Source: Ornithinimicrobium sufpigmenti (GTDB lineage: Bacteria > Actinomycetota > Actinomycetes > Actinomycetales > Dermatophilaceae). From it: 64,000 nt of DNA. The notes beneath the pieces were generated by a model. The model saw only the letters and a list, made by a program, of their open reading frames with translations, did not search any database and was not told the origin of the DNA. Positions within the stretch are counted from its first letter, which is position 1. Every line of letters begins with the position of its first letter. The stretch spans positions 3,534,001-3,598,000 of the forward strand of contig NZ_CP036403.1 of assembly GCF_004322775.1 (NCBI RefSeq), read 5' to 3'. The translations under genes were made by a program, and so were the position numbers. Positions 1 through 64,000 of the stretch are shown one piece after another.

Positions 1-1
1 T

Positions 2-202
2 CCGGACGCCACGGACGAGGCCACCGACGAGGTCACTGAAGACCCCACCGAGGACGCCACGGAGGTGGCGACCGACGACGCCGGCACTGTCGTCGCCGAG
101 GACGACAACGGGATGCCCGCGTGGGTCTGGGTCGTGGTCGGCGTGGCCGTGCTGGCCCTCGTGGCGCTGCTGGCGCGTACCTGGAGCCGCGGCCGCAACT
201 GA
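2..202 (+). CDS. C-terminal end of a membrane-anchored surface protein (5' partial)
   Basis: Only the last 66 codons are in the window. The visible part is a Thr/Asp/Glu-rich, probably disordered linker of about 38 residues, one hydrophobic segment (WVWVVVGVAVLALVALLA) and a short basic tail, RTWSRGRN. That is the usual end of an exported protein held in the membrane by a single C-terminal helix with the basic tail in the cytoplasm. The extracellular domain lies upstream, so function cannot be assigned. No LPxTG motif is visible in the part present. The frame was chosen because it is the only open one and shows the linker-helix-basic-tail pattern. Confidence 0.75.
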   Translation, partial: PDATDEATDEVTEDPTEDATEVATDDAGTVVAEDDNGMPAWVWVVVGVAVLALVALLARTWSRGRN

Positions 203-384
203 CTGCGCCCCCCTTGTCGCCTGATGCGGGGTCGAGCCCGCGCACCCCTAGGGCCGATTCCGGATGAGAGCCACGTCTCATGTAGCCTAGGGCTCACGCA
301 GATCACACACCCCGGGACGGCTCCGCGACCTGAGTTCCTCAGCCAGCGATGCCGAACCCGCAGACGACACAAGGGGGTCACGCC

Positions 385-627
385 ATGGGGCGCGGCCGAG
401 CCAAGGCAAAGCAGATCAAGGTCGCTCGGAAGTTGAAGTACTCAACTCCGGAGACCGACCTCACCGCACTCGAGCGCGAGCTTCGCGCGTCGCGAGGAGA
501 GTCCAGCGAGAGCTACTCCTCCTCCGTCGAGGACGACACCGACGAGGACGACGACACGTACGCGTCCTATGACGCCGGTGACGACCAGGACGACTACGGG
601 TCCTGGACCGGCAACGGCCACCGCTGA
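385..627 (+). CDS. DUF3073 family protein
   Basis: An 80-residue soluble protein. It has the basic, conserved N-terminus typical of DUF3073 (MGRGRAKAKQIKVARKLKY), then a short helical stretch and a strongly acidic Asp/Glu/Ser-rich tail. Function is unknown. The family is confined to Actinobacteria and often lies next to purM, as here (purM is convergent, 650 bp away). The start at 385 is preceded by AAGGGGG 8 nt upstream and begins exactly at the conserved MGRGR. An upstream in-frame ATG at 349 would add an unconserved extension and lacks a ribosome site. Confidence 0.9.
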   Translation: MGRGRAKAKQIKVARKLKYSTPETDLTALERELRASRGESSESYSSSVEDDTDEDDDTYASYDAGDDQDDYGSWTGNGHR

Positions 628-687
628 GGTCCGTGGACGGTCGGGCCGTCCTGCGTGACGAGGACCACCTGACCCGGACGGAGAACG

Positions 688-1209
688 ATGGCGCGAGCTC
701 GCCATGAGGCCTCGTGGACCCACGCGGAGGCAACGGTCAAGGGCAGCACCCAGGGCAACCGCCCCTGGGTGCTGATCCTGTGCGTGGCGCTCATCGTGGG
801 TCTGGCGACCCTGGGCTACTCCCGGTTCTGGAACCTGCAGACCGTCAGCTACGAGCTGCGCGAGTGCGCCCAGCCACTGACGGACGAGTCCACCTGGGAG
901 CAGGTCCAGGCCGCCGGGTGCGACCCCGTCGACCCCGGACAGACGAAGCTGTGGGTGACCAACGAGGGTGAGCAGATCGAGCCGGCCACGGTCGAGGGGT
1001 CGACGTTCAGCTTCGACATGATCCCCATCCACTCCCCCGCGCCCGGCCTGCGCGTCGAGCTGGACGGGGCGGCGCAGTCCATCGTCATCGCGGAGCCGGA
1101 GAACCAAAAGATCCGACGGCAGATGAACGGTGACCGGGCAGGCACCTCCTGGAGCGCGAACATCGGCTCCCGCGGCCCGCTGCACTACTGGGTCCTCGTC
1201 ACACCCTGA
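688..1209 (+). CDS. Hypothetical single-pass membrane protein
   Basis: 173 residues. A basic N-terminal segment is followed by one membrane helix (about 27-46, WVLILCVALIVGLATLGYS) and a roughly 125-residue outer domain with two cysteines (about C59 and C77) that could form a disulfide. Asp/Glu/Pro-rich stretches suggest a small beta-rich extracellular domain. I do not recognise the family. It follows the DUF3073 gene by 60 bp on the same strand and is convergent with purM. The start ATG follows GGACGGAGAACG, a usable ribosome site. Confidence 0.7.
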   Translation: MARARHEASWTHAEATVKGSTQGNRPWVLILCVALIVGLATLGYSRFWNLQTVSYELRECAQPLTDESTWEQVQAAGCDPVDPGQTKLWVTNEGEQIEPATVEGSTFSFDMIPIHSPAPGLRVELDGAAQSIVIAEPENQKIRRQMNGDRAGTSWSANIGSRGPLHYWVLVTP

Positions 1210-1274
1210 CTCGGGCCTCGTGACTGTCCCGACCAGGACACCCGCACCCTCGTCGGCGGACCTGCCCTGAGGCG

Positions 1275-2381
1275 TCAGGAGGCCGGGTAGGACCCGACCA
1301 TCTGCACGGCACCGCCGTCGACGCCCTTGGCCCCCTGGACCACCGGCGCGTCCGGCCGCGCTGCGTCCGGACCGGTCACGGAGCCCACCACCCAGGCCTC
1401 GATCCCGTGCCCGGCCAGCAGCTGGACCGCACGGTCCACGCCCTCGGGGGCGAGCACGGCGACGAAGCCGACCCCCATGTTGAGGGTCTGCTCCAGGTCG
1501 CCCAACGGCACCCGACCCAGCTCCTGCACCAGGCCGAAGACCGCCGGCGGCGTCCACGACCGCTCCACGGTCGCCAGCACGCCGACCGGCAGCACGCGGG
1601 CCAGGTTCGCCGCCAGGCCGCCGCCGGTGACGTGGGAGAGCGCGTGCAGGCCGAGGTCGGCGCGGACCACCTCGAGCAGCGGACGCGTGTAGATCCGGGT
1701 CGGCTCCAGGCACTCCTCCCCGAGGGTCCGCCCCAGCTCCTCGACGTGCCGGTCCCACTCCCAGCCGGCTGCTGCGAAGACCCGCCGCACCAGCGAGTAG
1801 CCGTTGGAGTGCAACCCCGAGGACGCGAGCGCCAGCACCACGTCGCCCTCCCGCACCCGGTGGGGGCCGAGCACCTCGTCCCGCTCCACGACACCGGTCG
1901 CGGCGCCGGCCACGTCATACTCGTCCGGGTCCAGCAGCCCGGGGTGCTCGGCGGTCTCCCCGCCCACGAGCGCGACCCCGGCCAGCTCGCAGCCGCGGGC
2001 GATCCCGGAGACGATCGCGGCGATCCGCTCCGGCACCACCTTGCCGCAGGCGATGTAGTCGGTCATGAACAGCGGCTCCGCCCCGCTGACCACGATGTCG
2101 TCCACGACCATCCCCACGAGGTCCTGGCCGATCGTGTCGTGCACGTCCATCGCCTGGGCGATCGCCACCTTGGTGCCTACCCCGTCCGTGGAGGAGGCGA
2201 GCACCGGGTGCCGCATACCCTTCAGCGCCGACGCGTCGAACATCCCCGCGAACCCGCCCAGCCCGCCGAGCACCTCGGGCCGGGTCGCGCGGCGCACTGA
2301 CTCCTTCATCAGCTCGACCGCGCGGTCCCCGGCGTGCACGTCCACCCCGGCGCTGGCATAGGTGATCGGCTGGTCGGTCAT
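1275..2381 (-). CDS. purM: Phosphoribosylformylglycinamidine cyclo-ligase
   Basis: Makes 5-aminoimidazole ribonucleotide from FGAM and ATP (purine biosynthesis, cytosol). 368 residues, near the usual length. Family motifs are intact: GGLGGFAGMFD (39-49), the ATP-binding DGVGTK (66-71), GGETAEHPG (140-148) and MGVGF near the C-terminus. The ATG overlaps the stop of the upstream transporter gene by 4 bp (ATGA), and that gene in turn overlaps purF, so all three are probably co-translated. PurF and PurM are first and fifth in the same pathway, which explains the pairing. Confidence 0.97.
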   Translation of the reverse strand: MTDQPITYASAGVDVHAGDRAVELMKESVRRATRPEVLGGLGGFAGMFDASALKGMRHPVLASSTDGVGTKVAIAQAMDVHDTIGQDLVGMVVDDIVVSGAEPLFMTDYIACGKVVPERIAAIVSGIARGCELAGVALVGGETAEHPGLLDPDEYDVAGAATGVVERDEVLGPHRVREGDVVLALASSGLHSNGYSLVRRVFAAAGWEWDRHVEELGRTLGEECLEPTRIYTRPLLEVVRADLGLHALSHVTGGGLAANLARVLPVGVLATVERSWTPPAVFGLVQELGRVPLGDLEQTLNMGVGFVAVLAPEGVDRAVQLLAGHGIEAWVVGSVTGPDAARPDAPVVQGAKGVDGGAVQMVGSYPAS

Positions 2382-3727
2382 GGGGTCCCCTCGGTCTTCG
2401 GGCGGTCGGGCGGCTCCAGGGTATGCCGTGCCGCCCTGTCGTCCTCCGCCTGGCCAGTCTCGCCTGCCTCCACCAGCTCCACCGGCTCCCCAGGCTCCCC
2501 TGGCTCCACCAGCTCCACCGGCTCCCCAGGCTCCCCTGGCTCCACCGGCTCCACCGGCTCCACTGGCTCCCCGTGCGAGCGTCCGCGGGGCGCGGCGCGG
2601 GCGGCCAGCTCCTCGAACGGTGGCGAGGGGTGGGAGCCGATCCCCTTGGCGGCCCGTACCTCCGGTGGCAGCTCGCGTCGCCAGCCCCGGACCGCGGCGG
2701 TGAGGATGCCGGCGATGGGCACGGCGAGGAACAGGCCGGGCAGACCCAGGGCGATGCCGCCGCCGGTGGAGAGCAGCAGGGTCAGCAGGGGCGGGAACTC
2801 CATGGCCCGGCTCATCAGCAGCGGGGAGAGCACATTGCCCTCGATCTGCTGGACGGCCAGGACGATGAGCAGGGCCCAGACCGCGGTCGTCACGCCGTTG
2901 AAGAAGAGGGCCACGGCCACCGCGACGGCACCGGCCAGGGTGGCGCCGATCATCGGGATGAAGCCCAGGATGAAGGTGAGCAGCGCGATGGGGACGGCCA
3001 GGGGGACGCCGAGCAGGTACAGGCCCAACCCGATGAAGATGCCGTCGACCGCGCCGGTGACGGACGAGGCGAACATCCACCAGCGGGCGGTGGTCGCCGC
3101 GTCCCGGATCGCCGCGAAGGCCGGCAGCTGCCGGCTGCCCGGGACCGCGGCGACGATGCCCTGCGTCATCGTCTTGCCGCCGACGAGCGCGAAGATGGTG
3201 GCGAAGAGCGCGACCACCACGACGGTGAGGGTCGAGCCGAGCGCGGACAGGGTGGTGCGCGCATACCCCGTCAGGCCCGCGGCGATGTCGCCGAGCCGGT
3301 TCTGCAGCTGGTTCTGGATGTTCTCGACGAACTCCTCCGGCAGCGACCAGCCGCGCTCGAGGAACCAGTCGTTGGCGGAGGTGAGGCTGCCGCCGATCGC
3401 GTCGAAGATCCGCGGCCCGGCCTCGAGCATCTGGACCAGGGTGAACCAGGCCAGGGCGCCGATCGCGGCGGCGTAGAGCGCGACGACGACCAGTGTGGCC
3501 AGCGCCCTGGGCAGGTGCCGCTCGAGCCTGCCGACGACCGGCCACAGCAGGGCGGCCTGGGTGAAGGCGATGAAGGCCGCGATCGCGATGACCGTGACCT
3601 GCAGGGTGAGCCAGATGGCCAGCAGCGCCACCGCCGCGATGAGGAGCATCCGCCACGCGAGGGTGGCCTCCATGCGCAGCCAGACCGGCCGGTTCACGGC
3701 GGCCCCCTCGGGCTCGGTGGCGGTCAC
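2378..3727 (-). CDS. AI-2E family transporter (permease) with a Gly-Glu-Pro repeat tail
   Basis: 449 residues, GTG start overlapping the purF stop (GTGA). Hydrophobic segments fit the seven or eight helices of the AI-2E/PerM family, with conserved IxGxxLxP-type sequence (EGNVLSPLLMSRAMEFPP) and a Pro/Gly-rich loop. Members export varied substrates, so the substrate here is unknown. Beyond about residue 385 comes a family-untypical 64-residue tail made of GEP/VEP/VEL triplets, encoded by tandem DNA repeats. Sitting between purF and purM with overlaps on both sides makes it translationally coupled to purine synthesis, although no functional link is known. Confidence 0.9.
   Translation of the reverse strand: MTATEPEGAAVNRPVWLRMEATLAWRMLLIAAVALLAIWLTLQVTVIAIAAFIAFTQAALLWPVVGRLERHLPRALATLVVVALYAAAIGALAWFTLVQMLEAGPRIFDAIGGSLTSANDWFLERGWSLPEEFVENIQNQLQNRLGDIAAGLTGYARTTLSALGSTLTVVVVALFATIFALVGGKTMTQGIVAAVPGSRQLPAFAAIRDAATTARWWMFASSVTGAVDGIFIGLGLYLLGVPLAVPIALLTFILGFIPMIGATLAGAVAVAVALFFNGVTTAVWALLIVLAVQQIEGNVLSPLLMSRAMEFPPLLTLLLSTGGGIALGLPGLFLAVPIAGILTAAVRGWRRELPPEVRAAKGIGSHPSPPFEELAARAAPRGRSHGEPVEPVEPVEPGEPGEPVELVEPGEPGEPVELVEAGETGQAEDDRAARHTLEPPDRPKTEGTP
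2466..2577 (-). repeat. Tandem repeats coding for the GEP/VEP tail
   Basis: Two near-identical 36-bp (12-codon) units lie head to tail at about 2466-2537, followed by degenerate 9-bp units to about 2577. The whole stretch is inside the AI-2E-family gene and in frame, giving the collagen-like Gly-Glu-Pro/Val-Glu-Pro/Val-Glu-Leu tail. Units in multiples of three bases mean copy-number change would lengthen or shorten the tail without breaking the frame. Confidence 0.85.
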
Positions 3728-5277
3728 CGTCCTGAGGTCGTCCGCCGGTCCAGCGTGCCGACGTCGGTGATGTCCACGTCGTCGTGCACCGCCGGGAACT
3801 GCAGCTCCAGCACGTCCTTGCCGAGCTGGTCGCGGCTAGGCAGCGTGATCGGGTAGTCACCGCTGAAGCAGGCCGTGCACAGCGCCGAGCGGTCCTGCTC
3901 CGTCGCCGCGACCATCCCGTCCTCGGAGATGTAGCCCAGCGAGTCGGCCCCGATCGAGGTGCGGATGTCCTCGACGGCCAGGCCGGTGGCGATGAGCTCG
4001 GCGCGGGTCGCGAAGTCGATCCCGTAGAAGCAGGGCCAGCGCACCGGCGGGGAGGAGATCCGCACGTGCACCTCCGCGGCACCCGCCTCGCGCAGCATCC
4101 GCACCAGCGCCCGCTGCGTGTTGCCGCGCACGATCGAGTCGTCGACCACCACCAGCCGCTTGCCCTTGATGACGTCGCGCAGCGGGTTGAGCTTGAGCCG
4201 GATCCCCAGCTGCCGGATGGTCTGCGACGGGGCGATGAAGGTGCGCCCGACGTAGGCGTTCTTCACCAGGCCGTGGCCGAAGGGGATCCCGGAGGCCTCG
4301 GCATAGCCGATGGCGGCAGGGGTGCCCGACTCCGGGGTGGGCATGACCATGTCGGCCTCGACCGGGTGCTCGGCCGCCAGCCGCCGGCCCATCTCGACCC
4401 GGCTGTCGTAGACCTCGCGGCCGGCGATCTTGGTGTCGGGACGGGCGAGGTAGACCCACTCGAAGACGCAGCGCTTGGGCGCCGGCTCCGCGAACCGCTG
4501 GCTGCGCAGGCCGTCCTCGTCGATGGCGATGAGCTCCCCGGGCTCGATCTCGCGCACGACCGAGGCGCCGACGATGTCCAGCGCGGCGGTCTCCGAGGCC
4601 ACCACCCAGCCGCGCTCCAGCCGGCCCAGGACCAGGGGACGGACCCCCTGCGGGTCGCGGGCGGCATACAGGGTCGTCTCGTCGCAGAAGACCAGGCTGA
4701 ACGCGCCGCGCAGCAGCGGCAGCACCCGCATGGCCGCGGTCTCCAGGGGGATGTCCGGGTCGGAGGTGAGCAGGCCAGTGACGAGCGCGGTGTCGGTGGT
4801 GTTGCCCCGGCCGACCTCGCCGCGGGAGCGGCTCAGGTCGCCGCCGAGCGTCTCGGCGAGCCGGTCGCGCAGCTCGGCGGTGTTGATGAGGTTGCCGTTG
4901 TGGGTCAGTGCGACCGTGTGGTCGTCGGTGCCCCCCAGGGTGGGCTGGGCGTTCTCCCACGAGTTGCGGCCGGTCGTGGAGTAGCGGCAGTGGCCGACCG
5001 CCAGGTGGCCGGGCAGCGAGGCGAGCGCGGACTCGTCGAAGACCTGGCTGACCAGGCCGACGTCCTTGTAGACCACGAGGCGCTGCCCGTCGCTGGTCGC
5101 GATGCCGGCCGCCTCCTGCCCGCGGTGCTGGAGGGCGTAGAGGCCGAAGTAGGTGAGCTTGGCGACCTCCTCGCCGGGGGCCCATACCCCGAAGACGCCG
5201 CAGGCGTCCTGGGGCAGACGCTCACCGGGCAGGAGGTCGTGCGAGAGCCGTCCGTCGGGTCGTGCCACGGTCCTCAT
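3724..5277 (-). CDS. purF: Amidophosphoribosyltransferase
   Basis: First committed step of purine synthesis: PRPP plus glutamine gives phosphoribosylamine. 517 residues. The N-terminal nucleophile of the glutaminase domain is Cys26 in DACGVFG, so a 25-residue propeptide is expected to be removed. The phosphoribosyltransferase domain has the PRPP loop VVVDDSIVRGNT. Cysteines in KRCVFEW, PCFYGIDF and LCTACFSGDYP match the [4Fe-4S]-type (Bacillus-like) enzymes. The start at 5277 gives a typical propeptide; the longer open frame reaching about 5706 runs through the opposite oxidoreductase gene and is not coding. Overlaps the downstream transporter gene. Confidence 0.97.
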   Translation of the reverse strand: MRTVARPDGRLSHDLLPGERLPQDACGVFGVWAPGEEVAKLTYFGLYALQHRGQEAAGIATSDGQRLVVYKDVGLVSQVFDESALASLPGHLAVGHCRYSTTGRNSWENAQPTLGGTDDHTVALTHNGNLINTAELRDRLAETLGGDLSRSRGEVGRGNTTDTALVTGLLTSDPDIPLETAAMRVLPLLRGAFSLVFCDETTLYAARDPQGVRPLVLGRLERGWVVASETAALDIVGASVVREIEPGELIAIDEDGLRSQRFAEPAPKRCVFEWVYLARPDTKIAGREVYDSRVEMGRRLAAEHPVEADMVMPTPESGTPAAIGYAEASGIPFGHGLVKNAYVGRTFIAPSQTIRQLGIRLKLNPLRDVIKGKRLVVVDDSIVRGNTQRALVRMLREAGAAEVHVRISSPPVRWPCFYGIDFATRAELIATGLAVEDIRTSIGADSLGYISEDGMVAATEQDRSALCTACFSGDYPITLPSRDQLGKDVLELQFPAVHDDVDITDVGTLDRRTTSGR

Positions 5278-5381
5278 CCTCCCACAGCACCCGCGCCCGA
5301 CAAGCCCGACCGAGCCTCCACGAGCACCTGGCGGACGGGACAGCGGGGGAATGCTCCCCCGCCAGGCCCGGTTGCCCGGGT

Positions 5382-6107
5382 ATGCGCATCGACATCTGGT
5401 CCGACATCGCCTGCCCCTGGTGCTACATCGGCAAGCGCCGCCTGGAGGGAGCCCTCGAGGGCTTCGAGCACCGCGACGACGTGGAGGTCGTCTGGCACAG
5501 CTTCGAGCTCGACCCCGGCGCCCCGGTGCCGCCGACGGAGAAGACCTCGGTGCACCTGGCCAAGAAGTTCGGCGGCGGGTCGGAGCAGATCGCGCAGATG
5601 ACCCAGCAGGTGGCGGACACGGCGCAGGGTGAGGGGCTGGACTACCGGCTCGAGGACACCATGCACGTCTCGACCCGGGACGCGCACCGACTCCTGCACC
5701 TGGCACGGGAGACTGGCGGCCACGAGCAGCAGGGCACCCTCAAGGAGCGGCTGCTGGAGGACTACTTCGTCAAGGCGCTGGACGTCAGCGACCACGCCGT
5801 GCTGCGCGCCGCCGCAGCCGACGTGGGGCTCGCTGAGCCGGAGGTCGACCGCGTGCTGACCTCGGGCGCCTACGACGACGACGTGTCGGCCGACATCCAG
5901 CAGGCGCGGGCCTACGGCGCCAACGGGGTGCCGTTCTTCGTGGTCGACGGCAGGTACGGCATCTCGGGCGCCCAGCCGACAGAGGTCTTCGCCGGCGCGC
6001 TGCGGCAGGCCTGGGCGGAGTCCCACCCGCAGCTGACGACGATCGCCGGCGACGCCGACGCAGAGGCGTGCGGCCCGGACGGCTGCGAGGTCCCGCAGCG
6101 GTCCTGA
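5382..6107 (+). CDS. DsbA-family oxidoreductase, FrnE-like
   Basis: 241 residues. A thioredoxin-fold active site CPWC is at residues 11-14, directly after the first beta strand (MRIDIWSDIACPWC), and the cis-Pro region GVPFFVVDGRYGISGAQ is near residue 190. The rest is the helical DsbA insertion. FrnE-type proteins are cytosolic dithiol oxidoreductases, and no signal peptide is present. A Cys pair at the C-terminus (ACGPDGCEVP) is also seen in this subfamily. The start was set at 5382 because the fold begins there. Divergent from purF, with 104 bp between starts. Confidence 0.92.
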   Translation: MRIDIWSDIACPWCYIGKRRLEGALEGFEHRDDVEVVWHSFELDPGAPVPPTEKTSVHLAKKFGGGSEQIAQMTQQVADTAQGEGLDYRLEDTMHVSTRDAHRLLHLARETGGHEQQGTLKERLLEDYFVKALDVSDHAVLRAAAADVGLAEPEVDRVLTSGAYDDDVSADIQQARAYGANGVPFFVVDGRYGISGAQPTEVFAGALRQAWAESHPQLTTIAGDADAEACGPDGCEVPQRS

Positions 6108-6165
6108 CCCTTCCTAGACCCTGACTTCCCTTCCTGACCCCCGCGCCCGCGCGCTCCGGACAGCC

Positions 6166-6426
6166 CTAGCGGGGGCGACGCATGCTGGCCCGGTCAGCCA
6201 GCAGGTAGGCGATCGCCGCGGCCAGGGCGGCGAAGAACGCTCCGACCGCGCCCAGGAGCACGACGTCCTGCAGCGTCGACCTGCTCGCGGTCTCCGGGCC
6301 GAAGAAGCCCACGGCGCCACCGAGCACCAGGCCGATGACCGCGCCCGTGATGAGGAAGCTCCACATCTGCGGCCGCCGGCGATAGGTCACCTGCTGCGGG
6401 GCGGGGGTCTGGTCCTGGGGGCTCAC
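6166..6426 (-). CDS. Small two-helix membrane protein
   Basis: 86 residues from a GTG. A short hydrophilic N-terminus (VSPQDQTPAPQQ) is followed by two hydrophobic helices (about 23-44 and 54-76) and a basic end (RASMRRPR). Function unknown. The start is uncertain: GGAGG lies only 2 nt before this GTG, so initiation could also be at the internal ATG preceding WSFLITG. It lies between the convergent FrnE-like gene and the sterol-carrier-like gene. Confidence 0.6.
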   Translation of the reverse strand: MSPQDQTPAPQQVTYRRRPQMWSFLITGAVIGLVLGGAVGFFGPETASRSTLQDVVLLGAVGAFFAALAAAIAYLLADRASMRRPR

Positions 6427-6508
6427 GTCCTCCAGTATCCCCCGCGCGGTCCTCAGTCCGTGTGTCCGCCCGGTCCCCCGGCCGGTCTCGCCCCTCCCCA
6501 CGCTCAGG

Positions 6509-6979
6509 TCATGCGTCGGGCAGGACCGGCAGGTATGCCGTGAGGTCGGCCCGCTGCCCCGATGCGCGCAGGGCACCGCTCGCCTCCGCGTCGGACCACG
6601 CGAGCCGGCCGGTGGCCAGCCCCAGCCAGGTCTGCGGGTCGGTCTCGACGACGTTGGTCGGGGTGCCGCGCGTGTGCCGCGGACCCTCCACGCACTGCAC
6701 GGCCGCGAACGGCGGCACCCGGACCTCGACCGAGCGCCCGGGGGCCAGGCTGGCCAGCTCCTCCAGGGTGTAGCGGACCGCGGTGGCCAGCACGGTGCGG
6801 GGCACCTCGGCCTGGGCGACGGGCGCAGCAGCCGGCCCGTCGGCCGGCCCGCCCATACCCGGTGCGTCGCCCGGCGCGCCGACCGTGGCGTCCGCCGACC
6901 CGTCCCGGGGCTGCGCGGCCAGCCAGGCGGCGACGGCCTGCTCACCGGCGGCGGGGTCGGTGCGGCGACGGGGCGGCAT
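6509..6979 (-). CDS. Sterol-carrier-family protein (actinobacterial SCP type)
   Basis: 156 residues. Family resemblance lies in the middle and C-terminal part: [15 protein letters not shown], an [12 protein letters not shown] strand, then [11 protein letters not shown] and an [14 protein letters not shown] end. These match the bacterial sterol-carrier-protein orthologues often found near purF in Actinobacteria; the ligand is unknown. An Ala/Gly/Pro-rich insertion occupies about 20-60. Ends 11 bp before the arginine deiminase stop region and is probably co-transcribed after it. Confidence 0.75.
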
Positions 6980-6990
6980 ACCGGACCGCC

Positions 6991-8223
6991 TCAGAGGGGG
7001 GCGCGCTCGATGGGGCAGGACATGCAGCGGGGGCCGCCGCGGCCGCGGCCGAGCTCTCCCCCGTCGATCTCCAGCACCTCGATGCCCAGACCGCGCAGGT
7101 AGTCGTTGGTCACGGTGTTGCGGGCGTAGGCGAGGACGACGCCCGGCTCGAGCGCCAGCAGGTTGCACCCGTCGTCCCACTGCTCGCGCGAGGCCGCGCG
7201 GGGGTCCTGGGCGGCCTGCAGGATCCGCAGCCGCTCCAGCCCCAGGGCGCGGGCGATGACCTTGTCCATGTCCTCCGGCGCATGCCGGGTGACGACCAGC
7301 TGCAGCTCGCCGTCGACCTCGTCGCCGGCGGTGAGCGTCCATGAGGGCAGGTCCGGCAGGCCGAGATAACGGGTGAAGGACTCCTCGTCGACCATCGTGA
7401 ACACCGTGTCCAGGTGCATCACGGCGCGGGCCTTGGGCATGTCCAGGGCGATGATCGTGCTCACCTCGTCGCTGGCCAGCAGCCGCCGCGCGAGCCGCTC
7501 CACGCCCTGGGCCGTGGTGCGCTCGGAGAGTCCGACGAGGACCACCCCGTGGCCCAGGACGAGGATGTCGCCACCCTCGGCCGTCGCCGGGCCCGAGTCG
7601 ATGCCGTGGCTCCACCACTGCATACCGGCCTGGGCGAACATCGGGTGGTAGCGGTAGATCGCGTCGTAGTGGACGGTCTCCCGGCGCCGAGCCTTCTTGT
7701 GCATCGAGTTCACCGCGACCCCGCCGTAGATCCACGCCGAGGTGTCGCGGGCGAAGAGGTGGTTGGGCAGCGGCGACATCAGCGCCTCGTGGTCCGCCAG
7801 CTGCTCGACGACCAGCGACTGCGGCGAGGAGATCCGCTCCAGCACCTCGGCCTTGGTGATCCCCCCGATGAGGTAGGTGGTGAGCTCGGCATCGTCCATC
7901 CCGTCGAACATCTCGCGCACCGCGCCGGCCGCCAGCGGCCCGAAGTGCCGCTCGTCCAGGCTGTGGTCGAGCACGTGGGCGCGCGCCTCCGGCACGGCGA
8001 TCGTCTCGCGCAGCAGGTCGGCCAGGTGCAGCACCTCGACCCCGCGCTGCTCCATCACCTGCACGAAGTGGTCGTGCTCCTGCTGCGCGCGCTCGACCCA
8101 GAGGATCTCGTCGAAGAGGTACTGCTCCCGGTTCTCCGGCGTGAGGCGGTGCATCTCCAGTCCCGGCCGGTGCACGATGACCCGGCGCAGCGTTCCGACC
8201 TCGTTGCCGACGTGCAGCGTCAT
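6991..8223 (-). CDS. arcA: Arginine deiminase
   Basis: Hydrolyses arginine to citrulline and ammonia (cytosol), the first step of the arginine dihydrolase route for energy and acid resistance. 410 residues, full length. Guanidino-group enzyme motifs are all present: [20 protein letters not shown] and the nucleophile Cys400 in GGPRCMSCP. No ornithine carbamoyltransferase, carbamate kinase or antiporter gene is adjacent, so the rest of the pathway must lie elsewhere or be absent. Confidence 0.96.
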
Positions 8224-8304
8224 GGTGGTCCTCTCGTCAGGTGGGTATGCCGTAGGGCCGACTCATCCTTGCACGCCCCGCGCAGACCGGACCGGCCCAG
8301 GACG

Positions 8305-8400
8305 CGAAGAACCCCTCGCGCACCTGGAAGAGCTCGGCTGCCCTTGCTGCATTCCTGCCCTGGGGGAGTTCACCGAGGTACCACCGCACGAGGGGTCCGG
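8305..8400 (-). ncRNA. ffs: Signal recognition particle RNA, small bacterial type
   Basis: Read on the minus strand, the conserved SRP54-binding core is present: the GGTGAACTCCCCCAGG side, a GGAA tetraloop (GGGCAGGAATGCAGCAAGGG) and GCAGCC. The 5' end (GGACCCCTCGTGCG) pairs with the 3' end (CGCGAGGGGTTC) to close the rod. About 96 nt, the length of the small (4.5S-type) RNA. It guides Ffh to nascent membrane proteins. The ends are estimated from the pairing and the promoter. Confidence 0.93.
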
Positions 8401-8405
8401 CGCCT

Positions 8406-8434
8406 AGTCTACTGGGCCGTCGCCGGGGGACCAA
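8406..8434 (-). promoter_or_regulatory. Promoter of the SRP RNA gene
   Basis: On the minus strand, TTGGTC (8429-8434) and TAGACT (8406-8411) are separated by exactly 17 bp. They place the transcription start at about 8399, the first paired base of the RNA. The promoter sits in the short gap before the membrane-protein stop codon. Confidence 0.7.
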
Positions 8435-8443
8435 GCCTGCCGC

Positions 8444-9127
8444 TCACCCGAGCCCGAACCACGCCGCGGCCACGCCCAGACCGGCCACCACGAAGGCGAT
8501 GGCCCAGACCCGGTCCAGGTTGACCCAGTGCGTGCGCAGGATCCGCAGGCCCACCGTCTGGTAGACCAGCAGCGCGACCGCCCCGGCGGCGAACGCCATA
8601 CCGGCCGCGTGGACGAGCGCGACCTGGACCGCGGCGCCCAGGTCACCCGCGAGCGACCCGGCGTGGGCATGGTGGCCGGGGTCACCGGTGGTGTGCAGCA
8701 GCACCGGCGCCAGCATGAGCCCCGCACCGGTCACGGTGGACATGAGGAAGGACCACCAGGCCAGCTGCCAGGGCCGCAGCCGCATCCCGACCCAGCGGAA
8801 GTGGCGGGGCCGCAGCAGGAGGATCAGCCCGAAGACCAGCAGGGCCACCGTGACCACGCCCATCGCCAGGCTGCGGGAGACCTGGCTGGCGAAGAGGGTG
8901 ATGATCAGTGCCGAGGGCAGGACGGCAGCCTCGTGGCCCAGGACGATCCAGGCCAGCGAGCGCACGATGGAGCGCCGGCTCTTCTCCTGCAGCCCGTAGG
9001 ACAGGGCGAAGAGCCAGCCCATCGCGGGGTTGATCCCGTGGAACAGGCCCAGGCCGATGGAGGCGAGGAGCGCGGCGGCGTCCACGCCGGAGGCGCCGGC
9101 GTCGTGGCCGGCATGGGTGAGCAGCAT
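8444..9127 (-). CDS. Integral membrane protein, NicO/transporter-like
   Basis: 227 residues with about six hydrophobic segments. The first helix carries GLGLFHGINPAMGWLFA, a His/Asn/Pro signature reminiscent of nickel/cobalt (NicO) and related metal or urease-accessory permeases. His residues are at the N-terminus (HAGHDAG) and in a loop (GHHAHAG). The substrate is unknown and the assignment rests on motif resemblance only. It follows the SBP56-like gene on the same strand with a 56-bp gap, so the two may work together. Confidence 0.6.
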   Translation of the reverse strand: MLLTHAGHDAGASGVDAAALLASIGLGLFHGINPAMGWLFALSYGLQEKSRRSIVRSLAWIVLGHEAAVLPSALIITLFASQVSRSLAMGVVTVALLVFGLILLLRPRHFRWVGMRLRPWQLAWWSFLMSTVTGAGLMLAPVLLHTTGDPGHHAHAGSLAGDLGAAVQVALVHAAGMAFAAGAVALLVYQTVGLRILRTHWVNLDRVWAIAFVVAGLGVAAAWFGLG

Positions 9128-9183
9128 CAGTGGTCAGGGTCTCCGCACGGTGGTCTGCGAGATGAGGTCCGCCAGCCGCTCCG

Positions 9184-10611
9184 TCAGCTGTAGCAGTAGG
9201 AGTCGCTGGAGGCGTCGCCGCCCTCCAGGTGGGTCTGGTGGACGCGGTTGCCACGGAAGTCCGCGCCGTGCGGGAAGAACCGCTCGTCGAGCGTCATCCC
9301 TCCCTGCTCGGTGTCGATGTGCGCCATCGCCATCCAGGCGCCCACCCCGTCGGGGTAGAAGTTGTCGTCCCAGGCGCCGTAGAGGGAGTTGGTCCAGTAG
9401 ACCCGCTTGCCGTCGCGGCTCACCTCGACCATCTGGGGTGCGCCGGCCAGGGGCAGGTCCGGCGCCGCGGGGTGCGAGGCGCGGGACATGATGCCGCCGA
9501 GCTGGATCTCGCCGACCTTGCGGGGGTTCATCGGGTCGGTGACGTCGAGCTGGATGGCCCGACCGGTGCCGAAGCAGGAGACGTAGAGGAAGCGGTCGTC
9601 GACCGAGAGGTCCACGTCGGTGACCAGCGGCGGCACGGCCTTGAACGGCTTGAGGACGTCCGGGAGGCGGTGGACGTCCTCCTCCGCGACCGGCTCGGCC
9701 GGGATGTCGTAGACCTTGTGGATGGTGAAGTCGCCGTCCTTGCCCTCGCGGCGCCAGCACCAGATGGAGGCGGAGAGGTCTTCCAGGGAGACGGCGACGC
9801 CGATGAAGCCGTACTGCTGGTCCGGGTCGTGGGCGGGGCGCAGCTCGAGAGCGAGCTGGTACTGCGGGCCGAGCTCCAGCGCCTGGAGGTGCTTGCGGCT
9901 GACGAGGTCGAAGACGTGCAGCTTGTTGCCGTACTTGCCGGCCAGCAGGTCCTCGACGATCAGGCCGTTCTCGATCTGTCGGGGGGTGCCCCACTCGCTG
10001 GTGATGAGCCGGTCGTGGTTGATGTGCCACCAGAAGTCGTAGGCGAGGTACTGCGGGCCGCGGTCCTTCTCCCAGGTGCCCTTGACCTCGAAGGTGTCGT
10101 GGTCGAGCAGGGCGATCCCGCCCGGACCCTCGTCGCCCTCGGCGGTGCCGAGGTTGGTGATGTAGATGCCCTCGGGGCCGCAGTGGGCGGTGTGCGGGCG
10201 GGAGTATCCGGACTTGGCCTTGTACTCCTCCGGCTCGATGATCTTGGCGATCTTGGGGCTACGCGGGTCGTCCTTGACGTCGACGAAGTGGATGCGGCTG
10301 GAGCGCAGGCCCATCATCAGCAGGTAGCGCCGCTCGATGTGCGGGTGCGGGTTGTTGGGGCACAGTGCCGAGGAGCAGGCGTTCCACCCGTGGTGGTGCA
10401 GCTCGTCGCCGTAGTTGGGCATCTCGCACCAGCCGACGACCTCGCCGAAGTCCGCGGCGTCCGGGTCGACACTGACCACGGCCAGCGCGTCCTTGTTCGG
10501 CTCGCCCTCGCCGCGCCAGAAGGTGGCGACGAACGCGTGCTTCTCGTCCGGGGCCACGGCGGCCATGCCGGGCGAGGGGTAGAAGGTCGGGTCGGGCTTC
10601 CAGGTGGCCAT
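9184..10611 (-). CDS. Selenium-binding protein family (SBP56/methanethiol oxidase-like)
   Basis: 475 residues, full length for SBP56. Conserved landmarks include HHHGWNACSS, SRPHTAHCGPEGIY, LITSEWGTP, TDVDLSVDDRFLYVSCFGTG and a closing HxxHLEGGDASSDSYC-like end. Relatives oxidise methanethiol to formaldehyde, sulfide and peroxide using copper. Whether this one does so, or binds selenium, is not shown by sequence. No signal peptide is visible. The downstream membrane protein could be a metal or substrate transporter for it. Confidence 0.9.
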   Translation of the reverse strand: MATWKPDPTFYPSPGMAAVAPDEKHAFVATFWRGEGEPNKDALAVVSVDPDAADFGEVVGWCEMPNYGDELHHHGWNACSSALCPNNPHPHIERRYLLMMGLRSSRIHFVDVKDDPRSPKIAKIIEPEEYKAKSGYSRPHTAHCGPEGIYITNLGTAEGDEGPGGIALLDHDTFEVKGTWEKDRGPQYLAYDFWWHINHDRLITSEWGTPRQIENGLIVEDLLAGKYGNKLHVFDLVSRKHLQALELGPQYQLALELRPAHDPDQQYGFIGVAVSLEDLSASIWCWRREGKDGDFTIHKVYDIPAEPVAEEDVHRLPDVLKPFKAVPPLVTDVDLSVDDRFLYVSCFGTGRAIQLDVTDPMNPRKVGEIQLGGIMSRASHPAAPDLPLAGAPQMVEVSRDGKRVYWTNSLYGAWDDNFYPDGVGAWMAMAHIDTEQGGMTLDERFFPHGADFRGNRVHQTHLEGGDASSDSYCYS

Positions 10612-10837
10612 GGTGCATCCGATCAGTGATGGTTATGGGTATGGCTAGCGAGGGTGATCCTCGCACGATTCTGACGGCAGCCCCAACCCGACCCCTGCGC
10701 ACCGGCCAGCGACCGCAGACGCGGGCGGGGAAGCGCGCTGTGGGATCGGATGGTCGGGCGGTGCGGCGGCCCCAGGACAGGGCCACCAGGGCCCGCGGAT
10801 TTCTGGCCCACGGCGCCCGTCAGGTATCCTTCTCGGC

Positions 10838-10925
10838 GGAGGATTCGCATAGTGGCCTAGTGCGCACGATTGGAAATCGTGTTGGGATAAAACCCTCGGG
10901 GGTTCAAATCCCCCATCCTCCGCCA
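10838..10925 (+). tRNA. tRNA-Ser (GGA)
   Basis: Acceptor GGAGGAT pairs with ATCCTCC, followed by G and an encoded CCA. The anticodon loop TTGGAAA between ACGA/TCGT gives anticodon GGA (UCC/UCU codons). A long variable arm (GTTGGGATAAAACCCTC) and the T loop GGTTCAAATCC are typical of serine tRNA. Confidence 0.97.
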
Positions 10926-11048
10926 CTGCAAGGGGCCCCGGACCGGGATGGTCCGGGGCCTCTTGCGCGCCCGGCGGACTTCGCGCCGCCCTGCCACCCC
11001 CCGACAGGGCATGCGCCGGCGCAGGCGAGACCCGGCCACCCCGCCCTG

Positions 11049-11110
11049 GTGCCGGAACGGTGTGTCACATCCGTTGCTAGCACCACGGATGTGTCACACC
11101 GTTTCCGCAC
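11049..11110. repeat. Imperfect inverted repeat, GTGTSACRCATCCGT family
   Basis: In the gap between tRNA-Ser(GGA) and the ATPase gene. Arms GGTGTGTCACATCCGT (11059-11074) and ACGGATGTGTCACACC (11085-11100) pair with one mismatch, and weaker pairing extends outward through GTGCCGGAACGG and CGTTTCCGCAC. Related palindromes lie at 54173-54212 and about 54258. No T-tract follows, so this is not a classical terminator. I see nothing else in 10926-11154. Confidence 0.8.
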
Positions 11111-11154
11111 CTCCTGAACTCGCAGGGATTCAGCTGTCCTCCTGCGGCCTCAGG

Positions 11155-12783
11155 TCAGCGGCGGCGGCCGATGCCGAAGATCGAGCGGGTGATCTCCCGA
11201 CCGATGACGGTGCCGGCAGAGCGCAGGGCGCTCTCCATGCCCTTGCCAAGGGCGTCGCGCTGCCGCTGGCGGGCTGTGGCCTCGGCGGTGGCCTCCCGCT
11301 CGGCAGCCTTCTGCGCGGCGGCCCGCCGCTTCTCCGCCTCCTTCTCCAGCCTGTGCTCGGTGGCCAGCCGCTCCTTCTCCATCTCGGCCGCGAACGCCTC
11401 CGCCTCGGCGGCCAGGGCTGCCTGCTCCATCCGGGCCCGGAGCAGCTCGTGCGCGGACTCACGGTCCACGGGCTCGGCATACCTGCCCGCCAGCGGCGAG
11501 CCGGAGGCGAGCCTGTCCAGCACCTGCTGCGAGGCCGGCCCGATCTGTCCCTGCGGGGCACGGAGCATGGTGCGGGCCACCGGCGTCGGCGAGCCCTGCT
11601 CGGAGAGCACGGTCACCACGGCCTCGCCGGTGCGGAGGGAGGTCAGCACCTCGCCGAGGTCGTACTCGCTGGTGGGGTAGGTCGACACCGTCGCCCGGAG
11701 CGCCTTGGCGTCATTGGGCGTGTGCGCACGCAGCGCGTGCTGCACCCGGTTGCCCAGCTGGCCGAGCACGGAGGAGGGCACGTCGGTCGGCGCCTGGGTG
11801 ACGAAGAAGACGCCGACCCCCTTGGACCGGATCAGCCGCACGGCCTGCTCGACCGACTCCAGGAACGCCGGGGAGGCGTCCTTGAAGAGCAGGTGCGCCT
11901 CGTCGAAGAAGAAGACCAGGGTCGGCTTGTCGGGGTCACCGACCTCGGGCAGGTCCTGGAACAGCTCGGCGAGCAGCCACATCAGGAAGGTGGAGAACAG
12001 CACCGGCTTGTCCTGCACTCCCGGCAGCTCGAGCAGGCTGATCACCCCCTTGCCGTCGGCGCTGGTGCGCAGCAGGTCCGCGGTCTCGAACTCCGGCTCG
12101 CCGAAGAAGTCCTCGCCGCCGGCCGCGGCCAGCGCGGTGAGCTCGCGCAGGATGACGCCTGCGGTGGACCGCGCCAGGCCCCCGACCTCCTTCAGGTCCT
12201 CCTTGCCATCGTCGGAGACCAGGTGCTGGATCACCGACCGCAGGTCCTTGAGGTCCAGCAGCGCCAGACCCTGCTGGTCGGCCCAGAAGAAGACGAGCGC
12301 CAGGCTGGACTCCTGGGTCTTGTTCAGCCGCAGCACCTTGGACAGCAGGGTCGGGCCGAAGGAGGTGATGCTCGCGCGCACCGGGGACCCGGGGCCGTGG
12401 CCGCCGAGGTTGAACAGCTCGACCGGGTATGCCGTGCCCTCCCAGTCCTGCCCCAACCCGGCCATGCGCTCGGCGACCCGGCCACCGCCCTCGGCGGGCG
12501 TCGCCATACCCGTCAGGTCGCCCTTGACGTCGGCCAGGAAGACGGGGACGCCCGCGTCCGAGAGCTGCTCGGCCAGCACCTGGAGGGTTACGGTCTTGCC
12601 GGTCCCGGTCGCGCCGGCGACCAGCCCGTGCCGGTTCATCGACCCCAGGGGCAGGCGCACCGCCGCGTCGGGGACGACCTGCCCGTCGTCGACCGCGGCT
12701 CCCAGGAGGATGCTGGGGCCCTCGACGGCGTAGCCGGCGCGGATCAGGTCGATCTGGCGCGCGTTGACGCTCTCCTCGCTCAC
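11155..12783 (-). CDS. HerA/DUF853-type ATPase
   Basis: 542 residues from a GTG. Walker A GATGTGKT is at 57-64, Walker B LVFFFDEAHLLF near 290, and a DVPSSVLGQLGNRVQHALRAHTP sensor region follows. This is the DUF853 (YjgR-like) branch of HerA-FtsK ATPases: cytosolic, presumed DNA or protein translocases, of unknown role. A long Ala/Glu/Arg-rich coiled coil (about 430-520) precedes a conserved short end, RSIFGIGRRR. It is divergent from the VapB-like gene with only 24 bp between starts, so their promoters must overlap. Confidence 0.9.
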   Translation of the reverse strand: MSEESVNARQIDLIRAGYAVEGPSILLGAAVDDGQVVPDAAVRLPLGSMNRHGLVAGATGTGKTVTLQVLAEQLSDAGVPVFLADVKGDLTGMATPAEGGGRVAERMAGLGQDWEGTAYPVELFNLGGHGPGSPVRASITSFGPTLLSKVLRLNKTQESSLALVFFWADQQGLALLDLKDLRSVIQHLVSDDGKEDLKEVGGLARSTAGVILRELTALAAAGGEDFFGEPEFETADLLRTSADGKGVISLLELPGVQDKPVLFSTFLMWLLAELFQDLPEVGDPDKPTLVFFFDEAHLLFKDASPAFLESVEQAVRLIRSKGVGVFFVTQAPTDVPSSVLGQLGNRVQHALRAHTPNDAKALRATVSTYPTSEYDLGEVLTSLRTGEAVVTVLSEQGSPTPVARTMLRAPQGQIGPASQQVLDRLASGSPLAGRYAEPVDRESAHELLRARMEQAALAAEAEAFAAEMEKERLATEHRLEKEAEKRRAAAQKAAEREATAEATARQRQRDALGKGMESALRSAGTVIGREITRSIFGIGRRR

Positions 12784-12807
12784 GGTGCTGACAATAGACT
12801 CCGGCAC

Positions 12808-13119
12808 ATGATCTTCAAGGGAGTCGGCGATGGCCGCCCCTACCCTGCCCACCCCCTTGACGAGACCGGCGACTGGGGCCACCTGCCGCCGCGCATGGTG
12901 CGGCTGGACGAGCTGATCACCACCCGCTCGGTGCTGGATCTGCGGGCGCTGCTGTCCCAGGACTCCACGTTCTACGGCGACATCTTCTGCCACGTCGTGC
13001 GGTGGCAGGACGAGCTCTACCTCGAGGACGGGCTGCACCGGGCGCTGCGGGCGGCGCTGCAGGGCCGACCTGCGGTGCACGGGCGTGTCCTCGACCTGGA
13101 CGACCCCCGCGCTCGATAA
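12808..13119 (+). CDS. VapB-antitoxin-like conserved actinobacterial protein
   Basis: 103 residues, starting MIFKGVGDGRPYP and containing PPRMVRLDELITT, DSTFYGDIF and LYLEDGLHRALRAALQ. From memory, this family is often labelled type II toxin-antitoxin VapB. The genomic setting (followed by a LytR C-terminal protein, no PIN-domain toxin in sight) argues against a simple toxin-antitoxin role. A GACAAT hexamer 12 nt before the ATG suggests a nearly leaderless transcript. Confidence 0.75.
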   Translation: MIFKGVGDGRPYPAHPLDETGDWGHLPPRMVRLDELITTRSVLDLRALLSQDSTFYGDIFCHVVRWQDELYLEDGLHRALRAALQGRPAVHGRVLDLDDPRAR

Positions 13120-13147
13120 CCTCGTGCGCCGGAGAGGAGACAGCGAC

Positions 13148-13663
13148 GTGGGATATGTGCGCACGGCCGGGATGTCGACGGCAGCCCGGCGGGCGCGCCG
13201 CCGGGCAGGACTGGTCATCGCCGGGCTCCTCGCCGCCCTGCTCCTGGCCCTGTTGATCGCGCTGGCCGTCGTGCAGGGCTGGTTCGGCCTCGGGGGCGGT
13301 GACGCCGACGACGCCAGCCAGACCACGGCCGTGGCGGTCCCCGTCCCCTCGATGCTGCCCAGCGAGGTCAGCGTCAACGTCTTCAACGCCACCAGCCGCA
13401 GCGGCCTGGCCGGACGGACCGCCGACTCTCTGCGCGAGCGCGGCTTCGACGTCCAGGGGGTGGACAACACCTCTGCCGTCGAGGGCGTCGGGGTGATCCG
13501 CTACGGCTCGGAGGCGCAGGAGCAGGCCGAGCTGCTCGCCGAGTCGGTCGGGCAGGGGATGGTCCTGGAGCTGGTCGAGCGCGAGGGCACGACGGTCGAC
13601 CTCGTCCTGGGTCCTGACTGGACCGATCTCTCGTCCGACGCCGAGGCGACCACCGACGGCTGA
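13148..13663 (+). CDS. LytR C-terminal-domain membrane protein
   Basis: 171 residues from a GTG with GGAGAGGAG upstream. Basic N-terminus, one membrane helix (about 21-43), a short linker, then a LytR_C domain (VSVNVFNATSRSGLAGRTADSLRERGFDV, ending VDLVLGPDW). Such domains sit outside the membrane and are linked to cell-wall or envelope processes; there is no catalytic LCP domain here. It starts 28 bp after the VapB-like gene, so they probably form an operon. Longer in-frame versions begin inside that neighbour and lack a ribosome site. Confidence 0.85.
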   Translation: MGYVRTAGMSTAARRARRRAGLVIAGLLAALLLALLIALAVVQGWFGLGGGDADDASQTTAVAVPVPSMLPSEVSVNVFNATSRSGLAGRTADSLRERGFDVQGVDNTSAVEGVGVIRYGSEAQEQAELLAESVGQGMVLELVEREGTTVDLVLGPDWTDLSSDAEATTDG

Positions 13664-13827
13664 GCTCTCGGCGGGCGCAGGCCGGACCGGCCGAGGCGTC
13701 GGCGCAGGACTACCCGGCCGGGCTGAGCCGTCGGCGGGTGCACGGTCGCCGGAGCGGCCCGACTCCTCACCACTCACCCTGTGGACAGGACCCGCACCGC
13801 CGACGCGGAACTTCCTACCGTCGGCAG

Positions 13828-14187
13828 ATGGACAGCTACCCGTCAGTGCCGCCTCCCCCACCACGGCCCGGTATGGCGCCGCCCGAGCCGACGGCGCCGT
13901 GGCGACCGCCCCCTCCCCAGCCCGTCGAGCACCCTCAGGCCACGACGGTCATGCTCCTCGGCGTGCTGAGCATCGCCGGATTCTCCTTCCTCGGCCCCGT
14001 CGCCTGGACCATGGGGCGTCGAGCCCTGGCGCAGGCGGACGCCGCCCCGTTCCCGACCGCCAACCGCTCGGTGCTCGAGACCGGGACCAGACTCGGACGC
14101 TGGGGCACCTACATCCTGGTCGGCACGGTCGCACTGATCATGCTGGCCGTCGTCGCGGTCGTGGTGCTGGAGGCGACCGCCCGGTGA
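13828..14187 (+). CDS. DUF4190-like small membrane protein
   Basis: 119 residues: a Pro-rich cytosolic N-terminus (about 1-38) and two helices (about 40-58 and 90-112) separated by a loop containing WTMGRRALAQ, the common GxxxxxxGxxAL-type pattern of DUF4190. Function unknown. The start ATG was chosen at MDSYPSVPPPPP because Pro-rich N-termini begin this way in the family; the open frame extends upstream without a better start. Confidence 0.75.
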   Translation: MDSYPSVPPPPPRPGMAPPEPTAPWRPPPPQPVEHPQATTVMLLGVLSIAGFSFLGPVAWTMGRRALAQADAAPFPTANRSVLETGTRLGRWGTYILVGTVALIMLAVVAVVVLEATAR

Positions 14188-14296
14188 GTTGACGCCGGCG
14201 CCGGCCGTGACCGGCCGCCGGTCGCTTCGTGTGTCACGGCCGCCAGCCGGTTCGGGTCCCCTCAGGCCGCCGACCGGATCGCGTCGTGACCACCGG

Positions 14297-14923
14297 TCAG
14301 CCGCCGGCCAGCATCAGCACGCGGTCCTGCTCAGGGTTCCACCAGCGCAGACCCACCACGCGGCGGATCCCTTCGCCCGCGGGTGACGACGTGGCACGCT
14401 CTGCCGAGCGCTCGCCGGCAGACGCTTGCGCCAGGAGCGACAGAGCGGTAGCGACCGCCTCCGGACTCAGCCGCTGCGCCAGGGTCAGGTGGGGCAGCCA
14501 CGGGCGAGGATCGGCACCCGGCCACAGCTCGACCAGCCGCGCCCGCACCCCGAGCAGTGCGATCGGGGGTGTCACGAGCTCGACCAGGGTGCTCCACCCC
14601 GGCCGCCCGAGGAGACCCAGACCCGACACGCGCAGGTCGACCGGCAGCAGACCGCCGATCGCCTCCGCTGCGAGCCGCAAGGCCTTCTCGGGGGGCGGAG
14701 GACCGCTCAGCACGGTGACGTGCGGGCGGTGCGTCGCGCCGGTATGCCGCATCAGGGATGGAACCCCACCGGCCGCCAAGGCGGCCCAGCTCGTCCGCAC
14801 CGCCTGCTCCCCCACCTCGTCGAGCACCAGCTCCAGGGCGTGCGCCCGGCCCCTGCCCCGTGCCAGACCCACCGCCTGGGCGTGACTCTCGGCACCGGTC
14901 GTCTCGCCTCGGCCGTCCCTCAC
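14297..14923 (-). CDS. 2'-5' RNA ligase/cyclic phosphodiesterase family protein
   Basis: 208 residues with the two HxT motifs of the 2H phosphoesterase superfamily: HVT (68-70, in HRPHVTVL) and HLT (145-147, in LPHLTLAQ). These enzymes act on 2',3'-cyclic phosphates or 2'-5' linkages in RNA or nucleotides; the physiological substrate is not predictable. It is the only gene on this strand between convergent neighbours. Confidence 0.88.
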   Translation of the reverse strand: MRDGRGETTGAESHAQAVGLARGRGRAHALELVLDEVGEQAVRTSWAALAAGGVPSLMRHTGATHRPHVTVLSGPPPPEKALRLAAEAIGGLLPVDLRVSGLGLLGRPGWSTLVELVTPPIALLGVRARLVELWPGADPRPWLPHLTLAQRLSPEAVATALSLLAQASAGERSAERATSSPAGEGIRRVVGLRWWNPEQDRVLMLAGG

Positions 14924-15061
14924 CTAAGCCACCCTAGAACCGACCGACGCGGCGTGCCGGCTCCCGTGCCGGGGCCGCCCGGAAGAGGGACCGCGGAGCC
15001 GTGCCTGGCTGGCGGCAACCACTCACGCCGGGGCCAGCAACAGACGACCGCGCCTGCGGAA

Positions 15062-15091
15062 TTGCGTCTTCCGAACGTGCGCCCCTACACT
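15062..15091 (+). promoter_or_regulatory. Predicted promoter upstream of the FHA-like gene
   Basis: TTGCGT (15062-15067) and TACACT (15086-15091) with an 18-bp spacer predict a start near 15099. The transcript would carry the ATG at 15133 (AAGG 8 nt before it) and the FHA-like frame beyond. I see nothing else in 14924-15061. Confidence 0.5.
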
Positions 15092-15132
15092 GGATAGACT
15101 TTGACAAACACTAGACAAGCAAGGCACTGACC

Positions 15133-15264
15133 ATGGTGACCACCTTGAGCCCGGCCGTCGACCTCACTCCGGAGACTGCCCCCGGCACGGCCGTCGACCA
15201 CCCCGGTGAAGGGGACGCTCACTCCGCGACACGGACGCCGGAGTGCCCACGACCCCCTCGGTAG
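15133..15264 (+). CDS. Short ORF upstream of and overlapping the FHA-like gene
   Basis: 43 codons with the best-placed start of the locus: ATG, with AAGG 8 nt upstream, about 33 nt after the predicted transcription start. It encodes MVTTLSPAVDLTPETAPG followed by a Pro/Arg-rich end and runs 59 bp into the FHA-like frame. It may be the true N-terminus of that protein separated by a frameshift, or a leader peptide. No family recognised. Confidence 0.4.
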   Translation: MVTTLSPAVDLTPETAPGTAVDHPGEGDAHSATRTPECPRPPR

Positions 15265-15619
15265 TGGAGACCCCCGACTCGTCTACTACCCCGCGCCGCC
15301 GTGGCAGGGCGGCCCGCGACACCAGCTGAGCCTGAGACGGGGCGTGACGACGGTCGGCGGTGCCCCCGAGGACGACCTCTTCGCGTCCGGGATGCAGCCC
15401 GGGCACCTCAGGATCGAACGCGACCCGACCACGGACAGGCACGAGGTCGTGCCGGTCCCAGTGGCGCTCACCCTCGTCGACGGGCAGCCGCTGGAGGTCC
15501 CCGTCGTGTTGCGCACCGGCACGGTCCTCCGAGCCGGCGACCTGGAGTTCTCCTACGTCCGGGAGCAGTATGCCGACCAGGGCCGGCCGAATGGCGGTCG
15601 TCAGGCCGGGGAGCTCTGA
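15206..15619 (+). CDS. FHA-domain-like protein, N-terminus uncertain
   Basis: Up to 137 residues from a GTG without a clear ribosome site. The core reads as a degenerate forkhead-associated domain: LSLRRGVTTVGG, ...GHLRIERDP, LTLVDGQPL, LRAGDLEFSYVREQYADQGRP. The closing YVREQYADQGRP is typical of short actinobacterial FHA proteins. FHA domains bind phosphothreonine, but the usual Arg/Ser/Asn ligand residues are hard to place here. The well-supported start at 15133 lies in another frame, so a 1-nt change may have disrupted the gene. Confidence 0.6.
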   Translation: MKGTLTPRHGRRSAHDPLGSGDPRLVYYPAPPWQGGPRHQLSLRRGVTTVGGAPEDDLFASGMQPGHLRIERDPTTDRHEVVPVPVALTLVDGQPLEVPVVLRTGTVLRAGDLEFSYVREQYADQGRPNGGRQAGEL

Positions 15620-15667
15620 CCGGGCCGCAATTTCGGGCTCCTTCCGCGCTCGGGTAACCTTTCCGGC

Positions 15668-15757
15668 GGTGGCGTGTCCGAGCGGCCTAAGGAGCGCGCC
15701 TCGAAAGCGCGTGAGGGCGCAAGTCCTCCGTGGGTTCAAATCCCACCGCCACCGCCA
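15668..15757 (+). tRNA. tRNA-Ser (CGA)
   Basis: Acceptor GGTGGCG pairs with CGCCACC, then G and an encoded CCA. The anticodon loop CTCGAAA between CGCGC and GCGCG gives CGA (UCG codons). A long variable arm and GGTTCAAATCC T loop are present. Confidence 0.97.
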
Positions 15758-15865
15758 CACCCGATGTCACCGACATCCGAGCGGGCCGGATCTGCCTCGC
15801 GCAGGTCCGGCCCTTGTTCGTCTCGCCGCCCCCTCCCGCTCGCTCCCCGGCCCGAGTGGGCCCGA

Positions 15866-16372
15866 TCAGCGCCGCTGGCCGAAGAACTCCAGCAGCAGGT
15901 CCGCGCACTCCTGCTCGAGGACCCCACCCACGACCTCGACCCGGTGCAGGGCGCGGCGGTCGCGGGGGAGGTCCCAGACCGACCCGCAGGCCCCGGCCTT
16001 GGGGTCCCAGGCGCCGAAGACGACCCGGCCCACGCGGGACAGCACGGTCGCGCCCGCGCACATCGCGCACGGCTCCAGCGTGACCACCAGCGTGCACCCT
16101 TCCAGCCGCCAGGACCCGAGCGCCTCCCCAGCCTCGCGCAGGGCCCGTACCTCGGCGTGCCCCGTCGGGTCGTGCTCGGCCTCCCGCACGTTGTGCGCCC
16201 GACCCAGCACCACCCCGTCCGGCCCGACGACCACCGCACCGATCGGGACGTCCCCCGCACCGTCCGCCACCACGCCGGCGGCCTCGGCGAGCGCGAGACG
16301 GACCCACTCCTCATACCGGGCGAGGGCACCGGTGGGACGAGCCATGGGTGGGGTGCCGGACTGCGCGCTCAC
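15866..16372 (-). CDS. tadA: tRNA(adenine34) deaminase
   Basis: Converts A34 to inosine in tRNA-Arg(ACG). 168 residues. Zinc and catalytic motifs: HAE (72-74) and PCAMC (101-105), with the upstream GAVVVG strand. Initiation at the second Met (residue 10) would give about 159 residues, closer to the family length; both are possible. The gene is divergent from upp (17 bp between starts) and lies about 6 kb from the tRNA-Arg(ACG) gene it would modify. Confidence 0.95.
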
Positions 16373-16389
16373 GACCTAGAGTCTGTCCC

Positions 16390-17028
16390 ATGCGCGTCCA
16401 CGTTGCCGACCACCCGCTCATCGCCCACAAGCTGACCTACCTGCGGGACAAGAGGACCGACACGCCGACGTTCCGCCGGCTGGCCGACGAGCTGGTCACG
16501 CTGCTGGCCTACGAGGCGACCCGCGAGGTGCGGGTCACCCCCTTCGAGATCGAGACCCCGGTCGCGCGCACGCAGGGCATCCACCTGTCCAGCCCCAAGC
16601 CGCTGGTGGTCCCGATCCTGCGCGCCGGCCTCGGCATGCTCGACGGCATGATGAAGATGCTGCCCACCGCCGAGGTCGGCTTCCTCGGGCTGGAGCGCAA
16701 CGAGGAGACCCTCGAGGCCCGCACCTACGCCAACCGGCTCCCGGAGGACCTGGACAAGCGGCAGTGCTACGTCCTGGACCCGATGCTGGCCACCGGCGGC
16801 ACCCTCTCCGCGGCGATCCGCTTCCTCGTCGACCTGGGCGCCGACGACATCACCGCGGTCGTGCTGCTGGCCGCCCCCGAGGGCATCGAGCGCGTGCAGC
16901 GCGAGGTGGCCGACATCGGCGCCCCGATCACCCTGGTCACCGGCGCGATCGACGAGCGGCTCAACGACAAGGGCTACATCGTGCCGGGCCTGGGCGACGC
17001 CGGCGACCGCCTCTACGGCGTGGTCTGA
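16390..17028 (+). CDS. upp: Uracil phosphoribosyltransferase
   Basis: Salvages uracil with PRPP to UMP. 212 residues. Conserved [11 protein letters not shown] (about 74-84) and PRPP loop [11 protein letters not shown] (128-138) are intact, and the end [10 protein letters not shown] is typical. The start at 16390 ([10 protein letters not shown]) matches the family start. Followed after 2 bp by an aminotransferase gene, so probably co-transcribed. Confidence 0.97.
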
Positions 17029-17030
17029 GC

Positions 17031-18224
17031 ATGACGGCACGCCTGCAGCGGGTCTCGGAGCGGTCCGATGTCGAGCCGTTCTACGTCATGGAGGTGCTCA
17101 AGGCCGCCGCCGAGCGCCAGCGCACCCACGGCGACGTCCTCATCCTCTGCGCCGGGCAGCCTTCGACCCCTGCGCCGACGGCTGCCCGGGAGGCGGCGGT
17201 GGCGGCGCTGCAGGACGGCGAGGTCCTGGGGTATACCGAGTCCACGGGCATCCTGCCCCTGCGCCAGGCCATCGCCACCCATCACCGGGAGACCGCCGGC
17301 ATCGAGGTGCACTCCGACGACGTCGTGGTCTTCCCCGGGTCCTCCGGCGCCTTCACCGCGCTCTTCCTGGCAGCCTTCGACCCGGGCGACACGGTGGCGA
17401 TGACCAGGCCGGGCTACCCGGCATACCGCAACACCCTGCAGGCGCTGGGCTGCCGCGTCCTGGAGCTGGACTGCGGAGCCGAGACCCGCTACCAGCCGAC
17501 GGTGGCGATGCTCGAGGCCCTCGACGAGCCGCCCGCCGGCCTCATCGTCGCCTCCCCGGCCAACCCGACCGGCACCGTGATCGATGCCACCGAGCTGGCC
17601 GCGATCGCGAAGTGGTGCGAGGAGCACGGGACGCTGCTGATCAGCGACGAGATCTATCACGGGCTGACCTACGGCCGTGAGGCCGCGAGCGCCTGGGCCA
17701 CCTCGCGGTCCGGCGTGGTCGTCGGCTCGGTGAGCAAGTACTTCTCGATGACCGGGTGGCGCATCGGCTGGCTGCTGGCCCCGCCCGCGCTGCGACGGCC
17801 GCTGGAGGTGCTCACCGGCAACCTCAACATCTGCGCCCCGGCCATCGGCCAGGTCGCGGCGATCGGTGCGCTGACCGCCGGGCACGCCGAGCTCGACGCC
17901 CACCGGGAGCGGTATGCCGTCAACCGCGACCTGCTCGTCCGGCGCCTGCCCGAGCTCGGCCTGGGCGAGTTCGCCCCGCCGGACGGTGCCTTCTACGCCT
18001 GGATCGACGTGGGCCACCTGACCCAGGACTCGGTGGCCTGGTGCACGGCGCTGCTCGACGACTGTGGCGTCGCGCTGACCCCCGGGGTCGACTTCGACAC
18101 CGTCGAGGGGCACCGCAAGGTCCGGCTGAGCTTCGCCGGGGCGACCGAGGAGGTGGCCGAGGCGCTGGACCGGATGGCCGCCTCGCCACTGCTGAGGGGC
18201 GAGGAGCCGCGATGCTGTCGATGA
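17031..18224 (+). CDS. Pyridoxal-phosphate aminotransferase, class I/II
   Basis: 397 residues. Fold-type I landmarks: ASPANPTGTV (NPTG 178-181), SDEIYHGL (205-212) and PLP lysine K236 in SVSKYFSMTGWRIG. The arginine for substrate carboxylate is in KVRLSFAG near the end. Substrate specificity (aspartate, aromatic or other) cannot be read from sequence. The ATG follows the upp stop by 2 bp. A longer open frame running back through upp is a shadow. Confidence 0.93.
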   Translation: MTARLQRVSERSDVEPFYVMEVLKAAAERQRTHGDVLILCAGQPSTPAPTAAREAAVAALQDGEVLGYTESTGILPLRQAIATHHRETAGIEVHSDDVVVFPGSSGAFTALFLAAFDPGDTVAMTRPGYPAYRNTLQALGCRVLELDCGAETRYQPTVAMLEALDEPPAGLIVASPANPTGTVIDATELAAIAKWCEEHGTLLISDEIYHGLTYGREAASAWATSRSGVVVGSVSKYFSMTGWRIGWLLAPPALRRPLEVLTGNLNICAPAIGQVAAIGALTAGHAELDAHRERYAVNRDLLVRRLPELGLGEFAPPDGAFYAWIDVGHLTQDSVAWCTALLDDCGVALTPGVDFDTVEGHRKVRLSFAGATEEVAEALDRMAASPLLRGEEPRCCR

Positions 18225-18388
18225 TCCGGCGGATCCTGCTGGTGCTGGTTCTGGCTTTCCTGCTCTACGCGGTGATCACCAACCCGGACGAGGCTGTCGA
18301 CATCGGGCGCGCCGCGTGGGACCTCGTCCGCGCAGGCTGGAGCAGCCTGCGCGAGCACATCGACCAGCTGGTCGCGGCCGTGCGCTGA
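18212..18388 (+). CDS. Small single-helix membrane protein
   Basis: 58 residues overlapping the aminotransferase end by 13 bp, with GAGGAG 6 nt before the ATG. One hydrophobic helix (about 7-24, ILLVLVLAFLLYAVITNP) precedes an amphipathic helix. Function unknown. Coupling to the upstream gene suggests translation re-initiation. A start at the next ATG, three codons later, is also possible. Confidence 0.6.
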   Translation: MLSMIRRILLVLVLAFLLYAVITNPDEAVDIGRAAWDLVRAGWSSLREHIDQLVAAVR

Positions 18389-18415
18389 CGGACCTTCCGG
18401 CGCGAGTCACACCGC

Positions 18416-19027
18416 TCAGAGGTCCAGCACCCAGCGCTCACCCTCGGGCCGGAAGCCGATCCGCCGGTAGTACGGGTTCCTCATCCCCGCCGGCGACAGC
18501 ACCCGGCGATAGCCGCGGCCCGCGAACAGCCCCGACTCCCGGAAGACGAACTCCCCGGGCGAGAAGTCCCGGTGCCGCTGCGTCACGTAGTCGAGCACGA
18601 TCTCGGCGGTGCCGTCCCCGGCGTCCCGGGTCACCACCATGCCGACGGTCTCGTCCCCGAGCACGACGAGGTAGGCGTCCTGGTCCGAGGCGACGGAACC
18701 GGCGAACTGCGGGTTGAACCGGGCGATGTCCTGGCCGTGCACCTCCAGCACGTGCTGCAGGTAGCGGTCGTCCGGCCGCACCTCGAGCACCGTGTAGGCG
18801 GCGGCGTCGTGCCGGGCCCGCAACATCCTGGTCAGGTAGACGATGTTGATCAGCGACAGCACCGCGTTGAGCCCGACCATCGGCCACACCTCGATGACGG
18901 CGTTGTAGGTGAGCAGCACCAGCGACCCGACGAGGTTGACCAGCCGCAGCCGCAGCACCCGTGCCTGCAGCAGGCTGATCACCAGGATCGTCGACCCGGT
19001 CCACCCGACCACCTCGACCCAGTCCAT
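18416..19027 (-). CDS. YgjV-like membrane domain fused to an acetyltransferase-like domain
   Basis: 203 residues. Residues 1-70 hold three helices of the YgjV-type (VEVVGWTGSTILVISLL, ...VLRLRLVNLVGSLVLLTYN, ...MVGLNAVLSLINIVYL). Residues 75-203 resemble a GNAT acyltransferase fold (AYLVVLGDETVGMVVTRD, RESGLFAGRGYRRVLSPA, ...NPYYRRIGFRP). This combination is seen in other actinobacteria; the substrate is unknown. Convergent with the small membrane-protein gene. Confidence 0.75.
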   Translation of the reverse strand: MDWVEVVGWTGSTILVISLLQARVLRLRLVNLVGSLVLLTYNAVIEVWPMVGLNAVLSLINIVYLTRMLRARHDAAAYTVLEVRPDDRYLQHVLEVHGQDIARFNPQFAGSVASDQDAYLVVLGDETVGMVVTRDAGDGTAEIVLDYVTQRHRDFSPGEFVFRESGLFAGRGYRRVLSPAGMRNPYYRRIGFRPEGERWVLDL

Positions 19028-19057
19028 GGACGGAGGGTAGGGGGTGCCGTCGACCTC

Positions 19058-19126
19058 GTGTCGCCGGTCGGGGGCAAAGCGTGTCGCCGGTCGGAGGCAA
19101 AGCGTGTCGCCGGTCGGAGGCTGGGC
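19058..19126. repeat. Three tandem 23-bp repeats, GTGTCGCCGGT family
   Basis: Units begin at 19058, 19081 and 19104 and share GTGTCGCCGGTCG followed by a GGAGGCAAAGC-type end. The third is degenerate and runs into GGCTGGGCCGGCGGG duplications up to about 19157. They fill the gap between the YgjV-like gene and def. The same 23-bp period and core recur at 36574-36607 and 37738-37829. Confidence 0.9.
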
Positions 19127-19194
19127 CGGCGGGGGCTGGGCCGGCGGGGGCCGGCGGCGTCGGGCGCGGCGCACCGCATACCTAGAATGCCGCC

Positions 19195-19764
19195 ATGGCA
19201 GTCCGTCCCATCACGATCATTGGCCACCGCGCCCTGCACTCCCCGACCAAGAAGGTCAAGGAGGTCACCGACGATATCCGCACCCTGGTCGCGGACATGT
19301 TCGACACCATGGAGGCGGCCGACGGCGTCGGCCTGGCCGCGAACCAGGTCGGCTCGCGGCTGCGCATCTTCGTCTACGACTGCCCGGTGAGCAAGGACGA
19401 GCGCGAGCGTGGTGTCGTCATCAACCCGGTGCTGGAGCGGCTCGGCACACCGCCGCCCCTGGACGAGGACGAGGACGGCGAGGGCTGCCTGTCCGTGCCG
19501 GGCGAGTGGTTCCCGCTCGCACGTCACCCACGGGCCCGGGTGACCGGGACCGACCTGGACGGCAACGAGGTCGTCGTCGAGGGCGAGGGCCTGCTCGCCC
19601 GCTGCCTGCAGCACGAGACCGACCACCTCGACGGCTATCTCTACGTCGACCGCCTCACCGGCCCGGTCAAGGCCGAGGCCCGCGAGGCGGTCAAGGACCG
19701 TGGCTGGGCCGCCGACGGCATCCTCAAGTGGGACCCCACGACCAGCAAGGCCGAGGACGTCTGA
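19195..19764 (+). CDS. def: Peptide deformylase
   Basis: Removes the N-formyl group from nascent proteins. 189 residues with the three family motifs intact: GVGLAANQVG, EGCLSVPGE and QHETDHLDG (Cys and the two His bind the metal, Glu is catalytic). An acidic insert (PLDEDEDGEGC) precedes motif 2. It is a single gene with no coupled methionyl-tRNA formyltransferase nearby. Confidence 0.97.
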   Translation: MAVRPITIIGHRALHSPTKKVKEVTDDIRTLVADMFDTMEAADGVGLAANQVGSRLRIFVYDCPVSKDERERGVVINPVLERLGTPPPLDEDEDGEGCLSVPGEWFPLARHPRARVTGTDLDGNEVVVEGEGLLARCLQHETDHLDGYLYVDRLTGPVKAEAREAVKDRGWAADGILKWDPTTSKAEDV

Positions 19765-19805
19765 CGCAGCCGTGCTGACGCTGCGTGCCGATGGAGCAGG
19801 TCACC

Positions 19806-19862
19806 GAATGCTGCGCCTGTGCACGCTATCGTGCAGATTCACGTGCACAGCCGCAGCACTGG
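19806..19862. repeat. Inverted repeat, TGCTGCGCCTGTGCACG family, copy 1
   Basis: Arms TGCTGCGCCTGTGCACG (19809-19825) and CGTGCACAGCCGCAGCA (19842-19858) pair with one mismatch around a 16-nt loop. A related element lies at 60764-60818, also between genes. Otherwise the gap 19765-20056 holds only a CGGCATACC motif (about 20025) and the ribosome site of the next gene. Confidence 0.8.
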
Positions 19863-20056
19863 GCGAAGTCCGGTGCGTAGGAGCGAGCCGCAAGAGCGCC
19901 GGGGCGCGACACCGGCCACGCCGGCCGCAACAAGGGTCCTAGTCGCGCGGATCGAACCGGCGCGGACCGCGCCCGGCCACTACCCTGAGGGCGATCGTCG
20001 TCGCGGCCGACGGAGGGCGCACGGCATACCCCGGACAGCACGAAGGAGTGGTGAGC

Positions 20057-21253
20057 GTGCGGCTCGCGAGCAGACTGGACGACCTGGGCACGGAGACGGC
20101 GTTCGCCGTGGCGGCGGCGGCCGCCGACTGGAAGGCGCGCGGCAACGAGGTCTACCCCTTCCACCTCGGCGACCTGGACTTCCCGCTCGCCGAGCACATC
20201 GTCGAGGCGATGAACAGGGCCATCGCCGACGGCAGGACCGGCTACTGCCCCGGCCCGGGGATCCCCGAGCTGCGCGAGGCCCTGGCCGACGACATCGGCG
20301 GCCGCCGCGGCCTTCAGCTCGACCCGGCCGAGATCACCGTGATGACCGGGGGCAAGCCGGTGATCACCAAGTTCGTGCAGGCCGTGATGAACCCCGGCGA
20401 CGAGGTGCTCTACCCCAACCCGGGCTTCCCGATCTACGAGAGCCAGATCGAGTACCACGGCGGCGTCGCCCGGCCCTACCGCTACCTGCCGACCGACGAC
20501 GGCTTCCGCATCGACCTGGACCAGGTGCGCGAGCTGATCACCGACAGGACGGTGGCGATCATCTACAACGACCTGCAGAACCCGATCTCCGCCGAGTCCA
20601 GCGACCAGGAGCGGGAGGCGATCGCGCAGCTGGCGCAGGAGCACGACCTGTGGGTCCTCTCCGACGAGGCCTACTTCGAGATGCGCTACGAGGGCGAGTC
20701 CCGCTCGATCGCCTCGCTGCCGGGCATGCGCGAGCGCACGGTGATCCTCTACACCTTCTCCAAGAAGTTCGCGATGACCGGCTCCCGGCTGGGCTGCGCC
20801 GTCGCACCGAAGGAGCTCAGCCAGGTCTTCGGCACGATGAACACCAACGACGAGTCCTGCACCACCCACTACGTCCAGTGGGCCGGCATCGCGGCGCTGC
20901 GTGGGCCGCAGGAGCCCGCGCAGGAGATCCTGCGCACGCTGCGGGGCCGCCGCGACGCCGCCGTCGAGCTCGTCAACGACACTCCGGGCATGTCCGTGGA
21001 GACCCCGCGCTCGACCTTCTACCTCTTCCCCGACGTCACCGAGGCGATCCAGATCGTCCAGGCAGAAGGGCTGGCCGACTTCGCCGAGCAGGCGCTGCAC
21101 CACACCGGCGTGAGCTTCTGCACCCGCAACCACTTCGGCCGCCCGCAGCCCGGCGAGGACCGCCGCTACATCCGGTTCGCCTACTCCGGCCTGCCCGAGC
21201 ACCGCATCCGCGAGGGGCTCACCAGGCTCCGCGACTGGGTGGGCTCGTTCTGA
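20057..21253 (+). CDS. Pyridoxal-phosphate aminotransferase, class I/II
   Basis: 398 residues from GTG 20057, 8 nt after GAAGGAG; GTGs at 20048 and 20051 lie inside or too close to that site. Motifs: YPNPGFPIYES, LSDEAYFEM and the PLP lysine in FSKKFAMTGSRLG (K236/237). The usual NPTG loop reads NPIS here (LQNPISAESS), an uncommon variant. Substrate unknown. It overlaps the downstream dehydrogenase by 1 bp; a transaminase plus 2-hydroxyacid dehydrogenase pair could convert an amino acid to a hydroxyacid. Confidence 0.9.
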   Translation: MRLASRLDDLGTETAFAVAAAAADWKARGNEVYPFHLGDLDFPLAEHIVEAMNRAIADGRTGYCPGPGIPELREALADDIGGRRGLQLDPAEITVMTGGKPVITKFVQAVMNPGDEVLYPNPGFPIYESQIEYHGGVARPYRYLPTDDGFRIDLDQVRELITDRTVAIIYNDLQNPISAESSDQEREAIAQLAQEHDLWVLSDEAYFEMRYEGESRSIASLPGMRERTVILYTFSKKFAMTGSRLGCAVAPKELSQVFGTMNTNDESCTTHYVQWAGIAALRGPQEPAQEILRTLRGRRDAAVELVNDTPGMSVETPRSTFYLFPDVTEAIQIVQAEGLADFAEQALHHTGVSFCTRNHFGRPQPGEDRRYIRFAYSGLPEHRIREGLTRLRDWVGSF

Positions 21254-22215
21254 TGGGGCGCGTGGTCATCACCGGCAGGATCCCCAAGCCGGCGCTGGAC
21301 ATCCTGCGGCGCGCGGGTCACGAGGTGGTCGCGTGGGAGAGCGAGGAGCAGCAGTCCCGGGACCAGCTCCTCGAGCAGGTATGCGGTGCCGACGCCCTGG
21401 TCACGCTGCTCACCGAGCAGGTGGACGGGGAGCTGCTCGACGCCGCGGGCGAGCAGCTCAAGGTCGTCGCGAACGTCGCCGTCGGCTACAACAACATCGA
21501 CGTCGAGGCGTGCCGCGAGCGTGGCGTCGTGGCGACCAACACCCCCGGCGTGCTCACCGACGCCACCGCGGACCTGGCGATGGCGCTCATCCTGATGGCC
21601 ACGCGCCGTCTCGGTGAGGGCGAACGGGTGATCCGGTCGCAGACCCCGTGGCAGTGGGGCATGTTCTACCTGCTCGGCTCCGGGCTGCAGCGCAAGACGC
21701 TGGGTGTCGTGGGGCTGGGCGCGATCGGCGCCGCGACCGCCCGGCGGGCCAGGGCGTTCGGGATGAACGTCATCTACTCGTCCCGGTCCGCGGCCCCACG
21801 GGAGGTCGAGGCGGAGCTCGGGGCACACCGCGTCGACATGGACACCCTGCTCGCCGAGAGCGACGTGCTCTCCCTGCACTGTCCCTACTCCCCGGCCACC
21901 CACCACCTCATCTCCGCCGAGCAGCTGGCTGCGATGAAGTCGAGCGCCTACCTCATCAACACCGCCCGAGGGCCGGTCGTCGACGAGGCGGCGCTGGTCG
22001 AGGCGCTCAAGGGCGGGCAGATCGCCGGGGCCGGGCTGGACGTCTTCGAGGACGAGCCGCAGGTGCACCCGGGTCTGCTGGACTGCGAGAACGCCGTGCT
22101 CCTGCCGCACCTGGGGTCGGCGACCATCGAGACCCGCACCGCCATGGCCACGCTGGCGGCCGACAACGTCGCCGCGGTCCTGGCCGGGGAGAACCCGCCC
22201 ACGCCCATCGGCTGA
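21253..22215 (+). CDS. D-isomer 2-hydroxyacid dehydrogenase (glyoxylate/hydroxypyruvate reductase-like)
   Basis: 320 residues, NAD(P)-dependent. Nucleotide-binding GLGAIG (154-159), and the catalytic set Arg239 (NTARGPVVDE), a Glu in DVFEDEP and His286 (LLPHLGSA). The substrate-side VAVGYNNID is close to glyoxylate reductases and glycerate dehydrogenases. Its ATG overlaps the stop of the aminotransferase (TGATG), indicating coupled translation and linked function. Confidence 0.93.
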   Translation: MGRVVITGRIPKPALDILRRAGHEVVAWESEEQQSRDQLLEQVCGADALVTLLTEQVDGELLDAAGEQLKVVANVAVGYNNIDVEACRERGVVATNTPGVLTDATADLAMALILMATRRLGEGERVIRSQTPWQWGMFYLLGSGLQRKTLGVVGLGAIGAATARRARAFGMNVIYSSRSAAPREVEAELGAHRVDMDTLLAESDVLSLHCPYSPATHHLISAEQLAAMKSSAYLINTARGPVVDEAALVEALKGGQIAGAGLDVFEDEPQVHPGLLDCENAVLLPHLGSATIETRTAMATLAADNVAAVLAGENPPTPIG

Positions 22216-22401
22216 CCCGCCCCTGGACCGGCCGGTCCGGTAGGCGGCGCTCACACCCGGGGCGGGGCTGCCAGCCCCGATCGGCTGAAGGGACGCCGAA
22301 TCGACCGGGTGAGATACGTCATACCGGCAGGGTCGTCGCCCGCGCCCTCGCGCAGGCCATCGCGCAGGCCAGAAGGGGCGCACGCACCCACCCATGGCGA
22401 A

Positions 22402-22427
22402 GGCCCCCACCGCGTGCGGTGGGGGCC
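22402..22427. terminator. Bidirectional hairpin terminator
   Basis: GGCCCCCACCGC pairs perfectly with GCGGTGGGGGCC around a 2-nt centre (AAGG before, AGTCC after). It lies between the convergent dehydrogenase and tRNA-Arg genes and has no T-tract, as is common in Actinobacteria. I see no gene elsewhere in 22216-22450. Confidence 0.75.
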
Positions 22428-22450
22428 AGTCCATCTGTCTCAACACAGAG

Positions 22451-22523
22451 CGCGCCCGAAGGGATTCGAACCCCTAACCTTCTGATCCGTAGTCAGATGC
22501 TCTATCCGTTGAGCTACGGGCGC
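22451..22523 (-). tRNA. tRNA-Arg (ACG)
   Basis: On the minus strand GCGCCCG pairs with CGGGCGC. The anticodon loop CTACGGA between TCTGA/TCAGA gives ACG, whose A34 is the TadA substrate (inosine reads CGU/CGC/CGA). CCA is not encoded. The D loop AGCTCAACGGATAGAGC and T loop GGTTCGAATCC are standard. Confidence 0.97.
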
Positions 22524-22726
22524 AACGAGGGTCAACCTTACACCGCCGAGGCCGGGACGGCTAAATCGGCGACCTGACTGGCCACCTTCGACCCCCTGGT
22601 CGGGGCTCCGCACCCCTGCCACCCCGAGTGGGACGGCGCAACCCCTGACGCTAACGTTGCGGGATAGAGGCAGCGCAGCCTGACCGCCTGCCCACGACGC
22701 CGGCGCCGCCGGGAAGGGACGCTCTG

Positions 22727-24552
<1,826 letters not shown>

Positions 24553-24553
<1 letters not shown>

Positions 24554-24852
24554 TGGGCATCACCCCAGGCGAGGAGCCGGGCCCGGTCGAGGAGCAGCCC
24601 CTGCTGGCCGAGGAGCCGCTGCCCCCCGGTTCCGAGCTGGCCGAGAAGGTGGAGGAGCTCGACGAGCGGATTCGCCAGGCCGGTCCGGAAGAGGTCCGGG
24701 AGGCCGATGAGGAGGCGGACGCCGTCGAGGGCGACGCCGACGACGACACGCGGACCCGCGACGCTGACGCGGGGTCCGACGCGGACTCCGACGCGGACCC
24801 CACCTCCGACGAGGGCGCAGACCCCGAGGACCCTGAGGCCCAGCACGGCTGA
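24553..24852 (+). CDS. Small acidic disordered protein
   Basis: 99 residues, about 40% Asp/Glu, with no hydrophobic core after a short helical stretch (ELAEKVEELDERIRQ, about 28-42). The ATG overlaps the pckG stop (TGATG), so it is translated with PEP carboxykinase. Function unknown. It is a real gene by start placement and codon use, but low complexity hides any family. Confidence 0.6.
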
Positions 24853-24870
24853 GCCTGTCGACGAGAACGC

Positions 24871-24904
24871 ACGAACCCCCGGCCCGCGAGGGCCGGGGGT
24901 TCGT
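24871..24904. terminator. Bidirectional hairpin terminator
   Basis: ACGAACCCCCGGCCC pairs perfectly with GGGCCGGGGGTTCGT around a GCGA loop, followed by GTGTTG. It separates the pckG operon from the convergent tRNA-Ser(GCT). Confidence 0.85.
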
Positions 24905-24915
24905 GTGTTGATCGG

Positions 24916-25007
24916 CGGAGGCGGAGGGATTTGAACCCTCGATGGGGCTATAAACCCCAAACCCGCTTAGCAGGCGGGCGCCATAGACCAGACTAGGCGA
25001 CGCCTCC
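24916..25007 (-). tRNA. tRNA-Ser (GCT)
   Basis: On the minus strand GGAGGCG pairs with CGCCTCC. The anticodon loop CTGCTAA between CCCGC and GCGGG gives GCU (AGC/AGU codons). A long variable arm (TTTGGGGTTTATAGCCCCAT) is present. CCA is not encoded. Confidence 0.97.
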
Positions 25008-25140
25008 AGATCGAGGTTCAGGGTAACCTCCTATCGGCACCGAGGCCAAAACCGGCTCCCAGTCCGTGACCAGCCACCCTTGGTAGACATCGGGCTGCCA
25101 GCCGAACTACGCGACCGATGCGAGAGGGACCAGCACGTCC

Positions 25141-26787
25141 ATGAGCGCCGACGACGACCGCGCCGAGGCTGACGACGGTCGGCACGGCGACGGTGGGCCT
25201 GGTGACGGTGGGCCTGGTGACGGCCAGCCCGCGCGGACGGGGCAGCACCGGGACCGTGACGGGATGGGCCGCGCGCTGGGGCTGACCACGCTGAGCGCGA
25301 TCCTGCCGGGGGCGGGGCTGCTGCGCACGCGCAGGTGGAAGCTGGGGCTGGGGATCGTGGCGGCGGCCGTCGGGCTGCTGGCCGGCATCGGCGTCTACGC
25401 CGGCGTCAACGGGCTGACGACGACCGCCTTCCAGACGGCCGCCGACACCGGCCGGCTGCGGCTGATCCTCGGCGTGGCCGTCGCGGGGACCGTGCTGTGG
25501 ATCGGAGTGATCGCGCTGACCGCGGTGCTGACCCGTCCGCGACGGCCCAGCACGGGGCAGAAGGTGTCGCTGGCCGCGTTCACGGCCCTGCTGTGCGTGG
25601 CCGTCTCCGCGCCCGCCGCGATCGGGGTGCGCTACATCAGCGCCCACGTCGACGCGGTGGACCGGGTCTTCAACTCCGGCTCGATGGGTGGCGGCGGGCC
25701 GGACGCACCGCAGCCGACGTCGCTGGTCGGCAACGACCCGGAGAACCCCTGGGCGGACCTGCCCCGGGTGAACGTGCTGCTCCTCGGCTCCGACGCCACG
25801 GAGGCCCGCGAGGGCACCCGGACCGACACGATGATGGTCGCCAGCATCGACACCACGACCGGCGACAGCGTCCTGTTCTCCATCCCGCGCAACCTGCAGA
25901 ACGTGCCGATCCCCCGCGACCTGCCGCTGCACGAGCTCTACCCCGACGGCTACAACTGCGGGCCCGAGTGCCTGATGAACGGCATCTGGACCGCGGCCGA
26001 GGCGCACGCCGAGGAGCAGCCCGACCTCTACGTCGGGGATCCCCACCCAGGGCTCACCGCGACCCAGCGGGTGCTCGCGCAGGTGCTGGGCCTGCCGATC
26101 CACCAGACGGTGATCGTCAACCTCCAGGGCTTCGAGGACCTCATCGACGCCATGGGCGGCGTGGTCGTCAACGTGCAGGAGCGGATCCCGATCAACGGGC
26201 GCACCTACACCGACGCCCAGGGCCGGCTGCAGCTGGACCCCAACTCCCCCCGCCTGGAGTGGCTCGAGCCCGGCCCCCAACGCCTCGACGGCGACCAGGC
26301 GCTGGGCTACTCCCGCTCCCGGGTCACCTCCGACGACTTCAGCCGGATGCGCCGGCAGCGCTGCATGGTGGCCGCCGTGGTCGACCAGGCCAACCCGATG
26401 ACGATGCTGCAGCGCTACCCGCAGATCATCGGCGCCGTCGGCGACAACATGGTCACCGACATCCCGGTCTCCGACCTCGACGAGTGGGCCGAGCTGATGC
26501 TCAAGGTCCAGGGTGCGCAGATGCAGAGCCTGCCGCTGACCTCCTCCAACATCGACACGGCCGCCCCCAACTACTCCCAGATCCGCATGTGGGTGTGGGA
26601 CGCGCTGTATGCCGTGGACCCGCCGGAGCCCGCCGCGGACGCCGACGACGCCGGGGAAGAGACCGGCACCGCCGACGACGCCGTCAGCGCCGCCCCCACC
26701 CCGGAGGACACCCCGGACACCGACGAGGCAGAGATGACCACCACGCCCGCCGACCAGCTCAGCGACATCGGCGCCGTCTGCAGCTGA
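25141..26787 (+). CDS. LytR-CpsA-Psr (LCP) family protein
   Basis: 548 residues. A Gly/Asp-rich cytosolic N-terminus is followed by about three hydrophobic helices (roughly 60-82, 108-128, 140-162) and an extracellular LCP domain: VNVLLLGSDATEAREGTRTDTMMVASID, LFSIPRNLQ, QTVIVNLQGFEDLIDAMGGV, ALGYSRSRVTSDDFSRMRRQR. The Arg and Asp residues of these blocks bind the lipid pyrophosphate. LCP enzymes attach wall polymers to peptidoglycan. The C-terminal 70 residues are an acidic, Thr/Pro-rich tail. The gap 25008-25140 shows no other feature. Confidence 0.93.
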   Translation: MSADDDRAEADDGRHGDGGPGDGGPGDGQPARTGQHRDRDGMGRALGLTTLSAILPGAGLLRTRRWKLGLGIVAAAVGLLAGIGVYAGVNGLTTTAFQTAADTGRLRLILGVAVAGTVLWIGVIALTAVLTRPRRPSTGQKVSLAAFTALLCVAVSAPAAIGVRYISAHVDAVDRVFNSGSMGGGGPDAPQPTSLVGNDPENPWADLPRVNVLLLGSDATEAREGTRTDTMMVASIDTTTGDSVLFSIPRNLQNVPIPRDLPLHELYPDGYNCGPECLMNGIWTAAEAHAEEQPDLYVGDPHPGLTATQRVLAQVLGLPIHQTVIVNLQGFEDLIDAMGGVVVNVQERIPINGRTYTDAQGRLQLDPNSPRLEWLEPGPQRLDGDQALGYSRSRVTSDDFSRMRRQRCMVAAVVDQANPMTMLQRYPQIIGAVGDNMVTDIPVSDLDEWAELMLKVQGAQMQSLPLTSSNIDTAAPNYSQIRMWVWDALYAVDPPEPAADADDAGEETGTADDAVSAAPTPEDTPDTDEAEMTTTPADQLSDIGAVCS

Positions 26788-26820
26788 CCGTCACGGCCGC
26801 ATACCGGAAGCAGCATGCGG

Positions 26821-26854
26821 AAGGCCCCCGCCACCAGGTGGTGACGGGGGCCTT
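26821..26854. terminator. Bidirectional hairpin terminator
   Basis: AAGGCCCCCGCCACC pairs with GGTGACGGGGGCCTT (one mismatch) between the convergent LCP and cold-shock genes. Confidence 0.8.
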
Positions 26855-26877
26855 CGCGGTGCTCGGGGAGGGTGACC

Positions 26878-27081
26878 TCAGAGCGGACGGACGGCGTCGG
26901 CCTGAGGGCCCTTGGGGCCCTGCGTGACCTCGAACTCGACCCGCTGGGCCTCGTCGAGGGACTTGTAGCCGTTGGTCTGGACGGCCGAGTAGTGGACGAA
27001 CACGTCGGGGCCACCGCCATCCTGAGCGATGAAGCCGAAGCCCTTCTCCGAGTTGAACCACTTCACGGTTCCCTGTGCCAT
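26878..27081 (-). CDS. Cold-shock domain protein
   Basis: 67 residues, single cold-shock domain: [18 protein letters not shown] (RNP1 KGFGFI) and DVFVHYSAV (RNP2). Binds single-stranded RNA/DNA as a chaperone. The start is preceded by AAAGAAG, and the 220-bp upstream gap leaves room for a long leader as is usual for csp genes, though no known thermosensor fold can be confirmed by eye. Confidence 0.96.
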
Positions 27082-27302
27082 GGGCGATCTTCTTTCTGCT
27101 GTGCTGGTGCAAGTGCGACCCCACGCACCTGCGTGGAGCCGGTCTTGGCAGCACTCCCCCGGCTCACCCCGTCGCACACCCTCGGGCGAGGACGCGTGGT
27201 CCGGGCTGTCTCTCGCAAGGGAAATGCAACGTCAACCGCCGCCAACGGTAGCAGGACCGGGCCCCTGGGGCGACCCTCGCGACATGCGATGATGAGGGCC
27301 TT

Positions 27303-27385
27303 GGAGGGTTCGCATAGTGGCCGAGTGCAGGCGCCTTGAAAGCGCCCGAGGGAGACCTCCGTGGGTTCGAATCCCACACCCTCCG
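27303..27385 (+). tRNA. tRNA-Ser (TGA)
   Basis: GGAGGGT pairs with ACCCTCC. The anticodon loop CTTGAAA between GGCGC and GCGCC gives UGA (UCA codons, wobble UCG). A long variable arm and GGTTCGAATCC T loop are present. CCA is not encoded. Confidence 0.97.
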
Positions 27386-27511
27386 CCGTCGGGATGCCGC
27401 GCAGGCATCCACGCTGGGCCGAGTGACCGGCCCACGCTCTTCGACATGCCCCTGCACGGCGCGGGTTGTAGGGTCAAGACCGGTACATGACCCCAACAAG
27501 GAGGAGTCATC

Positions 27512-27919
27512 ATGAAGAACAAGCTGATGCTGCTGATCGCCGGCGGCGCCGGATACGTCCTGGGTGCCCGCGCGGGCCGCGAGCGTTACGACGAGATCGC
27601 CGACCGGGCCAACAAGCTGTGGACGGACCCCCGCGTGCAGGAGAAGGTCGAGGAGGTCAAGGCCAAGGCTCCCGAGGTGGCCCAGATGGTGGGCGACCAG
27701 GCCAAGAGCAAGGCCGGTGACCTCAAGTCCAAGGCTTCCGACAAGGGGTCCGAGATGGGTGGCGCCATGGGTGACATGGGCGGCAGCTCCGGCAGCGACA
27801 GCGGCTCAGGCGCCGGCTCCAGCGGCGGCTACGAGAACGCCACCGGTGAGGTCACCGGGGACGGCGAGATCAAGGTCGACGACTCCGGCTTCGGCCCGGG
27901 TGGCGACAAGCTCCCCTGA
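27512..27919 (+). CDS. YtxH-like protein
   Basis: 135 residues. The N-terminal hydrophobic/glycine segment MLLIAGGAGYVLGARAGRERYDEI is the hallmark of actinobacterial YtxH-like proteins. It is followed by an amphipathic Lys/Glu helix (about 38-75) and a Gly/Ser-rich tail. Function unknown; some relatives are stress-linked. AAGGAGG sits 6 nt before the ATG, a strong site suggesting high expression. Confidence 0.8.
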   Translation: MKNKLMLLIAGGAGYVLGARAGRERYDEIADRANKLWTDPRVQEKVEEVKAKAPEVAQMVGDQAKSKAGDLKSKASDKGSEMGGAMGDMGGSSGSDSGSGAGSSGGYENATGEVTGDGEIKVDDSGFGPGGDKLP

Positions 27920-27968
27920 GCTGATCTGCTTCGCCCTCCCTGCGCACGCCGCCTCGAGGGTATGACGT

Positions 27969-28004
27969 GAAGCGGCCCCTCTCCCGCGGGAGAGGGGCCG
28001 CTTC
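27969..28004. terminator. Bidirectional hairpin terminator
   Basis: GAAGCGGCCCCTCTCCC pairs perfectly with GGGAGAGGGGCCGCTTC around a 2-nt centre, between the convergent YtxH-like gene and cysE. Confidence 0.85.
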
Positions 28005-28040
28005 GTGCGTGCCGGGCGCGCGCAGATCCAGCGCTTCGGC

Positions 28041-28661
28041 TCAGATCCAGAGCGCCGGCTCGTCGTAGAGGATGGCCTGCGGGTCCGCGCCGGGCTCGGA
28101 GGACCGGACCTTGGCCGGGATACCGGTGGCCACGCACATGGACGGGACGTCCTTGGTCACTACGGCGTTGGCGCCGACCTGGGCACCGTGGCCGAGGGTG
28201 ATGTTGCCCAGGACCTTGGCCCCGGCGCCGATGGTGACACCGTCGCCGAGCGTGGGGTGGCGCTTGACCGGGTCCAGCGACCGCCCGCCCAGGGTGACCC
28301 CGTGGTAGAGCATGACGTCGTCGCCGACCTCGGCCGTCTCACCTATCACCACGCCCATGCCGTGGTCGATGAAGAACCGCCGGCCGATGGTGGCCCCGGG
28401 GTGGATCTCCACCCCGGTGGCCGCCCGCGCCACGTGCGAGATCACGCGGGCCGGCAGCGTGACGCCGCGGTTCCACAGCTCGTGGCTGACGCGGTGGGTC
28501 CAGATGGCGTGCAGGCCGGGTGAGGCCAGCGCCATCTCCAGCCGGCTGTCCGTGGCCGGGTCACGCGCGATGGCCGCGTCGAGGTCCTCGCGGACGCCGG
28601 CCACGGCGCGCCTCAGCATCCCGGCGGCACGGCCGGGCGTCCTGACGAGGGCCGCGAGCAT
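28041..28661 (-). CDS. cysE: Serine O-acetyltransferase
   Basis: Acetyl-CoA plus L-serine gives O-acetylserine (cysteine synthesis). 206 residues, the short EpsC-like form without the long N-terminal domain. Left-handed beta-helix hexapeptides fill the C-terminal half, with the catalytic His in [14 protein letters not shown] (H100). Overlaps the upstream cysK stop by 1 bp, so the two consecutive pathway enzymes are co-translated. Confidence 0.96.
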
Positions 28662-29596
28662 CAGTCAGTCAGCCCCTCGAAGAGGACGGTCGACAGATAG
28701 CGCTCACCGAAGTCGCAGACGACGGCGACGATGGTCTTGCCGGCGCTCTCGGGACGACGGGCGACCTCCAGGGCGGCGTGCACGATGGCACCGCTGGAGA
28801 TGCCGGCGAGGATGCCCTCCTTGGTGGCAAGGTCACGGGCCACCCGCACCGAGTCGTCGAGGGTGACGTCGGCGACCTCGTCGTAGATCTCGGTGTCGAG
28901 GATCTCCGGCACGAAGTTGGCGCCCAGACCCTGGATCTTGTGGGGTCCGGCCTGGCCCCCGGACAGGATCGGGGAGTCGGCCGGCTCGACCACGACGAGG
29001 CGCAGATCGGGCTTCTGCTCCTTGAGGTAACCACCGGCCCCGGTGATGGTGCCGCCAGTGCCGACGCCGGAGACGAAGATGTCGACCTGGCCGTCGGTGT
29101 CGGCCCAGATCTCCGGGCCGGTGGTGGCCCGGTGCACGGCGACGTTGGCGGGGTTGGCGAACTGGCGGGCGCGCACCGCGCCCTCCTTCTCGGCGATCTC
29201 GTCGGCCTTGGCGACCGCGCCCTTCATCCCCTCCGCGCCCGGGGTGAGGATCAGCTCGGCGCCGTAGGCACGCAGCAGGGCCCGGCGCTCCAGGCTCATG
29301 GTCTCCGGCATGGCCAGCACGACCCGGTAGCCGCGGGCCGCGCCCACCATGGCCAGCGCGATGCCGGTGTTGCCCGAGGTGCCCTCGACGATGGTGCCGC
29401 CAGGCTTCAGCTCGCCGCTCTCGACGGCGGCGTCGATGATGGCCGCGCCGATGCGGTCCTTGACCGAGTTGGCGGGGTTGGCGGACTCCAGCTTGACCAG
29501 CACCTGGGCACCTTCGGCGATGCCCTCGGTGAGGCGGTTGAGGCGCACCAGCGGGGTGCGGCCGATGGTCTGGGTGATGTCGTCGTAGACGGCCAC
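28661..29596 (-). CDS. cysK: O-acetylserine sulfhydrylase (cysteine synthase A)
   Basis: 311 residues, GTG start with AAAGG upstream. PLP lysine K46 in NSVKDR, the substrate loop TSGNTG (73-78) and the phosphate-binding GTGGT are intact. Condenses O-acetylserine with sulfide to cysteine. The C-terminal portion that docks CysE is present. A TATAAC hexamer (29644-29649, minus strand) is a plausible -10 for the cysK-cysE operon. Confidence 0.97.
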
Positions 29597-29774
29597 GTGA
29601 AGGACCTTTCATCAGGGGATGATGGGCTTGAGCTCTCGCGTCCGTTATACAACGCTGAACACCGCGTTATTCCACGGGCCCCCGCCCCCGCCCCCGCGCT
29701 CCCCCGCGCGGCTACCAGGCCGCCCGCGGCAGGTCCCCGGCACCCCTGTCGGGCGGGGCGACTACCCTGCGCTT

Positions 29775-32426
29775 ATGTCACTCACGGTCCTGCAGGTCCT
29801 CGCCATCGTCGTCGCGGCCCTGGTCACCCTGACTGCGGTCGCGCTCTTCGTGCGCACGATCGTCGGCTTCGTGGCCAAGTTCCGCCTCGGCCAGCCGGCC
29901 GCCGCGCGGGCGGACGAGCCGGGGACCCGCACGATCACGCTGATCCGGGAGTTTCTCGGGCACACCCGGATGGCCCGCAAGCCGGTGGTCGCGATCGCGC
30001 ACTGGGGCGTGATGCTCGGCTTCATCCTGCTGACCACGACCCTGGCCACCGCCTACGGCCAGCTCGTCGACCCCTCCTTCGCCCTGCCGCTCATCGGGCA
30101 CTTCCCGCCCTACATCTGGCTCGCGGAGCTCTTCGGCTGGTTCACGATCTTCGGCATCATCGCGCTGATCGTGGTCCGCCAGCGCATGCACCCCCGCTCG
30201 CTGGACCGGCGGAGCCGGTTCTGGGGATCCAGCTTCTGGCAGGCGTATGTCGTGGAGTTCGTGATCCTCGGCGTCGGCCTGTGCATCGTGGCGCTGCGGG
30301 CCCTGGAGTATGCGCTGGGTCGGGCCACCGGCGCGGACTGGGCGGACGTCGCGCACTTCCCGACGACCGGTTGGATCGGCAGCGTCTTCGAGGGCATGTC
30401 GGTCGGCGCGATCGAGAACACCATCGTCGTGGTGGCCCTGGTCAAGATCCTCATCTCGATGGGCTGGATGATCACGGTGGCGCTCACCCCGACGATGGGT
30501 GTGGCCTGGCACCGGTTCCTCGCCTTCCCCAACATCTGGTTCAAGCGGCACGCCGACGGCCGCACCTCCCTCGGTGAGCTGCAGCCGATCCAGATCGCCG
30601 GCGAGCCCGTCGACTTCGAGAACATCGAGGAGCTCGACGAGGACGCCGCCCTGGGCGTGGGCAAGGTGGACGACTTCACCTGGAAGGGCCTGCTGGACTT
30701 CTCCACCTGCACCGAGTGCGGCCGCTGCCAGGAGCAGTGCCCCGCCTGGCACACCGACAAGCCGCTGTCGCCCAAGATGCTGGTGACCCAGCTGCGCAAC
30801 CACCACCACGCCGCGGCCCCCTGGCTGCTGGCCACCCCGGAGGCACGGGCCGGCGCCGCATCCGCCCTCGAGGCGGCCGGCGGGGCCGGTGCCGCGGGCC
30901 TGCCCGACCAGCTGCACGGCATACCCACCACGGCGGTGCTGGAGGCTCAGCGGCCGCTCGTCGGCGAGACCGAGGGCGACCCGACCATCCCCAGCGGTGG
31001 GGGCGTCATCGACCCCGAGGTGCTGTGGTCCTGCACGACCTGCGGCGCCTGCGTCGAGCAGTGCCCCGTGGACATCGAGCACGTGGACGCGATCGTGGAC
31101 ATGCGCCGCTACCAGTCGCTGATCGAGTCGGCCTTCCCGACCGAGCTGGGCGGCCTGTTCAAGAACCTGGAGAACAAGGGCAACCCGTGGGGGATGAACG
31201 CCCGGCTGCGGATGGACTGGGCCAAGGACCTCGACTTCGAGATCCCGATGGCCGGCGCTGACATTGAAGACCTGAGCGAGGTCGACTATCTCTTCTGGGT
31301 CGGCTGCGCGGGCGCCTTCGAGGACCGGGCGAAGAAGACGACGCGGGCGGTGGCCGAGCTGCTGCACACCGCGGGCGTCTCGTTCGCGGTGCTCGGCGAC
31401 GGTGAGACCTGCAGCGGCGACCCGGCGCGGCGCGCGGGCAACGAGTTCCTCTTCCAGATGCTGGCGATGCAGAACGTCGAGGTGCTCAACGAGGTCGGCG
31501 CGACCAAGATCGTCGTGACCTGCGCGCACTGCTTCAACACCATCAAGAACGAGTACCCCCAGGTGGGCGGCACCTTCGAGGTCGTCCACCACACCCAGCT
31601 GCTGAACAAGCTGGTGCGCGAGAAGCGGCTCGTCCCGGTCGCCCGCCCCGACCAGGCCGACACCCAGGGCGCCGCCTCGACCGCCTCCACCGTGACCTAC
31701 CACGACCCCTGCTACCTGGGCCGCCACAACCAGGTCTACGCCCCGCCGCGCGAGCTGCTCGGCGCGCTGCCCGGCGTGGAGATGCGCGAGATGCCCCGGC
31801 ACGGCGAGAAGTCCTTCTGCTGCGGCGCCGGCGGTGCCCGCATGTGGATGGAGGAGAAGATCGGCACCCGGATCAACCTCAACCGCACCGAGGAGGCCCT
31901 GGCCACCGGCGCGGACCGGATCGCGATCGGCTGCCCGTTCTGCCGGGTCATGCTCTCCGACGGTCTGACCCAGAAGCAGTCCGAGGGCGCCCGCGAGGAG
32001 GTCGAGGTCGTCGACGTCGCCCAGATGCTGCTCGCGGCGGTGCGGCGCGGCCAGGAGGTCGAGGCGGAGGTCGAGCTGGAGGAGGCTGCGGTCGCGGCTG
32101 TGGACGGCATGGCTGCGGCCGACGCTGACAGCGCGGTGGACGGCTCCGGGGCGAAGGTCCCGGCTGAGGGATCCGCGGAGGCTGGCGCACCGACCACGTC
32201 GGCAGCAGCCTCCGGGGAGGTCGCCGACCAGGCCCAGGTCGAGCAGATCGAGGGTGACCTGGTCGAGGAGGGCGTGGCGCCGACGAGCACCGAGGCCGTG
32301 GAGACCACGCTCGGCCCCGAGCAGCAGCTGGACCAGCCCGCCGACGCGGAGCCCACCGCGGACGCCGACGGCAACCCCCAGCCGGACGTGGACCCCGAGC
32401 CGGGGGCTGGCCCCGCGAAGGGCTGA
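29775..32426 (+). CDS. Membrane (Fe-S)-binding reductase, Rv0338c-like
   Basis: 883 residues in one chain. About six membrane helices fill the first 250 residues (heme b-type subunit resemblance), then a ferredoxin-like pair of cysteine motifs CTECGRCQEQCP (near 312) and CTTCGACVEQCP (near 419). Two CCG-type domains follow (HDPCYLGRHN, KSFCCGAGGARMW) as in heterodisulfide-reductase subunits. Orthologous in layout to mycobacterial Rv0338c; it probably moves electrons between a quinone and a soluble donor. A roughly 110-residue acidic tail is atypical. Divergent from cysK (about 180 bp). Confidence 0.88.
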   Translation: MSLTVLQVLAIVVAALVTLTAVALFVRTIVGFVAKFRLGQPAAARADEPGTRTITLIREFLGHTRMARKPVVAIAHWGVMLGFILLTTTLATAYGQLVDPSFALPLIGHFPPYIWLAELFGWFTIFGIIALIVVRQRMHPRSLDRRSRFWGSSFWQAYVVEFVILGVGLCIVALRALEYALGRATGADWADVAHFPTTGWIGSVFEGMSVGAIENTIVVVALVKILISMGWMITVALTPTMGVAWHRFLAFPNIWFKRHADGRTSLGELQPIQIAGEPVDFENIEELDEDAALGVGKVDDFTWKGLLDFSTCTECGRCQEQCPAWHTDKPLSPKMLVTQLRNHHHAAAPWLLATPEARAGAASALEAAGGAGAAGLPDQLHGIPTTAVLEAQRPLVGETEGDPTIPSGGGVIDPEVLWSCTTCGACVEQCPVDIEHVDAIVDMRRYQSLIESAFPTELGGLFKNLENKGNPWGMNARLRMDWAKDLDFEIPMAGADIEDLSEVDYLFWVGCAGAFEDRAKKTTRAVAELLHTAGVSFAVLGDGETCSGDPARRAGNEFLFQMLAMQNVEVLNEVGATKIVVTCAHCFNTIKNEYPQVGGTFEVVHHTQLLNKLVREKRLVPVARPDQADTQGAASTASTVTYHDPCYLGRHNQVYAPPRELLGALPGVEMREMPRHGEKSFCCGAGGARMWMEEKIGTRINLNRTEEALATGADRIAIGCPFCRVMLSDGLTQKQSEGAREEVEVVDVAQMLLAAVRRGQEVEAEVELEEAAVAAVDGMAAADADSAVDGSGAKVPAEGSAEAGAPTTSAAASGEVADQAQVEQIEGDLVEEGVAPTSTEAVETTLGPEQQLDQPADAEPTADADGNPQPDVDPEPGAGPAKG

Positions 32427-32437
32427 CACCAGATCGC

Positions 32438-32474
32438 GAGGCCCCCACGGACGCACGTCGCCCGTGGGGGTCTC
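32438..32474. terminator. Bidirectional hairpin terminator
   Basis: GAGGCCCCCACGG pairs with CCGTGGGGGTCTC (one G-T mismatch) between the convergent Fe-S reductase and VanY-like genes. Confidence 0.75.
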
Positions 32475-32522
32475 CTGTTGCCCGTGGCCGTACGGGACGT
32501 GGTCCGGTCGCGCGGGCGCTGG

Positions 32523-33551
32523 TCAGTGCACGCCGGCGGCGCGGGCCGCGACCGGTTGGAAGTGCTCCCAGTAGGCCTCGCCGGCCAGGTGCATGCCCCA
32601 CGCCGCGCGAGGCCCGACGTAGCGCAGGTGCCAGGGCTCCCAGGCGTAGCCGGTGACGGCCTGACCGTCCTGCGGGTAGCGGACGATGAAGCCCCAGCGG
32701 TGGGCGTTCGCGGCCACCCACTGGCCTTCCGGGGAAGCGCCGAAGCACTGGTAGTTGCAGGTCCCCCCGAGGTCGACCGCCAGGCCGAGCTGGTGCTCGC
32801 TGTGGCCGGGTCGGGCCGAGAGCAGGTCGGCTCGCTCCTCCCCCAGGCGACCCGCCCAGTCGGCGAAGGTGCCCGCCTGCGTCTCGTGGGAGCGGAACCC
32901 CGAGGTGACGGTCAGCGACGGGTGCCCGGCTTCCGCGGCGGCCGCGAACAGGGCGTCCAGCTGCTCGCCCACCTCGGCCCGCGCCTGGTAGACCCCACCG
33001 CGCAGCGGGACGAGGTCCTCCGGCACGTAGTCGACCGGGTCGACCGCCTGCTCACGGGTGACCTGCGCCAGCAGCATCCTGGCGTCGGTCGCCTCGAGCG
33101 GGGTCGGCGGCAGCGCCTGCCAGGCGGGGATCGTGCAGCCCAGGGCGCTCGCGCCGAACGCCGCCCCGCCGACCGGCCCGGACGCGATCTCCGCACCACC
33201 GGGCTCGGCCCGGCACGGCTCCCCCGGTCCGGTGGGGGTCAGTGCGTCCGGGTCCTGGCCCGCAGCCACGGTGGCGCCCTGCCGATCGGCCGGCGGCGGA
33301 GGCGGGACGGCGACCGCCGCGGCCTGCGCCTCGACCTGGCCACCGGAGGGGTCTGCGCCGCTGAACGGCATACCCCCTCGCGTGACGGCGAAACCGGAGA
33401 CGGCCACCACCGCGACCAGCCCGAGCGCCGCCGCGCGTCGTCGCCGCAGCACCACCTGCTGACGGCGACGGAGCAGCGCGGGGAGCGACCCGTGCGCGCG
33501 GCGACCCGGCTGCACGTCCTCGGCGTGCGGCGCGGGTGCCGGTGCGCTCAT
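32523..33551 (-). CDS. D-Ala-D-Ala carboxypeptidase (VanY-like M15)
   Basis: 342 residues. Basic cytosolic start, one membrane helix (about 40-58), an Ala/Pro-rich spacer with a Cys pair, then the peptidase domain. Motifs: SGFRSHETQ, zinc site PGHSEHQLGLAVDL (H...D) and EPWHLRYVG (catalytic Glu, zinc His). It trims peptidoglycan stem peptides outside the membrane. No vancomycin-resistance genes are nearby. Stop and dcd start are 16 bp apart, so these may share a transcript. Confidence 0.9.
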   Translation of the reverse strand: MSAPAPAPHAEDVQPGRRAHGSLPALLRRRQQVVLRRRRAAALGLVAVVAVSGFAVTRGGMPFSGADPSGGQVEAQAAAVAVPPPPPADRQGATVAAGQDPDALTPTGPGEPCRAEPGGAEIASGPVGGAAFGASALGCTIPAWQALPPTPLEATDARMLLAQVTREQAVDPVDYVPEDLVPLRGGVYQARAEVGEQLDALFAAAAEAGHPSLTVTSGFRSHETQAGTFADWAGRLGEERADLLSARPGHSEHQLGLAVDLGGTCNYQCFGASPEGQWVAANAHRWGFIVRYPQDGQAVTGYAWEPWHLRYVGPRAAWGMHLAGEAYWEHFQPVAARAAGVH

Positions 33552-33567
33552 CGCGGGTGCCGCCTCC

Positions 33568-34149
33568 TCAGTCAGCTATCCGGGTGCGGTGGAAGGACTG
33601 GAAGGAACGGCTGGCGGTCGGCCCGCGCTGGCCCTGGTAGTGGCTTCCGCGAGGGGCCGAGCCATAGGGGTGCTCGGCCGGCGAGCTGAGCTGGAAGAAG
33701 CACAGCTGGCCGATCTTCATCCCCGGGTGGAGCAGGATCGGCAGCGTCGCCACGTTGGACAGCTCGAGGGTGACGTGACCGGTGAAGCCGGGGTCGACGA
33801 AGCCGGCCGTCGCGTGGGTGAGCAGTCCCAGGCGACCCAGGGAGCTCTTGCCCTCGACCCGCGCGGCGATGTCGTCCGGGAGGGTCACCTGCTCGAACGT
33901 GGAGGCCAGCACGAACTCCCCCGGGTGCAGCACGAAGGTCTCCTCCGGCCCGGTCTCGATGAGCCGGGTCAGCTCGGGCTGCTCCTGGGACGGGTCGATC
34001 ATCGGGTACTTGTGGTTGTCGAACAGCCGGAAGTAGCGGTCCAGCCGGACGTCGATGCTCGAGGGCTGGATCATCCCCGGCTCGAACGGGTCCAGGACGA
34101 CCCGACCGGAGTCGAGCTGGGCACGGATGTCGCGGTCGGAGAGCAGCAC
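33568..34149 (-). CDS. dcd: dCTP deaminase
   Basis: 193 residues, GTG start. Conserved [18 protein letters not shown] and [16 protein letters not shown] are present, with the catalytic Glu in the latter block and the late GQLCFFQL strand. Deaminates dCTP to dUTP for dTTP synthesis; actinobacterial members often also hydrolyse dUTP to dUMP, which sequence alone does not settle. Divergent from the tRNA-Gly gene by 81 bp. Confidence 0.96.
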
Positions 34150-34230
34150 GTTGGCAGCCTATCCGGGGTGGCGCTTTGACCCTGGGAGGAGGCCGGTTAG
34201 TATGTCGCTTCGACCCCTCAACAGGGTCGT

Positions 34231-34301
34231 GCGGGCGTAGTTCAATGGTAGAACATCAGCTTCCCAAGCTGAATACGCGAGTTCGATTCTCGTCGCCCGC
34301 T
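34231..34301 (+). tRNA. tRNA-Gly (CCC)
   Basis: GCGGGCG pairs with CGCCCGC. The anticodon loop TTCCCAA between CAGC and GCTG gives CCC (GGG codons). T loop GTTCGATTC. CCA is not encoded. Confidence 0.96.
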
Positions 34302-34406
34302 CTCCCTCCGGCCACACCTGCCTACCTCTCGGCGGCCGCTGCGCCCGGGTACGCCCGCCCCCTGCTGAGCGCCTCCGCGCATCGCTGCACGTCGGCGGCG
34401 GGCCCC

Positions 34407-34820
34407 TCACTCGTGCGGGTTGAGCAGCTCCGCGTCCGAGATCCCGTCGGAGCGCTTGCGCACCCAGTCGGCATACTCCGGCAGCGCGTGCGTGACCGGC
34501 ACCCCGAGGATCTCCGGAACCTCATAGCTGTGCTCCTCCACGATCACCGCGGACAGGGCCTCGAAGGCGTCCTCGGTGGTCTTCATCAGCAGGAGCCACT
34601 CGTCGCCCTGCTGGGTCTCCCCCTGCCAGCTGTAGACCGAGGTGATCGGGCCGATGACCTGCACGCACGCCGCCAGCTGCCGCGCGACCAGGCTGTGCGC
34701 CAGCGCCAGGCCCGTCTCGGTGTCCGGCACCGCCACCCGCACCTCCAGCAGACCCGGGCTGTCCGGGCTCTGCGGCGGGGTGGGCTGGTCGGCCGCGCCA
34801 GGGCCGATCTCGTTCTTCAT
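34407..34820 (-). CDS. cutA: CutA-like divalent-cation tolerance protein
   Basis: 137 residues. CutA1 core from about residue 25: VRVAVPDTETGLALAHSLVARQLAACVQVIGPITSVY..., with EVPEILGVPV and a terminal YADWV. It forms a trimeric ferredoxin-like fold; despite the name, its biological role is unclear. The first 24 residues are a disordered extension. Divergent from the acyl-CoA ligase (75 bp). Confidence 0.93.
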   Translation of the reverse strand: MKNEIGPGAADQPTPPQSPDSPGLLEVRVAVPDTETGLALAHSLVARQLAACVQVIGPITSVYSWQGETQQGDEWLLLMKTTEDAFEALSAVIVEEHSYEVPEILGVPVTHALPEYADWVRKRSDGISDAELLNPHE

Positions 34821-34895
34821 GACGGCACACTAGGGCAGGTCCGGGAACCGTGGCGAGTGCTGGCACGCGCGCCTGTGGACAGGCAGGATGGTGTC

Positions 34896-36554
34896 ATGTC
34901 GGACACAGCGAGCGCTCCGGTGGACCCGTCCCCGTCCCACGCGGTGGGGAGCACGGACGTCCCGCTGCTGGAGCAGACCATCGGGGACAACCTGGACCAG
35001 AACGCCCGCGCCCATGCCGAGCGCGAGGCGCTGGTGGAGATGGAGAGCGGCCGCCGCTGGACGTATGCCGAGCTGCTCACCGAGGTCAACCGCGCCGCCC
35101 GGGCCTTCCTCGCCTCCGGCGTGCGCCGCGGCGACCGGGTCGGGATCTGGGCACCGAACTGCGCCGAGTGGACGATCGTGCAGCTCGCCACCGCCAAGAT
35201 CGGCGCGATCCTGGTCAACATCAACCCGGCGTACCGCACCCACGAGCTGGCCTACGTGCTGCGCCGGTCGGGCGTCTCCACGATCGTCGTCGCCGAGTCG
35301 TTCAAGGGCAGCAGCTACCCCGCGATGGTGGAGGAGGTGCGGAGCGAGTGCCCGGATCTGGTCCAGGTCCTCGTCATCGGCAGCACGGGCTGGCGCGAGT
35401 TCCTCGACGGCGCGCACCAGGTGACGCGGGACCGGCTGGTCGAGCTGCAGTCGCAGCTGGACCCCGGGGACCCCATCAACATCCAGTACACGTCCGGCAC
35501 CACCGGCTTCCCCAAGGGCGCGACCCTCTCCCACCGCAACATCCTCAACAACGGCTACTTCGTTGGCGAGGGCTGCGGCTACACCGAACGGGACGTGATC
35601 TGCATACCCGTGCCCTTCTACCACTGCTTCGGGATGGTGATGGGCAACCTGGCGGCCGTCACGCACGGCGCCTGCATGGTGATCCCCGGGCCGGGGTTCG
35701 ACCCCGCGGGGACACTGCGCGCCGTGCGGGAGGAGCAGTGCACGTCGCTGTACGGGGTGCCGACGATGTTCATCGCCGAGTTCGCGCTCATCGACAGGGG
35801 TGAGGGCTTCTCGATCGACGACCTGGCCTCGGTGCGGACCGGGATCATGGCCGGCTCGCTGTGCCCGGCGTCGGTGATGCGCCGGCTGATCGAGGCTGGG
35901 ATCACCGACCTGACGATCTGCTACGGCATGACCGAGACCTCGCCGGTGTCGACGATGACCTCGCCGTCGGACCCGTTCGAGAAGAAGACCGGCACCGTCG
36001 GCCGCGTCATGCCGCACCTGGAGATCGCGATCGTCGACCCGACGACGCGCGAGACCGTCCCCCGCGGGACGCCGGGTGAGTTCTGCACGAAGGGCTACTC
36101 GGTCATGCTCGGCTACTGGGAGGAGCCGGAGAAGACGGCCGAGGTGCTCAGGGACGGGTGGATGGCCACCGGCGACATCGGCGTGATGGACGAGGAGGGG
36201 TATGTGGAGATCACCGGCCGGATCAAGGACCTGGTGATCCGCGGTGGGGAGAACATCTATCCCCGCGAGGTCGAGGAGTTCCTCATGGGCCACCCCGACG
36301 TGCTCGACGCGCAGGTCGTGGGGGTCGCGGACCCGCGGTACGGCGAAGAGCTGATGGCCTGGCTGCGGATCAAGGACGGCGCCGAGCCGCTGACGGAGGA
36401 GTCGGTGCGGGAGTTCTGCACCGGCAAGCTGGCCCACTACAAGATCCCCCGCTACGTCCGCATCATCGAGGAGTATCCGATGACGGTCACCGGCAAGATC
36501 CGCAAGGTCGAGCTGCGCGAGGCCGGCGAGCAGTCGATCCAGGGCCAGGGCTGA
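34896..36554 (+). CDS. Fatty-acyl-CoA ligase (AMP-binding family)
   Basis: 552 residues. ANL-superfamily motifs: QYTSGTTGFPKGATLSH (AMP binding), CYGMTETSPV, GWMATGDIG, GRIKDLVIRGGENIYPRE (hinge) and the catalytic lysine in TVTGKIRK near the end. Activates a carboxylic acid, probably medium or long chain, to its CoA thioester. It stands alone with no beta-oxidation gene beside it. The start at 34896 (MSDTASAPVD) avoids a spurious longer frame. Confidence 0.93.
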   Translation: MSDTASAPVDPSPSHAVGSTDVPLLEQTIGDNLDQNARAHAEREALVEMESGRRWTYAELLTEVNRAARAFLASGVRRGDRVGIWAPNCAEWTIVQLATAKIGAILVNINPAYRTHELAYVLRRSGVSTIVVAESFKGSSYPAMVEEVRSECPDLVQVLVIGSTGWREFLDGAHQVTRDRLVELQSQLDPGDPINIQYTSGTTGFPKGATLSHRNILNNGYFVGEGCGYTERDVICIPVPFYHCFGMVMGNLAAVTHGACMVIPGPGFDPAGTLRAVREEQCTSLYGVPTMFIAEFALIDRGEGFSIDDLASVRTGIMAGSLCPASVMRRLIEAGITDLTICYGMTETSPVSTMTSPSDPFEKKTGTVGRVMPHLEIAIVDPTTRETVPRGTPGEFCTKGYSVMLGYWEEPEKTAEVLRDGWMATGDIGVMDEEGYVEITGRIKDLVIRGGENIYPREVEEFLMGHPDVLDAQVVGVADPRYGEELMAWLRIKDGAEPLTEESVREFCTGKLAHYKIPRYVRIIEEYPMTVTGKIRKVELREAGEQSIQGQG

Positions 36555-36573
36555 GCCTGACCGACCCGCTCCC

Positions 36574-36607
36574 ACCGGCGACACAATTTGCTCGCCACCG
36601 GCGACAC
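36574..36607. repeat. Two 23-bp-period repeats, GTGTCGCCGGT family, opposite orientation
   Basis: ACCGGCGACAC occurs at 36574-36584 and again exactly 23 bp later at 36597-36607. Its reverse complement GTGTCGCCGGT is the core of the tandem repeats at 19058-19126 and 37738-37829. Here the bases after the core are GGCGAGCAAATT. Lies between the ligase stop and the acetyltransferase start. Confidence 0.85.
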
Positions 36608-36656
36608 GGCCTGCTCGCGGACGATATCCGTCCGCTTCTCCTGCTGCACTGGTCCG

Positions 36657-37250
36657 GTGAGCACCTGGGAGACCCGGCCATTGACGGCTGCGACGTTCGA
36701 GGACTTCGCCGATGTCGTGAACCCCCGACGGCGCGAGAACCACTGCTGGTGTCTGTCGCACCGGCTGCCGCTGAAGGAGATCGAGGCGCTGGGTCAGGGC
36801 TCGCGCGAGCAGGCGATGCGCTGCCTGGCCGATCGCGAACCCCCGCCCGGGGTGGTGACCTACCGCGACGGCACTCCCGTCGGCTGGTGCAGCATCAGCC
36901 CCAGGTCGGCCATCCCCCGGCTGCAGACCTCTCGGCTGATCAGGCCGGTGGACGACACCCCGGTATGGAGCATCATCTGCCTGGTCGTGCGGGGTGGCCA
37001 CCGTCGCCAGGGAGTGGTGCGCCATATGCTCGAGGGCGCGGTGGAGTATGCGGCGAGGCAGGGCGCGCCCGCGGTCGAGGCCTACCCGGTGGACCCGGGG
37101 GGTCGGATGGACACGACGATGGCCTTCGTCGGGACGGTGTCCATGTTCCGCGGAGCCGGGTTCTCCCAGGTCGGCACCACCGACGCGGTCGCGAGCCGGA
37201 TGCCGCGGGTCGTCATGCGGCGCGATCTGGGCACGGCGCCGTCGAGTTGA
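36657..37250 (+). CDS. GNAT-family acetyltransferase
   Basis: 197 residues from a GTG. The N-terminal TFEDFADVVNPRRRENHCWCLSHRLP block and the acetyl-CoA loop VRGGHRRQGVVRHMLEGA (a QxxGxxx variant), then AVEAYPVDP, mark a known actinobacterial GNAT subgroup. The substrate is unknown. No clear ribosome site precedes the GTG, so the start is tentative; the open frame continues upstream into the repeats. A DinB-like gene follows 21 bp later. Confidence 0.8.
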   Translation: MSTWETRPLTAATFEDFADVVNPRRRENHCWCLSHRLPLKEIEALGQGSREQAMRCLADREPPPGVVTYRDGTPVGWCSISPRSAIPRLQTSRLIRPVDDTPVWSIICLVVRGGHRRQGVVRHMLEGAVEYAARQGAPAVEAYPVDPGGRMDTTMAFVGTVSMFRGAGFSQVGTTDAVASRMPRVVMRRDLGTAPSS

Positions 37251-37271
37251 CCCGTGGCGGAGGATAGGCGG

Positions 37272-37721
37272 GTGAAGGATTCGATGGTCGGCCGCTTCTG
37301 CCTCGCCAAGCTGGACGAGATGATCGAGGTCGTCAGCGCGCTGGACGACGAGACCGCCAACACGGTGCCCGACCTGCCCGACGCGAACTCGGCATACCAG
37401 ATCCTGTCTCACTGCCTGGGCATGGCGCGGCAGTGGACCGCTGAGCACGTCCTCGACGAATCGACGGGCCGGGACCGAGCTGCCGAGTTCCGGGCACAGG
37501 GGGAGGTCGCGGACCTGGTCGCGCGGGCGAGAATGAGCAGAGACCAGATCGCGGGCGACCTGGCACGCATGGAGCCGGGTATGCAGGTGCCCGGCCGTCC
37601 CGGCGCTGACAGCTTCTGGAGCCATGACGTGGAGGGCATCCTGCTGCATGTGCTGGAGGAGCTGTGCCAGCACCTCGGTCATCTGGAGATCACCAGAGAC
37701 CTGGTCAGCGACCGCCCGTGA
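37272..37721 (+). CDS. DinB/mycothiol-transferase-like protein
   Basis: 149 residues from GTG 37272, which has GGAGG 8 nt upstream; GTG 37254 is less well placed. Four-helix DinB-like pattern, with His residues in LSHCLGMARQW and LLHVLEELCQHLGHLE that could form the metal site. In actinobacteria such proteins are often mycothiol-dependent transferases or isomerases; the substrate is unknown. A second relative lies at 40045-40530. Confidence 0.8.
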   Translation: MKDSMVGRFCLAKLDEMIEVVSALDDETANTVPDLPDANSAYQILSHCLGMARQWTAEHVLDESTGRDRAAEFRAQGEVADLVARARMSRDQIAGDLARMEPGMQVPGRPGADSFWSHDVEGILLHVLEELCQHLGHLEITRDLVSDRP

Positions 37722-37737
37722 CCCTCGGTATCGAGGC

Positions 37738-37829
37738 GGGCAGACCGTGTCCCCGGTCGCGGGCAGACCGTGTCCCCGGTCGCGGGCAGACCGTGTCGCC
37801 GGTCGCGGGCAGACCGTGTCGCCGGTCGG
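37738..37829. repeat. Four tandem 23-bp repeats, GTGTCGCCGGT family
   Basis: Units start at 37738, 37761, 37784 and 37807. Each contains GGGCAGACCGTGTC followed by CCCGGTCGC or GCCGGTCGC. No spacers separate them, so this is not CRISPR. They fill the gap between the DinB-like gene and the HAD gene, and no stop codon interrupts one frame, which blurs the HAD start. Confidence 0.92.
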
Positions 37830-37867
37830 GATGGGCGAGGCGTGCAGCGCTGTGCGACTGTTGCGGC

Positions 37868-38614
37868 GTGGGCGAACATCGCGATGCGTCGTGGGGGGCG
37901 GAGCAGCAGGCGCTGGCCCGGCAGCTGGTGACGGCCGCGTCGCTGGTCCTCGTGGACTTCGACGGGCCGCTGGCCAGGTTGCTGCCCGGAGATCGGTGGC
38001 TGGAGGTGTCGGCCCAGGTCCGCGCACGGGCCGGCGAGCTGGGCGGGCCGGAGCTGGAGGCGGCTCTGCACGGTGAGCCCGACCACGTGCAGTGCCTGCG
38101 CCGGGTGCACGAGCTCGCGCCCGACGTCGTCTCCAGCCTGGCCGAGGAGGTGACCCGGTTGGAGCTCGAGGCGGCCATGCAGGTCGGACCGGGCGAGCGT
38201 GCCGTCGACTTCCTCGTGCAGTGCCTTGACCGGGGCACTGCGGTGGTGGTGGTCACCAACAACGATCCCGAAGTCGTGCCTGTGGTGCTCGACCCCAGCC
38301 GTCCGGGACTCAGCACGCGGCTGCACAGGGTCCTCGGGCGGGCGCACGACCGGCTGGGCGACCTCAAGCCCAGCCCGGCCATGCTGCTCGACGCCCTGCA
38401 GCTGACCGGCGCCCGACCGCAGGACGCGGTCTTCCTCGGCGACTCGGTCACCGACGTCGAGGCCGGAAGAGCTGCGGGCGTGATCGTGGTGGGGGTGGCC
38501 GAGGAGGCCGAACGCCGCACCGAGCTCGTCGCGGCCGGCGCCCTGGCGGCCGTCCCGGACGTGGGCCACCTGCTCCGCTCCGCGGAGGCTGGGGGGACCA
38601 TACTCAGGGGGTGA
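37868..38614 (+). CDS. HAD-superfamily phosphatase
   Basis: 248 residues from a GTG. HAD motifs: VLVDFDGPLARLL (nucleophile D30, acid/base D32), VVVTNNDPEV (motif II), the lysine in LKPSP and FLGDSVTDVEAGRAAG (motif IV). The helical cap is 40-130. Cytosolic phosphatase of unknown substrate. Its stop overlaps the next gene (GTGA, 4 bp), so it likely acts in the same pathway as the cyclohydrolase/reductase fusion, possibly removing a phosphate from a ribosyl- or ribitylamino-pyrimidine. Confidence 0.85.
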   Translation: MGEHRDASWGAEQQALARQLVTAASLVLVDFDGPLARLLPGDRWLEVSAQVRARAGELGGPELEAALHGEPDHVQCLRRVHELAPDVVSSLAEEVTRLELEAAMQVGPGERAVDFLVQCLDRGTAVVVVTNNDPEVVPVVLDPSRPGLSTRLHRVLGRAHDRLGDLKPSPAMLLDALQLTGARPQDAVFLGDSVTDVEAGRAAGVIVVGVAEEAERRTELVAAGALAAVPDVGHLLRSAEAGGTILRG

Positions 38615-39990
38615 CTTCCAGCCTCGCGATCCCCCTCCAGGACCCGACCTCGGTCGAGCGGCTCGCCGACACCGTGCTGCCCACCCGGCACGGGACCTTC
38701 CGGATGACCGCCTACCGCGATGATGTCGCCCAGGAGCACGTCGTCCTCAGCGTCGGCCTCAGCGACGAGGACTCACCGGGCCGTCACGTCGGCCGGGCGC
38801 CCCTGGTGCGGGTGCACTCCGAGTGCCTCACCGGCGATGCGCTCGGCTCGCGACGGTGCGACTGCGGCGAGCAGCTGCAGCAGGCGCTGCACCTGATCAT
38901 GGAGGACGGGTATGGCGCTCTGGTCTACGTCGGGGGGCACGAGGGCCGGGGCATCGGGCTGGTCGAGAAGCTGCGCGCGTACGAGCTCCAGGACGCCGGC
39001 GTCGACACCGTGGATGCCAACCTGCGCCTCGGGCACGACGCCGACCAGCGCACCTACGGCCAGACCGCCGCGATGCTCGAGGACCTCGGGATCGGCGAGA
39101 TCCGGCTGCTCTCCTCCAACCCGGCCAAGCAGGAGGCGCTCACCGAGCTGGGCGTGCGGGTGGTCTCCCGCCAGTCGCTGATCGTGCCCCGCCGCCCGGA
39201 GAACGCTGCCTACCTGCGCACCAAGCGGGAGCGCATGGGCCACGACCCGGAGAGCATGGATGAGTGGCAGGCGCTGCTGCAGGGCGACGAGGTGCTGACG
39301 ACCGGGCAGCTGACCGAGCGGTATGCCGACCTGGTGCGCCCGGACGGGCCGAGGGTGATCGCGCAGCTCGGGCAGAGCATGGACGGCTTCATCGCCAGCC
39401 GCACGGGCGACGCGGTGTTCGTCACGGGCGAGGAGGACCGGGAGCACCTGCACCGGCTGCGCGCGCTCGTCGATGCGGTCGTGGTGGGGGCGGCGACCGC
39501 GGTGGCGGACGACCCGCAGCTGACCGTGCGCGCGGTGCCCGGTCCGCAGCCGACCCGGGTCGTGCTGGACCCCGGCGGCGCGCTGCCGAGCGACGCCCGG
39601 TTGCTCACCGACGGTGCCGCCCCGACGGTGTGGGTCGTCGGGCGGGGCGTGGACGCCGGCCCGGTCGGCGACCACGTCGAGGTGGCCACCTGGGACGGCG
39701 AGGGGGCGATGGACCCCGCCGGGGTGCTGTCCCTGCTGCGCGAGCGCGGTCTCGAACGGGTGCTGGTCGAGGGCGGGGGGCGGCTGGTGACCGCGTTCGT
39801 CGAGGCGGGGCAGGTCGATCGGCTCTACCTGACGGTCGCGCCCGTCCTCATCGGCGACGGCGTCCCGGGCCTGCGGCTGGCCGGCACGGACCGGCTCGCC
39901 GATGCCCTACGCCCACCGGTCGTGCGCCGGTGGCAGGCCGGTGAGGACATGGTCACCGAGCTGGACCTCGCCGCGACCCGGACGACCTAG
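38611..39990 (+). CDS. GTP cyclohydrolase II-like domain fused to a RibD-type reductase domain
   Basis: 459 residues. The N-terminal domain (about 20-212) is GTP cyclohydrolase II: VRVHSECLTGD, zinc ligands C72, C83 and C85 (CDC), GHEGRGIGL (109-117, where riboflavin enzymes have RQEGRGIGL), Tyr124 and RLLSSNPAKQEAL. The C-terminal domain (about 247-455) is RibD_C/dihydrofolate-reductase-like: VIAQLGQSMDGFIA, VVVGAATAVADDPQLTVR, VLVEGGGRLVTAFV. No DHBP synthase or deaminase domain. The housekeeping ribA/ribB/ribD genes are not here, so this is probably a specialised paralogue producing a reduced pyrimidine or pterin precursor. Confidence 0.88.
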   Translation: MTSSLAIPLQDPTSVERLADTVLPTRHGTFRMTAYRDDVAQEHVVLSVGLSDEDSPGRHVGRAPLVRVHSECLTGDALGSRRCDCGEQLQQALHLIMEDGYGALVYVGGHEGRGIGLVEKLRAYELQDAGVDTVDANLRLGHDADQRTYGQTAAMLEDLGIGEIRLLSSNPAKQEALTELGVRVVSRQSLIVPRRPENAAYLRTKRERMGHDPESMDEWQALLQGDEVLTTGQLTERYADLVRPDGPRVIAQLGQSMDGFIASRTGDAVFVTGEEDREHLHRLRALVDAVVVGAATAVADDPQLTVRAVPGPQPTRVVLDPGGALPSDARLLTDGAAPTVWVVGRGVDAGPVGDHVEVATWDGEGAMDPAGVLSLLRERGLERVLVEGGGRLVTAFVEAGQVDRLYLTVAPVLIGDGVPGLRLAGTDRLADALRPPVVRRWQAGEDMVTELDLAATRTT

Positions 39991-40044
39991 CGGAGACGGG
40001 CCCGGCATGGCGCGACCAGGACGACACAGCGGAGGCGGTGCGGT

Positions 40045-40530
40045 ATGACCCGCGAGCTGACCGTGCTCCTGCAGCACCTCAGCGCCGAGCGGCAGCACGT
40101 GCTGGCCGCGGTGGACGGGTTGAGCGAGGAGGAGATGGTCAGGGTCGTCGCACCCTCAGGCTGGTCGATGGCGCAGCTGCTGAACCACCTCACCTATGAC
40201 GACGAGATCTTCTGGGGAGCCGCCGTCGCCGCGGGTGACGAGGAGGCCATCGGCCTTCTCCGAGACGGCTGGCAGGTCCCCGTGACGTCCGGGACCGAGG
40301 TCGTGGAGAGGTACCGGCACTGGGTCGGCCGGGTGGACGCCGTGCTCGCCGAGGCGGACCTTGATGCCCCGCCGCGCTGGTGGCCGCCGAAGGACGTGTT
40401 CCCGTTCCCGCCTTTCCAGGACACCCGTCACTGCGTCCTCAGACTCCTGGTCGAGACCGCCACCCATGCCGGTCACCTCGACCTGGCGCGCGAGGCGATT
40501 GACGGTCGCCAGCACCTCGTCGTCGGCTGA
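40045..40530 (+). CDS. DinB/DUF664-like protein
   Basis: 161 residues. A helical bundle with a His at LLNHLTYDDEIFW and two near the end (HAGHLDLAREAIDG), the arrangement of DUF664/DinB metal sites. Probably a thiol-dependent transferase; substrate unknown. It follows the cyclohydrolase fusion by 54 bp on the same strand and may be in its transcript. The paralogous 37272-37721 gene lies just upstream, so DinB-like genes bracket the HAD/cyclohydrolase pair. Confidence 0.8.
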   Translation: MTRELTVLLQHLSAERQHVLAAVDGLSEEEMVRVVAPSGWSMAQLLNHLTYDDEIFWGAAVAAGDEEAIGLLRDGWQVPVTSGTEVVERYRHWVGRVDAVLAEADLDAPPRWWPPKDVFPFPPFQDTRHCVLRLLVETATHAGHLDLAREAIDGRQHLVVG

Positions 40531-40662
40531 TCCCGTCCTCCCGCGAGTGGAGTTTCCTTGTGCGGCCCTGTCCGGTTAGTGTTCGCCCTGCGCCGGGCAT
40601 CGGCTCGATGACGCCTCCGCGGTCCCGGCTCGACCGTACTTTTCTTGACAAGGCTTTGTGTG

Positions 40663-41880
40663 ATGGCAATGACGCGCATCCTGACCACCACCGTGGCGGT
40701 CACCCTCCTGGTGACGGCCGGGCTGGCTCCCGCCACCCGGGCTGACACCGAGGTCTCGCCCGCAGCTGCGTCAGCCGTCGTGGCGGAGGACGGCGGGCTG
40801 CCGGTCCTGACCGTCGAGGAGGCCGAGGCGATCCGGCTCCGCGCCGCTCGCGCGCTGGCCGCCGAGCCGTCCCGGACGGCATACCTCGGCCCCGATCCTG
40901 CAGGCTCGGCGGGCTTCGTGGAACCGGTGGTGACGCGGCACTCGGGGTCGGACCGCTACGCCACGGCGGCGACGCTAGCCCTGGACATGTGGCGGGACGC
41001 CCTCTGGGCCGACGTCGACGGGGTCCCGTACCCCTACAACAGGGTGGTGCTCGTCGCCAGCGGGCAGGACTTCCCCGACGCCTTGTCCGGGGGCGCCCTG
41101 GCCGCCTACTACGGCGGGCCGCTGCTGCTCACCCGCAAGGACGGCCTGCCCGGCGCGACCCGGAACGCGCTCGCGGACCTCGACCCCGACTACATCGTGG
41201 TCCTCGGGGGCACGAACGCCGTGAGCAACAGCGTCGTGACGCAGCTCGGCCAGTACGTGCCGGCGCAGTCGCGGGTCGTGCGCTACGGAGGCAAGGACCG
41301 GTATGAGGTGTCCGCGACCATCGCGCGCGACATCTTCGGCGCCGGCTTCGGCCAGCGAGCCTATGTCGCGGTGGGCACCAACTGGCCCGACGGCCTGGCC
41401 GGCGGGGCCGCTGCCGGTCAGGACTGGGCGCCGTTGCTGCTCACCCGCAAGGACGGGGTGCCGGGGGTGGTGATGCAGACGCTGACCCGAGCCCAGCCGG
41501 AGGAGATCGTCCTGCTCGGCGGGACCTCGGCGGTGAGCGCCACGGTGGTCAGCCAGCTGCGGACCGTGGCGCCCGTCGTGCGGGTGGAGGGTGCGGACCG
41601 GTATGTCGTGGCCGCGAACGCTGCCGCCCTGCACCCCTCCCGCTTCGGCGCCACGATCGCCAGCGGCCAGAACTGGCCGGACGCGCTCGCCGGCAGCGCC
41701 TACGCCGGCCTGGTCGGGGACAAGATGCTCCTGGTGCGTGCCAGCGGCGTGCCCGGCGCCACGCAGCAGGCGGTGCGCACCGGCTCGCTCGCGCTGATGG
41801 ACGCCGTCGGCGGCACGACGACCCTGCCGGAGCCGGTGCTCAACCAGTTGCGGTCCCTGAACGTCCGGACGCCGGGGTAG
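40663..41880 (+). CDS. Secreted cell-wall-binding-repeat (CWB2) protein
   Basis: 405 residues. Signal peptide (TRILTTTVAVTLLVTAGLAPATRA), a short spacer, then three CWB2-type repeats, each opening with DRY (SGSDRYATAA, GGKDRYEVSA, GADRYVVAA) and containing WPDAL/FPDAL, LLLTRKDG and a VVLGGTxAVS strand. CWB2 repeats bind anionic wall polymers non-covalently. No catalytic domain is attached. The ATG has AAGG 9 nt upstream; an ATG two codons later is possible. Confidence 0.92.
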   Translation: MAMTRILTTTVAVTLLVTAGLAPATRADTEVSPAAASAVVAEDGGLPVLTVEEAEAIRLRAARALAAEPSRTAYLGPDPAGSAGFVEPVVTRHSGSDRYATAATLALDMWRDALWADVDGVPYPYNRVVLVASGQDFPDALSGGALAAYYGGPLLLTRKDGLPGATRNALADLDPDYIVVLGGTNAVSNSVVTQLGQYVPAQSRVVRYGGKDRYEVSATIARDIFGAGFGQRAYVAVGTNWPDGLAGGAAAGQDWAPLLLTRKDGVPGVVMQTLTRAQPEEIVLLGGTSAVSATVVSQLRTVAPVVRVEGADRYVVAANAAALHPSRFGATIASGQNWPDALAGSAYAGLVGDKMLLVRASGVPGATQQAVRTGSLALMDAVGGTTTLPEPVLNQLRSLNVRTPG

Positions 41881-41989
41881 CGCCGGGGCGAGGTGCCCGT
41901 GCTCCGACCCCGAGACCGCCACCCGATGATGCCGACGGATGGTCTCCTCGGCGACGGTTCGTCCGATGAGCAGGTGAGATGATGACCAG

Positions 41990-42604
41990 GTGGCTGACCG
42001 TGTAGCAGATCTCCGTGAAACGCAGAAGGCGCGGACGCGCGCGCTCCTTCTGAAGAACTCCTGGGCATTGTTCGCCACGCAGGGGTATGCCAAGACCACG
42101 GTCGCTCAGATCGCTCGTGTTTCAGGGGCCAGCCGGGCGACCTTCTACCTGCACTTCTCCGCGAAATGGGAAACCGTGGGCGAACTGCTGCAGGTGCGCC
42201 TGATGCCCGAGACCCTCGACTACTACCGACGCCTCGACGCCTTGGGGTCGCCGTCCCGCGCGGAGTTGCGCACGTGGCTCGACGACGCGTTAAACTTCTA
42301 TGACCGGCACGAGAGCGAGCTGGCCATCTGGAGACAGGCGACGGCCATGGAGCCGGACCTCGCGCGCGTGCAGGCGGAGGGCATGAGCGCCATCGTCCAG
42401 GTCATGCCTGGCTTCCTTCGTCGCTTCGGTCCCGACCGGCGGGACGAGGCGCGGCTGCGCGTGTCCCTGCTCGTCACCCAGCTCACCGACTTCGCGATCG
42501 ACTGGACCAGCGGACACTGGGACTTCCGCAGGGACACCCTGCTCGACGTCCTGCTCGACTTCTGGATCGCCGGCATGAGAGCGCCGGTGACCGCCCACGT
42601 CTGA
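41990..42604 (+). CDS. TetR-family transcriptional regulator
   Basis: 204 residues, GTG start. HTH domain at about 12-62: ALFATQGYAKTTVAQIARVSGASRATFYLHF. The ligand-binding domain is helical and unassigned. It lies beside a divergent/convergent set of oxidoreductase and hydrolase genes and is the natural candidate for their repressor. Possible operators are the inverted repeats at 43875-43889 and 43962-43983. Confidence 0.9.
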   Translation: MADRVADLRETQKARTRALLLKNSWALFATQGYAKTTVAQIARVSGASRATFYLHFSAKWETVGELLQVRLMPETLDYYRRLDALGSPSRAELRTWLDDALNFYDRHESELAIWRQATAMEPDLARVQAEGMSAIVQVMPGFLRRFGPDRRDEARLRVSLLVTQLTDFAIDWTSGHWDFRRDTLLDVLLDFWIAGMRAPVTAHV

Positions 42605-42637
42605 GCGGCCACCGGCGTCGTCACGGCGTCGTCAGGG

Positions 42638-43843
42638 TCAGGCCAAGGACTCCCGCAGCGCGGCGATGAGGTTGGCTGTCCGCATCTCCGGCCCGAACGA
42701 TGCCGAGAGCTGGTTCTGGACGTAGCCGAAGCCGATCCGGTGGTCGACATCGGCGAAGCCCAGCGCGCCACCTGCGCCGGCGTGCCCGAAGGAGGCCGGT
42801 GAGAGCAGTGGGGCCGTCTCGGTGGCCAGCTGGTACCCCACGCCGAACTTGCTGGCGCTGAGCAGCACCTCGTCCATCCCTTCGGCCTGGACCTCCGTCG
42901 CTCGCTCCACCACCTCCGGGCTCAGCAGGCGAACGCCCTCGACCTCGGCCACCGTCGCGGCGTACATCCGAGCCAGTGATCGTGCATTGGTGACAGCTGC
43001 GGCGGCGGGCTGCTCACCGGCGCGAACCTCTGGCACGTTCCAGGTGTCCGCGTCAGGGGTGGGCAGGGCGCCGTTGGTGGACAGCACACGCGAGAACAAC
43101 GAGCCGGGGTCACTCATGGCCGTGAGGAGCGCCTCGACCTGCGCGCGCATGTCGGGGTCCGGAATGAGGTCGAGGTCGAAGGGGGTGGGCTCGCCGTTGA
43201 CCAGCGGTGCGTAGTCCACGGTCGCCGAGGAGGGGACGCCGATCCAGAAGTCGAGGGACAGCGGCTCGGCGACGAGCCGGCGGAACAACGCTCCGGTGCT
43301 CTCACCGGTGGCCGCCGTGAAGAAGCCGTGGGCGAGCCAGCCGAACGTCAGCGCGTGATAGCCATGGGCTGTCCCCGGGGTCCACCTCGGCTCCTGCTGC
43401 GCCAGCAGGGAGGCCACCCGGTCGATGTCGAAGAGCTCGGCACGGGAGAGCTCCTGCGTGAGGGCCGGCAGGCCGGCCTGGTGACTGAAGAGCTGGCGGA
43501 CCGTCACCTTCTCCTTGCCGGCGGCGGCAAAGTCCGGCCAGTACTGCGCCACCGGAGCGTCCAGGTCGATCTGCCCTTCCTGGACGAGCCGGTGGAGCAC
43601 CGTCGCGGTGGCTCCCTTCGTCACCGAGTAGACGATGGTAGCGGTGTCGCGCTCCCAGGTGCGACCCGTGGCCGGGTCGGCCACGCCGCCCCACAGGTCC
43701 ACCATCAGCTGGCCGTCCTGGTAGACCGCCACCGAGGCGCCTACCTCCCCCAGATCGTCGAAGTTGGCGCGGAAGGCCTCCGCGACGGCTTCGAACCCGG
43801 GGGCCACCGTCCCATCGATCGGCGTGCGAGTCGTCGTTGACAT
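42638..43843 (-). CDS. Beta-lactamase-fold serine esterase (EstB-like)
   Basis: 401 residues. The SxxK motif S73-V-T-K76 (YSVTKGA) and the Tyr in HGYHALTFGWL (Y162) form the class C beta-lactamase/esterase VIII catalytic set; the third motif is near FGHAGAGG. No signal peptide, so probably a cytosolic ester or lactone hydrolase rather than a resistance enzyme. AAGGAG 5 nt before the ATG supports the start. Divergent from the monooxygenase gene across a 194-bp regulatory gap. Confidence 0.9.
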   Translation of the reverse strand: MSTTTRTPIDGTVAPGFEAVAEAFRANFDDLGEVGASVAVYQDGQLMVDLWGGVADPATGRTWERDTATIVYSVTKGATATVLHRLVQEGQIDLDAPVAQYWPDFAAAGKEKVTVRQLFSHQAGLPALTQELSRAELFDIDRVASLLAQQEPRWTPGTAHGYHALTFGWLAHGFFTAATGESTGALFRRLVAEPLSLDFWIGVPSSATVDYAPLVNGEPTPFDLDLIPDPDMRAQVEALLTAMSDPGSLFSRVLSTNGALPTPDADTWNVPEVRAGEQPAAAAVTNARSLARMYAATVAEVEGVRLLSPEVVERATEVQAEGMDEVLLSASKFGVGYQLATETAPLLSPASFGHAGAGGALGFADVDHRIGFGYVQNQLSASFGPEMRTANLIAALRESLA

Positions 43844-43874
43844 CACGTTCTCCTTGTCAAAAGGTCCGCGTTGT

Positions 43875-43889
43875 GGTGTGCGCCACACC
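43875..43889. promoter_or_regulatory. Inverted repeat near the esterase start, possible operator
   Basis: GGTGTG-CGC-CACACC, perfect 6-bp arms, 31 bp upstream of the esterase ATG. The neighbouring TTGTGG is shared with the larger inverted repeat at 43962-43983, so both may bind the same regulator. Confidence 0.4.
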
Positions 43890-43936
43890 GCCTGGTGCGT
43901 GGAGTCTAGGGGCGCGGTAGACCCTTGCCAAGTGGG

Positions 43937-43983
43937 TTGACACGAGTCCAGCGTCGTGCCATGTTGTGGGCCACGTCACAACA
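43937..43983 (+). promoter_or_regulatory. Predicted promoter with overlapping operator-like inverted repeat
   Basis: A consensus TTGACA (43937-43942) is followed after 17 bp by CATGTT (weak -10). Overlapping that position is a perfect inverted repeat TGTTGTG-8 nt-CACAACA (43962-43983). A repressor bound there would block the monooxygenase operon. The LLM gene starts 55 bp further on with GAGAGGAG as ribosome site. Confidence 0.5.
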
Positions 43984-44037
43984 CGTAGTTGCGGCGAGCC
44001 CCACGACGAAGTGGTCGTGCTACCGAGAGGAGCTGGC

Positions 44038-45195
44038 ATGCGTGCCGGAGTGACACTGTTCATCCAGGGATACCAGGACTGGGAGCGCTACGAGGCAGCC
44101 GAGCGGGGAGAGGACGTTCCCGAGGTTGACGTCGAGGCAGACACACGCCGCTGGCGGGAGGAGATCGACACGGCGCTCAAGCTCGAGGAGTGGGGGTTCG
44201 ACTCCATCTGGACGGTCGAGCACCACGTCAGCCCGTACACCATGATCACCAACCCCATCCAGCTGCTCACCTATCTCGCGGGCGCCACCTCACGGGTCGA
44301 CGTCGGCACCATGGTCACGGTGCTCCCCTGGCACCACCCCCTCCGGGTGGCTGAGGACATGACGATGCTGCAGCACCTGCTCAACGGCCGGCGAGCCTTC
44401 ATCGGCGTGGGCCGCGGCGCCGCACGGCGCGAGTTCGCACAGCTGGGCTTCGACATGAACGAGTCGAAGGAACGGTTCGCCGAGAGCGCCGAGATCATCA
44501 AGCTCGCCCTGACCAACGAGACGTTCAGCTATGAGGGCGTCCACTACCAGTTCGACCGCGTCACCCTGCGACCGCGCCCGCGGGACGGTCAGCAGCTGGT
44601 CGACGACCTGCACTTCTCCTGGGGGTCGCCCTCGTCAGCCCCCGTGGGTGCCAAGCTCGGTCTCAAGCCGCTGATCATCCCGCAGAAGCCGTGGGCCGAC
44701 TACCACGCTGACCTGGCGGAGTTCAACAAGGCGCGGCGGGAGGCCGGGCACGACCTCGCCCGGCCTCGCGTCAACATGAACGTCTACTGCGCCAGCAGCG
44801 AGGAGGAGGCCAGGGCAGGAGCGGAGAAGTACATGCCCGAGTACGCCGACAGCGCCACGCGCAACTACGAGACCTACAGCGACCACTTCAAGTCGGTCAA
44901 GGGCTATGAGCACTACGCGAACGTCGCGTCCGCGGTGGGCCACTCCCGAGAGGCCATGTCGAAGGCCATGGGCGACACGTACATCGCCAACCACGTGTAC
45001 GGGACGCCGGAGCAGTGCATCGCCAAGCTCCAGACCATCGCCCAGGACTTCCACCCTGAGGAGTTCCTGTTCACGATGCGCTACGGAAACATGAGCCAGG
45101 CCGAGGCGGAGGCGAGCACCGACCTGTTCGCCCGTGAGGTGCTGCCGGCCATCCACGAGATCGAGGTCCAGGAGCCCATCTCCTACGCAGCCTGA
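44038..45195 (+). CDS. Luciferase-like (LLM class) flavin-dependent monooxygenase
   Basis: 385 residues, bacterial-luciferase fold: MRAGVTLFIQGYQDW, LEEWGFDSIWTVEHHV, VDVGTMVTVLPWHHPLRVAEDMTMLQHL, GRRAFIGVGRGAARREFA. The pattern fits two-component FMNH2-using monooxygenases (alkanal, limonene or cyclic-ketone type) rather than F420 enzymes, supported by the flavin reductase gene next door. Substrate unknown. GAGAGGAGCTGGC upstream sets the start. Confidence 0.9.
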   Translation: MRAGVTLFIQGYQDWERYEAAERGEDVPEVDVEADTRRWREEIDTALKLEEWGFDSIWTVEHHVSPYTMITNPIQLLTYLAGATSRVDVGTMVTVLPWHHPLRVAEDMTMLQHLLNGRRAFIGVGRGAARREFAQLGFDMNESKERFAESAEIIKLALTNETFSYEGVHYQFDRVTLRPRPRDGQQLVDDLHFSWGSPSSAPVGAKLGLKPLIIPQKPWADYHADLAEFNKARREAGHDLARPRVNMNVYCASSEEEARAGAEKYMPEYADSATRNYETYSDHFKSVKGYEHYANVASAVGHSREAMSKAMGDTYIANHVYGTPEQCIAKLQTIAQDFHPEEFLFTMRYGNMSQAEAEASTDLFAREVLPAIHEIEVQEPISYAA

Positions 45196-45203
45196 CACGT
45201 CCC

Positions 45204-45242
45204 GTGTGGTGAGGGGGCGCCCGGTGCGTCCCCTCACCACAC
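45204..45242 (+). terminator. Stem-loop between monooxygenase and flavin reductase genes
   Basis: GTGTGGTGAGGGG pairs perfectly with CCCCTCACCACAC around a 13-nt GC-rich loop, 8 bp after the monooxygenase stop. It may terminate part of the transcripts or protect the upstream mRNA, giving more monooxygenase than reductase. Confidence 0.65.
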
Positions 45243-45311
45243 CCACGGGCGGGCTCACTGCTGTGGAGACCGCCGCTGCCGATGAGGTCTGAGTCAGAAC
45301 GGGGACAACCG

Positions 45312-45836
45312 ATGTCTACGACTAACCTTCCTGCCACCGCGTCCAGCAGTCGCCAGCACCGAGTTGCCGCCGACGTGTTCCGAAACATCATGTCTGGCGT
45401 GGCCGCACCGGTCACCGTGGTGACAACGCTCCTCGACGGTCGGCCGTACGGGACGACCGTGAGCGCCTTCTCGTCCTTGTCCATGGACCCGCCGCTGGTC
45501 CTCGTGTCGCTGGACAACACCTCCGACCTGCTCGCCGCGGTGAGACAGACCCGCCGCATGGGGATCAACGTGCTGCAGAAGGACCAGTGCCAGCTCGCCC
45601 TGAACTTCGCCAGGAAAGGGGAGTCCAAGTTCGCTGACGTCGGCTGGTCCGACGCGCAGGCGAGCCCGCGCCTGCTGGACGTCAAGGCCTTCATGTGCTG
45701 CGAGGTCGTGGACATCGTGGCGGGCGGCGACCACAGCATCCTGCTCGGGGCCGTCGAGGCAGGCGAGGTGCTGCCCGGCGAACCACTGACGTACTTCGAG
45801 CGGTCCTTCGGCACGCACCTCGCCACGGCGGTCTGA
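45312..45836 (+). CDS. Flavin reductase (DIM6/NTAB family)
   Basis: 174 residues. The NAD(P)H:flavin oxidoreductase core shows VTVVTTLLDGRPYGTTVSAFSSLSMDPPLVLVSL and a GHxxxxxxG-like region DHSILLGAVEAGE. Supplies reduced FMN to the adjacent LLM monooxygenase. Start at 45312 (GGGGA upstream) fits the family; ATG 45282 would add ten unconserved residues. Confidence 0.9.
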   Translation: MSTTNLPATASSSRQHRVAADVFRNIMSGVAAPVTVVTTLLDGRPYGTTVSAFSSLSMDPPLVLVSLDNTSDLLAAVRQTRRMGINVLQKDQCQLALNFARKGESKFADVGWSDAQASPRLLDVKAFMCCEVVDIVAGGDHSILLGAVEAGEVLPGEPLTYFERSFGTHLATAV

Positions 45837-45899
45837 TCCCACCTGATCCCACCTGACCCCCCGTTCCTAACCCGATCCGCACGCGTCCCCGGAGGGCCC

Positions 45900-47678
45900 A
45901 TGTCCACGACCACAGCGAGTAGCTCCGGACCGGCGATGGCCGCGCCGGCCACCACATTCCGCGCCGCCCGTGACCAGCTCCTGTCCATGTACGGGGATCC
46001 TGACCGCGCCCGGGCGGAGTTCCGCTACCCCGACGTCGGAGGGCGCTGGAACTGGGCCGTCGACTGGTTCGACACCTTCGCCCGCGGCAACCAGCAGCCT
46101 GGCCTCATCGTGGTCGAGGAGGACGGGACGGACAACACGCTGACCTTCGCGCAGATCGCGACACGCTCGGACCAGGTCGCCACCTTCCTCAGCCAGCAGG
46201 GGGTCTCGCGGGGCGACAGCGTCATCGTCATGCTGGGCAACCAGGTCGAGCTGTGGGACACGATGCTGGGAATCATGAAGATCGGCGCGGTCATCATGCC
46301 CACGACCACGGCCGTCGGCCCGACCGACCTGCGCGACCGCATCGCCCGCGGGGGTGCGCGCGCGGTGGTCGCGAACGCCGCCGATACCGGCAAGTTCGAG
46401 GAGGTGCCGGGCACCTACCTGCGGCTCAGCGTCGGGGCCGCGCCCGGCTGGACCGACCTCTCCGCTGCCTACTCCTTGCAGGTCCCGGCCGACGGGCTGG
46501 AGCATCCGGGAACCGCGCCGGCGGACCGCATGCTGCTCTACTTCACCTCCGGCACCACCAACCGCCCCAAGCTGGTGGAGCACACGCACGCGTCGTACCC
46601 GGTCGGCCACCTGTCGACCATGGCCTGGCTCGGCGTGCGCCCTGGGGACGTCCACCTCAACATCTCCTCGCCAGGCTGGGCCAAGCATGCGTGGTCGTGC
46701 TTCTTCGCGCCGTGGATAGCCGAGGCGACCATCCTGGTCTACAACTACGCCCGGTTCGACGCCAAGGCGCTGCTGCAGGTGCTGAGGGCGCACAGGGTGA
46801 CGACCTTCTGCGCCCCGCCGACCGTCTGGCGGATGCTGATCAACGCCGACCTGTCTGGCGGTCCCGGCGCACTGCGAGAGGTGATCGGCGCCGGCGAACC
46901 GCTCAACCCGGAGGTGATCGCCCAGGTCCAGCGGCAGTGGGGGTTGACTCTGCGCGACGGTTACGGCCAGACCGAGACGACCGCGCAGGTCGGCAACATG
47001 CCCGGCGATCCGGTGAAGCCTGGCTCGATGGGTCGCCCGCTCCCCGGCATACCGTCCGTGCTCGTCGACGTCCAGACCGGGGAGGTGCTCGACGGACCCG
47101 GAGAGGGTGAGTTGTGCCTGGACCTCTCCGCCTCCCCGCTGGCCCTGATGACCGGTTACCAGGGTGACGACGCCCGCAACGAGGCAGCGATGGCGGGCGG
47201 CTACTACCACACCGGCGACGTGGCGGCGCGGGACGCCAACGGCCTGATCACCTACGTGGGACGCACCGACGACGTCTTCAAGGCCAGCGACTACAAGATC
47301 AGTCCCTTCGAGCTGGAGTCGGTGCTGATCGAGCATCCTGCGGTCGCCGAGGCGGCCGTCGTTCCCGCCCCGGACGAGGTGCGCCTGGCGGTCCCCAAGG
47401 CCTACGTGGCCCTGTCCCCGGGTCACGAACCTACCCAGGAGACCGCACTGTCCATCCTTCGGCACGCCCGTGAGCAGCTGGCACCCTGGCAGCGCGTGCG
47501 CCGGATCGAGTTCTACGAGCTGCCCAAGACGATCTCGGGAAAGATCCGGCGCGTCGAGCTGCGGGCCCGGGAGCAGGAACTGGCCACCGGGACGGGTCAC
47601 GCCAGCGGCACCCTCGGGAGTCGCGAGAATCTCGAGTACCGGGACAGCGACTTCCCGGAGCTGCGCTCGCCGTCATGA
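45900..47678 (+). CDS. Acyl-CoA synthetase (AMP-binding, medium-chain/ACSM-like)
   Basis: 592 residues. LLYFTSGTTNRPKLVEHTH (AMP motif), GYGQTETTAQVGNM, YHTGDVAARDANGLITYVGRTDDVFKASDYKISPFELE (hinge) and the C-terminal lysine in PKTISGKIRR. The N-terminus (PDVGGRWNWAVDWFDTFARG) matches acetyl/medium-chain acyl-CoA synthetases. It would activate the carboxylic acid produced by the preceding oxygenation steps. GGAGGG upstream of the ATG. Overlaps the epoxide hydrolase start by 4 bp. Confidence 0.92.
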   Translation: MSTTTASSSGPAMAAPATTFRAARDQLLSMYGDPDRARAEFRYPDVGGRWNWAVDWFDTFARGNQQPGLIVVEEDGTDNTLTFAQIATRSDQVATFLSQQGVSRGDSVIVMLGNQVELWDTMLGIMKIGAVIMPTTTAVGPTDLRDRIARGGARAVVANAADTGKFEEVPGTYLRLSVGAAPGWTDLSAAYSLQVPADGLEHPGTAPADRMLLYFTSGTTNRPKLVEHTHASYPVGHLSTMAWLGVRPGDVHLNISSPGWAKHAWSCFFAPWIAEATILVYNYARFDAKALLQVLRAHRVTTFCAPPTVWRMLINADLSGGPGALREVIGAGEPLNPEVIAQVQRQWGLTLRDGYGQTETTAQVGNMPGDPVKPGSMGRPLPGIPSVLVDVQTGEVLDGPGEGELCLDLSASPLALMTGYQGDDARNEAAMAGGYYHTGDVAARDANGLITYVGRTDDVFKASDYKISPFELESVLIEHPAVAEAAVVPAPDEVRLAVPKAYVALSPGHEPTQETALSILRHAREQLAPWQRVRRIEFYELPKTISGKIRRVELRAREQELATGTGHASGTLGSRENLEYRDSDFPELRSPS

Positions 47679-48847
47679 CGCGGGGCAAGGCGGGCCGCGT
47701 GACCTCGTTTGAGCTGCACGTTCCGGACCGGGAGATCGCTGACCTGCGTGAGCGGCTAGCCAGGACGCGCTGGCCGGACCAGCCGCATGGCGAGCCGTGG
47801 GCCTATGGCTCCGACCTGCGCTACGTGCAGGACCTGGCGAGCTACTGGGGCCAGGAGTTCGACTGGCGCGAGCAGGAGGCGGCTCTCAACGCGTTCCCCC
47901 AGGATCGGATCGAGGTGCACGGCATACCCCTGCACTTCCTGCACGTGCCGGGGCAGGGGCCTGATCCGTTACCGCTGCTGATCAGTCACGGCTGGCCGGG
48001 CTCGGTGTTCGAGTTCCTCCAGGTCATCCCTCGGCTGACGGACCCCGCCCGGTTCGGTGGTGACCCGGCCGATGCCTTCACCGTGGTGGCACCGTCGCTG
48101 CCGGGCTACGGCCTCTCCTTCCGGCCGGGTCAGCCCAGGATGGGGATCAGGCAGATCACCGCCTGCCTCGCGGACCTGATGGTCGACGTTCTGGGCTACC
48201 GGCGTTTCGGCGCCCAGGGTGGTGACTGGGGCGCCTACGTCGCGGCCACCCTCGGAACGGAGTACGAGGCCCACCTCATCGGTCTCCATCTCAACTTCCT
48301 GCCACCGCTCGTCCGCCAGCCGACGGCTCCTCCTGCCCCCACCGCCGAGGGAGCAGCCTTCCGGGAGCGCTACCGGGAGTGGCAGCGAGAAGAATCTGGG
48401 TACGCGACCCTACAGGGGACCAAGCCGCAGACGCTCGCGTTCGCCCTGACGGACAGTCCGGTCGGCCTGGCTGCGTGGATCGTGGAGAAGATGCGCGCCT
48501 GGTCCGATCACGACGGCAACGTCGAGGACGCTATCGGCCGCGACGTGATGCTCGCGAACATCTCCCTCTACTGGTTCACCAGAGCTATCGGGTCGTCCTT
48601 CTGGCCCTACTACGCGGAGCGGCACGGTGACCGGCCACCGGGGGAGTCGTCGCGGCCGGTGAGCGTCCCGGTCGGCTACGCCGAGTTCCCGGCAGAGATC
48701 CTGCGCCCGCCGCGCAGCGTGGCAGAACTGAGCTATCGGGACATCCGTCGCTGGACCACGATGCCGCGCGGAGGTCACTTCGCCGCTCTCGAGCAGCCTG
48801 CGGCCCTCGCCGCGGAGGTCGCCGCGTTCTTCCGACCTCTCCGCTGA
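47675..48847 (+). CDS. Epoxide hydrolase (microsomal-type, N-terminal EHN domain)
   Basis: 390 residues. EHN domain at the N-terminus (RLARTRWPDQPHGEPWAYG), then an alpha/beta-hydrolase fold with oxyanion HGWPGS (105-110), nucleophile Asp184 (GGDWGAYVA) and catalytic His368 (GGHFAALE). It opens epoxides to diols. Translationally coupled (ATGA) to the CoA ligase, so a member of the same catabolic operon. Confidence 0.92.
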   Translation: MTRGKAGRVTSFELHVPDREIADLRERLARTRWPDQPHGEPWAYGSDLRYVQDLASYWGQEFDWREQEAALNAFPQDRIEVHGIPLHFLHVPGQGPDPLPLLISHGWPGSVFEFLQVIPRLTDPARFGGDPADAFTVVAPSLPGYGLSFRPGQPRMGIRQITACLADLMVDVLGYRRFGAQGGDWGAYVAATLGTEYEAHLIGLHLNFLPPLVRQPTAPPAPTAEGAAFRERYREWQREESGYATLQGTKPQTLAFALTDSPVGLAAWIVEKMRAWSDHDGNVEDAIGRDVMLANISLYWFTRAIGSSFWPYYAERHGDRPPGESSRPVSVPVGYAEFPAEILRPPRSVAELSYRDIRRWTTMPRGGHFAALEQPAALAAEVAAFFRPLR

Positions 48848-49014
48848 TCCGGCGTTCGGCTCGGCCTACCCGGCCGGCACCCAGCCATCCCGCCCCCGCC
48901 GCCGCGGCAGCAGGGACGCTGCGGTGCGGCACGCGGCTGGGGTCGTTCGAGTTGCGCGTGCCGGCGCCACCACTAGCGTCGACGCCACGAGCCCATCCCG
49001 ACGAAGGGTTGATC

Positions 49015-49206
49015 ATGAAGATCGACAAGGCGCAGATCATCGACTTGCTGAAGTCTCAGGGCGACCAGGACAAGGCAGGGCAGGCCGAGTCCGAGCTGCC
49101 CGACCAGGTCGACACGGACCAGCACTCCAACCTCCTGGAGAAGCTCGGCATCAACCCGCGGGACCTGCTCGGCAAGCTGGGTGGGCTGGGCGGGCTGGGC
49201 GGCTGA
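49015..49206 (+). CDS. Small conserved actinobacterial protein
   Basis: 63 residues, MKIDKAQIIDLLKSQGDQDKA..., ELPDQVDTDQH, LLEKLGINPRDLLGKL ending in Gly-Leu repeats. Similar short proteins occur in many high-GC Gram-positives; function unknown. GAAGGG upstream of the ATG supports the start. Nothing else is seen in the gap 48848-49014. Convergent with the glycosyltransferase. Confidence 0.75.
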   Translation: MKIDKAQIIDLLKSQGDQDKAGQAESELPDQVDTDQHSNLLEKLGINPRDLLGKLGGLGGLGG

Positions 49207-49225
49207 GCTAGCCGAGCGTCGACCC

Positions 49226-50290
49226 TCAGTTCCCAGCGGGCGGAACCAGGCGGGCGAGGGCATCGTGCAGCACCTGCGCCGTCTCCCCCCACCCCGGTAG
49301 CACGTCCCGCCGCCTCAGCGCGTCGGAGCGCCATGCGGTCCGGGTCGCCTCGTCGGCGAGCCACTCCCGCAGCACCTCGGTGAGCTGGTCGGGGTCGTCC
49401 ACATCGACGGCGGCGCCCGGGCTCCCACCACGCCAGGTCAGCGCCTCCTCGGCCCCCGTCCCCCGGTTCACGACCGCCGGTATGCCGCGTGCGTGCGCCT
49501 CGCTGACGACCATCCCCCACGTCTCGCTGCGGGACGGGTGCACGAGCAGATCCGTCCGGGCCCAGGCCTCGTCGAGCGCAGCGCCGTCAAGGGGGCCGGA
49601 CCAGGTGATTCGCTCCTCCAGACCGAGGTCGTGCGCGGTGCCGCTCAGTCGTTCCGCGAAGGCGTGGTCGGGCGCGGGACCGGCGACGGTCAACGTCCAC
49701 CTGAGGTCCCGAAGTCTCGCGAGCGCCGCCAGGAGTGCCGCGTGGTTCTTCACCGGGGTGAGGGCACCCAGGGTCAGCAGGTGTGGGGTCGACCCACCGC
49801 CCGGTTCACTGCTGCCTGGTGCGACGAGGGCCGGGTCCACCCCCGGCCGGGCGACGACGACCTCCTCGATCCCGTAGTGCGCACGAAGATCGCTGGCCGA
49901 CCATGCGCTGGTCGTCGCCACCAGGTCGGCGGCCCGCAGAGCCCGGTGCTCCAGAGCGTCCAGCTCCTCCGCCACCGCACCCTGCGCGCCCGACCCCGCC
50001 GAGAGCGTGGAGTGCACCAGGACGCCGGTGACGCGCACCTGGGCGCTCGCCTCGATGAGCTCCGGCACCGCGCTCCCCACCAGGCCGTCGATGAGGACCG
50101 GCCCCCTGCCCAGCCCCGCGAGCAGGCGGGCCAGGCTGGCCCGGTCCGCGTCGGCGGGGCGGGGCCAGGCACCGGGGGCACGGCATACCCGCAGGTCGTC
50201 CGGCCAGTGGGCGGCCACCCGCGCGTCGTAGACGTCCCCGCCGCTCGGGGCGGCGGAGTCGCGGTCGGGGACGACGAGGGTGGTCCTCAC
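49226..50290 (-). CDS. Glycosyltransferase, GT4 family
   Basis: 354 residues, GTG start. GT-B fold: N-terminal half ends with LVATTSAWSASDLRAHYG; C-terminal half has LLTLGALTPVKNH, a nucleotide-sugar site HPSRSETWGMVVSEAHARGIPAVV and the E(x7)E pattern. No membrane segment. The GTG overlaps the stop of the upstream pterin-synthase-like gene (4 bp), placing it last in a three-gene operon; it could glycosylate the operon's product. Confidence 0.9.
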   Translation of the reverse strand: MRTTLVVPDRDSAAPSGGDVYDARVAAHWPDDLRVCRAPGAWPRPADADRASLARLLAGLGRGPVLIDGLVGSAVPELIEASAQVRVTGVLVHSTLSAGSGAQGAVAEELDALEHRALRAADLVATTSAWSASDLRAHYGIEEVVVARPGVDPALVAPGSSEPGGGSTPHLLTLGALTPVKNHAALLAALARLRDLRWTLTVAGPAPDHAFAERLSGTAHDLGLEERITWSGPLDGAALDEAWARTDLLVHPSRSETWGMVVSEAHARGIPAVVNRGTGAEEALTWRGGSPGAAVDVDDPDQLTEVLREWLADEATRTAWRSDALRRRDVLPGWGETAQVLHDALARLVPPAGN

Positions 50291-50676
50291 GCGGTGGTGC
50301 CGAGCTCCCGCCGGTAGGAGGCCCAGGCGTCCGGGTGCTCACGCAGGGTGACGGTCAGCGCGGTGAGGCCCTCGGTGTCGACCGACACGGCGAGCTCGTC
50401 GGCGATCCAGCGGCAGAGGAACTCCGTGGTGGTCACCTGACCGGCGAGCTCGGGGACCTCGTCGAGGTTGCGGTAGCGCAGCCGGCCGAGGATCTCGGCG
50501 AGGGACTCGGTGGCCGCCCCGATGTCGACGACGACGTTGTGCTCGTCGAGCTCGGGCCGCTCCCAGGTGGTCTCCACGACGTAGGTCGCGCCGTGCAGCC
50601 CCTGCGCCGGTCCGAAGAACGGGTCGGGCAGGGAGTGGGCCACCATGACGTGGTCGCGGACGGTGAGGGTGAACAT
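50287..50676 (-). CDS. 6-pyruvoyltetrahydropterin synthase-like protein
   Basis: 129 residues, single PTPS/QueD domain: MFTLTVRDHVMVAHSLP, GLHGATYVVETTWE, NVVVDIGAATESL, LRYRNLDE, TTTEFLCRWIA. Canonical PTPS has an HGH zinc pair; here it reads HGA, so one zinc ligand is changed. I recall the same change in the Streptomyces coelicolor homologue SCO6650. It probably acts on a dihydropterin-like compound, but the reaction is unknown. Coupled to the glycosyltransferase and 44 bp after the dehydrogenase. Confidence 0.85.
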   Translation of the reverse strand: MFTLTVRDHVMVAHSLPDPFFGPAQGLHGATYVVETTWERPELDEHNVVVDIGAATESLAEILGRLRYRNLDEVPELAGQVTTTEFLCRWIADELAVSVDTEGLTALTVTLREHPDAWASYRRELGTTA

Positions 50677-50720
50677 GGGTCTCCTGTCGGTATGCGGTGC
50701 GGTGGGACGGTGTCGCGGGG

Positions 50721-51731
50721 TCAGTCAGGCGCGTCAGCCTGGTGGGCCTCGTCAGTCTGGTCGGTCGCGTCGGGGTAGCGGACGAGGTGGCACAGCCCCG
50801 GCTCCCCCGCCGCCAGCCGCCGCATGAGGCCGGGGAGCTCCTCGAACGGTGTGGGCCCGGCGAGCAGGTGGTCGAGGGCGGGGTTGCGGGCGGCGCGGAG
50901 CGCGACCTGCATGCGGTCGGCGTAGTCGCGGGCGGGGCGGTGCGGGCTGACCCTGCTCACCTGGCTGGCGCGGATCGCCAGCCGTTGCGTGTGGAAGGTG
51001 GTGCCGAGCGCGACGGTGACGGGGGTGGTGCCGTACCAGGACAGCTCGACGACCTCCCCCTCCCGGCCCAGCAGCCCCAGCGCGGTCTGCAGTCCGGCCT
51101 GGGTGGCGGAGGCGTGGAAGACCACGTCGCAGTCACGGCTGGCGTGCTCGGGTGCGACCCCCGTGGCGCCCAGCTCCCCCGCCAGGGCTCGCCGGGCGGG
51201 GTCGGTCTCGACCAGCTCCAGGCGGTTGAGCGGGAGCTGCCCGAGCAGCGCGGTGACGCTGGCGCCGACCATGCCGGCACCGACGACGGCGACCCGGTCG
51301 CCGTAGAGCGGCCGGCCGTCCCAGAGCGCGTTGACCGCGGTCTCGAGCGTGCCGAGCAGCACGGCCCGCTCGTCGGGGACGTCGTCGGGGAGGGCGGTGA
51401 GCGCGGTGACGGGCACGACATACCGGTCCTGGTGGGGGTGCAGGCAGAAGACGCGGCGGCCCACCCACTCCGGCTCGCCGTCCTCGACGACGCCGACGGA
51501 GAGGTAGCCGTGCTTGACCGGGCCGGGCAGCTCGCCCTCCTCGAACGGTCCCGCGACCTGGTCGGCCACCTCCGGGGGCACCTCGCCGCGGTGCACGAGC
51601 AGCTCGGTACCGCGGCTGACCCCGGAGACGACGGCGCGCACGAGGGCCTCGCCGGGGCCGGGCGGGGCGAGCGGCTGGGTGCGGATCTCGCCGGTGCCGG
51701 GGCCGACGGTCCAGTACGCGCGTGCCTGCAT
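50721..51731 (-). CDS. Medium-chain (zinc-type) dehydrogenase/reductase
   Basis: 336 residues. GroES-like part includes SGVSRGTELLVHRGEVP; the nucleotide-binding part includes VAVVGAGMVGASVTALLG. Structural and catalytic zinc cysteines of alcohol dehydrogenases are mostly absent, so it is closer to zinc-free or atypical members found in biosynthetic clusters. First gene of the operon with the PTPS-like protein and glycosyltransferase; it may reduce or oxidise a side chain of the pterin-like product. Confidence 0.85.
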   Translation of the reverse strand: MQARAYWTVGPGTGEIRTQPLAPPGPGEALVRAVVSGVSRGTELLVHRGEVPPEVADQVAGPFEEGELPGPVKHGYLSVGVVEDGEPEWVGRRVFCLHPHQDRYVVPVTALTALPDDVPDERAVLLGTLETAVNALWDGRPLYGDRVAVVGAGMVGASVTALLGQLPLNRLELVETDPARRALAGELGATGVAPEHASRDCDVVFHASATQAGLQTALGLLGREGEVVELSWYGTTPVTVALGTTFHTQRLAIRASQVSRVSPHRPARDYADRMQVALRAARNPALDHLLAGPTPFEELPGLMRRLAAGEPGLCHLVRYPDATDQTDEAHQADAPD

Positions 51732-51840
51732 CAGGCCATTCTCACCAGCGGTGATGCATCGTGTCCGACCGGGTCGGTGCAGGTCCGGGCATGAGGGGGG
51801 TATGGCGTGGGCCGAGCGACGCCGTCGAGCAGGTGCGACG

Positions 51841-52938
51841 TCAGCGCGCTGCGCTGGGGAAGGCGTCGCGGTAGGAGCGCCAGGTCCCGGCCGGTGTCGT
51901 GACGCTCTCGGCGCCGAGCATGGCCCGCACGATCGCCCGGGTGACGACCTCGCCGACGGCGTGCAGCATCTGGTGGAAGGTGGCTGGGTCCGGCGCCGTG
52001 CTCTGCGCGGTGGACAGGCCGAAGAGGGTGTCCCCGTCGAACATCGTGTGGATCGGGCTGACTGCCCGTGCCATCCCGTCGTGCCCTGAGCCCGCCAGCC
52101 GGGCGCACTGGGCCTTGGTCAGGGTCGCGTCGGTCGCGACGACGCCGATGGTCGTGGCGAGGGTGCGGGGCATGGCGCCGGCGGCATTCGCCTCGGCGGC
52201 GGCCCGGCGCGAGGCCTCCAGGTCCTCGGGGTGCGGTCGACCGGGCAGGGTGCCGTCCGGCCAGCCCGGTATGCCGTGGACGTCAGCCTCCAGCAGGTGC
52301 CGTGCGCCCCACATCTCACCGGTCGCGGGGTCGACCGCGGACCCGGCGGCGTTGACGACGACCAGGGCGGCGACGGTGACCGCGCCGCCGATCACGACGC
52401 TTGCCGAGCCGACACCGCCGCGCAGCCCGCCGGTCTGGGTGCCGGTGCCGGCTCCGACCGAGCCCTGCGCCAGCGCCGGGTGCTCGTCGGCTGCCTGGGC
52501 CTGCAGGGCGGCGGCACAGGCGGCCTCCCCGAAGTCGGCGCCGGGGAAGGTGCCGAAGTCCCCGCCGCGCCCCAGGTCGAAGACGACGGCGCCGGGCACG
52601 ATCGGGACCACCTGGCCGGGTCCACCCATGGGGAAACCGCGCCCCTCGGCATACAGGTGGCGCATCACCCCGTCGGCGCTGGCCAGGCCGAACGCGGAGC
52701 CGCCGGTGAGGGTGACGGCGTGGACGCGCTCGACCATGTTGCGCGGGTCAAGCAGGTCGGTCTCGCGCGTGCCCGGCCCCCCGCCGCGCACGTCGACTCC
52801 CCCGACCGCACCCTCGGGTGGTGCGAGCACGACGGTGGTGCCGGTGAGCCACCCGTCGCCGGTGCGCTGGTGGTGGCCGACGGCCAGTCCGGTGACGTCG
52901 GCGAGGTCGTTGCGCGGGCCTGCGTTCCACGTGTCCAT
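51841..52938 (-). CDS. P1-family (S58) aminopeptidase/amidase
   Basis: 365 residues. DmpA/P1 family features: DLADVTGLAVGHHQ at the start, GTTVVLAPPEGAVGGVDVRGGGPGTRETDLL, AVTLTGGSAFGLASADGVMRHL and QTGGLRGGVGSAS near the self-cleavage site that yields alpha and beta subunits. Hydrolyses N-terminal residues or amides; substrate unknown. An ATG three codons earlier is an alternative start. Divergent from the frameshifted gene downstream. Confidence 0.9.
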   Translation of the reverse strand: MDTWNAGPRNDLADVTGLAVGHHQRTGDGWLTGTTVVLAPPEGAVGGVDVRGGGPGTRETDLLDPRNMVERVHAVTLTGGSAFGLASADGVMRHLYAEGRGFPMGGPGQVVPIVPGAVVFDLGRGGDFGTFPGADFGEAACAAALQAQAADEHPALAQGSVGAGTGTQTGGLRGGVGSASVVIGGAVTVAALVVVNAAGSAVDPATGEMWGARHLLEADVHGIPGWPDGTLPGRPHPEDLEASRRAAAEANAAGAMPRTLATTIGVVATDATLTKAQCARLAGSGHDGMARAVSPIHTMFDGDTLFGLSTAQSTAPDPATFHQMLHAVGEVVTRAIVRAMLGAESVTTPAGTWRSYRDAFPSAAR

Positions 52939-53053
52939 CCGGCCCATTGTGGCCGATCGGGTGATGGACCGTGGGGGCCTGGTGGGGAGCACTTTGGGAA
53001 AAAGCGCTGGTGAGCGGCCCTTGGGGATGCGAGCCAGGGGGGTGGGGGGCACG

Positions 53054-53571
53054 ATGACCCGCATGACAGAGGACACGCGCGCTGCAGGCCTCGACCTGGA
53101 TGACGATGCGGACTTCGAGCGTCGTGACCGACAGCTGACCCGGGTGGGGTGGATCCTGCTGACGGCCTTCGTGCTCGCCGCCTTCGTGGGGCTGCTGGGA
53201 CCGGGCCCGTTGAGTGCCCGCACCCCGACCAGCGCCGACGGGGCGCTCGGCGTCGAGTACCACGCCATCGGCCACATCGAGGCCGACGACTCGATGTCCT
53301 TGCTGCTCGACGCGTCGACCGTCGAGGGCGACACACCGTCACCGTCGAGATGACGGGGAGCTGGTTCGCCGGGACGGATCTCACCACCGTGTCCCCCACG
53401 CCCGCCGCGGAGCTCCTGGTCCCCGGCGGCGCGGTCCTGGAGTTCGACATCGAGCGACCCGGCGACCTCGAGGTGATCCTGCACTTCCGCGCCAAGGAGC
53501 TCGGCCCGCTGGAGCTGACCGTCGCGAGCGGCGACTCCTCGCTCACCGTGGACCAGTTCATCCTTCCCTGA
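53054..53571 (+). pseudogene. Single-pass membrane protein gene with a 1-nt frameshift
   Basis: The first frame encodes a cytosolic start, one helix (WILLTAFVLAAFVGLLG) and an outer domain up to about 53340, then hits a stop at 53351. The continuation VTVEMTGSWFAGTDLTTVSP...VDQFILP is in another frame and runs to 53571. A single base missing near GAGGGCGACACACC joins them into one protein of about 172 residues. Either a recent pseudogene or a sequencing error. Family unknown. Confidence 0.8.
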
Positions 53572-53594
53572 TCCCGCCACCGACCTGACCCTCT

Positions 53595-53690
53595 GTCCAC
53601 CTGACTCGCTGCAGGCCAGATGCCCGCTCGACCCACCGCAGGCCGGATGCCTGCTCCAACCGCTGCAGGCCGAACGTCTGCGCCGACCTG
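53595..53690. repeat. Three degenerate tandem repeats
   Basis: CGCTGCAGGCCAGATGCC, CCGCAGGCCGGATGCC and GCTGCAGGCCGAACG recur at about 30-bp spacing in the gap before the DUF421 gene. They look like an old minisatellite, with no other signal. Confidence 0.6.
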
Positions 53691-53701
53691 AAAGGACCCC
53701 C

Positions 53702-54178
53702 ATGGACGAGGTGCTCCGCACCATCGCGGTCTATCTGATCCTGCTGGTCGTCTTCCGCCTCACCGGCAAGCGCACGCTGGCCCAGGCGACCAGTTTTGAT
53801 CTCGTCATCGTGCTGGTCGTCGGTGAGGCGACCGCCCAGGCACTGCTCGGCGAGGACTTCTCGGTGAGGCGGGCCGCGATCGTCATCGTCACGCTGGTGC
53901 TCCTCCAGCGCGGCAGCGACTACCTGGCGTGGAGGTCCAAGACCTTCGACCGGATCACCGAGGGCGCGCCGTCCCTGCTCATCTCCGACGGGGACGTGCT
54001 GGCCAAGGAGCTGGCCACCCACAAGCTGCGCGAGAGCGACATCATGGAGGCCGCCCGGGACAAGCACGGCCTGGAGCGGATGGACCAGATCAAGTGGGCG
54101 GTGCTGGAGAAGTCCGGCGACATCACCGTGGTGCCGCGCGAGGAGGAGGCATCCGACGCAGGTGTGAAATCGGTGTGA
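53702..54178 (+). CDS. DUF421/YetF-like membrane protein
   Basis: 158 residues. Membrane segments in the first 75 residues (YLILLVVFRLTGKRTLAQATSFDLVIVLVVGEA is the DUF421 signature) and a cytosolic YetF-type domain (GAPSLLISDGDVLAKELATHKLRESDIMEAARDKHGLERMDQIKWAVLEKSGDITVVPR). Function poorly known; related to spore and phosphatidylserine-decarboxylase-linked proteins elsewhere. The stop codon lies inside the left arm of a 17-bp palindrome. Confidence 0.9.
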   Translation: MDEVLRTIAVYLILLVVFRLTGKRTLAQATSFDLVIVLVVGEATAQALLGEDFSVRRAAIVIVTLVLLQRGSDYLAWRSKTFDRITEGAPSLLISDGDVLAKELATHKLRESDIMEAARDKHGLERMDQIKWAVLEKSGDITVVPREEEASDAGVKSV

Positions 54179-54212
54179 CGCATCCGTCGCTGCGACGACG
54201 GATGCGTCACAC
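54173..54212. repeat. Perfect 17-bp inverted repeat, GTGTSACRCATCCGT family
   Basis: GTGTGACGCATCCGTCG (54173-54189) and CGACGGATGCGTCACAC (54196-54212) pair without mismatch around a 6-nt loop. It overlaps the end of the DUF421 gene. CGTTCCGGCAC follows, as at the 11-kb copy. No T-tract, so it may terminate, bind protein, or be a mobile palindrome. Confidence 0.9.
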
Positions 54213-54257
54213 CGTTCCGGCACAGGGGTGGGCTGCCGCGCCCAGCGGCGACGGAGG

Positions 54258-54280
54258 TGTCACACCGTTCCGGCACCGGG
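54258..54280. repeat. Partial copy of the GTGTSACRCATCCGT-family element
   Basis: GGTGTCACACCGTTCCGGCAC repeats the right-hand arm and flank of the palindrome 50 bp upstream. Half-elements like this suggest the flank is part of the repeated unit. Confidence 0.65.
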
Positions 54281-54306
54281 GGCCAGGCCTCGTCCCGGCA
54301 GACTCG

Positions 54307-55188
54307 CTACGAGGAGTCGCGCGCCCGGACTCCTGCCGCCAGGTCCTCCGTGGTCCGTCCGGCCAGCGCGCTGCGCAGGTCGGGGACGGCGGCCAGGAGG
54401 GAGCGGGTGTATGGGTGCTCCGGCGCGGCGAAGAGCTCCTCGGTGGGGGCGACCTCGACCACCTCGCCGTGCTGCATCACGGCGATCCGGTCGCAGGTGT
54501 GGCGCACCACCGACAGGTCGTGGGAGACGAAGATCAGGGTGAGGTCGAAGCCGTCGACCACCTCGTCGATGAGGTTGAGCACCTGGGCGCGGACCGACAC
54601 GTCCAGCGCGGAGACCGGCTCGTCCGCGACGAGGATCGCCGGGTCGGGGGCGAGGGCGCGGGCGATCGAGATCCGCTGGCGCTGGCCACCGGAGAACTGG
54701 TGCGGGTAGCGGTCGACCATGTCCGCCGACAGCCCGACCCGCTCCAGCAGCTCGGCGACGCGCGCGGCGGAGCCTTCCCGGCGGCCCTGGGCCACCAGCG
54801 GTTCCGCGACGATCTCCCCCACCCGCATCCGCGGGTCGAGGCTGCTCATCGGGTCCTGGAAGACCAGCTGCACCGTCTGGCGGAGCCAGCCCAGCCGACG
54901 CCCGGGCTGGTCATGGACGGGCCGGCCCTCGACGTAGATCTCCCCGGCGGTGGGCTGGTCCAGCCCGCAGATCAGCCGCAGCAGGGTCGACTTGCCCGAC
55001 CCGGACTCGCCGACGATCCCGAAGCGTTCGCCCCGCTCGATGCTGAGCGAGACGTCCCGCACCGCGTGCACGACGGGCGGCGACTCGCGCAAAGACGTCC
55101 GGGGTCGCCGGTACTGCCGGTCGACCCCGCGGAGCTCGACCGCCGGCGCCGCAGCCCGCGGTCCGGGACCCCGCGTCTCCTCAGCCAT
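54307..55188 (-). CDS. Oligopeptide ABC transporter ATP-binding protein (DppF/OppF type)
   Basis: 293 residues. Walker A GESGSGKST, Q-loop VFQDPMSSLDPR, signature FSGGQRQRIS, Walker B ILVADEPVSALD and switch HDLSVV. The end HPYTRSLLAAVPD is typical of peptide importers. It overlaps the DppD-like gene by 8 bp and energises the permeases encoded 3-5 kb away. Confidence 0.94.
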   Translation of the reverse strand: MAEETRGPGPRAAAPAVELRGVDRQYRRPRTSLRESPPVVHAVRDVSLSIERGERFGIVGESGSGKSTLLRLICGLDQPTAGEIYVEGRPVHDQPGRRLGWLRQTVQLVFQDPMSSLDPRMRVGEIVAEPLVAQGRREGSAARVAELLERVGLSADMVDRYPHQFSGGQRQRISIARALAPDPAILVADEPVSALDVSVRAQVLNLIDEVVDGFDLTLIFVSHDLSVVRHTCDRIAVMQHGEVVEVAPTEELFAAPEHPYTRSLLAAVPDLRSALAGRTTEDLAAGVRARDSS

Positions 55189-56230
55189 CGTCGACCCCCG
55201 CCGGGTGGAAGCAGGCGTACCCCGACGCGGTCTCCCCGGCCGGGTGGTGACCGCGAGGAGTCCAGGGCGGGCGGGTACGGCATACCTCGGTGGCGTGGGT
55301 GCAGCGGGTGCGGAAGACGCACCCTTCGGGGAAGCCGCCCGCCGGCGGCACGGTCCCCGGGATGGTGGGCAGGGCGGCCCGGGCGTGGCGGGCTCCGTCG
55401 GCGCAGGAGAGGTCGCTCGCCGCGATCAGGCCCTGGGTGTAGCGGTGCCGCGGGTCGGTGAAGATCTGCGCGACGGGACCGGCCTCGACGATGCGGCCGC
55501 CGTACATCACGAGCACCCGCTCGCAGACCGTGGCCACCACCGCCAGGTCGTGGGTGATGAAGAGCATCGCCGCGTCGCGCGCCTGCACCCCGCGCACGAC
55601 GAGGTCGAGCACGGTGGCCTGCACGGTGACGTCGAGCGCGGTCGTCGGCTCGTCGCAGATGAGCAGCGCCGGGTCGTTGGCGAGGGCGATGGCGAGCACG
55701 ACCCGCTGGCGCTGACCACCGGACAGCTCGTGCGGGTAGGCGCGAAAGATGTGGGCGGGTTCGGGCAGACCGACCTGGTCGAGCAGCTCGACCGCCCGCT
55801 GCCGGGCCTCGGTCCGCGAGCGCGTGCCGTGGATGGTCATCACCTCGGCGACCTGGGCCCCGACCCGCATCGTGGGGTTGAGCGCGGTCATCGGCTCCTG
55901 GAAGACCATCGACATCGCGTCGCCGCGCAGCTTGGCCATCTCCCGCTCGCCGACCGTGAGCAGGTTGCGCGTGGCGGGGGTGCGCCCGCACAGCCGCACG
56001 TCGCCCTCGGCGTGCAGGCCCTCCCCCAGCAGCCCCATGACCGCCAGCGCGGTCAACGACTTGCCGGACCCGGACTCACCGATCAGCCCGACCCGTTCGC
56101 CGCGCCGGATCGTGAAGGTCACGTCGTGCAGCAGAGGGGTATGCGGCGTGCCGACGTCCAGCCCGCTCACCTCCAGCACGGGCGGGGCGTCTGCTCGCTC
56201 GGCGGTCGGCGAGGTGCTCACCGTGGTCAC
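55181..56230 (-). CDS. Oligopeptide ABC transporter ATP-binding protein (DppD/OppD type)
   Basis: 349 residues, GTG start. Walker A GESGSGKSL, VFQEPMTALNP, LSGGQRQRV, LLICDEPTTALDVTVQ and HDLAVV are all intact. The C-terminal oligopeptide-transporter extension carries the cysteine cluster CVFRTRC...C...C that binds an Fe-S cluster in some family members. Partner of the DppF-like protein, but separated from the permease genes by unrelated genes. Confidence 0.94.
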   Translation of the reverse strand: MTTVSTSPTAERADAPPVLEVSGLDVGTPHTPLLHDVTFTIRRGERVGLIGESGSGKSLTALAVMGLLGEGLHAEGDVRLCGRTPATRNLLTVGEREMAKLRGDAMSMVFQEPMTALNPTMRVGAQVAEVMTIHGTRSRTEARQRAVELLDQVGLPEPAHIFRAYPHELSGGQRQRVVLAIALANDPALLICDEPTTALDVTVQATVLDLVVRGVQARDAAMLFITHDLAVVATVCERVLVMYGGRIVEAGPVAQIFTDPRHRYTQGLIAASDLSCADGARHARAALPTIPGTVPPAGGFPEGCVFRTRCTHATEVCRTRPPWTPRGHHPAGETASGYACFHPAGVDDG

Positions 56231-56290
56231 CGGCGTGCCTCCTCTGGCGCTGGGCTGGCTGGACAGCGCTCAGAGTAGTCGGCGCGCCTG

Positions 56291-56617
56291 CTACTTCGGC
56301 GGCAGTGCCCGCGCCGTCGCCGTCCCACGGTCGACGACGGCGCACAGCTCGTCCGCTGTGGTCAGCCCGGCCGTATCGACGTGCAGCCATCCGGTCATCA
56401 CCCGGTCCCCCATGACCTGCTCCCGCACGTGGCCGCCGACCTGCGCCTCGCCCGTGCCCGGCTCGATGCGGAACATGAGGCCGTCCTCGCCCACCGCCAC
56501 GGCCATGTGGTCCGCGAGCAGGAACGCCAGACCGCCGAACATCTTCTTCTCGGTGACGTCGGCCTCGTCCCGCAGCAGGTCACGGACCCGCTGGGCCAGC
56601 TCCTCGTCATACGCCAT
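56291..56617 (-). CDS. TfoX N-terminal-domain protein
   Basis: 108 residues. TfoX_N pattern: MAYDEELAQRVRDLL, VTEKKMFGGLAFLLADHMAVAV and GWLHVDTAGL. In gamma-proteobacteria the longer TfoX/Sxy turns on competence genes; single-domain actinobacterial versions are of unknown role. It sits in the segment that splits the ABC operon. Confidence 0.88.
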   Translation of the reverse strand: MAYDEELAQRVRDLLRDEADVTEKKMFGGLAFLLADHMAVAVGEDGLMFRIEPGTGEAQVGGHVREQVMGDRVMTGWLHVDTAGLTTADELCAVVDRGTATARALPPK

Positions 56618-56650
56618 GGAGGGAGTATGCCGCGCGCGCCGGCCCTGCGC

Positions 56651-57359
56651 TCACCCTCGCCGGGCGACGGCGAGCAGGTGTGGGCTGGCCTCGGCGACTG
56701 CGTCACGGTGGGCGGCGATCCGTGCGGGGTCCTCGCCTGCGCTTGTGGTCAGGACGGCGTCCAACCGGTCGGAGACCCGGTGGCAAGTTCCTGCAGCTCG
56801 GGGTCGTCGGCGACCGCTCCAGCGCACCGACGTGGGGCCCCTCGACCCCGTGCACCTCGACTTCCTCGAAGCCGGCCTCCTCCACCTCGGCGCGCAGCTC
56901 GGCCACGGTGTGGAAGTGCCCGCCGGGGAAGCCGCCCGCGGTGCTGGCCCACTCCCCGGTCCGCAGGATGTGCAGGTCGGCGGTGCCGAGGGCCTCGAAG
57001 CCGCTCCTCGTCGCGGCCTCGGCGAAGGCGGTCAGCCGGCCGATGCCCTGGGCGAAGAGCAGTCCGCCAGGGACCAGGACCCGTCGCGCCTCCGCGAGCG
57101 CCCGCAGGCGGTGCTGCCTGCTGATCAGGTGGTACAGCGGGCCGAGCAGGAGCACCGCGTCGAGGGACCCGTCGTCATGGCACAGGTCGCGCGCATCACC
57201 GACGGAACGGGTCGTGATCCTGGTGTCCTCGTCGACGTGGTCGGCGTAGTAGGACAGGATCGCCGCGTCCAGCACATCCTGGGCCGGCACGGTGGCGTCG
57301 TCGCCGCTCCCGAGCGAGGTCGCGCCCTCGTCAACGCCTCCGGGTGAGGCGGACGTCAT
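56651..57359 (-). pseudogene. Decayed SAM-dependent methyltransferase
   Basis: From ATG 57359 the frame reads ILSYYADHVDEDTRI, a normal methyltransferase start, then jumps straight to SVGDARDL...AVLLLGPLYHL: the roughly 50 residues carrying the SAM-binding VLDxGGGTG motif are missing in frame. Later two separate 1-nt deletions (near GAGCGGTCG and GCCACCGGG) break the reading. Restoring both gives VADDPELQELATRVSDRLDAV and a natural end at 56651. Three independent lesions make it a true pseudogene. The start overlaps the UPF0045 gene (ATGA). Confidence 0.85.
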
Positions 57360-57673
57360 ACCCCGTCGCCGGGCGCCTGGCCCAGATGCTCGCGCACCCG
57401 GTCGACCTTGCCCTGCAGCTGCCCGGTGAAGCCGGGGCGCAGGTCGGCCTTGAGGACCAGGGAGACGCGGGGGCCGTGCGCGGCGACGGCGTCGCAGGCG
57501 GCCTTGATCACCGGCATGACCTCGTCCCACTCACCCTCGATGGTGGTGAACATGGAGGTCAGCTCGTAGGGCAGCCCGGAGTCCTGGACCACCTTGATGG
57601 CGTCGGCGACGGCCGCGCTGACCGAGCCGGACTCGTCGGAGGCGGAGGGGGCGACGGAGAAGGCGAAGAGCAT
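57356..57673 (-). CDS. UPF0045/MTH1187-family thiamine-binding-like protein
   Basis: 105 residues. YqgV/MTH1187 pattern: MLFAFSVAPS, VSAAVADAIKVVQDSGLPYELTSMFTTIEGEWDEVMPVIKAACDAV, VSLVLKADLRPG. Relatives bind thiamine or its precursors; the role here is not shown. Translationally coupled to the decayed methyltransferase and divergent from the F420-type oxidoreductase (46 bp). Confidence 0.88.
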   Translation of the reverse strand: MLFAFSVAPSASDESGSVSAAVADAIKVVQDSGLPYELTSMFTTIEGEWDEVMPVIKAACDAVAAHGPRVSLVLKADLRPGFTGQLQGKVDRVREHLGQAPGDGV

Positions 57674-57719
57674 GGGTCCACCGTATGCGGTCCTCGAGGC
57701 CGCGGGTCAGACTGAGGCC

Positions 57720-58652
57720 ATGGACCTGCGCATCTTCACCGAGCCCCAGCAGGGGGCGACCTACGACGACCAGCTCCGCCTCGCGCGGACCGCGGAGGAC
57801 AGCGGCTTCGGCGCCTTCTTCCGCTCCGACCACTTCGTCGCGATGGGCCGGGAAGGCCTGCCGGGTCCGACCGACTCGTGGGTGACGCTGGGAGCGCTGG
57901 CCCGCGAGACGAGCACGATCCGGCTGGGGACGCTAGTCACCTCGGTCACCTTCCGGCACCCGGCGCTGCTCGGCGTCAGCGTGGCCCAGGTCGACCAGAT
58001 GAGCGGTGGGCGGGTCGAGCTGGGGCTGGGCGCAGGGTGGTTCGAGGCCGAGCACGCGGCGTATGGCGTGCCCTTCCCCGACGCGCGGGGCCGGTTCGAC
58101 CTGCTCGAGGACGCACTGGAGATCATCACCGGGATGTGGGCGACGCCGGAGGGGGAAAGGTTCAACCACGAGGGGAAGGTGGTGACGGTCAAGGACTCGC
58201 CAGCCCTGCCGAAGCCGGTGCAGCAGCCGCGGCCGCCGATCGTCATGGGCGGTGGTGGCAAGAAGCGCACGCCGGCGCTGGCGGCGCGGTTCGCCGACGA
58301 GTTCAACATGGCCTTCCCGACGATGGAGGCCACGGTCGCGCAGTTCGCGCGCGTCGACGACGCGTGCCGGGCGGTCGGGCGGGAGCCCTCGGAGCTGCTG
58401 CGCTCGGTGGCGCTGGTGGCGTGCGTCGGCCGCGACGACGCGGAGGTCCGCCGTCGGGCGGACGCGATCGGACGGGACGTCGACGAGCTGCGGGCCAGCG
58501 GTCTGGCCGGGACGCCCGCCGAGGTCGTCGAGCGGCTCGGGCAGTGGCGTGAGGAGACCGGGGCCGAGCAGTACTACCTGCAGATGCTCGACATCGGCGA
58601 CCTCGGGCACACCGAGCTGGTGGCTGCCGAGGTGGTGCCCCAGCTGGGGTGA
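57720..58652 (+). CDS. LLM-class F420-dependent oxidoreductase
   Basis: 310 residues. DLRIFTEPQQGATYDDQLRLARTAEDSGFGAFFRSDHF, LGTLVTSVTFRHPALLGVSVAQVDQMSGGRVELGLGAGWFEAEHAAYG and VMGGGGKKRTPALAARFADEFN match F420-dependent relatives of luciferase common in Actinobacteria. Substrate unknown. It is the only plus-strand gene in this transporter region and is followed by a tandem-repeat block. Confidence 0.9.
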   Translation: MDLRIFTEPQQGATYDDQLRLARTAEDSGFGAFFRSDHFVAMGREGLPGPTDSWVTLGALARETSTIRLGTLVTSVTFRHPALLGVSVAQVDQMSGGRVELGLGAGWFEAEHAAYGVPFPDARGRFDLLEDALEIITGMWATPEGERFNHEGKVVTVKDSPALPKPVQQPRPPIVMGGGGKKRTPALAARFADEFNMAFPTMEATVAQFARVDDACRAVGREPSELLRSVALVACVGRDDAEVRRRADAIGRDVDELRASGLAGTPAEVVERLGQWREETGAEQYYLQMLDIGDLGHTELVAAEVVPQLG

Positions 58653-58762
58653 GCGCAGGTCGCGCGCTCGGTCGGCGCAGGTCGCGCGCTCGGTCGGCGC
58701 AGGTGGCGCGCTCGGTCGGCGCAGGTGGCGCGCTCGGTCGGTGCAGGTCGCGCGCTTGGTCG
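58653..58762. repeat. Five tandem 22-bp repeats
   Basis: Units at 58653, 58675, 58697, 58719 and 58741 share GCAGGT(C/G)GCGCGCTCGGTCG with a few changes, beginning right after the oxidoreductase stop and ending 12 bp before the DppC-like stop. No spacers, so not CRISPR. Different in sequence from the 23-bp family. Confidence 0.92.
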
Positions 58763-58774
58763 GGTGGGGCCGCG

Positions 58775-59719
58775 TCAGCGGTGCTGGAGCTTGGGGTCGA
58801 GCCAGTCGCGGAGGCCGTCGCCGAAGAGGTTGAAGCCGAGCACCGACAGGGCGATCGCGGCGCCGGGAATGAGTGCCAGGTGCGGCGCGGCGCGGAGGGT
58901 GGTCTGGGCCTCGTAGAGCATCCGGCCCCAGGAGGCCTGGCCGGTCGGGGTCCCGAGCCCGAGGTAGGCCAGGGCGGCCTCGGCCAGGATCGCGATCGCG
59001 AACGACACCGAGGCCTGGACGATGACCAGCCCGGCGACGTTGGGCAGGACGTGGCGCCAGGCGATCCCCCACGAGGAGCGACCGGCGGCCCGGGCGGCCA
59101 CGACGTACTCCGTGCGCATCACGCCCAGGGCTCCCGAGCGGGTGACCCGCGCGAAGGCCGGGATCGTGGCGATCCCGATCGCGATCATCGCCACGCGGGT
59201 CGAGCCGCCGTAGAGCGCGGCGAACATGATCGCCAGCAGCAGCGCCGGGAACGCCAGCAGCACGTCGTTGCCGCGCATGACCAGCTGGCCGAGCCAGCCG
59301 GGGGACATCGCGGCCAGGATGCCGAGCGGCACGCCGACGACGGCGGCGACGCCCACGGCGACCAGACCGACATACAGGGTGGTGCGGGCGCCGACGAGGA
59401 TCTGGGTCAGCACGTCCCGGCGCAGCCGGTCGGTGCCGAGCCAGTGCTCGGCGTTGGGGGTCTGGTAGGGGTCGACGGGCAGCACCCGCATCGGTGGGTA
59501 GGGCGTCCAGACGTAGGAGATCAGCGCGAGCACGACCACGGCGAGGACGATCGAGCCGCCGATGATCAGGGCGGGGTTGAGCCGGGCCAGCCGTCGGCGC
59601 CGCGACCCGGCCTGACCGGTCGGCTCCGCACCAGCACCGCCGGGCGGCCCGCCGGCAGCCCCGTCACCCACCGGGCCGGAGCGACCTGGGGTCGGCAGTC
59701 CCTGCAGCGCCTCGCTCAT
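58775..59719 (-). CDS. Oligopeptide ABC transporter permease (DppC type)
   Basis: 314 residues. A Gly/Pro-rich cytosolic start, helix at about 50-72, then five more and the EAA-like loop VVAARAAGRSSWGIAWRHVLPN that contacts the ATPases. AEAALAYLGLGTPTGQASWG is conserved. The ATG overlaps the DppB-like stop (4 bp). Confidence 0.93.
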   Translation of the reverse strand: MSEALQGLPTPGRSGPVGDGAAGGPPGGAGAEPTGQAGSRRRRLARLNPALIIGGSIVLAVVVLALISYVWTPYPPMRVLPVDPYQTPNAEHWLGTDRLRRDVLTQILVGARTTLYVGLVAVGVAAVVGVPLGILAAMSPGWLGQLVMRGNDVLLAFPALLLAIMFAALYGGSTRVAMIAIGIATIPAFARVTRSGALGVMRTEYVVAARAAGRSSWGIAWRHVLPNVAGLVIVQASVSFAIAILAEAALAYLGLGTPTGQASWGRMLYEAQTTLRAAPHLALIPGAAIALSVLGFNLFGDGLRDWLDPKLQHR

Positions 59720-60660
59720 CGCGTCTTCAGCCTCGGGTCGATGAGCAGGTAGAGCACGTCCACCAGGAAGTTGATCACCAGCACGACGACGACCAGCACC
59801 ATCACCACGGCCTGCACGGTGAGCAGCTCCCGCCTCGCGACCGAGTCCAGCAGCAGCGAGCCCAGCCCCGGGATGACGAAGACCCGCTCGATGACCACCG
59901 CCCCGATGAAGAGGGTGGCCAGCTGCAGGCCGAGGACGGTCACGACCGGCACGGCCGCGTTGCGCAGCCCGTGGCGCCGCAGCGCCGGCAGCGGCCGCAG
60001 CCCCTTGGCCCGCGCGGTCCTCAGGTAGTCCTCGCGCAGCACGTCCAGGACGGCCGAGCGGACATACCGGGCCAGCACCGCCGCCTGCACCAGCGCCAGC
60101 GAGATCGCCGGCAGGGTCAGCCGCTGCGCGAACCCGAGCGGGTCCTGCGCGGGCACCACCCAGCCGCCGGAGGGGAACCAGCCCAGCCGCACCGCGAAGA
60201 CCGAGATGAGCAGGATGCCGGCCAGGAACGCCGGGACGGCGACCCCCACCTGCGACAGCGCCGAGACGACCACCCCGTCCGCGTGCCGGTGCCGCACCGC
60301 CATCCAGGTCCCGACCGGCACCGCGACCAGCACCGCCAGCACCATCGACGCCGCCACCAGCCACAGCGTCACCTGCAGCCGGTCGGCGATCTGCGGGCCG
60401 ATCGCAGCGCGCGAGATGAACTCCACCCCGGGGTCGAGGGTGAGCAGCCCGCGCATCCAGTCCAGGTACTGCACCAGCACCGGTCGCTCCAGCCCGAACT
60501 GCTCCCGCAGCTGCGCGACCGCCCCCTCCGAGGCGTTGATCCCGAGCGCGATCCGCGCCGGGTCACCGGGCAGGACCCGCATGAAGCCGAAGACCAGCAC
60601 CGACGCCACCAGCACGCTGGCCACCAGGACCAGGGCGCGGTTGAGCAGGCGCAGGAGCAT
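59716..60660 (-). CDS. Oligopeptide ABC transporter permease (DppB type)
   Basis: 314 residues, six helices. MRVLPGDPARIALG, the EAA loop DYLRTARAKGLRPLPALRRHGLRNA and IERVFVIPGLGSLLLDSVARRE are typical. The start is at MLLRLLNRALVL; the twelve preceding in-frame codons are unconserved and run into the repeat region. Confidence 0.93.
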   Translation of the reverse strand: MLLRLLNRALVLVASVLVASVLVFGFMRVLPGDPARIALGINASEGAVAQLREQFGLERPVLVQYLDWMRGLLTLDPGVEFISRAAIGPQIADRLQVTLWLVAASMVLAVLVAVPVGTWMAVRHRHADGVVVSALSQVGVAVPAFLAGILLISVFAVRLGWFPSGGWVVPAQDPLGFAQRLTLPAISLALVQAAVLARYVRSAVLDVLREDYLRTARAKGLRPLPALRRHGLRNAAVPVVTVLGLQLATLFIGAVVIERVFVIPGLGSLLLDSVARRELLTVQAVVMVLVVVVLVINFLVDVLYLLIDPRLKTR

Positions 60661-60757
60661 TGGATCAGGGTATGCGGTGCCTTCCCGCCCACTCACCGCG
60701 ATCAGGTATGCGGCGTCCCACCGCCCGGACCGCGATCAGGTATGCGGTGCCTCGCGC
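60661..60757. repeat. Three degenerate direct repeats with GATCAGGTATGCGG core
   Basis: GATCAGGGTATGCGGTGCC, GATCAGGTATGCGGCG and GATCAGGTATGCGGTGCC occur at about 35-bp spacing between the binding-protein and permease genes. Each contains the GGTATGCGG form of the genome-wide 9-mer. Confidence 0.8.
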
Positions 60758-60763
60758 CCACCG

Positions 60764-60818
60764 ACTGCTGCACCTGTGCACGGCATACCGCAGAATTCTG
60801 TGCACGGCCGCAGCATTC
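60764..60818. repeat. Imperfect inverted repeat, TGCTGCGCCTGTGCACG family, copy 2
   Basis: TGCTGCACCTGTGCACGG and CTGTGCACGGCCGCAGCA pair imperfectly around GCATACCGCAGAATT; the whole element aligns with 19806-19862. It lies between the lipoprotein gene and the permease genes, where it could attenuate permease expression relative to the binding protein. Confidence 0.7.
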
Positions 60819-60875
60819 GGTGAGGTGGCCGTGCCGGGGCCGCATCACCAGGCGCCACCCTCCGGGGCGCGCGCC

Positions 60876-62504
60876 TCACTCCCGCGCGAGGTCCGCCAGC
60901 GGGAAGGAGTCGGTGAGCAGGTTCTCCGGAAGGCCGGTGATGTCGGGCTCGGCGACCATGAGGTTGGGCAGCAGGAAGAGGAAGTCGGCGGCGGCGTCCT
61001 CGCTGATCAGCCGAGCGGCCTGCGCCATCGCCTCGACCTGCTCCTCCTCGGTGCCGCTGTCCGCGGTCTCGAAGAGCGCCTGGATCTCCTCGGTGCCGTA
61101 GGTAGTGTAGTAGTCGGGGCTGCCGAAGACCGCGGCCATGTCGCGGGCCTCGACGTGGGCCACGATCGACAGGTCGTAGTCCTTGTTGGTGTAGACCGTC
61201 TCCAGCCAGGCCGAGGGGAACTCCAGCTCGTCGATGGTCACGTCGAGGCCGACCTCCTCCAGCATGGACTCCACGACCGTGCCGCAGGCGACGGCGTAGG
61301 GCAGGGTCGGGATCCGCAGCCGCAGCGTCGTGTCCTGCGCCCCGGCCTCCTCGACGAGCTCGCGGGCCCGGTCCTGGTCTAAGGGGTAGTCGCCGGTGCG
61401 GTCCTCGTACCAGGGGTCGGTCGGCGGGGCCATCGAGCCGATGAGGGTGCCCTTGCCGGCCCAGCAGGTGTCCATCAAGGTCTGGTGGTCGATGGCGTGC
61501 CGCACCGCCTGGCGCAGCCGCAGGTCGGACAGGGGGTTTCCCTCCTGCTGGTTCATCGACAGCACCACCTCGCCGTTCGTGGTGCCCTCCAGGATCTGGT
61601 AGGCCCCGCCCTCGAACTCGGCCAGCGCCTCGGGCGCCTGGACGGTGGACACGACGTCGATGGCGTCGGTGAGCATGGCGTTGTTCAGCGCGTTGCCGTC
61701 CCTGAAGTAGCGCATCTCGACGGTGCCGAAGTAGGGCGCGTCGCCGTGGTAGTCGTCGTTGCGGGTCAGGGTGATCGCCGACCCGCGGTCCCAGCGCTCG
61801 AAGACGTAGGGGCCGGTGCCGACCGGCTCGGTGGCCAGGTCGTCCACGCCCTCGGTGTCGAACATGGCCCCGACCAGCGTCGTCATCGAGAAGAGGAACT
61901 CGTTGCTGGGCCGCGACAGGGTCACGACGACGGTCGTGTCGTCGGGCGCCTCGACGGACTCGACCACGTCCAGCCGGCCCGCGAGGCCGTTGGTCCACGC
62001 GTCGGTGCTGACCCGCTCGATGCTGAACGCCGCGTCCTCGGCGGTGAACTCCGCACCGTCGGAGAAGGTCACCCCTTCCTTGAGGTGGAAGGTGTAGGTC
62101 GTGCGGTCCTCGCTGACCTCCCACGACTCGGCCAGGGCCGGCACGATCTCACCCTCGTCGATGGTCACCAGCGTCTCGTAGACGTTGTCCATCATCACCT
62201 GCGGGATGGCGGCGCCGCCGTTGGTGGTGAAGTCCAGGCTGGCCGGCTCGGCGACCAGGCCGACGCGGACCGTCTCGTCGGAGCCGCCCGGGGTGGTGTC
62301 TCCGCCGGTCCCGGTGGCGTCGACCCCGTCCCCGTCACCGCTCCCGGACCCGGTGCCCTCGCCAGCGCCCGAACCCGCCGTCGGCGTGGGGTCAGCGGTG
62401 CCCGAGCCGGCGCTGCACCCCGCCAGGAGCGCCGTGCTCGCCAGGGCGGCCGCAGCCAGCGTGCGGGCACGGGTCAACGTCGACGTCGCGGTCATGACGT
62501 GCAT
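60876..62504 (-). CDS. Oligopeptide-binding lipoprotein of the ABC transporter
   Basis: 542 residues. Lipoprotein signal with lipobox LLAGC (Cys30), a Gly/Ser/Asp-rich linker to about residue 75, then the family 5 solute-binding fold: [71 protein letters not shown]. Captures peptides (or a related solute) outside and hands them to the permeases. Initiation at the Met three codons later is possible. 215 bp of repeats separate it from the permease genes. Confidence 0.93.
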
Positions 62505-62570
62505 CTTGCTTCATCGGGCAGAACGGGTGCAATTTCGTCACTGAGAGGTCTGGAAACTACCGACGGGAAA

Positions 62571-62589
62571 CTGATACTGTCGGTATCAG
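62571..62589. promoter_or_regulatory. Perfect operator-like palindrome upstream of the acyl-CoA dehydrogenase
   Basis: CTGATAC-TGTCG-GTATCAG, 7-bp arms around a 5-bp centre, 38 bp before the GTG. The size and symmetry fit a TetR- or MarR-type repressor site controlling fatty-acid oxidation genes. It sits in a 123-bp divergent gap, so it could also affect the lipoprotein gene. Confidence 0.5.
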
Positions 62590-62627
62590 GTACTTTGGGT
62601 ACACCCCTTCCGGGAAGAGAGGCCACC

Positions 62628-64000
62628 GTGGGTCACTACCGCAGCAACGTCCGCGACACCGAGTTCATGCTCTTCGACGTCCTGCAGCGCCAGGACGTGC
62701 TGGGCCGCGCGCCCTACGAGGAGGTGGACCTGGAGACCGCCCGGGAGGCGCTGCGTCAGGTCGCCGAGCTCGCCGAGGGTCCGCTGGCGGCCAGCTTCGA
62801 GGAGTCCGACCGCCAGCCGCCCGTGCTCGACCCGGCCACGGGCCAGGTGAGCATGCCGGAGAGCTTCGTGACCTCATACCGGACCTGGGTGGACAACGAG
62901 TGGTGGCGCCTGGAGGTCGACGAGTCACTCGGTGGCACGCCCGCTCCCCCGAGCCTGTCGTGGGCGCTGTCGGAGCTGGTGCTCGGCGCCAACCCGGCGG
63001 TGAAGATGTTCGCCGCCGGGTTCACCTTCGCCAACGTGCTGCACCGCCTCGGGACGCCGGAGCAGCAGCAGCTGGCCCAGTTGATCATCGACAAGCGCTG
63101 GGGCGCGACCATGGTGCTCACCGAGCCCGACGCAGGCTCCGACGTGGGCGCCGGCCGCGCCAAGGCGGTCGAGGCCGGTGACGGCAGCTGGCACCTGACC
63201 GGCGTCAAGCGCTTCATCACCAGCGGCATCGCGCCCTTCTACGACAACGTCGTCCACTTCGTGCTCGCCCGCCCCGAGGGCGCCGGCCCGGGCACCAAGG
63301 GCCTGAGCCTGTTCGTCGTCAGCGACCACCACATCGAGGACCTGGAGACCGGCGAGCTCGGCGAGCGCAACGGCGTCGAGGTGGCCAACATCGAGCACAA
63401 GATGGGGCTGAAGGTCTCGACGACCTGCGAGCTGCGCTTCGGTGAGGACGCCTCGCGCCCGGCCGTCGGCTACCTGCTCGGCGGGGTGCACGACGGCATC
63501 GCGCAGATGTTCCGGATCATCGAGTACGCCCGGATGCTCGTCGGCACCAAGGCCATCGCGACCCTGTCCACCGGCTACCTCAACGCCCTCGACTACGCCA
63601 AGGAGCGGGTGCAGGGCGCCGACCTGGCCAAGATGTCCGACAAGGCCTCGCCGCGGGTGACGATCACCCACCACCCGGACGTGCGCCGCTCGCTCATGCT
63701 GCAGAAGGCGTATGCCGAGGGGCTGCGCGCGCTCATGCTCTACACCGCCTCCATGCAGGACGAGGTGCACGCCGCCCAGGATCTCGACTCGGCCGAGGAC
63801 ATCAAGGATCCCGGTCAGCTCTCGGAGCAGGTCGCGATGGCCGCCCGGGTCAACGACCTGCTGCTGCCGCTGGTCAAGGGCTGCGGCTCGGAGCGCGCGT
63901 GGACGCTCCTCGGCACCGAGTCGCTGCAGACCTTCGGCGGCTCGGGCTTCCTGCAGGACTACCCGGTGGAGCAGTACGTCCGCGACGCCAAGATCGACTC
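62628..64000 (+). CDS. Acyl-CoA dehydrogenase, FadE5-like with N-terminal AcdN extension (3' partial)
   Basis: 457 codons visible from a GTG with GAGAGG upstream; the rest is beyond the window. The first 40 residues ([22 protein letters not shown]) are the AcdN segment of large acyl-CoA dehydrogenases. The core has [23 protein letters not shown] (FAD and substrate side), [46 protein letters not shown] and, near the window end, [25 protein letters not shown]. First step of beta-oxidation, FAD-dependent. Confidence 0.92.

Follow-up and report, generated by a model that had tools for sequence, protein, structure and literature searches.

In the Neisseriaceae, the DNA uptake sequence (DUS) is read by the minor pilin ComP; the meningococcal DUS is ATGCCGTCTGAA, and the uptake signal sequence (USS) of the Pasteurellaceae is another word. 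HIP1 of cyanobacteria, a palindrome, is over-represented in coding and non-coding DNA, and the Chi reader of Escherichia coli is RecC. The literature found names two proteobacterial families with uptake words, the Pasteurellaceae and the Neisseriaceae. Neisserial uptake words are reported to be spaced at ~1,150–1,500 bp, a distance that matches conversion tracts (PMC2397512), and eight DUS dialects around a fixed core are described for the Neisseriaceae (PMC3630211). In Haemophilus influenzae, the orientation of a fragment's strongest site reportedly has no effect on uptake (PMC1939737). Micrococcus luteus is described as possessing comEA, comEC, and dprA, and its transformation as requiring comEC and the tad genes (PMC4322843). 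The present study concerns a word in an actinobacterial family that probably belongs with these uptake words.

Results

The window, that is, the whole 64,000-nt stretch analyzed (C1:3534001-3598000 of a genome of 4,169,359 bases), contains 22 copies of GGTATGCCG/CGGCATACC (9 forward, 13 reverse) and 9 of GGTATGCGG/CCGCATACC (6 forward, 3 reverse). Both counts reproduce those of an earlier sequence-only reading, 21 of whose 22 coordinates lie within 3 bases of a copy; the one listed at 14750 sits at 14741. That reading gave the word as GGTATGCSG, which is indeed enriched genome-wide, with 1,257 copies (629 + 628 by strand) vs. 24 (8 + 16) for a reversed-pattern control, so that the word is not confined to the window. 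Its true core, however, is the degenerate GTATGNVG, which has 67 sites in the window, all pattern matches (coordinates, strand, and form):

1913..1920, minus, GTATGNVG site
2211..2219, minus, GGTATGCGG
2420..2428, plus, GGTATGCCG
4662..4669, minus, GTATGNVG site
6532..6540, plus, GGTATGCCG
6974..6982, minus, GGTATGCCG
7618..7625, minus, GTATGNVG site
8244..8252, plus, GGTATGCCG
8594..8601, minus, GTATGNVG site
11475..11483, minus, GGTATGCCG
12426..12434, plus, GGTATGCCG
12502..12509, minus, GTATGNVG site
13871..13878, plus, GTATGNVG site
14741..14749, plus, GGTATGCCG
15568..15575, plus, GTATGNVG site
16309..16316, minus, GTATGNVG site
17419..17427, minus, GGTATGCCG
17911..17919, plus, GGTATGCCG
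19174..19182, minus, GGTATGCGG
20022..20030, minus, GGTATGCCG
21378..21386, plus, GGTATGCGG
22317..22324, minus, GTATGNVG site
23641..23648, plus, GTATGNVG site
23926..23933, plus, GTATGNVG site
26607..26614, plus, GTATGNVG site
26797..26805, minus, GGTATGCGG
27960..27967, plus, GTATGNVG site
30245..30252, plus, GTATGNVG site
30917..30925, minus, GGTATGCCG
33366..33374, minus, GGTATGCCG
34200..34207, plus, GTATGNVG site
34469..34476, minus, GTATGNVG site
35063..35070, plus, GTATGNVG site
35600..35607, minus, GTATGNVG site
36200..36207, plus, GTATGNVG site
36963..36970, plus, GTATGNVG site
37046..37053, plus, GTATGNVG site
37390..37398, minus, GGTATGCCG
37579..37586, plus, GTATGNVG site
38910..38917, plus, GTATGNVG site
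39320..39328, plus, GGTATGCCG
40877..40885, minus, GGTATGCCG
41301..41308, plus, GTATGNVG site
41601..41608, plus, GTATGNVG site
47045..47053, minus, GGTATGCCG
47920..47928, minus, GGTATGCCG
49479..49487, plus, GGTATGCCG
50181..50189, minus, GGTATGCCG
50689..50697, plus, GGTATGCGG
51416..51423, minus, GTATGNVG site
51800..51807, plus, GTATGNVG site
52268..52276, plus, GGTATGCCG
52647..52654, minus, GTATGNVG site
55278..55286, minus, GGTATGCCG
56138..56146, plus, GGTATGCGG
56605..56612, minus, GTATGNVG site
56625..56632, plus, GTATGNVG site
57354..57361, minus, GTATGNVG site
57683..57690, plus, GTATGNVG site
58061..58068, plus, GTATGNVG site
59368..59375, minus, GTATGNVG site
60669..60677, plus, GGTATGCGG
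60705..60713, plus, GGTATGCGG
60739..60747, plus, GGTATGCGG
60781..60789, minus, GGTATGCCG
62872..62879, minus, GTATGNVG site
63710..63717, plus, GTATGNVG site

In a genome sample of 1.664 Mb (eighty 20-kb stretches together with the window), 412 copies of GGTATGCCG were observed vs. 16.9 expected under a third-order Markov model, and 123 of GGTATGCGG vs. 12.9; the excess of the word is ~30-fold. These counts, far above the Markov level and genome-wide, bear out the proposal that bias or selection acts on the DNA word itself. The motif is graded and asymmetric, and in this it is protein-like: GTATG is nearly invariant, the next base is free with C preferred, the position after it takes C > G > A and very rarely T, the last base is G, and the flanks are weaker. 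GTATGNVG has a density of 0.74 per kb in the sample, roughly one per kb with both strands counted, a mean gap of 1,193 bp, and a spacing more even than random over most of the chromosome. The 611 forward and 616 reverse sites are near balance in 14 of 14 chromosome bins, across which we found no trend in orientation, no strong trend in density, and no replication-strand or replichore bias. The earlier argument from lack of strand bias thus holds in every bin, and KOPS or Chi polarity is rejected, there being no leading-strand bias or terminus-directed skew.

With coding calls taken from a crude GC-based gene prediction, 1025 sites in the sample are coding, 164 are non-coding, and 38 lie at gene edges, and coding DNA uses six of six frames, as the claim of copies in both kinds of DNA and in different frames had it. 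The coding strand is favored (604 vs. 421 sites), mostly in the frame reading Tyr-Ala. The word overrides codon choice: in the predicted genes of the 1.66-Mb sample, 144 of 322 ATA codons (45%) and 375 of 780 TAT codons (48%) lie inside it. Forced rare codons had been claimed for GCA as well, where the effect is weak (108 of 3728).

Among 59 family genomes, 40 bear the word and 19 are word-less. By cut-offs set after the counts were known, GTATGCCG is carried by 31 of the 59 (including G236 at only 2.5x control), GTACGCCG by 6 (with G313 left out as borderline at 539, 5.0x control), and GGATGCCG by 4, one genome carrying two dialects; G278, borderline for GGATGCCG (827, 6.6x control), is counted under GTATGCCG, and G258, borderline for GTACGCCG (488, 5.6x control), under GGATGCCG. 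The three are single-base dialects of one 8-mer in related genera. In 229 genomes from other families, GTATGNVG shows no enrichment. When the dialects are mapped onto a ComEC tree, carriers of GTATGCCG and of GTACGCCG group together (2/500 and 1/500 shuffles as low), with repeated switches, and those of GGATGCCG do not. In alignments of 80–84% identity, 42% of sites are unchanged, compared with 29% of other 8-mers, and 55% are still a site. No site occurs in a 20-kb stretch with a TrwC relaxase, in another of 20 kb that has two T2SSF genes and only looks mobile, or in 8 kb of prophage ends; in this small sample, the word is depleted in mobile or acquired DNA.

Adjacent sites in the present genome tend to alternate (746 pairs of opposite and 402 of the same orientation), since mutual exclusion below ~1.2 kb acts between sites on the same strand and not between those on opposite strands. 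Alternation and same-strand exclusion also appear in genus G040, picked for a high word count and low control count, and in pooled same-genus loci. The effect is modest in the window alone (43 opposite vs. 23 same, matched by 20 of 2000 shuffles) and not significant among its 31 strong sites (18 vs. 12). The GTACGCCG dialect in G300 does not alternate (41 opposite, 36 same), but this form is almost palindromic, so that strand is blurred in that test. A toy drive model with parameters set by hand reproduced the alternation when uptake was strand-specific (1052 opposite vs. 535 same) and not when either strand served (530 vs. 522), although same-strand exclusion below 300 bp was stronger in the model (0.04) than in the data (0.3–0.7). 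The same spacing would arise from a per-strand repair or recombination signal. Pairs within 1.2 kb number 297 convergent and 339 divergent in the present genome and 56 and 46 in G040, an inconsistent difference on which one-sided directional uptake was rejected. Inverted pairs below 50 bp show no excess in the present genome, which rules out terminator-like inverted pairs; divergent pairs at 50–100 bp stand at 23 vs. 11.

The genome possesses comEA and comEC, the latter interrupted by a ~40-kb insert, and uptake may therefore be off at present. Of the 59 family genomes, 56 have a ComEC match, word-bearing and word-less alike, and ComEC thus does not discriminate; the other three (G293, G296, and G297) are fragmented assemblies, and all carry the word. 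Its presence as the cause of the word is ruled out by this lack of tracking. PilM, a classical type IV pilus marker, occurs in only 3 of 59 genomes, and a PilM-type pilus, nearly absent from the family, was rejected. Two or fewer T2SSF matches were found in 6 of 19 word-less and 3 of 40 word-bearing genomes; these three word-bearing genomes are only 75–84% complete, and T2SSF is a weak lead.

Discussion

We consider it probable that the word acts as a DNA uptake sequence of the kind known from the Neisseriaceae and Pasteurellaceae and is recognized on single strands. A natural-transformation protein of the ComEA/ComEC pathway would prefer DNA strands bearing the word, with Tad/Flp pili as the likely DNA-capturing fiber, as in M. 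luteus. Kin fragments with a site would be taken up and recombined more often, and copies born by mutation would spread by molecular drive toward an endpoint of one site per strand in most ~1–3 kb stretches. If single strands are recognized, for example the entering strand, then each chromosome strand would carry its own regular ladder of sites. An uptake-like word was among the candidates listed at the outset, and we favor it over RecBCD–Chi and one methyltransferase class; the degenerate core, the dialects, and the orientation rule had escaped the earlier reading. The family may well harbor a third, independent uptake-word system, apparently the first in Gram-positives in the literature searched, with at least three single-base dialects and single-strand recognition. 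If this is true, then self-specific DNA uptake has evolved again with a different machine, a word differing from genus to genus would gate gene exchange in the family, and word-tagged DNA would offer a practical handle to transform these bacteria. Per-strand spacing is, moreover, a testable statistic; applied to Neisseria and Haemophilus, it would show whether recognition of strands is a general feature.

That the word is a by-product of composition or codon usage has a vanishingly small probability: the search for evidence favoring it found none, and it is rejected by the third-order Markov excess (412 vs. 17), by the nearly half of rare ATA and TAT codons that sit in the word, by copies in non-coding DNA too, and by the reversed control (24 vs. 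1257). A Chi-like signal, read on one strand by an end-resecting nuclease–helicase (AdnAB or another), would need a site every 1–2 kb on each strand, and both the asymmetry of the word and its separate per-strand spacing fit such a reader. Nevertheless, RecC does not track the word (9 of 40 word-bearing vs. 12 of 19 word-less genomes), the word has no replichore bias, and Chi in E. coli MG1655 is strand-biased (93 of 127 on one strand in 500 kb of one chromosome half) and its same-strand copies cluster instead of excluding each other (37 same-strand pairs within 1.2 kb vs. 23.6). The survey of RecC in 59 family genomes and this opposite behavior lead us to reject RecBCD–Chi, and a Chi-like signal in general is unlikely.

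The word-level bias in both coding and non-coding DNA could also come from a DNA methyltransferase that keeps the word as a methylation mark or a word of methylation-directed repair, either HIP1-like or as a strand-discrimination mark for mismatch repair. Methyltransferase specificity could explain the dialects, and a one-strand mismatch-repair mark would likewise be spaced per strand; however, PF01555, the one methyltransferase family surveyed (N6/N4 type), does not track the word (16 of 40 word-bearing genomes have it, as do 9 of 19 word-less ones) and is rejected as its keeper, and graded flanks outside the core are unlike a typical methyltransferase site. Such a mark is decidedly unlikely. 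It is very unlikely that the sites bind a nucleoid or chromosome-organizing protein. They are genome-wide and more evenly spaced than random over most of the chromosome, as sites spread in this way might be, but they lack an orientation or strong density trend around it, per-strand spacing with opposite strands independent is not expected of such sites, and the 30-fold excess together with single-base dialects in sister genera suggests drive.

As a probable uptake sequence, the word can be set beside the described systems. With HIP1 it shares over-representation in coding and non-coding DNA, but HIP1 is palindromic, whereas the present word has an asymmetric, graded motif and per-strand spacing. 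E. coli Chi is likewise a short, asymmetric, over-represented word; Chi, however, favors one strand, and its same-strand copies cluster, where those of the present word exclude each other. The meningococcal ATGCCGTCTGAA and the best form found here have ATGCCGT in common, but the neisserial core CTG is absent from the present word, and the overlap may therefore be coincidence. The setting also differs from that of the DUS in phylum and Gram type, in the lack of a PilM-type pilus in 56 of 59 genomes, in having no excess of inverted pairs below 50 bp, and in per-strand spacing, no description of which was found for the DUS in the portions of the literature consulted; a search on DUS strand preference returned nothing useful. 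The likeness, as the DUS is described in these sources, lies in about one copy per kilobase without orientation bias, in asymmetry, in single-base dialects between genera around a fixed core, and in scarcity in acquired DNA (PMC3630211, PMC2397512, PMC1939737, PMC7371117). The Pasteurellaceae USS is similarly described as having ~1 kb spacing without orientation bias (PMC7811141, PMC1939737). Uptake in H. influenzae is reportedly indifferent to orientation (PMC1939737), whereas in the present family the two strands are spaced separately.

Abundance, form and turnover of the word

The word GGTATGCSG, which the sequence-only reading had found greatly over-represented in the window (22 + 9 copies, reproduced exactly on recount), is not a local peculiarity: the source genome, a single contig (C1) of 4,169,359 bases in which the window occupies positions 3,534,001–3,598,000, holds 629 + 628 copies, compared with 8 + 16 of the pattern read backwards. 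In a 1.664-Mb sample of this genome, made up of 80 stretches of 20 kb round the chromosome and the window, a third-order Markov chain predicts 16.9 copies of GGTATGCCG, and 412 were observed. A second word, CTCGCGCAG, is also over-represented in the sample (248 vs. 55 expected), and copies of TCGCGCAG, a part of it, cluster in the same orientation.

Single-base-neighbour tables reveal a graded, protein-like motif, in which a nearly invariant GTATG is followed by any base (C best), then by C > G > A, T being very rare, and then by G, with G preferred before the motif and T and G after it. Sites of the core, GTATGNVG, number 1,227 in the sample and 67 in the window. As the sequence-only reading had it, there is no strand bias (611 forward vs. 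616 reverse sites, the two nearly equal in all 14 chromosome bins), coding and noncoding DNA both contain the word (0.70 per kb of predicted coding DNA, 0.82 outside), and sites fall in different reading frames; all six prove to be used. Codon choice is overridden, as that reading also said: among predicted genes, the word takes in 144 of 322 ATA codons and 375 of 780 TAT codons. The coding strand is preferred (604 vs. 421 sites), chiefly in the frame reading Tyr-Ala; the coding and frame figures use a crude GC-based gene prediction. Four words lie within 121 bp at window positions 60669–60789, adjoining an oligopeptide-binding protein gene; three of them, at spacings of 36 and 34 bp, belong to imperfect repeats, of which one 19-bp repeat is exact.

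In alignments of 19 same-genus loci and two stretches of the source genome, 42% of sites were identical and 55% were still a site at 80–84% identity, compared with 29% of other 8-mers identical; at 72–76% identity the figures were 22%, 33% and 16%, all from aligned pairs that share rows and so are not independent. Sites are kept more than other 8-mers, yet not all are kept; they are thus favored but turn over.

Distribution and dialects

The genus is Ornithinimicrobium/Serinicoccus; a scan with a ComEC from it helped to identify G016 as Ornithinimicrobium tianjinense and G017 as Serinicoccus sediminis. GGTATGCSG is present in 277 to 1,452 copies in 23 of 24 same-genus genomes, the source included, and in only 36 in the exception, G022; 14 genomes of other families hold 5 to 77. 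A survey of GTATGNVG over 248 genomes of the order singled out the source's family alone (Dermatophilaceae in GTDB), and none of 229 other-family genomes exceeded, by eye, about 1.7x its own control. The GGTATG present in the mirror image of the word inflates this control wherever the word is common. Outside the family the search covered the GTATGNVG dialect only, GTACGCCG and GGATGCCG being counted within the family.

GTATGCCG occurs in 939 to 4,724 copies, 2.5 to 39x the reversed control, in 31 of 59 family genomes. Ten genomes without GTATGCCG were searched for over-represented words, 40 kb in each. G300 and G159 yielded GTACGCCG and G290 yielded GGATGCCG, both the same 8-mer as GTATGCCG with one base different; no dialect was clear in the 40 kb of the remaining seven. 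The cut-offs used assign a dialect to 40 of the 59 genomes, leaving 19 with none; G304 carries two, adding 1,217 copies of GTATGCCG.

Carriers of the two further dialects (copies, family-wide count)
GTACGCCG: G300, 3,903; G308, 2,618; G288, 2,216; G159, 1,359; G314, 1,125; G284, 752
GGATGCCG: G290, 3,949; G282, 3,816; G304, 2,195; G258, 1,336

A 48-row ComEC tree, which is a gene tree with weak forks and long branches, requires 15 changes of dialect label vs. 21.8 when the labels are shuffled. Clustering is seen for GTATGCCG and for GTACGCCG but not for GGATGCCG, whose 4 changes equal the shuffles.

Orientation of neighboring sites

In the source-genome sample, 746 neighboring pairs are in opposite and 402 in the same orientation, which none of 2,000 shuffles reached. 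Neighbors alternate because same-strand pairs are depleted at short range (0.27–0.71 of expectation below 600 bp, 0.67–0.83 at 600 to 1,200 bp, about 1 farther), while opposite-strand pairs are around or above expectation. Alternation recurs in another genus (G040, 163 opposite vs. 76 same in 400 kb), in 19 pooled same-genus loci (130 vs. 73) and in G290 (30 vs. 13). It is absent from G300 (41 vs. 36), whose word is nearly palindromic. Sets with few sites gave small numbers: 11/6 in G159, 19/14 in four named Serinicoccus loci, 13/10 in G276 and 8/6 in G282. All eight control words in one test had fewer opposite than same neighbors; in a test of five, two had more opposite, GTATCNVG (32 vs. 15) and GTACGNVT (77 vs. 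71).

In a toy drive model with hand-set parameters, a fragment is favored by holding a site. When the site is needed on the strand itself, the model yields 1,052 opposite vs. 535 same pairs and same-strand exclusion only, with short-range exclusion exceeding that in the data; when either strand counts, it yields 530 vs. 522 and exclusion on both strands. The per-strand rule suggests that the reader of the word recognizes a single strand of DNA pieces roughly 1–3 kb long.

Mobile DNA and transformation genes

Two of the 80 stretches are site-free, against a mean of 14.5 sites, and are possibly integrated mobile elements; for the one with T2SSF genes we infer a mobile nature. The 8 kb sampled at the ends of a prophage in comEC also hold zero sites. 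The longest site-free gap in the window is 5.4 kb (41609–47044).

C1:364001–384000 (L016), site-free; T2SSF genes account for two of the six proteins tested
C1:884001–904000 (L026), site-free; TrwC relaxase-primase
C1:1161311–1201280 (L031 from 17311, L032 as far as 5280), prophage-like insertion, about 40 kb long, that splits comEC; large serine recombinase at the junction, phage-type repressor, weak endolysin match

Other bacteria have prophages within competence genes, and this insert resembles them; split comEC matches were also seen in G017 and G309. In the source genome, comEA (SLBB plus helix-hairpin-helix) adjoins comEC. ComEC is found in 56 of 59 family genomes, whether or not the word is present, and the three lacking it are word-bearing, fragmented assemblies. 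The ComEC of G014 (L104) lacks a segment in the middle of its membrane domain. G022 is the one genome among the 24 of the genus that is without the word, and its comEC frame (L111) diverges from its relatives and stops about 100 bp before a contig end. PilM occurs in 3 of 59 genomes, and PF01555 methyltransferases in 16 of 40 word-bearing vs. 9 of 19 word-less genomes. RecC is patchy (9 of 40 vs. 12 of 19) and anti-associated with the word (Fisher P = 0.004, kinship ignored, 59 genomes).

Comparison with known systems

The word, its dialects and the orientation rule are directly observed. DNA uptake as the process behind them is suggested by likeness to two known systems and by the failure of the testable rivals. 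A reader acting on the entering strand during transformation would fit the per-strand rule; a strand-specific repair or resection enzyme that reads the word would also fit, being likewise compatible with that rule.

Among the matches listed from the open-licence literature, there was no report of an uptake word in actinobacteria or of the string GTATGCCG. Uptake words are cited for Pasteurellaceae and Neisseria in a 2023 paper, which states that none has been reported from mycobacteria (PMC10526031). Micrococcus luteus has comEA, comEC and dprA, and its transformation is Flp/Tad-dependent (PMC4322843). Neisserial uptake words are spaced at 1,150–1,500 bp, matching conversion tracts (PMC2397512), and exist in eight dialects with a CTG core (PMC3630211); USS spacing is about 1 kb (PMC7811141), and in Haemophilus influenzae the orientation of the strongest site had no effect on uptake (PMC1939737).

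Unlike the present word, Chi of Escherichia coli lies predominantly on one strand (93 of 127 in 500 kb, all from one chromosome half) and clusters on the same strand (37 pairs within 1.2 kb vs. 23.6 expected, in the same 500 kb). Campylobacter follows a different principle, recognizing its own DNA by methylation.
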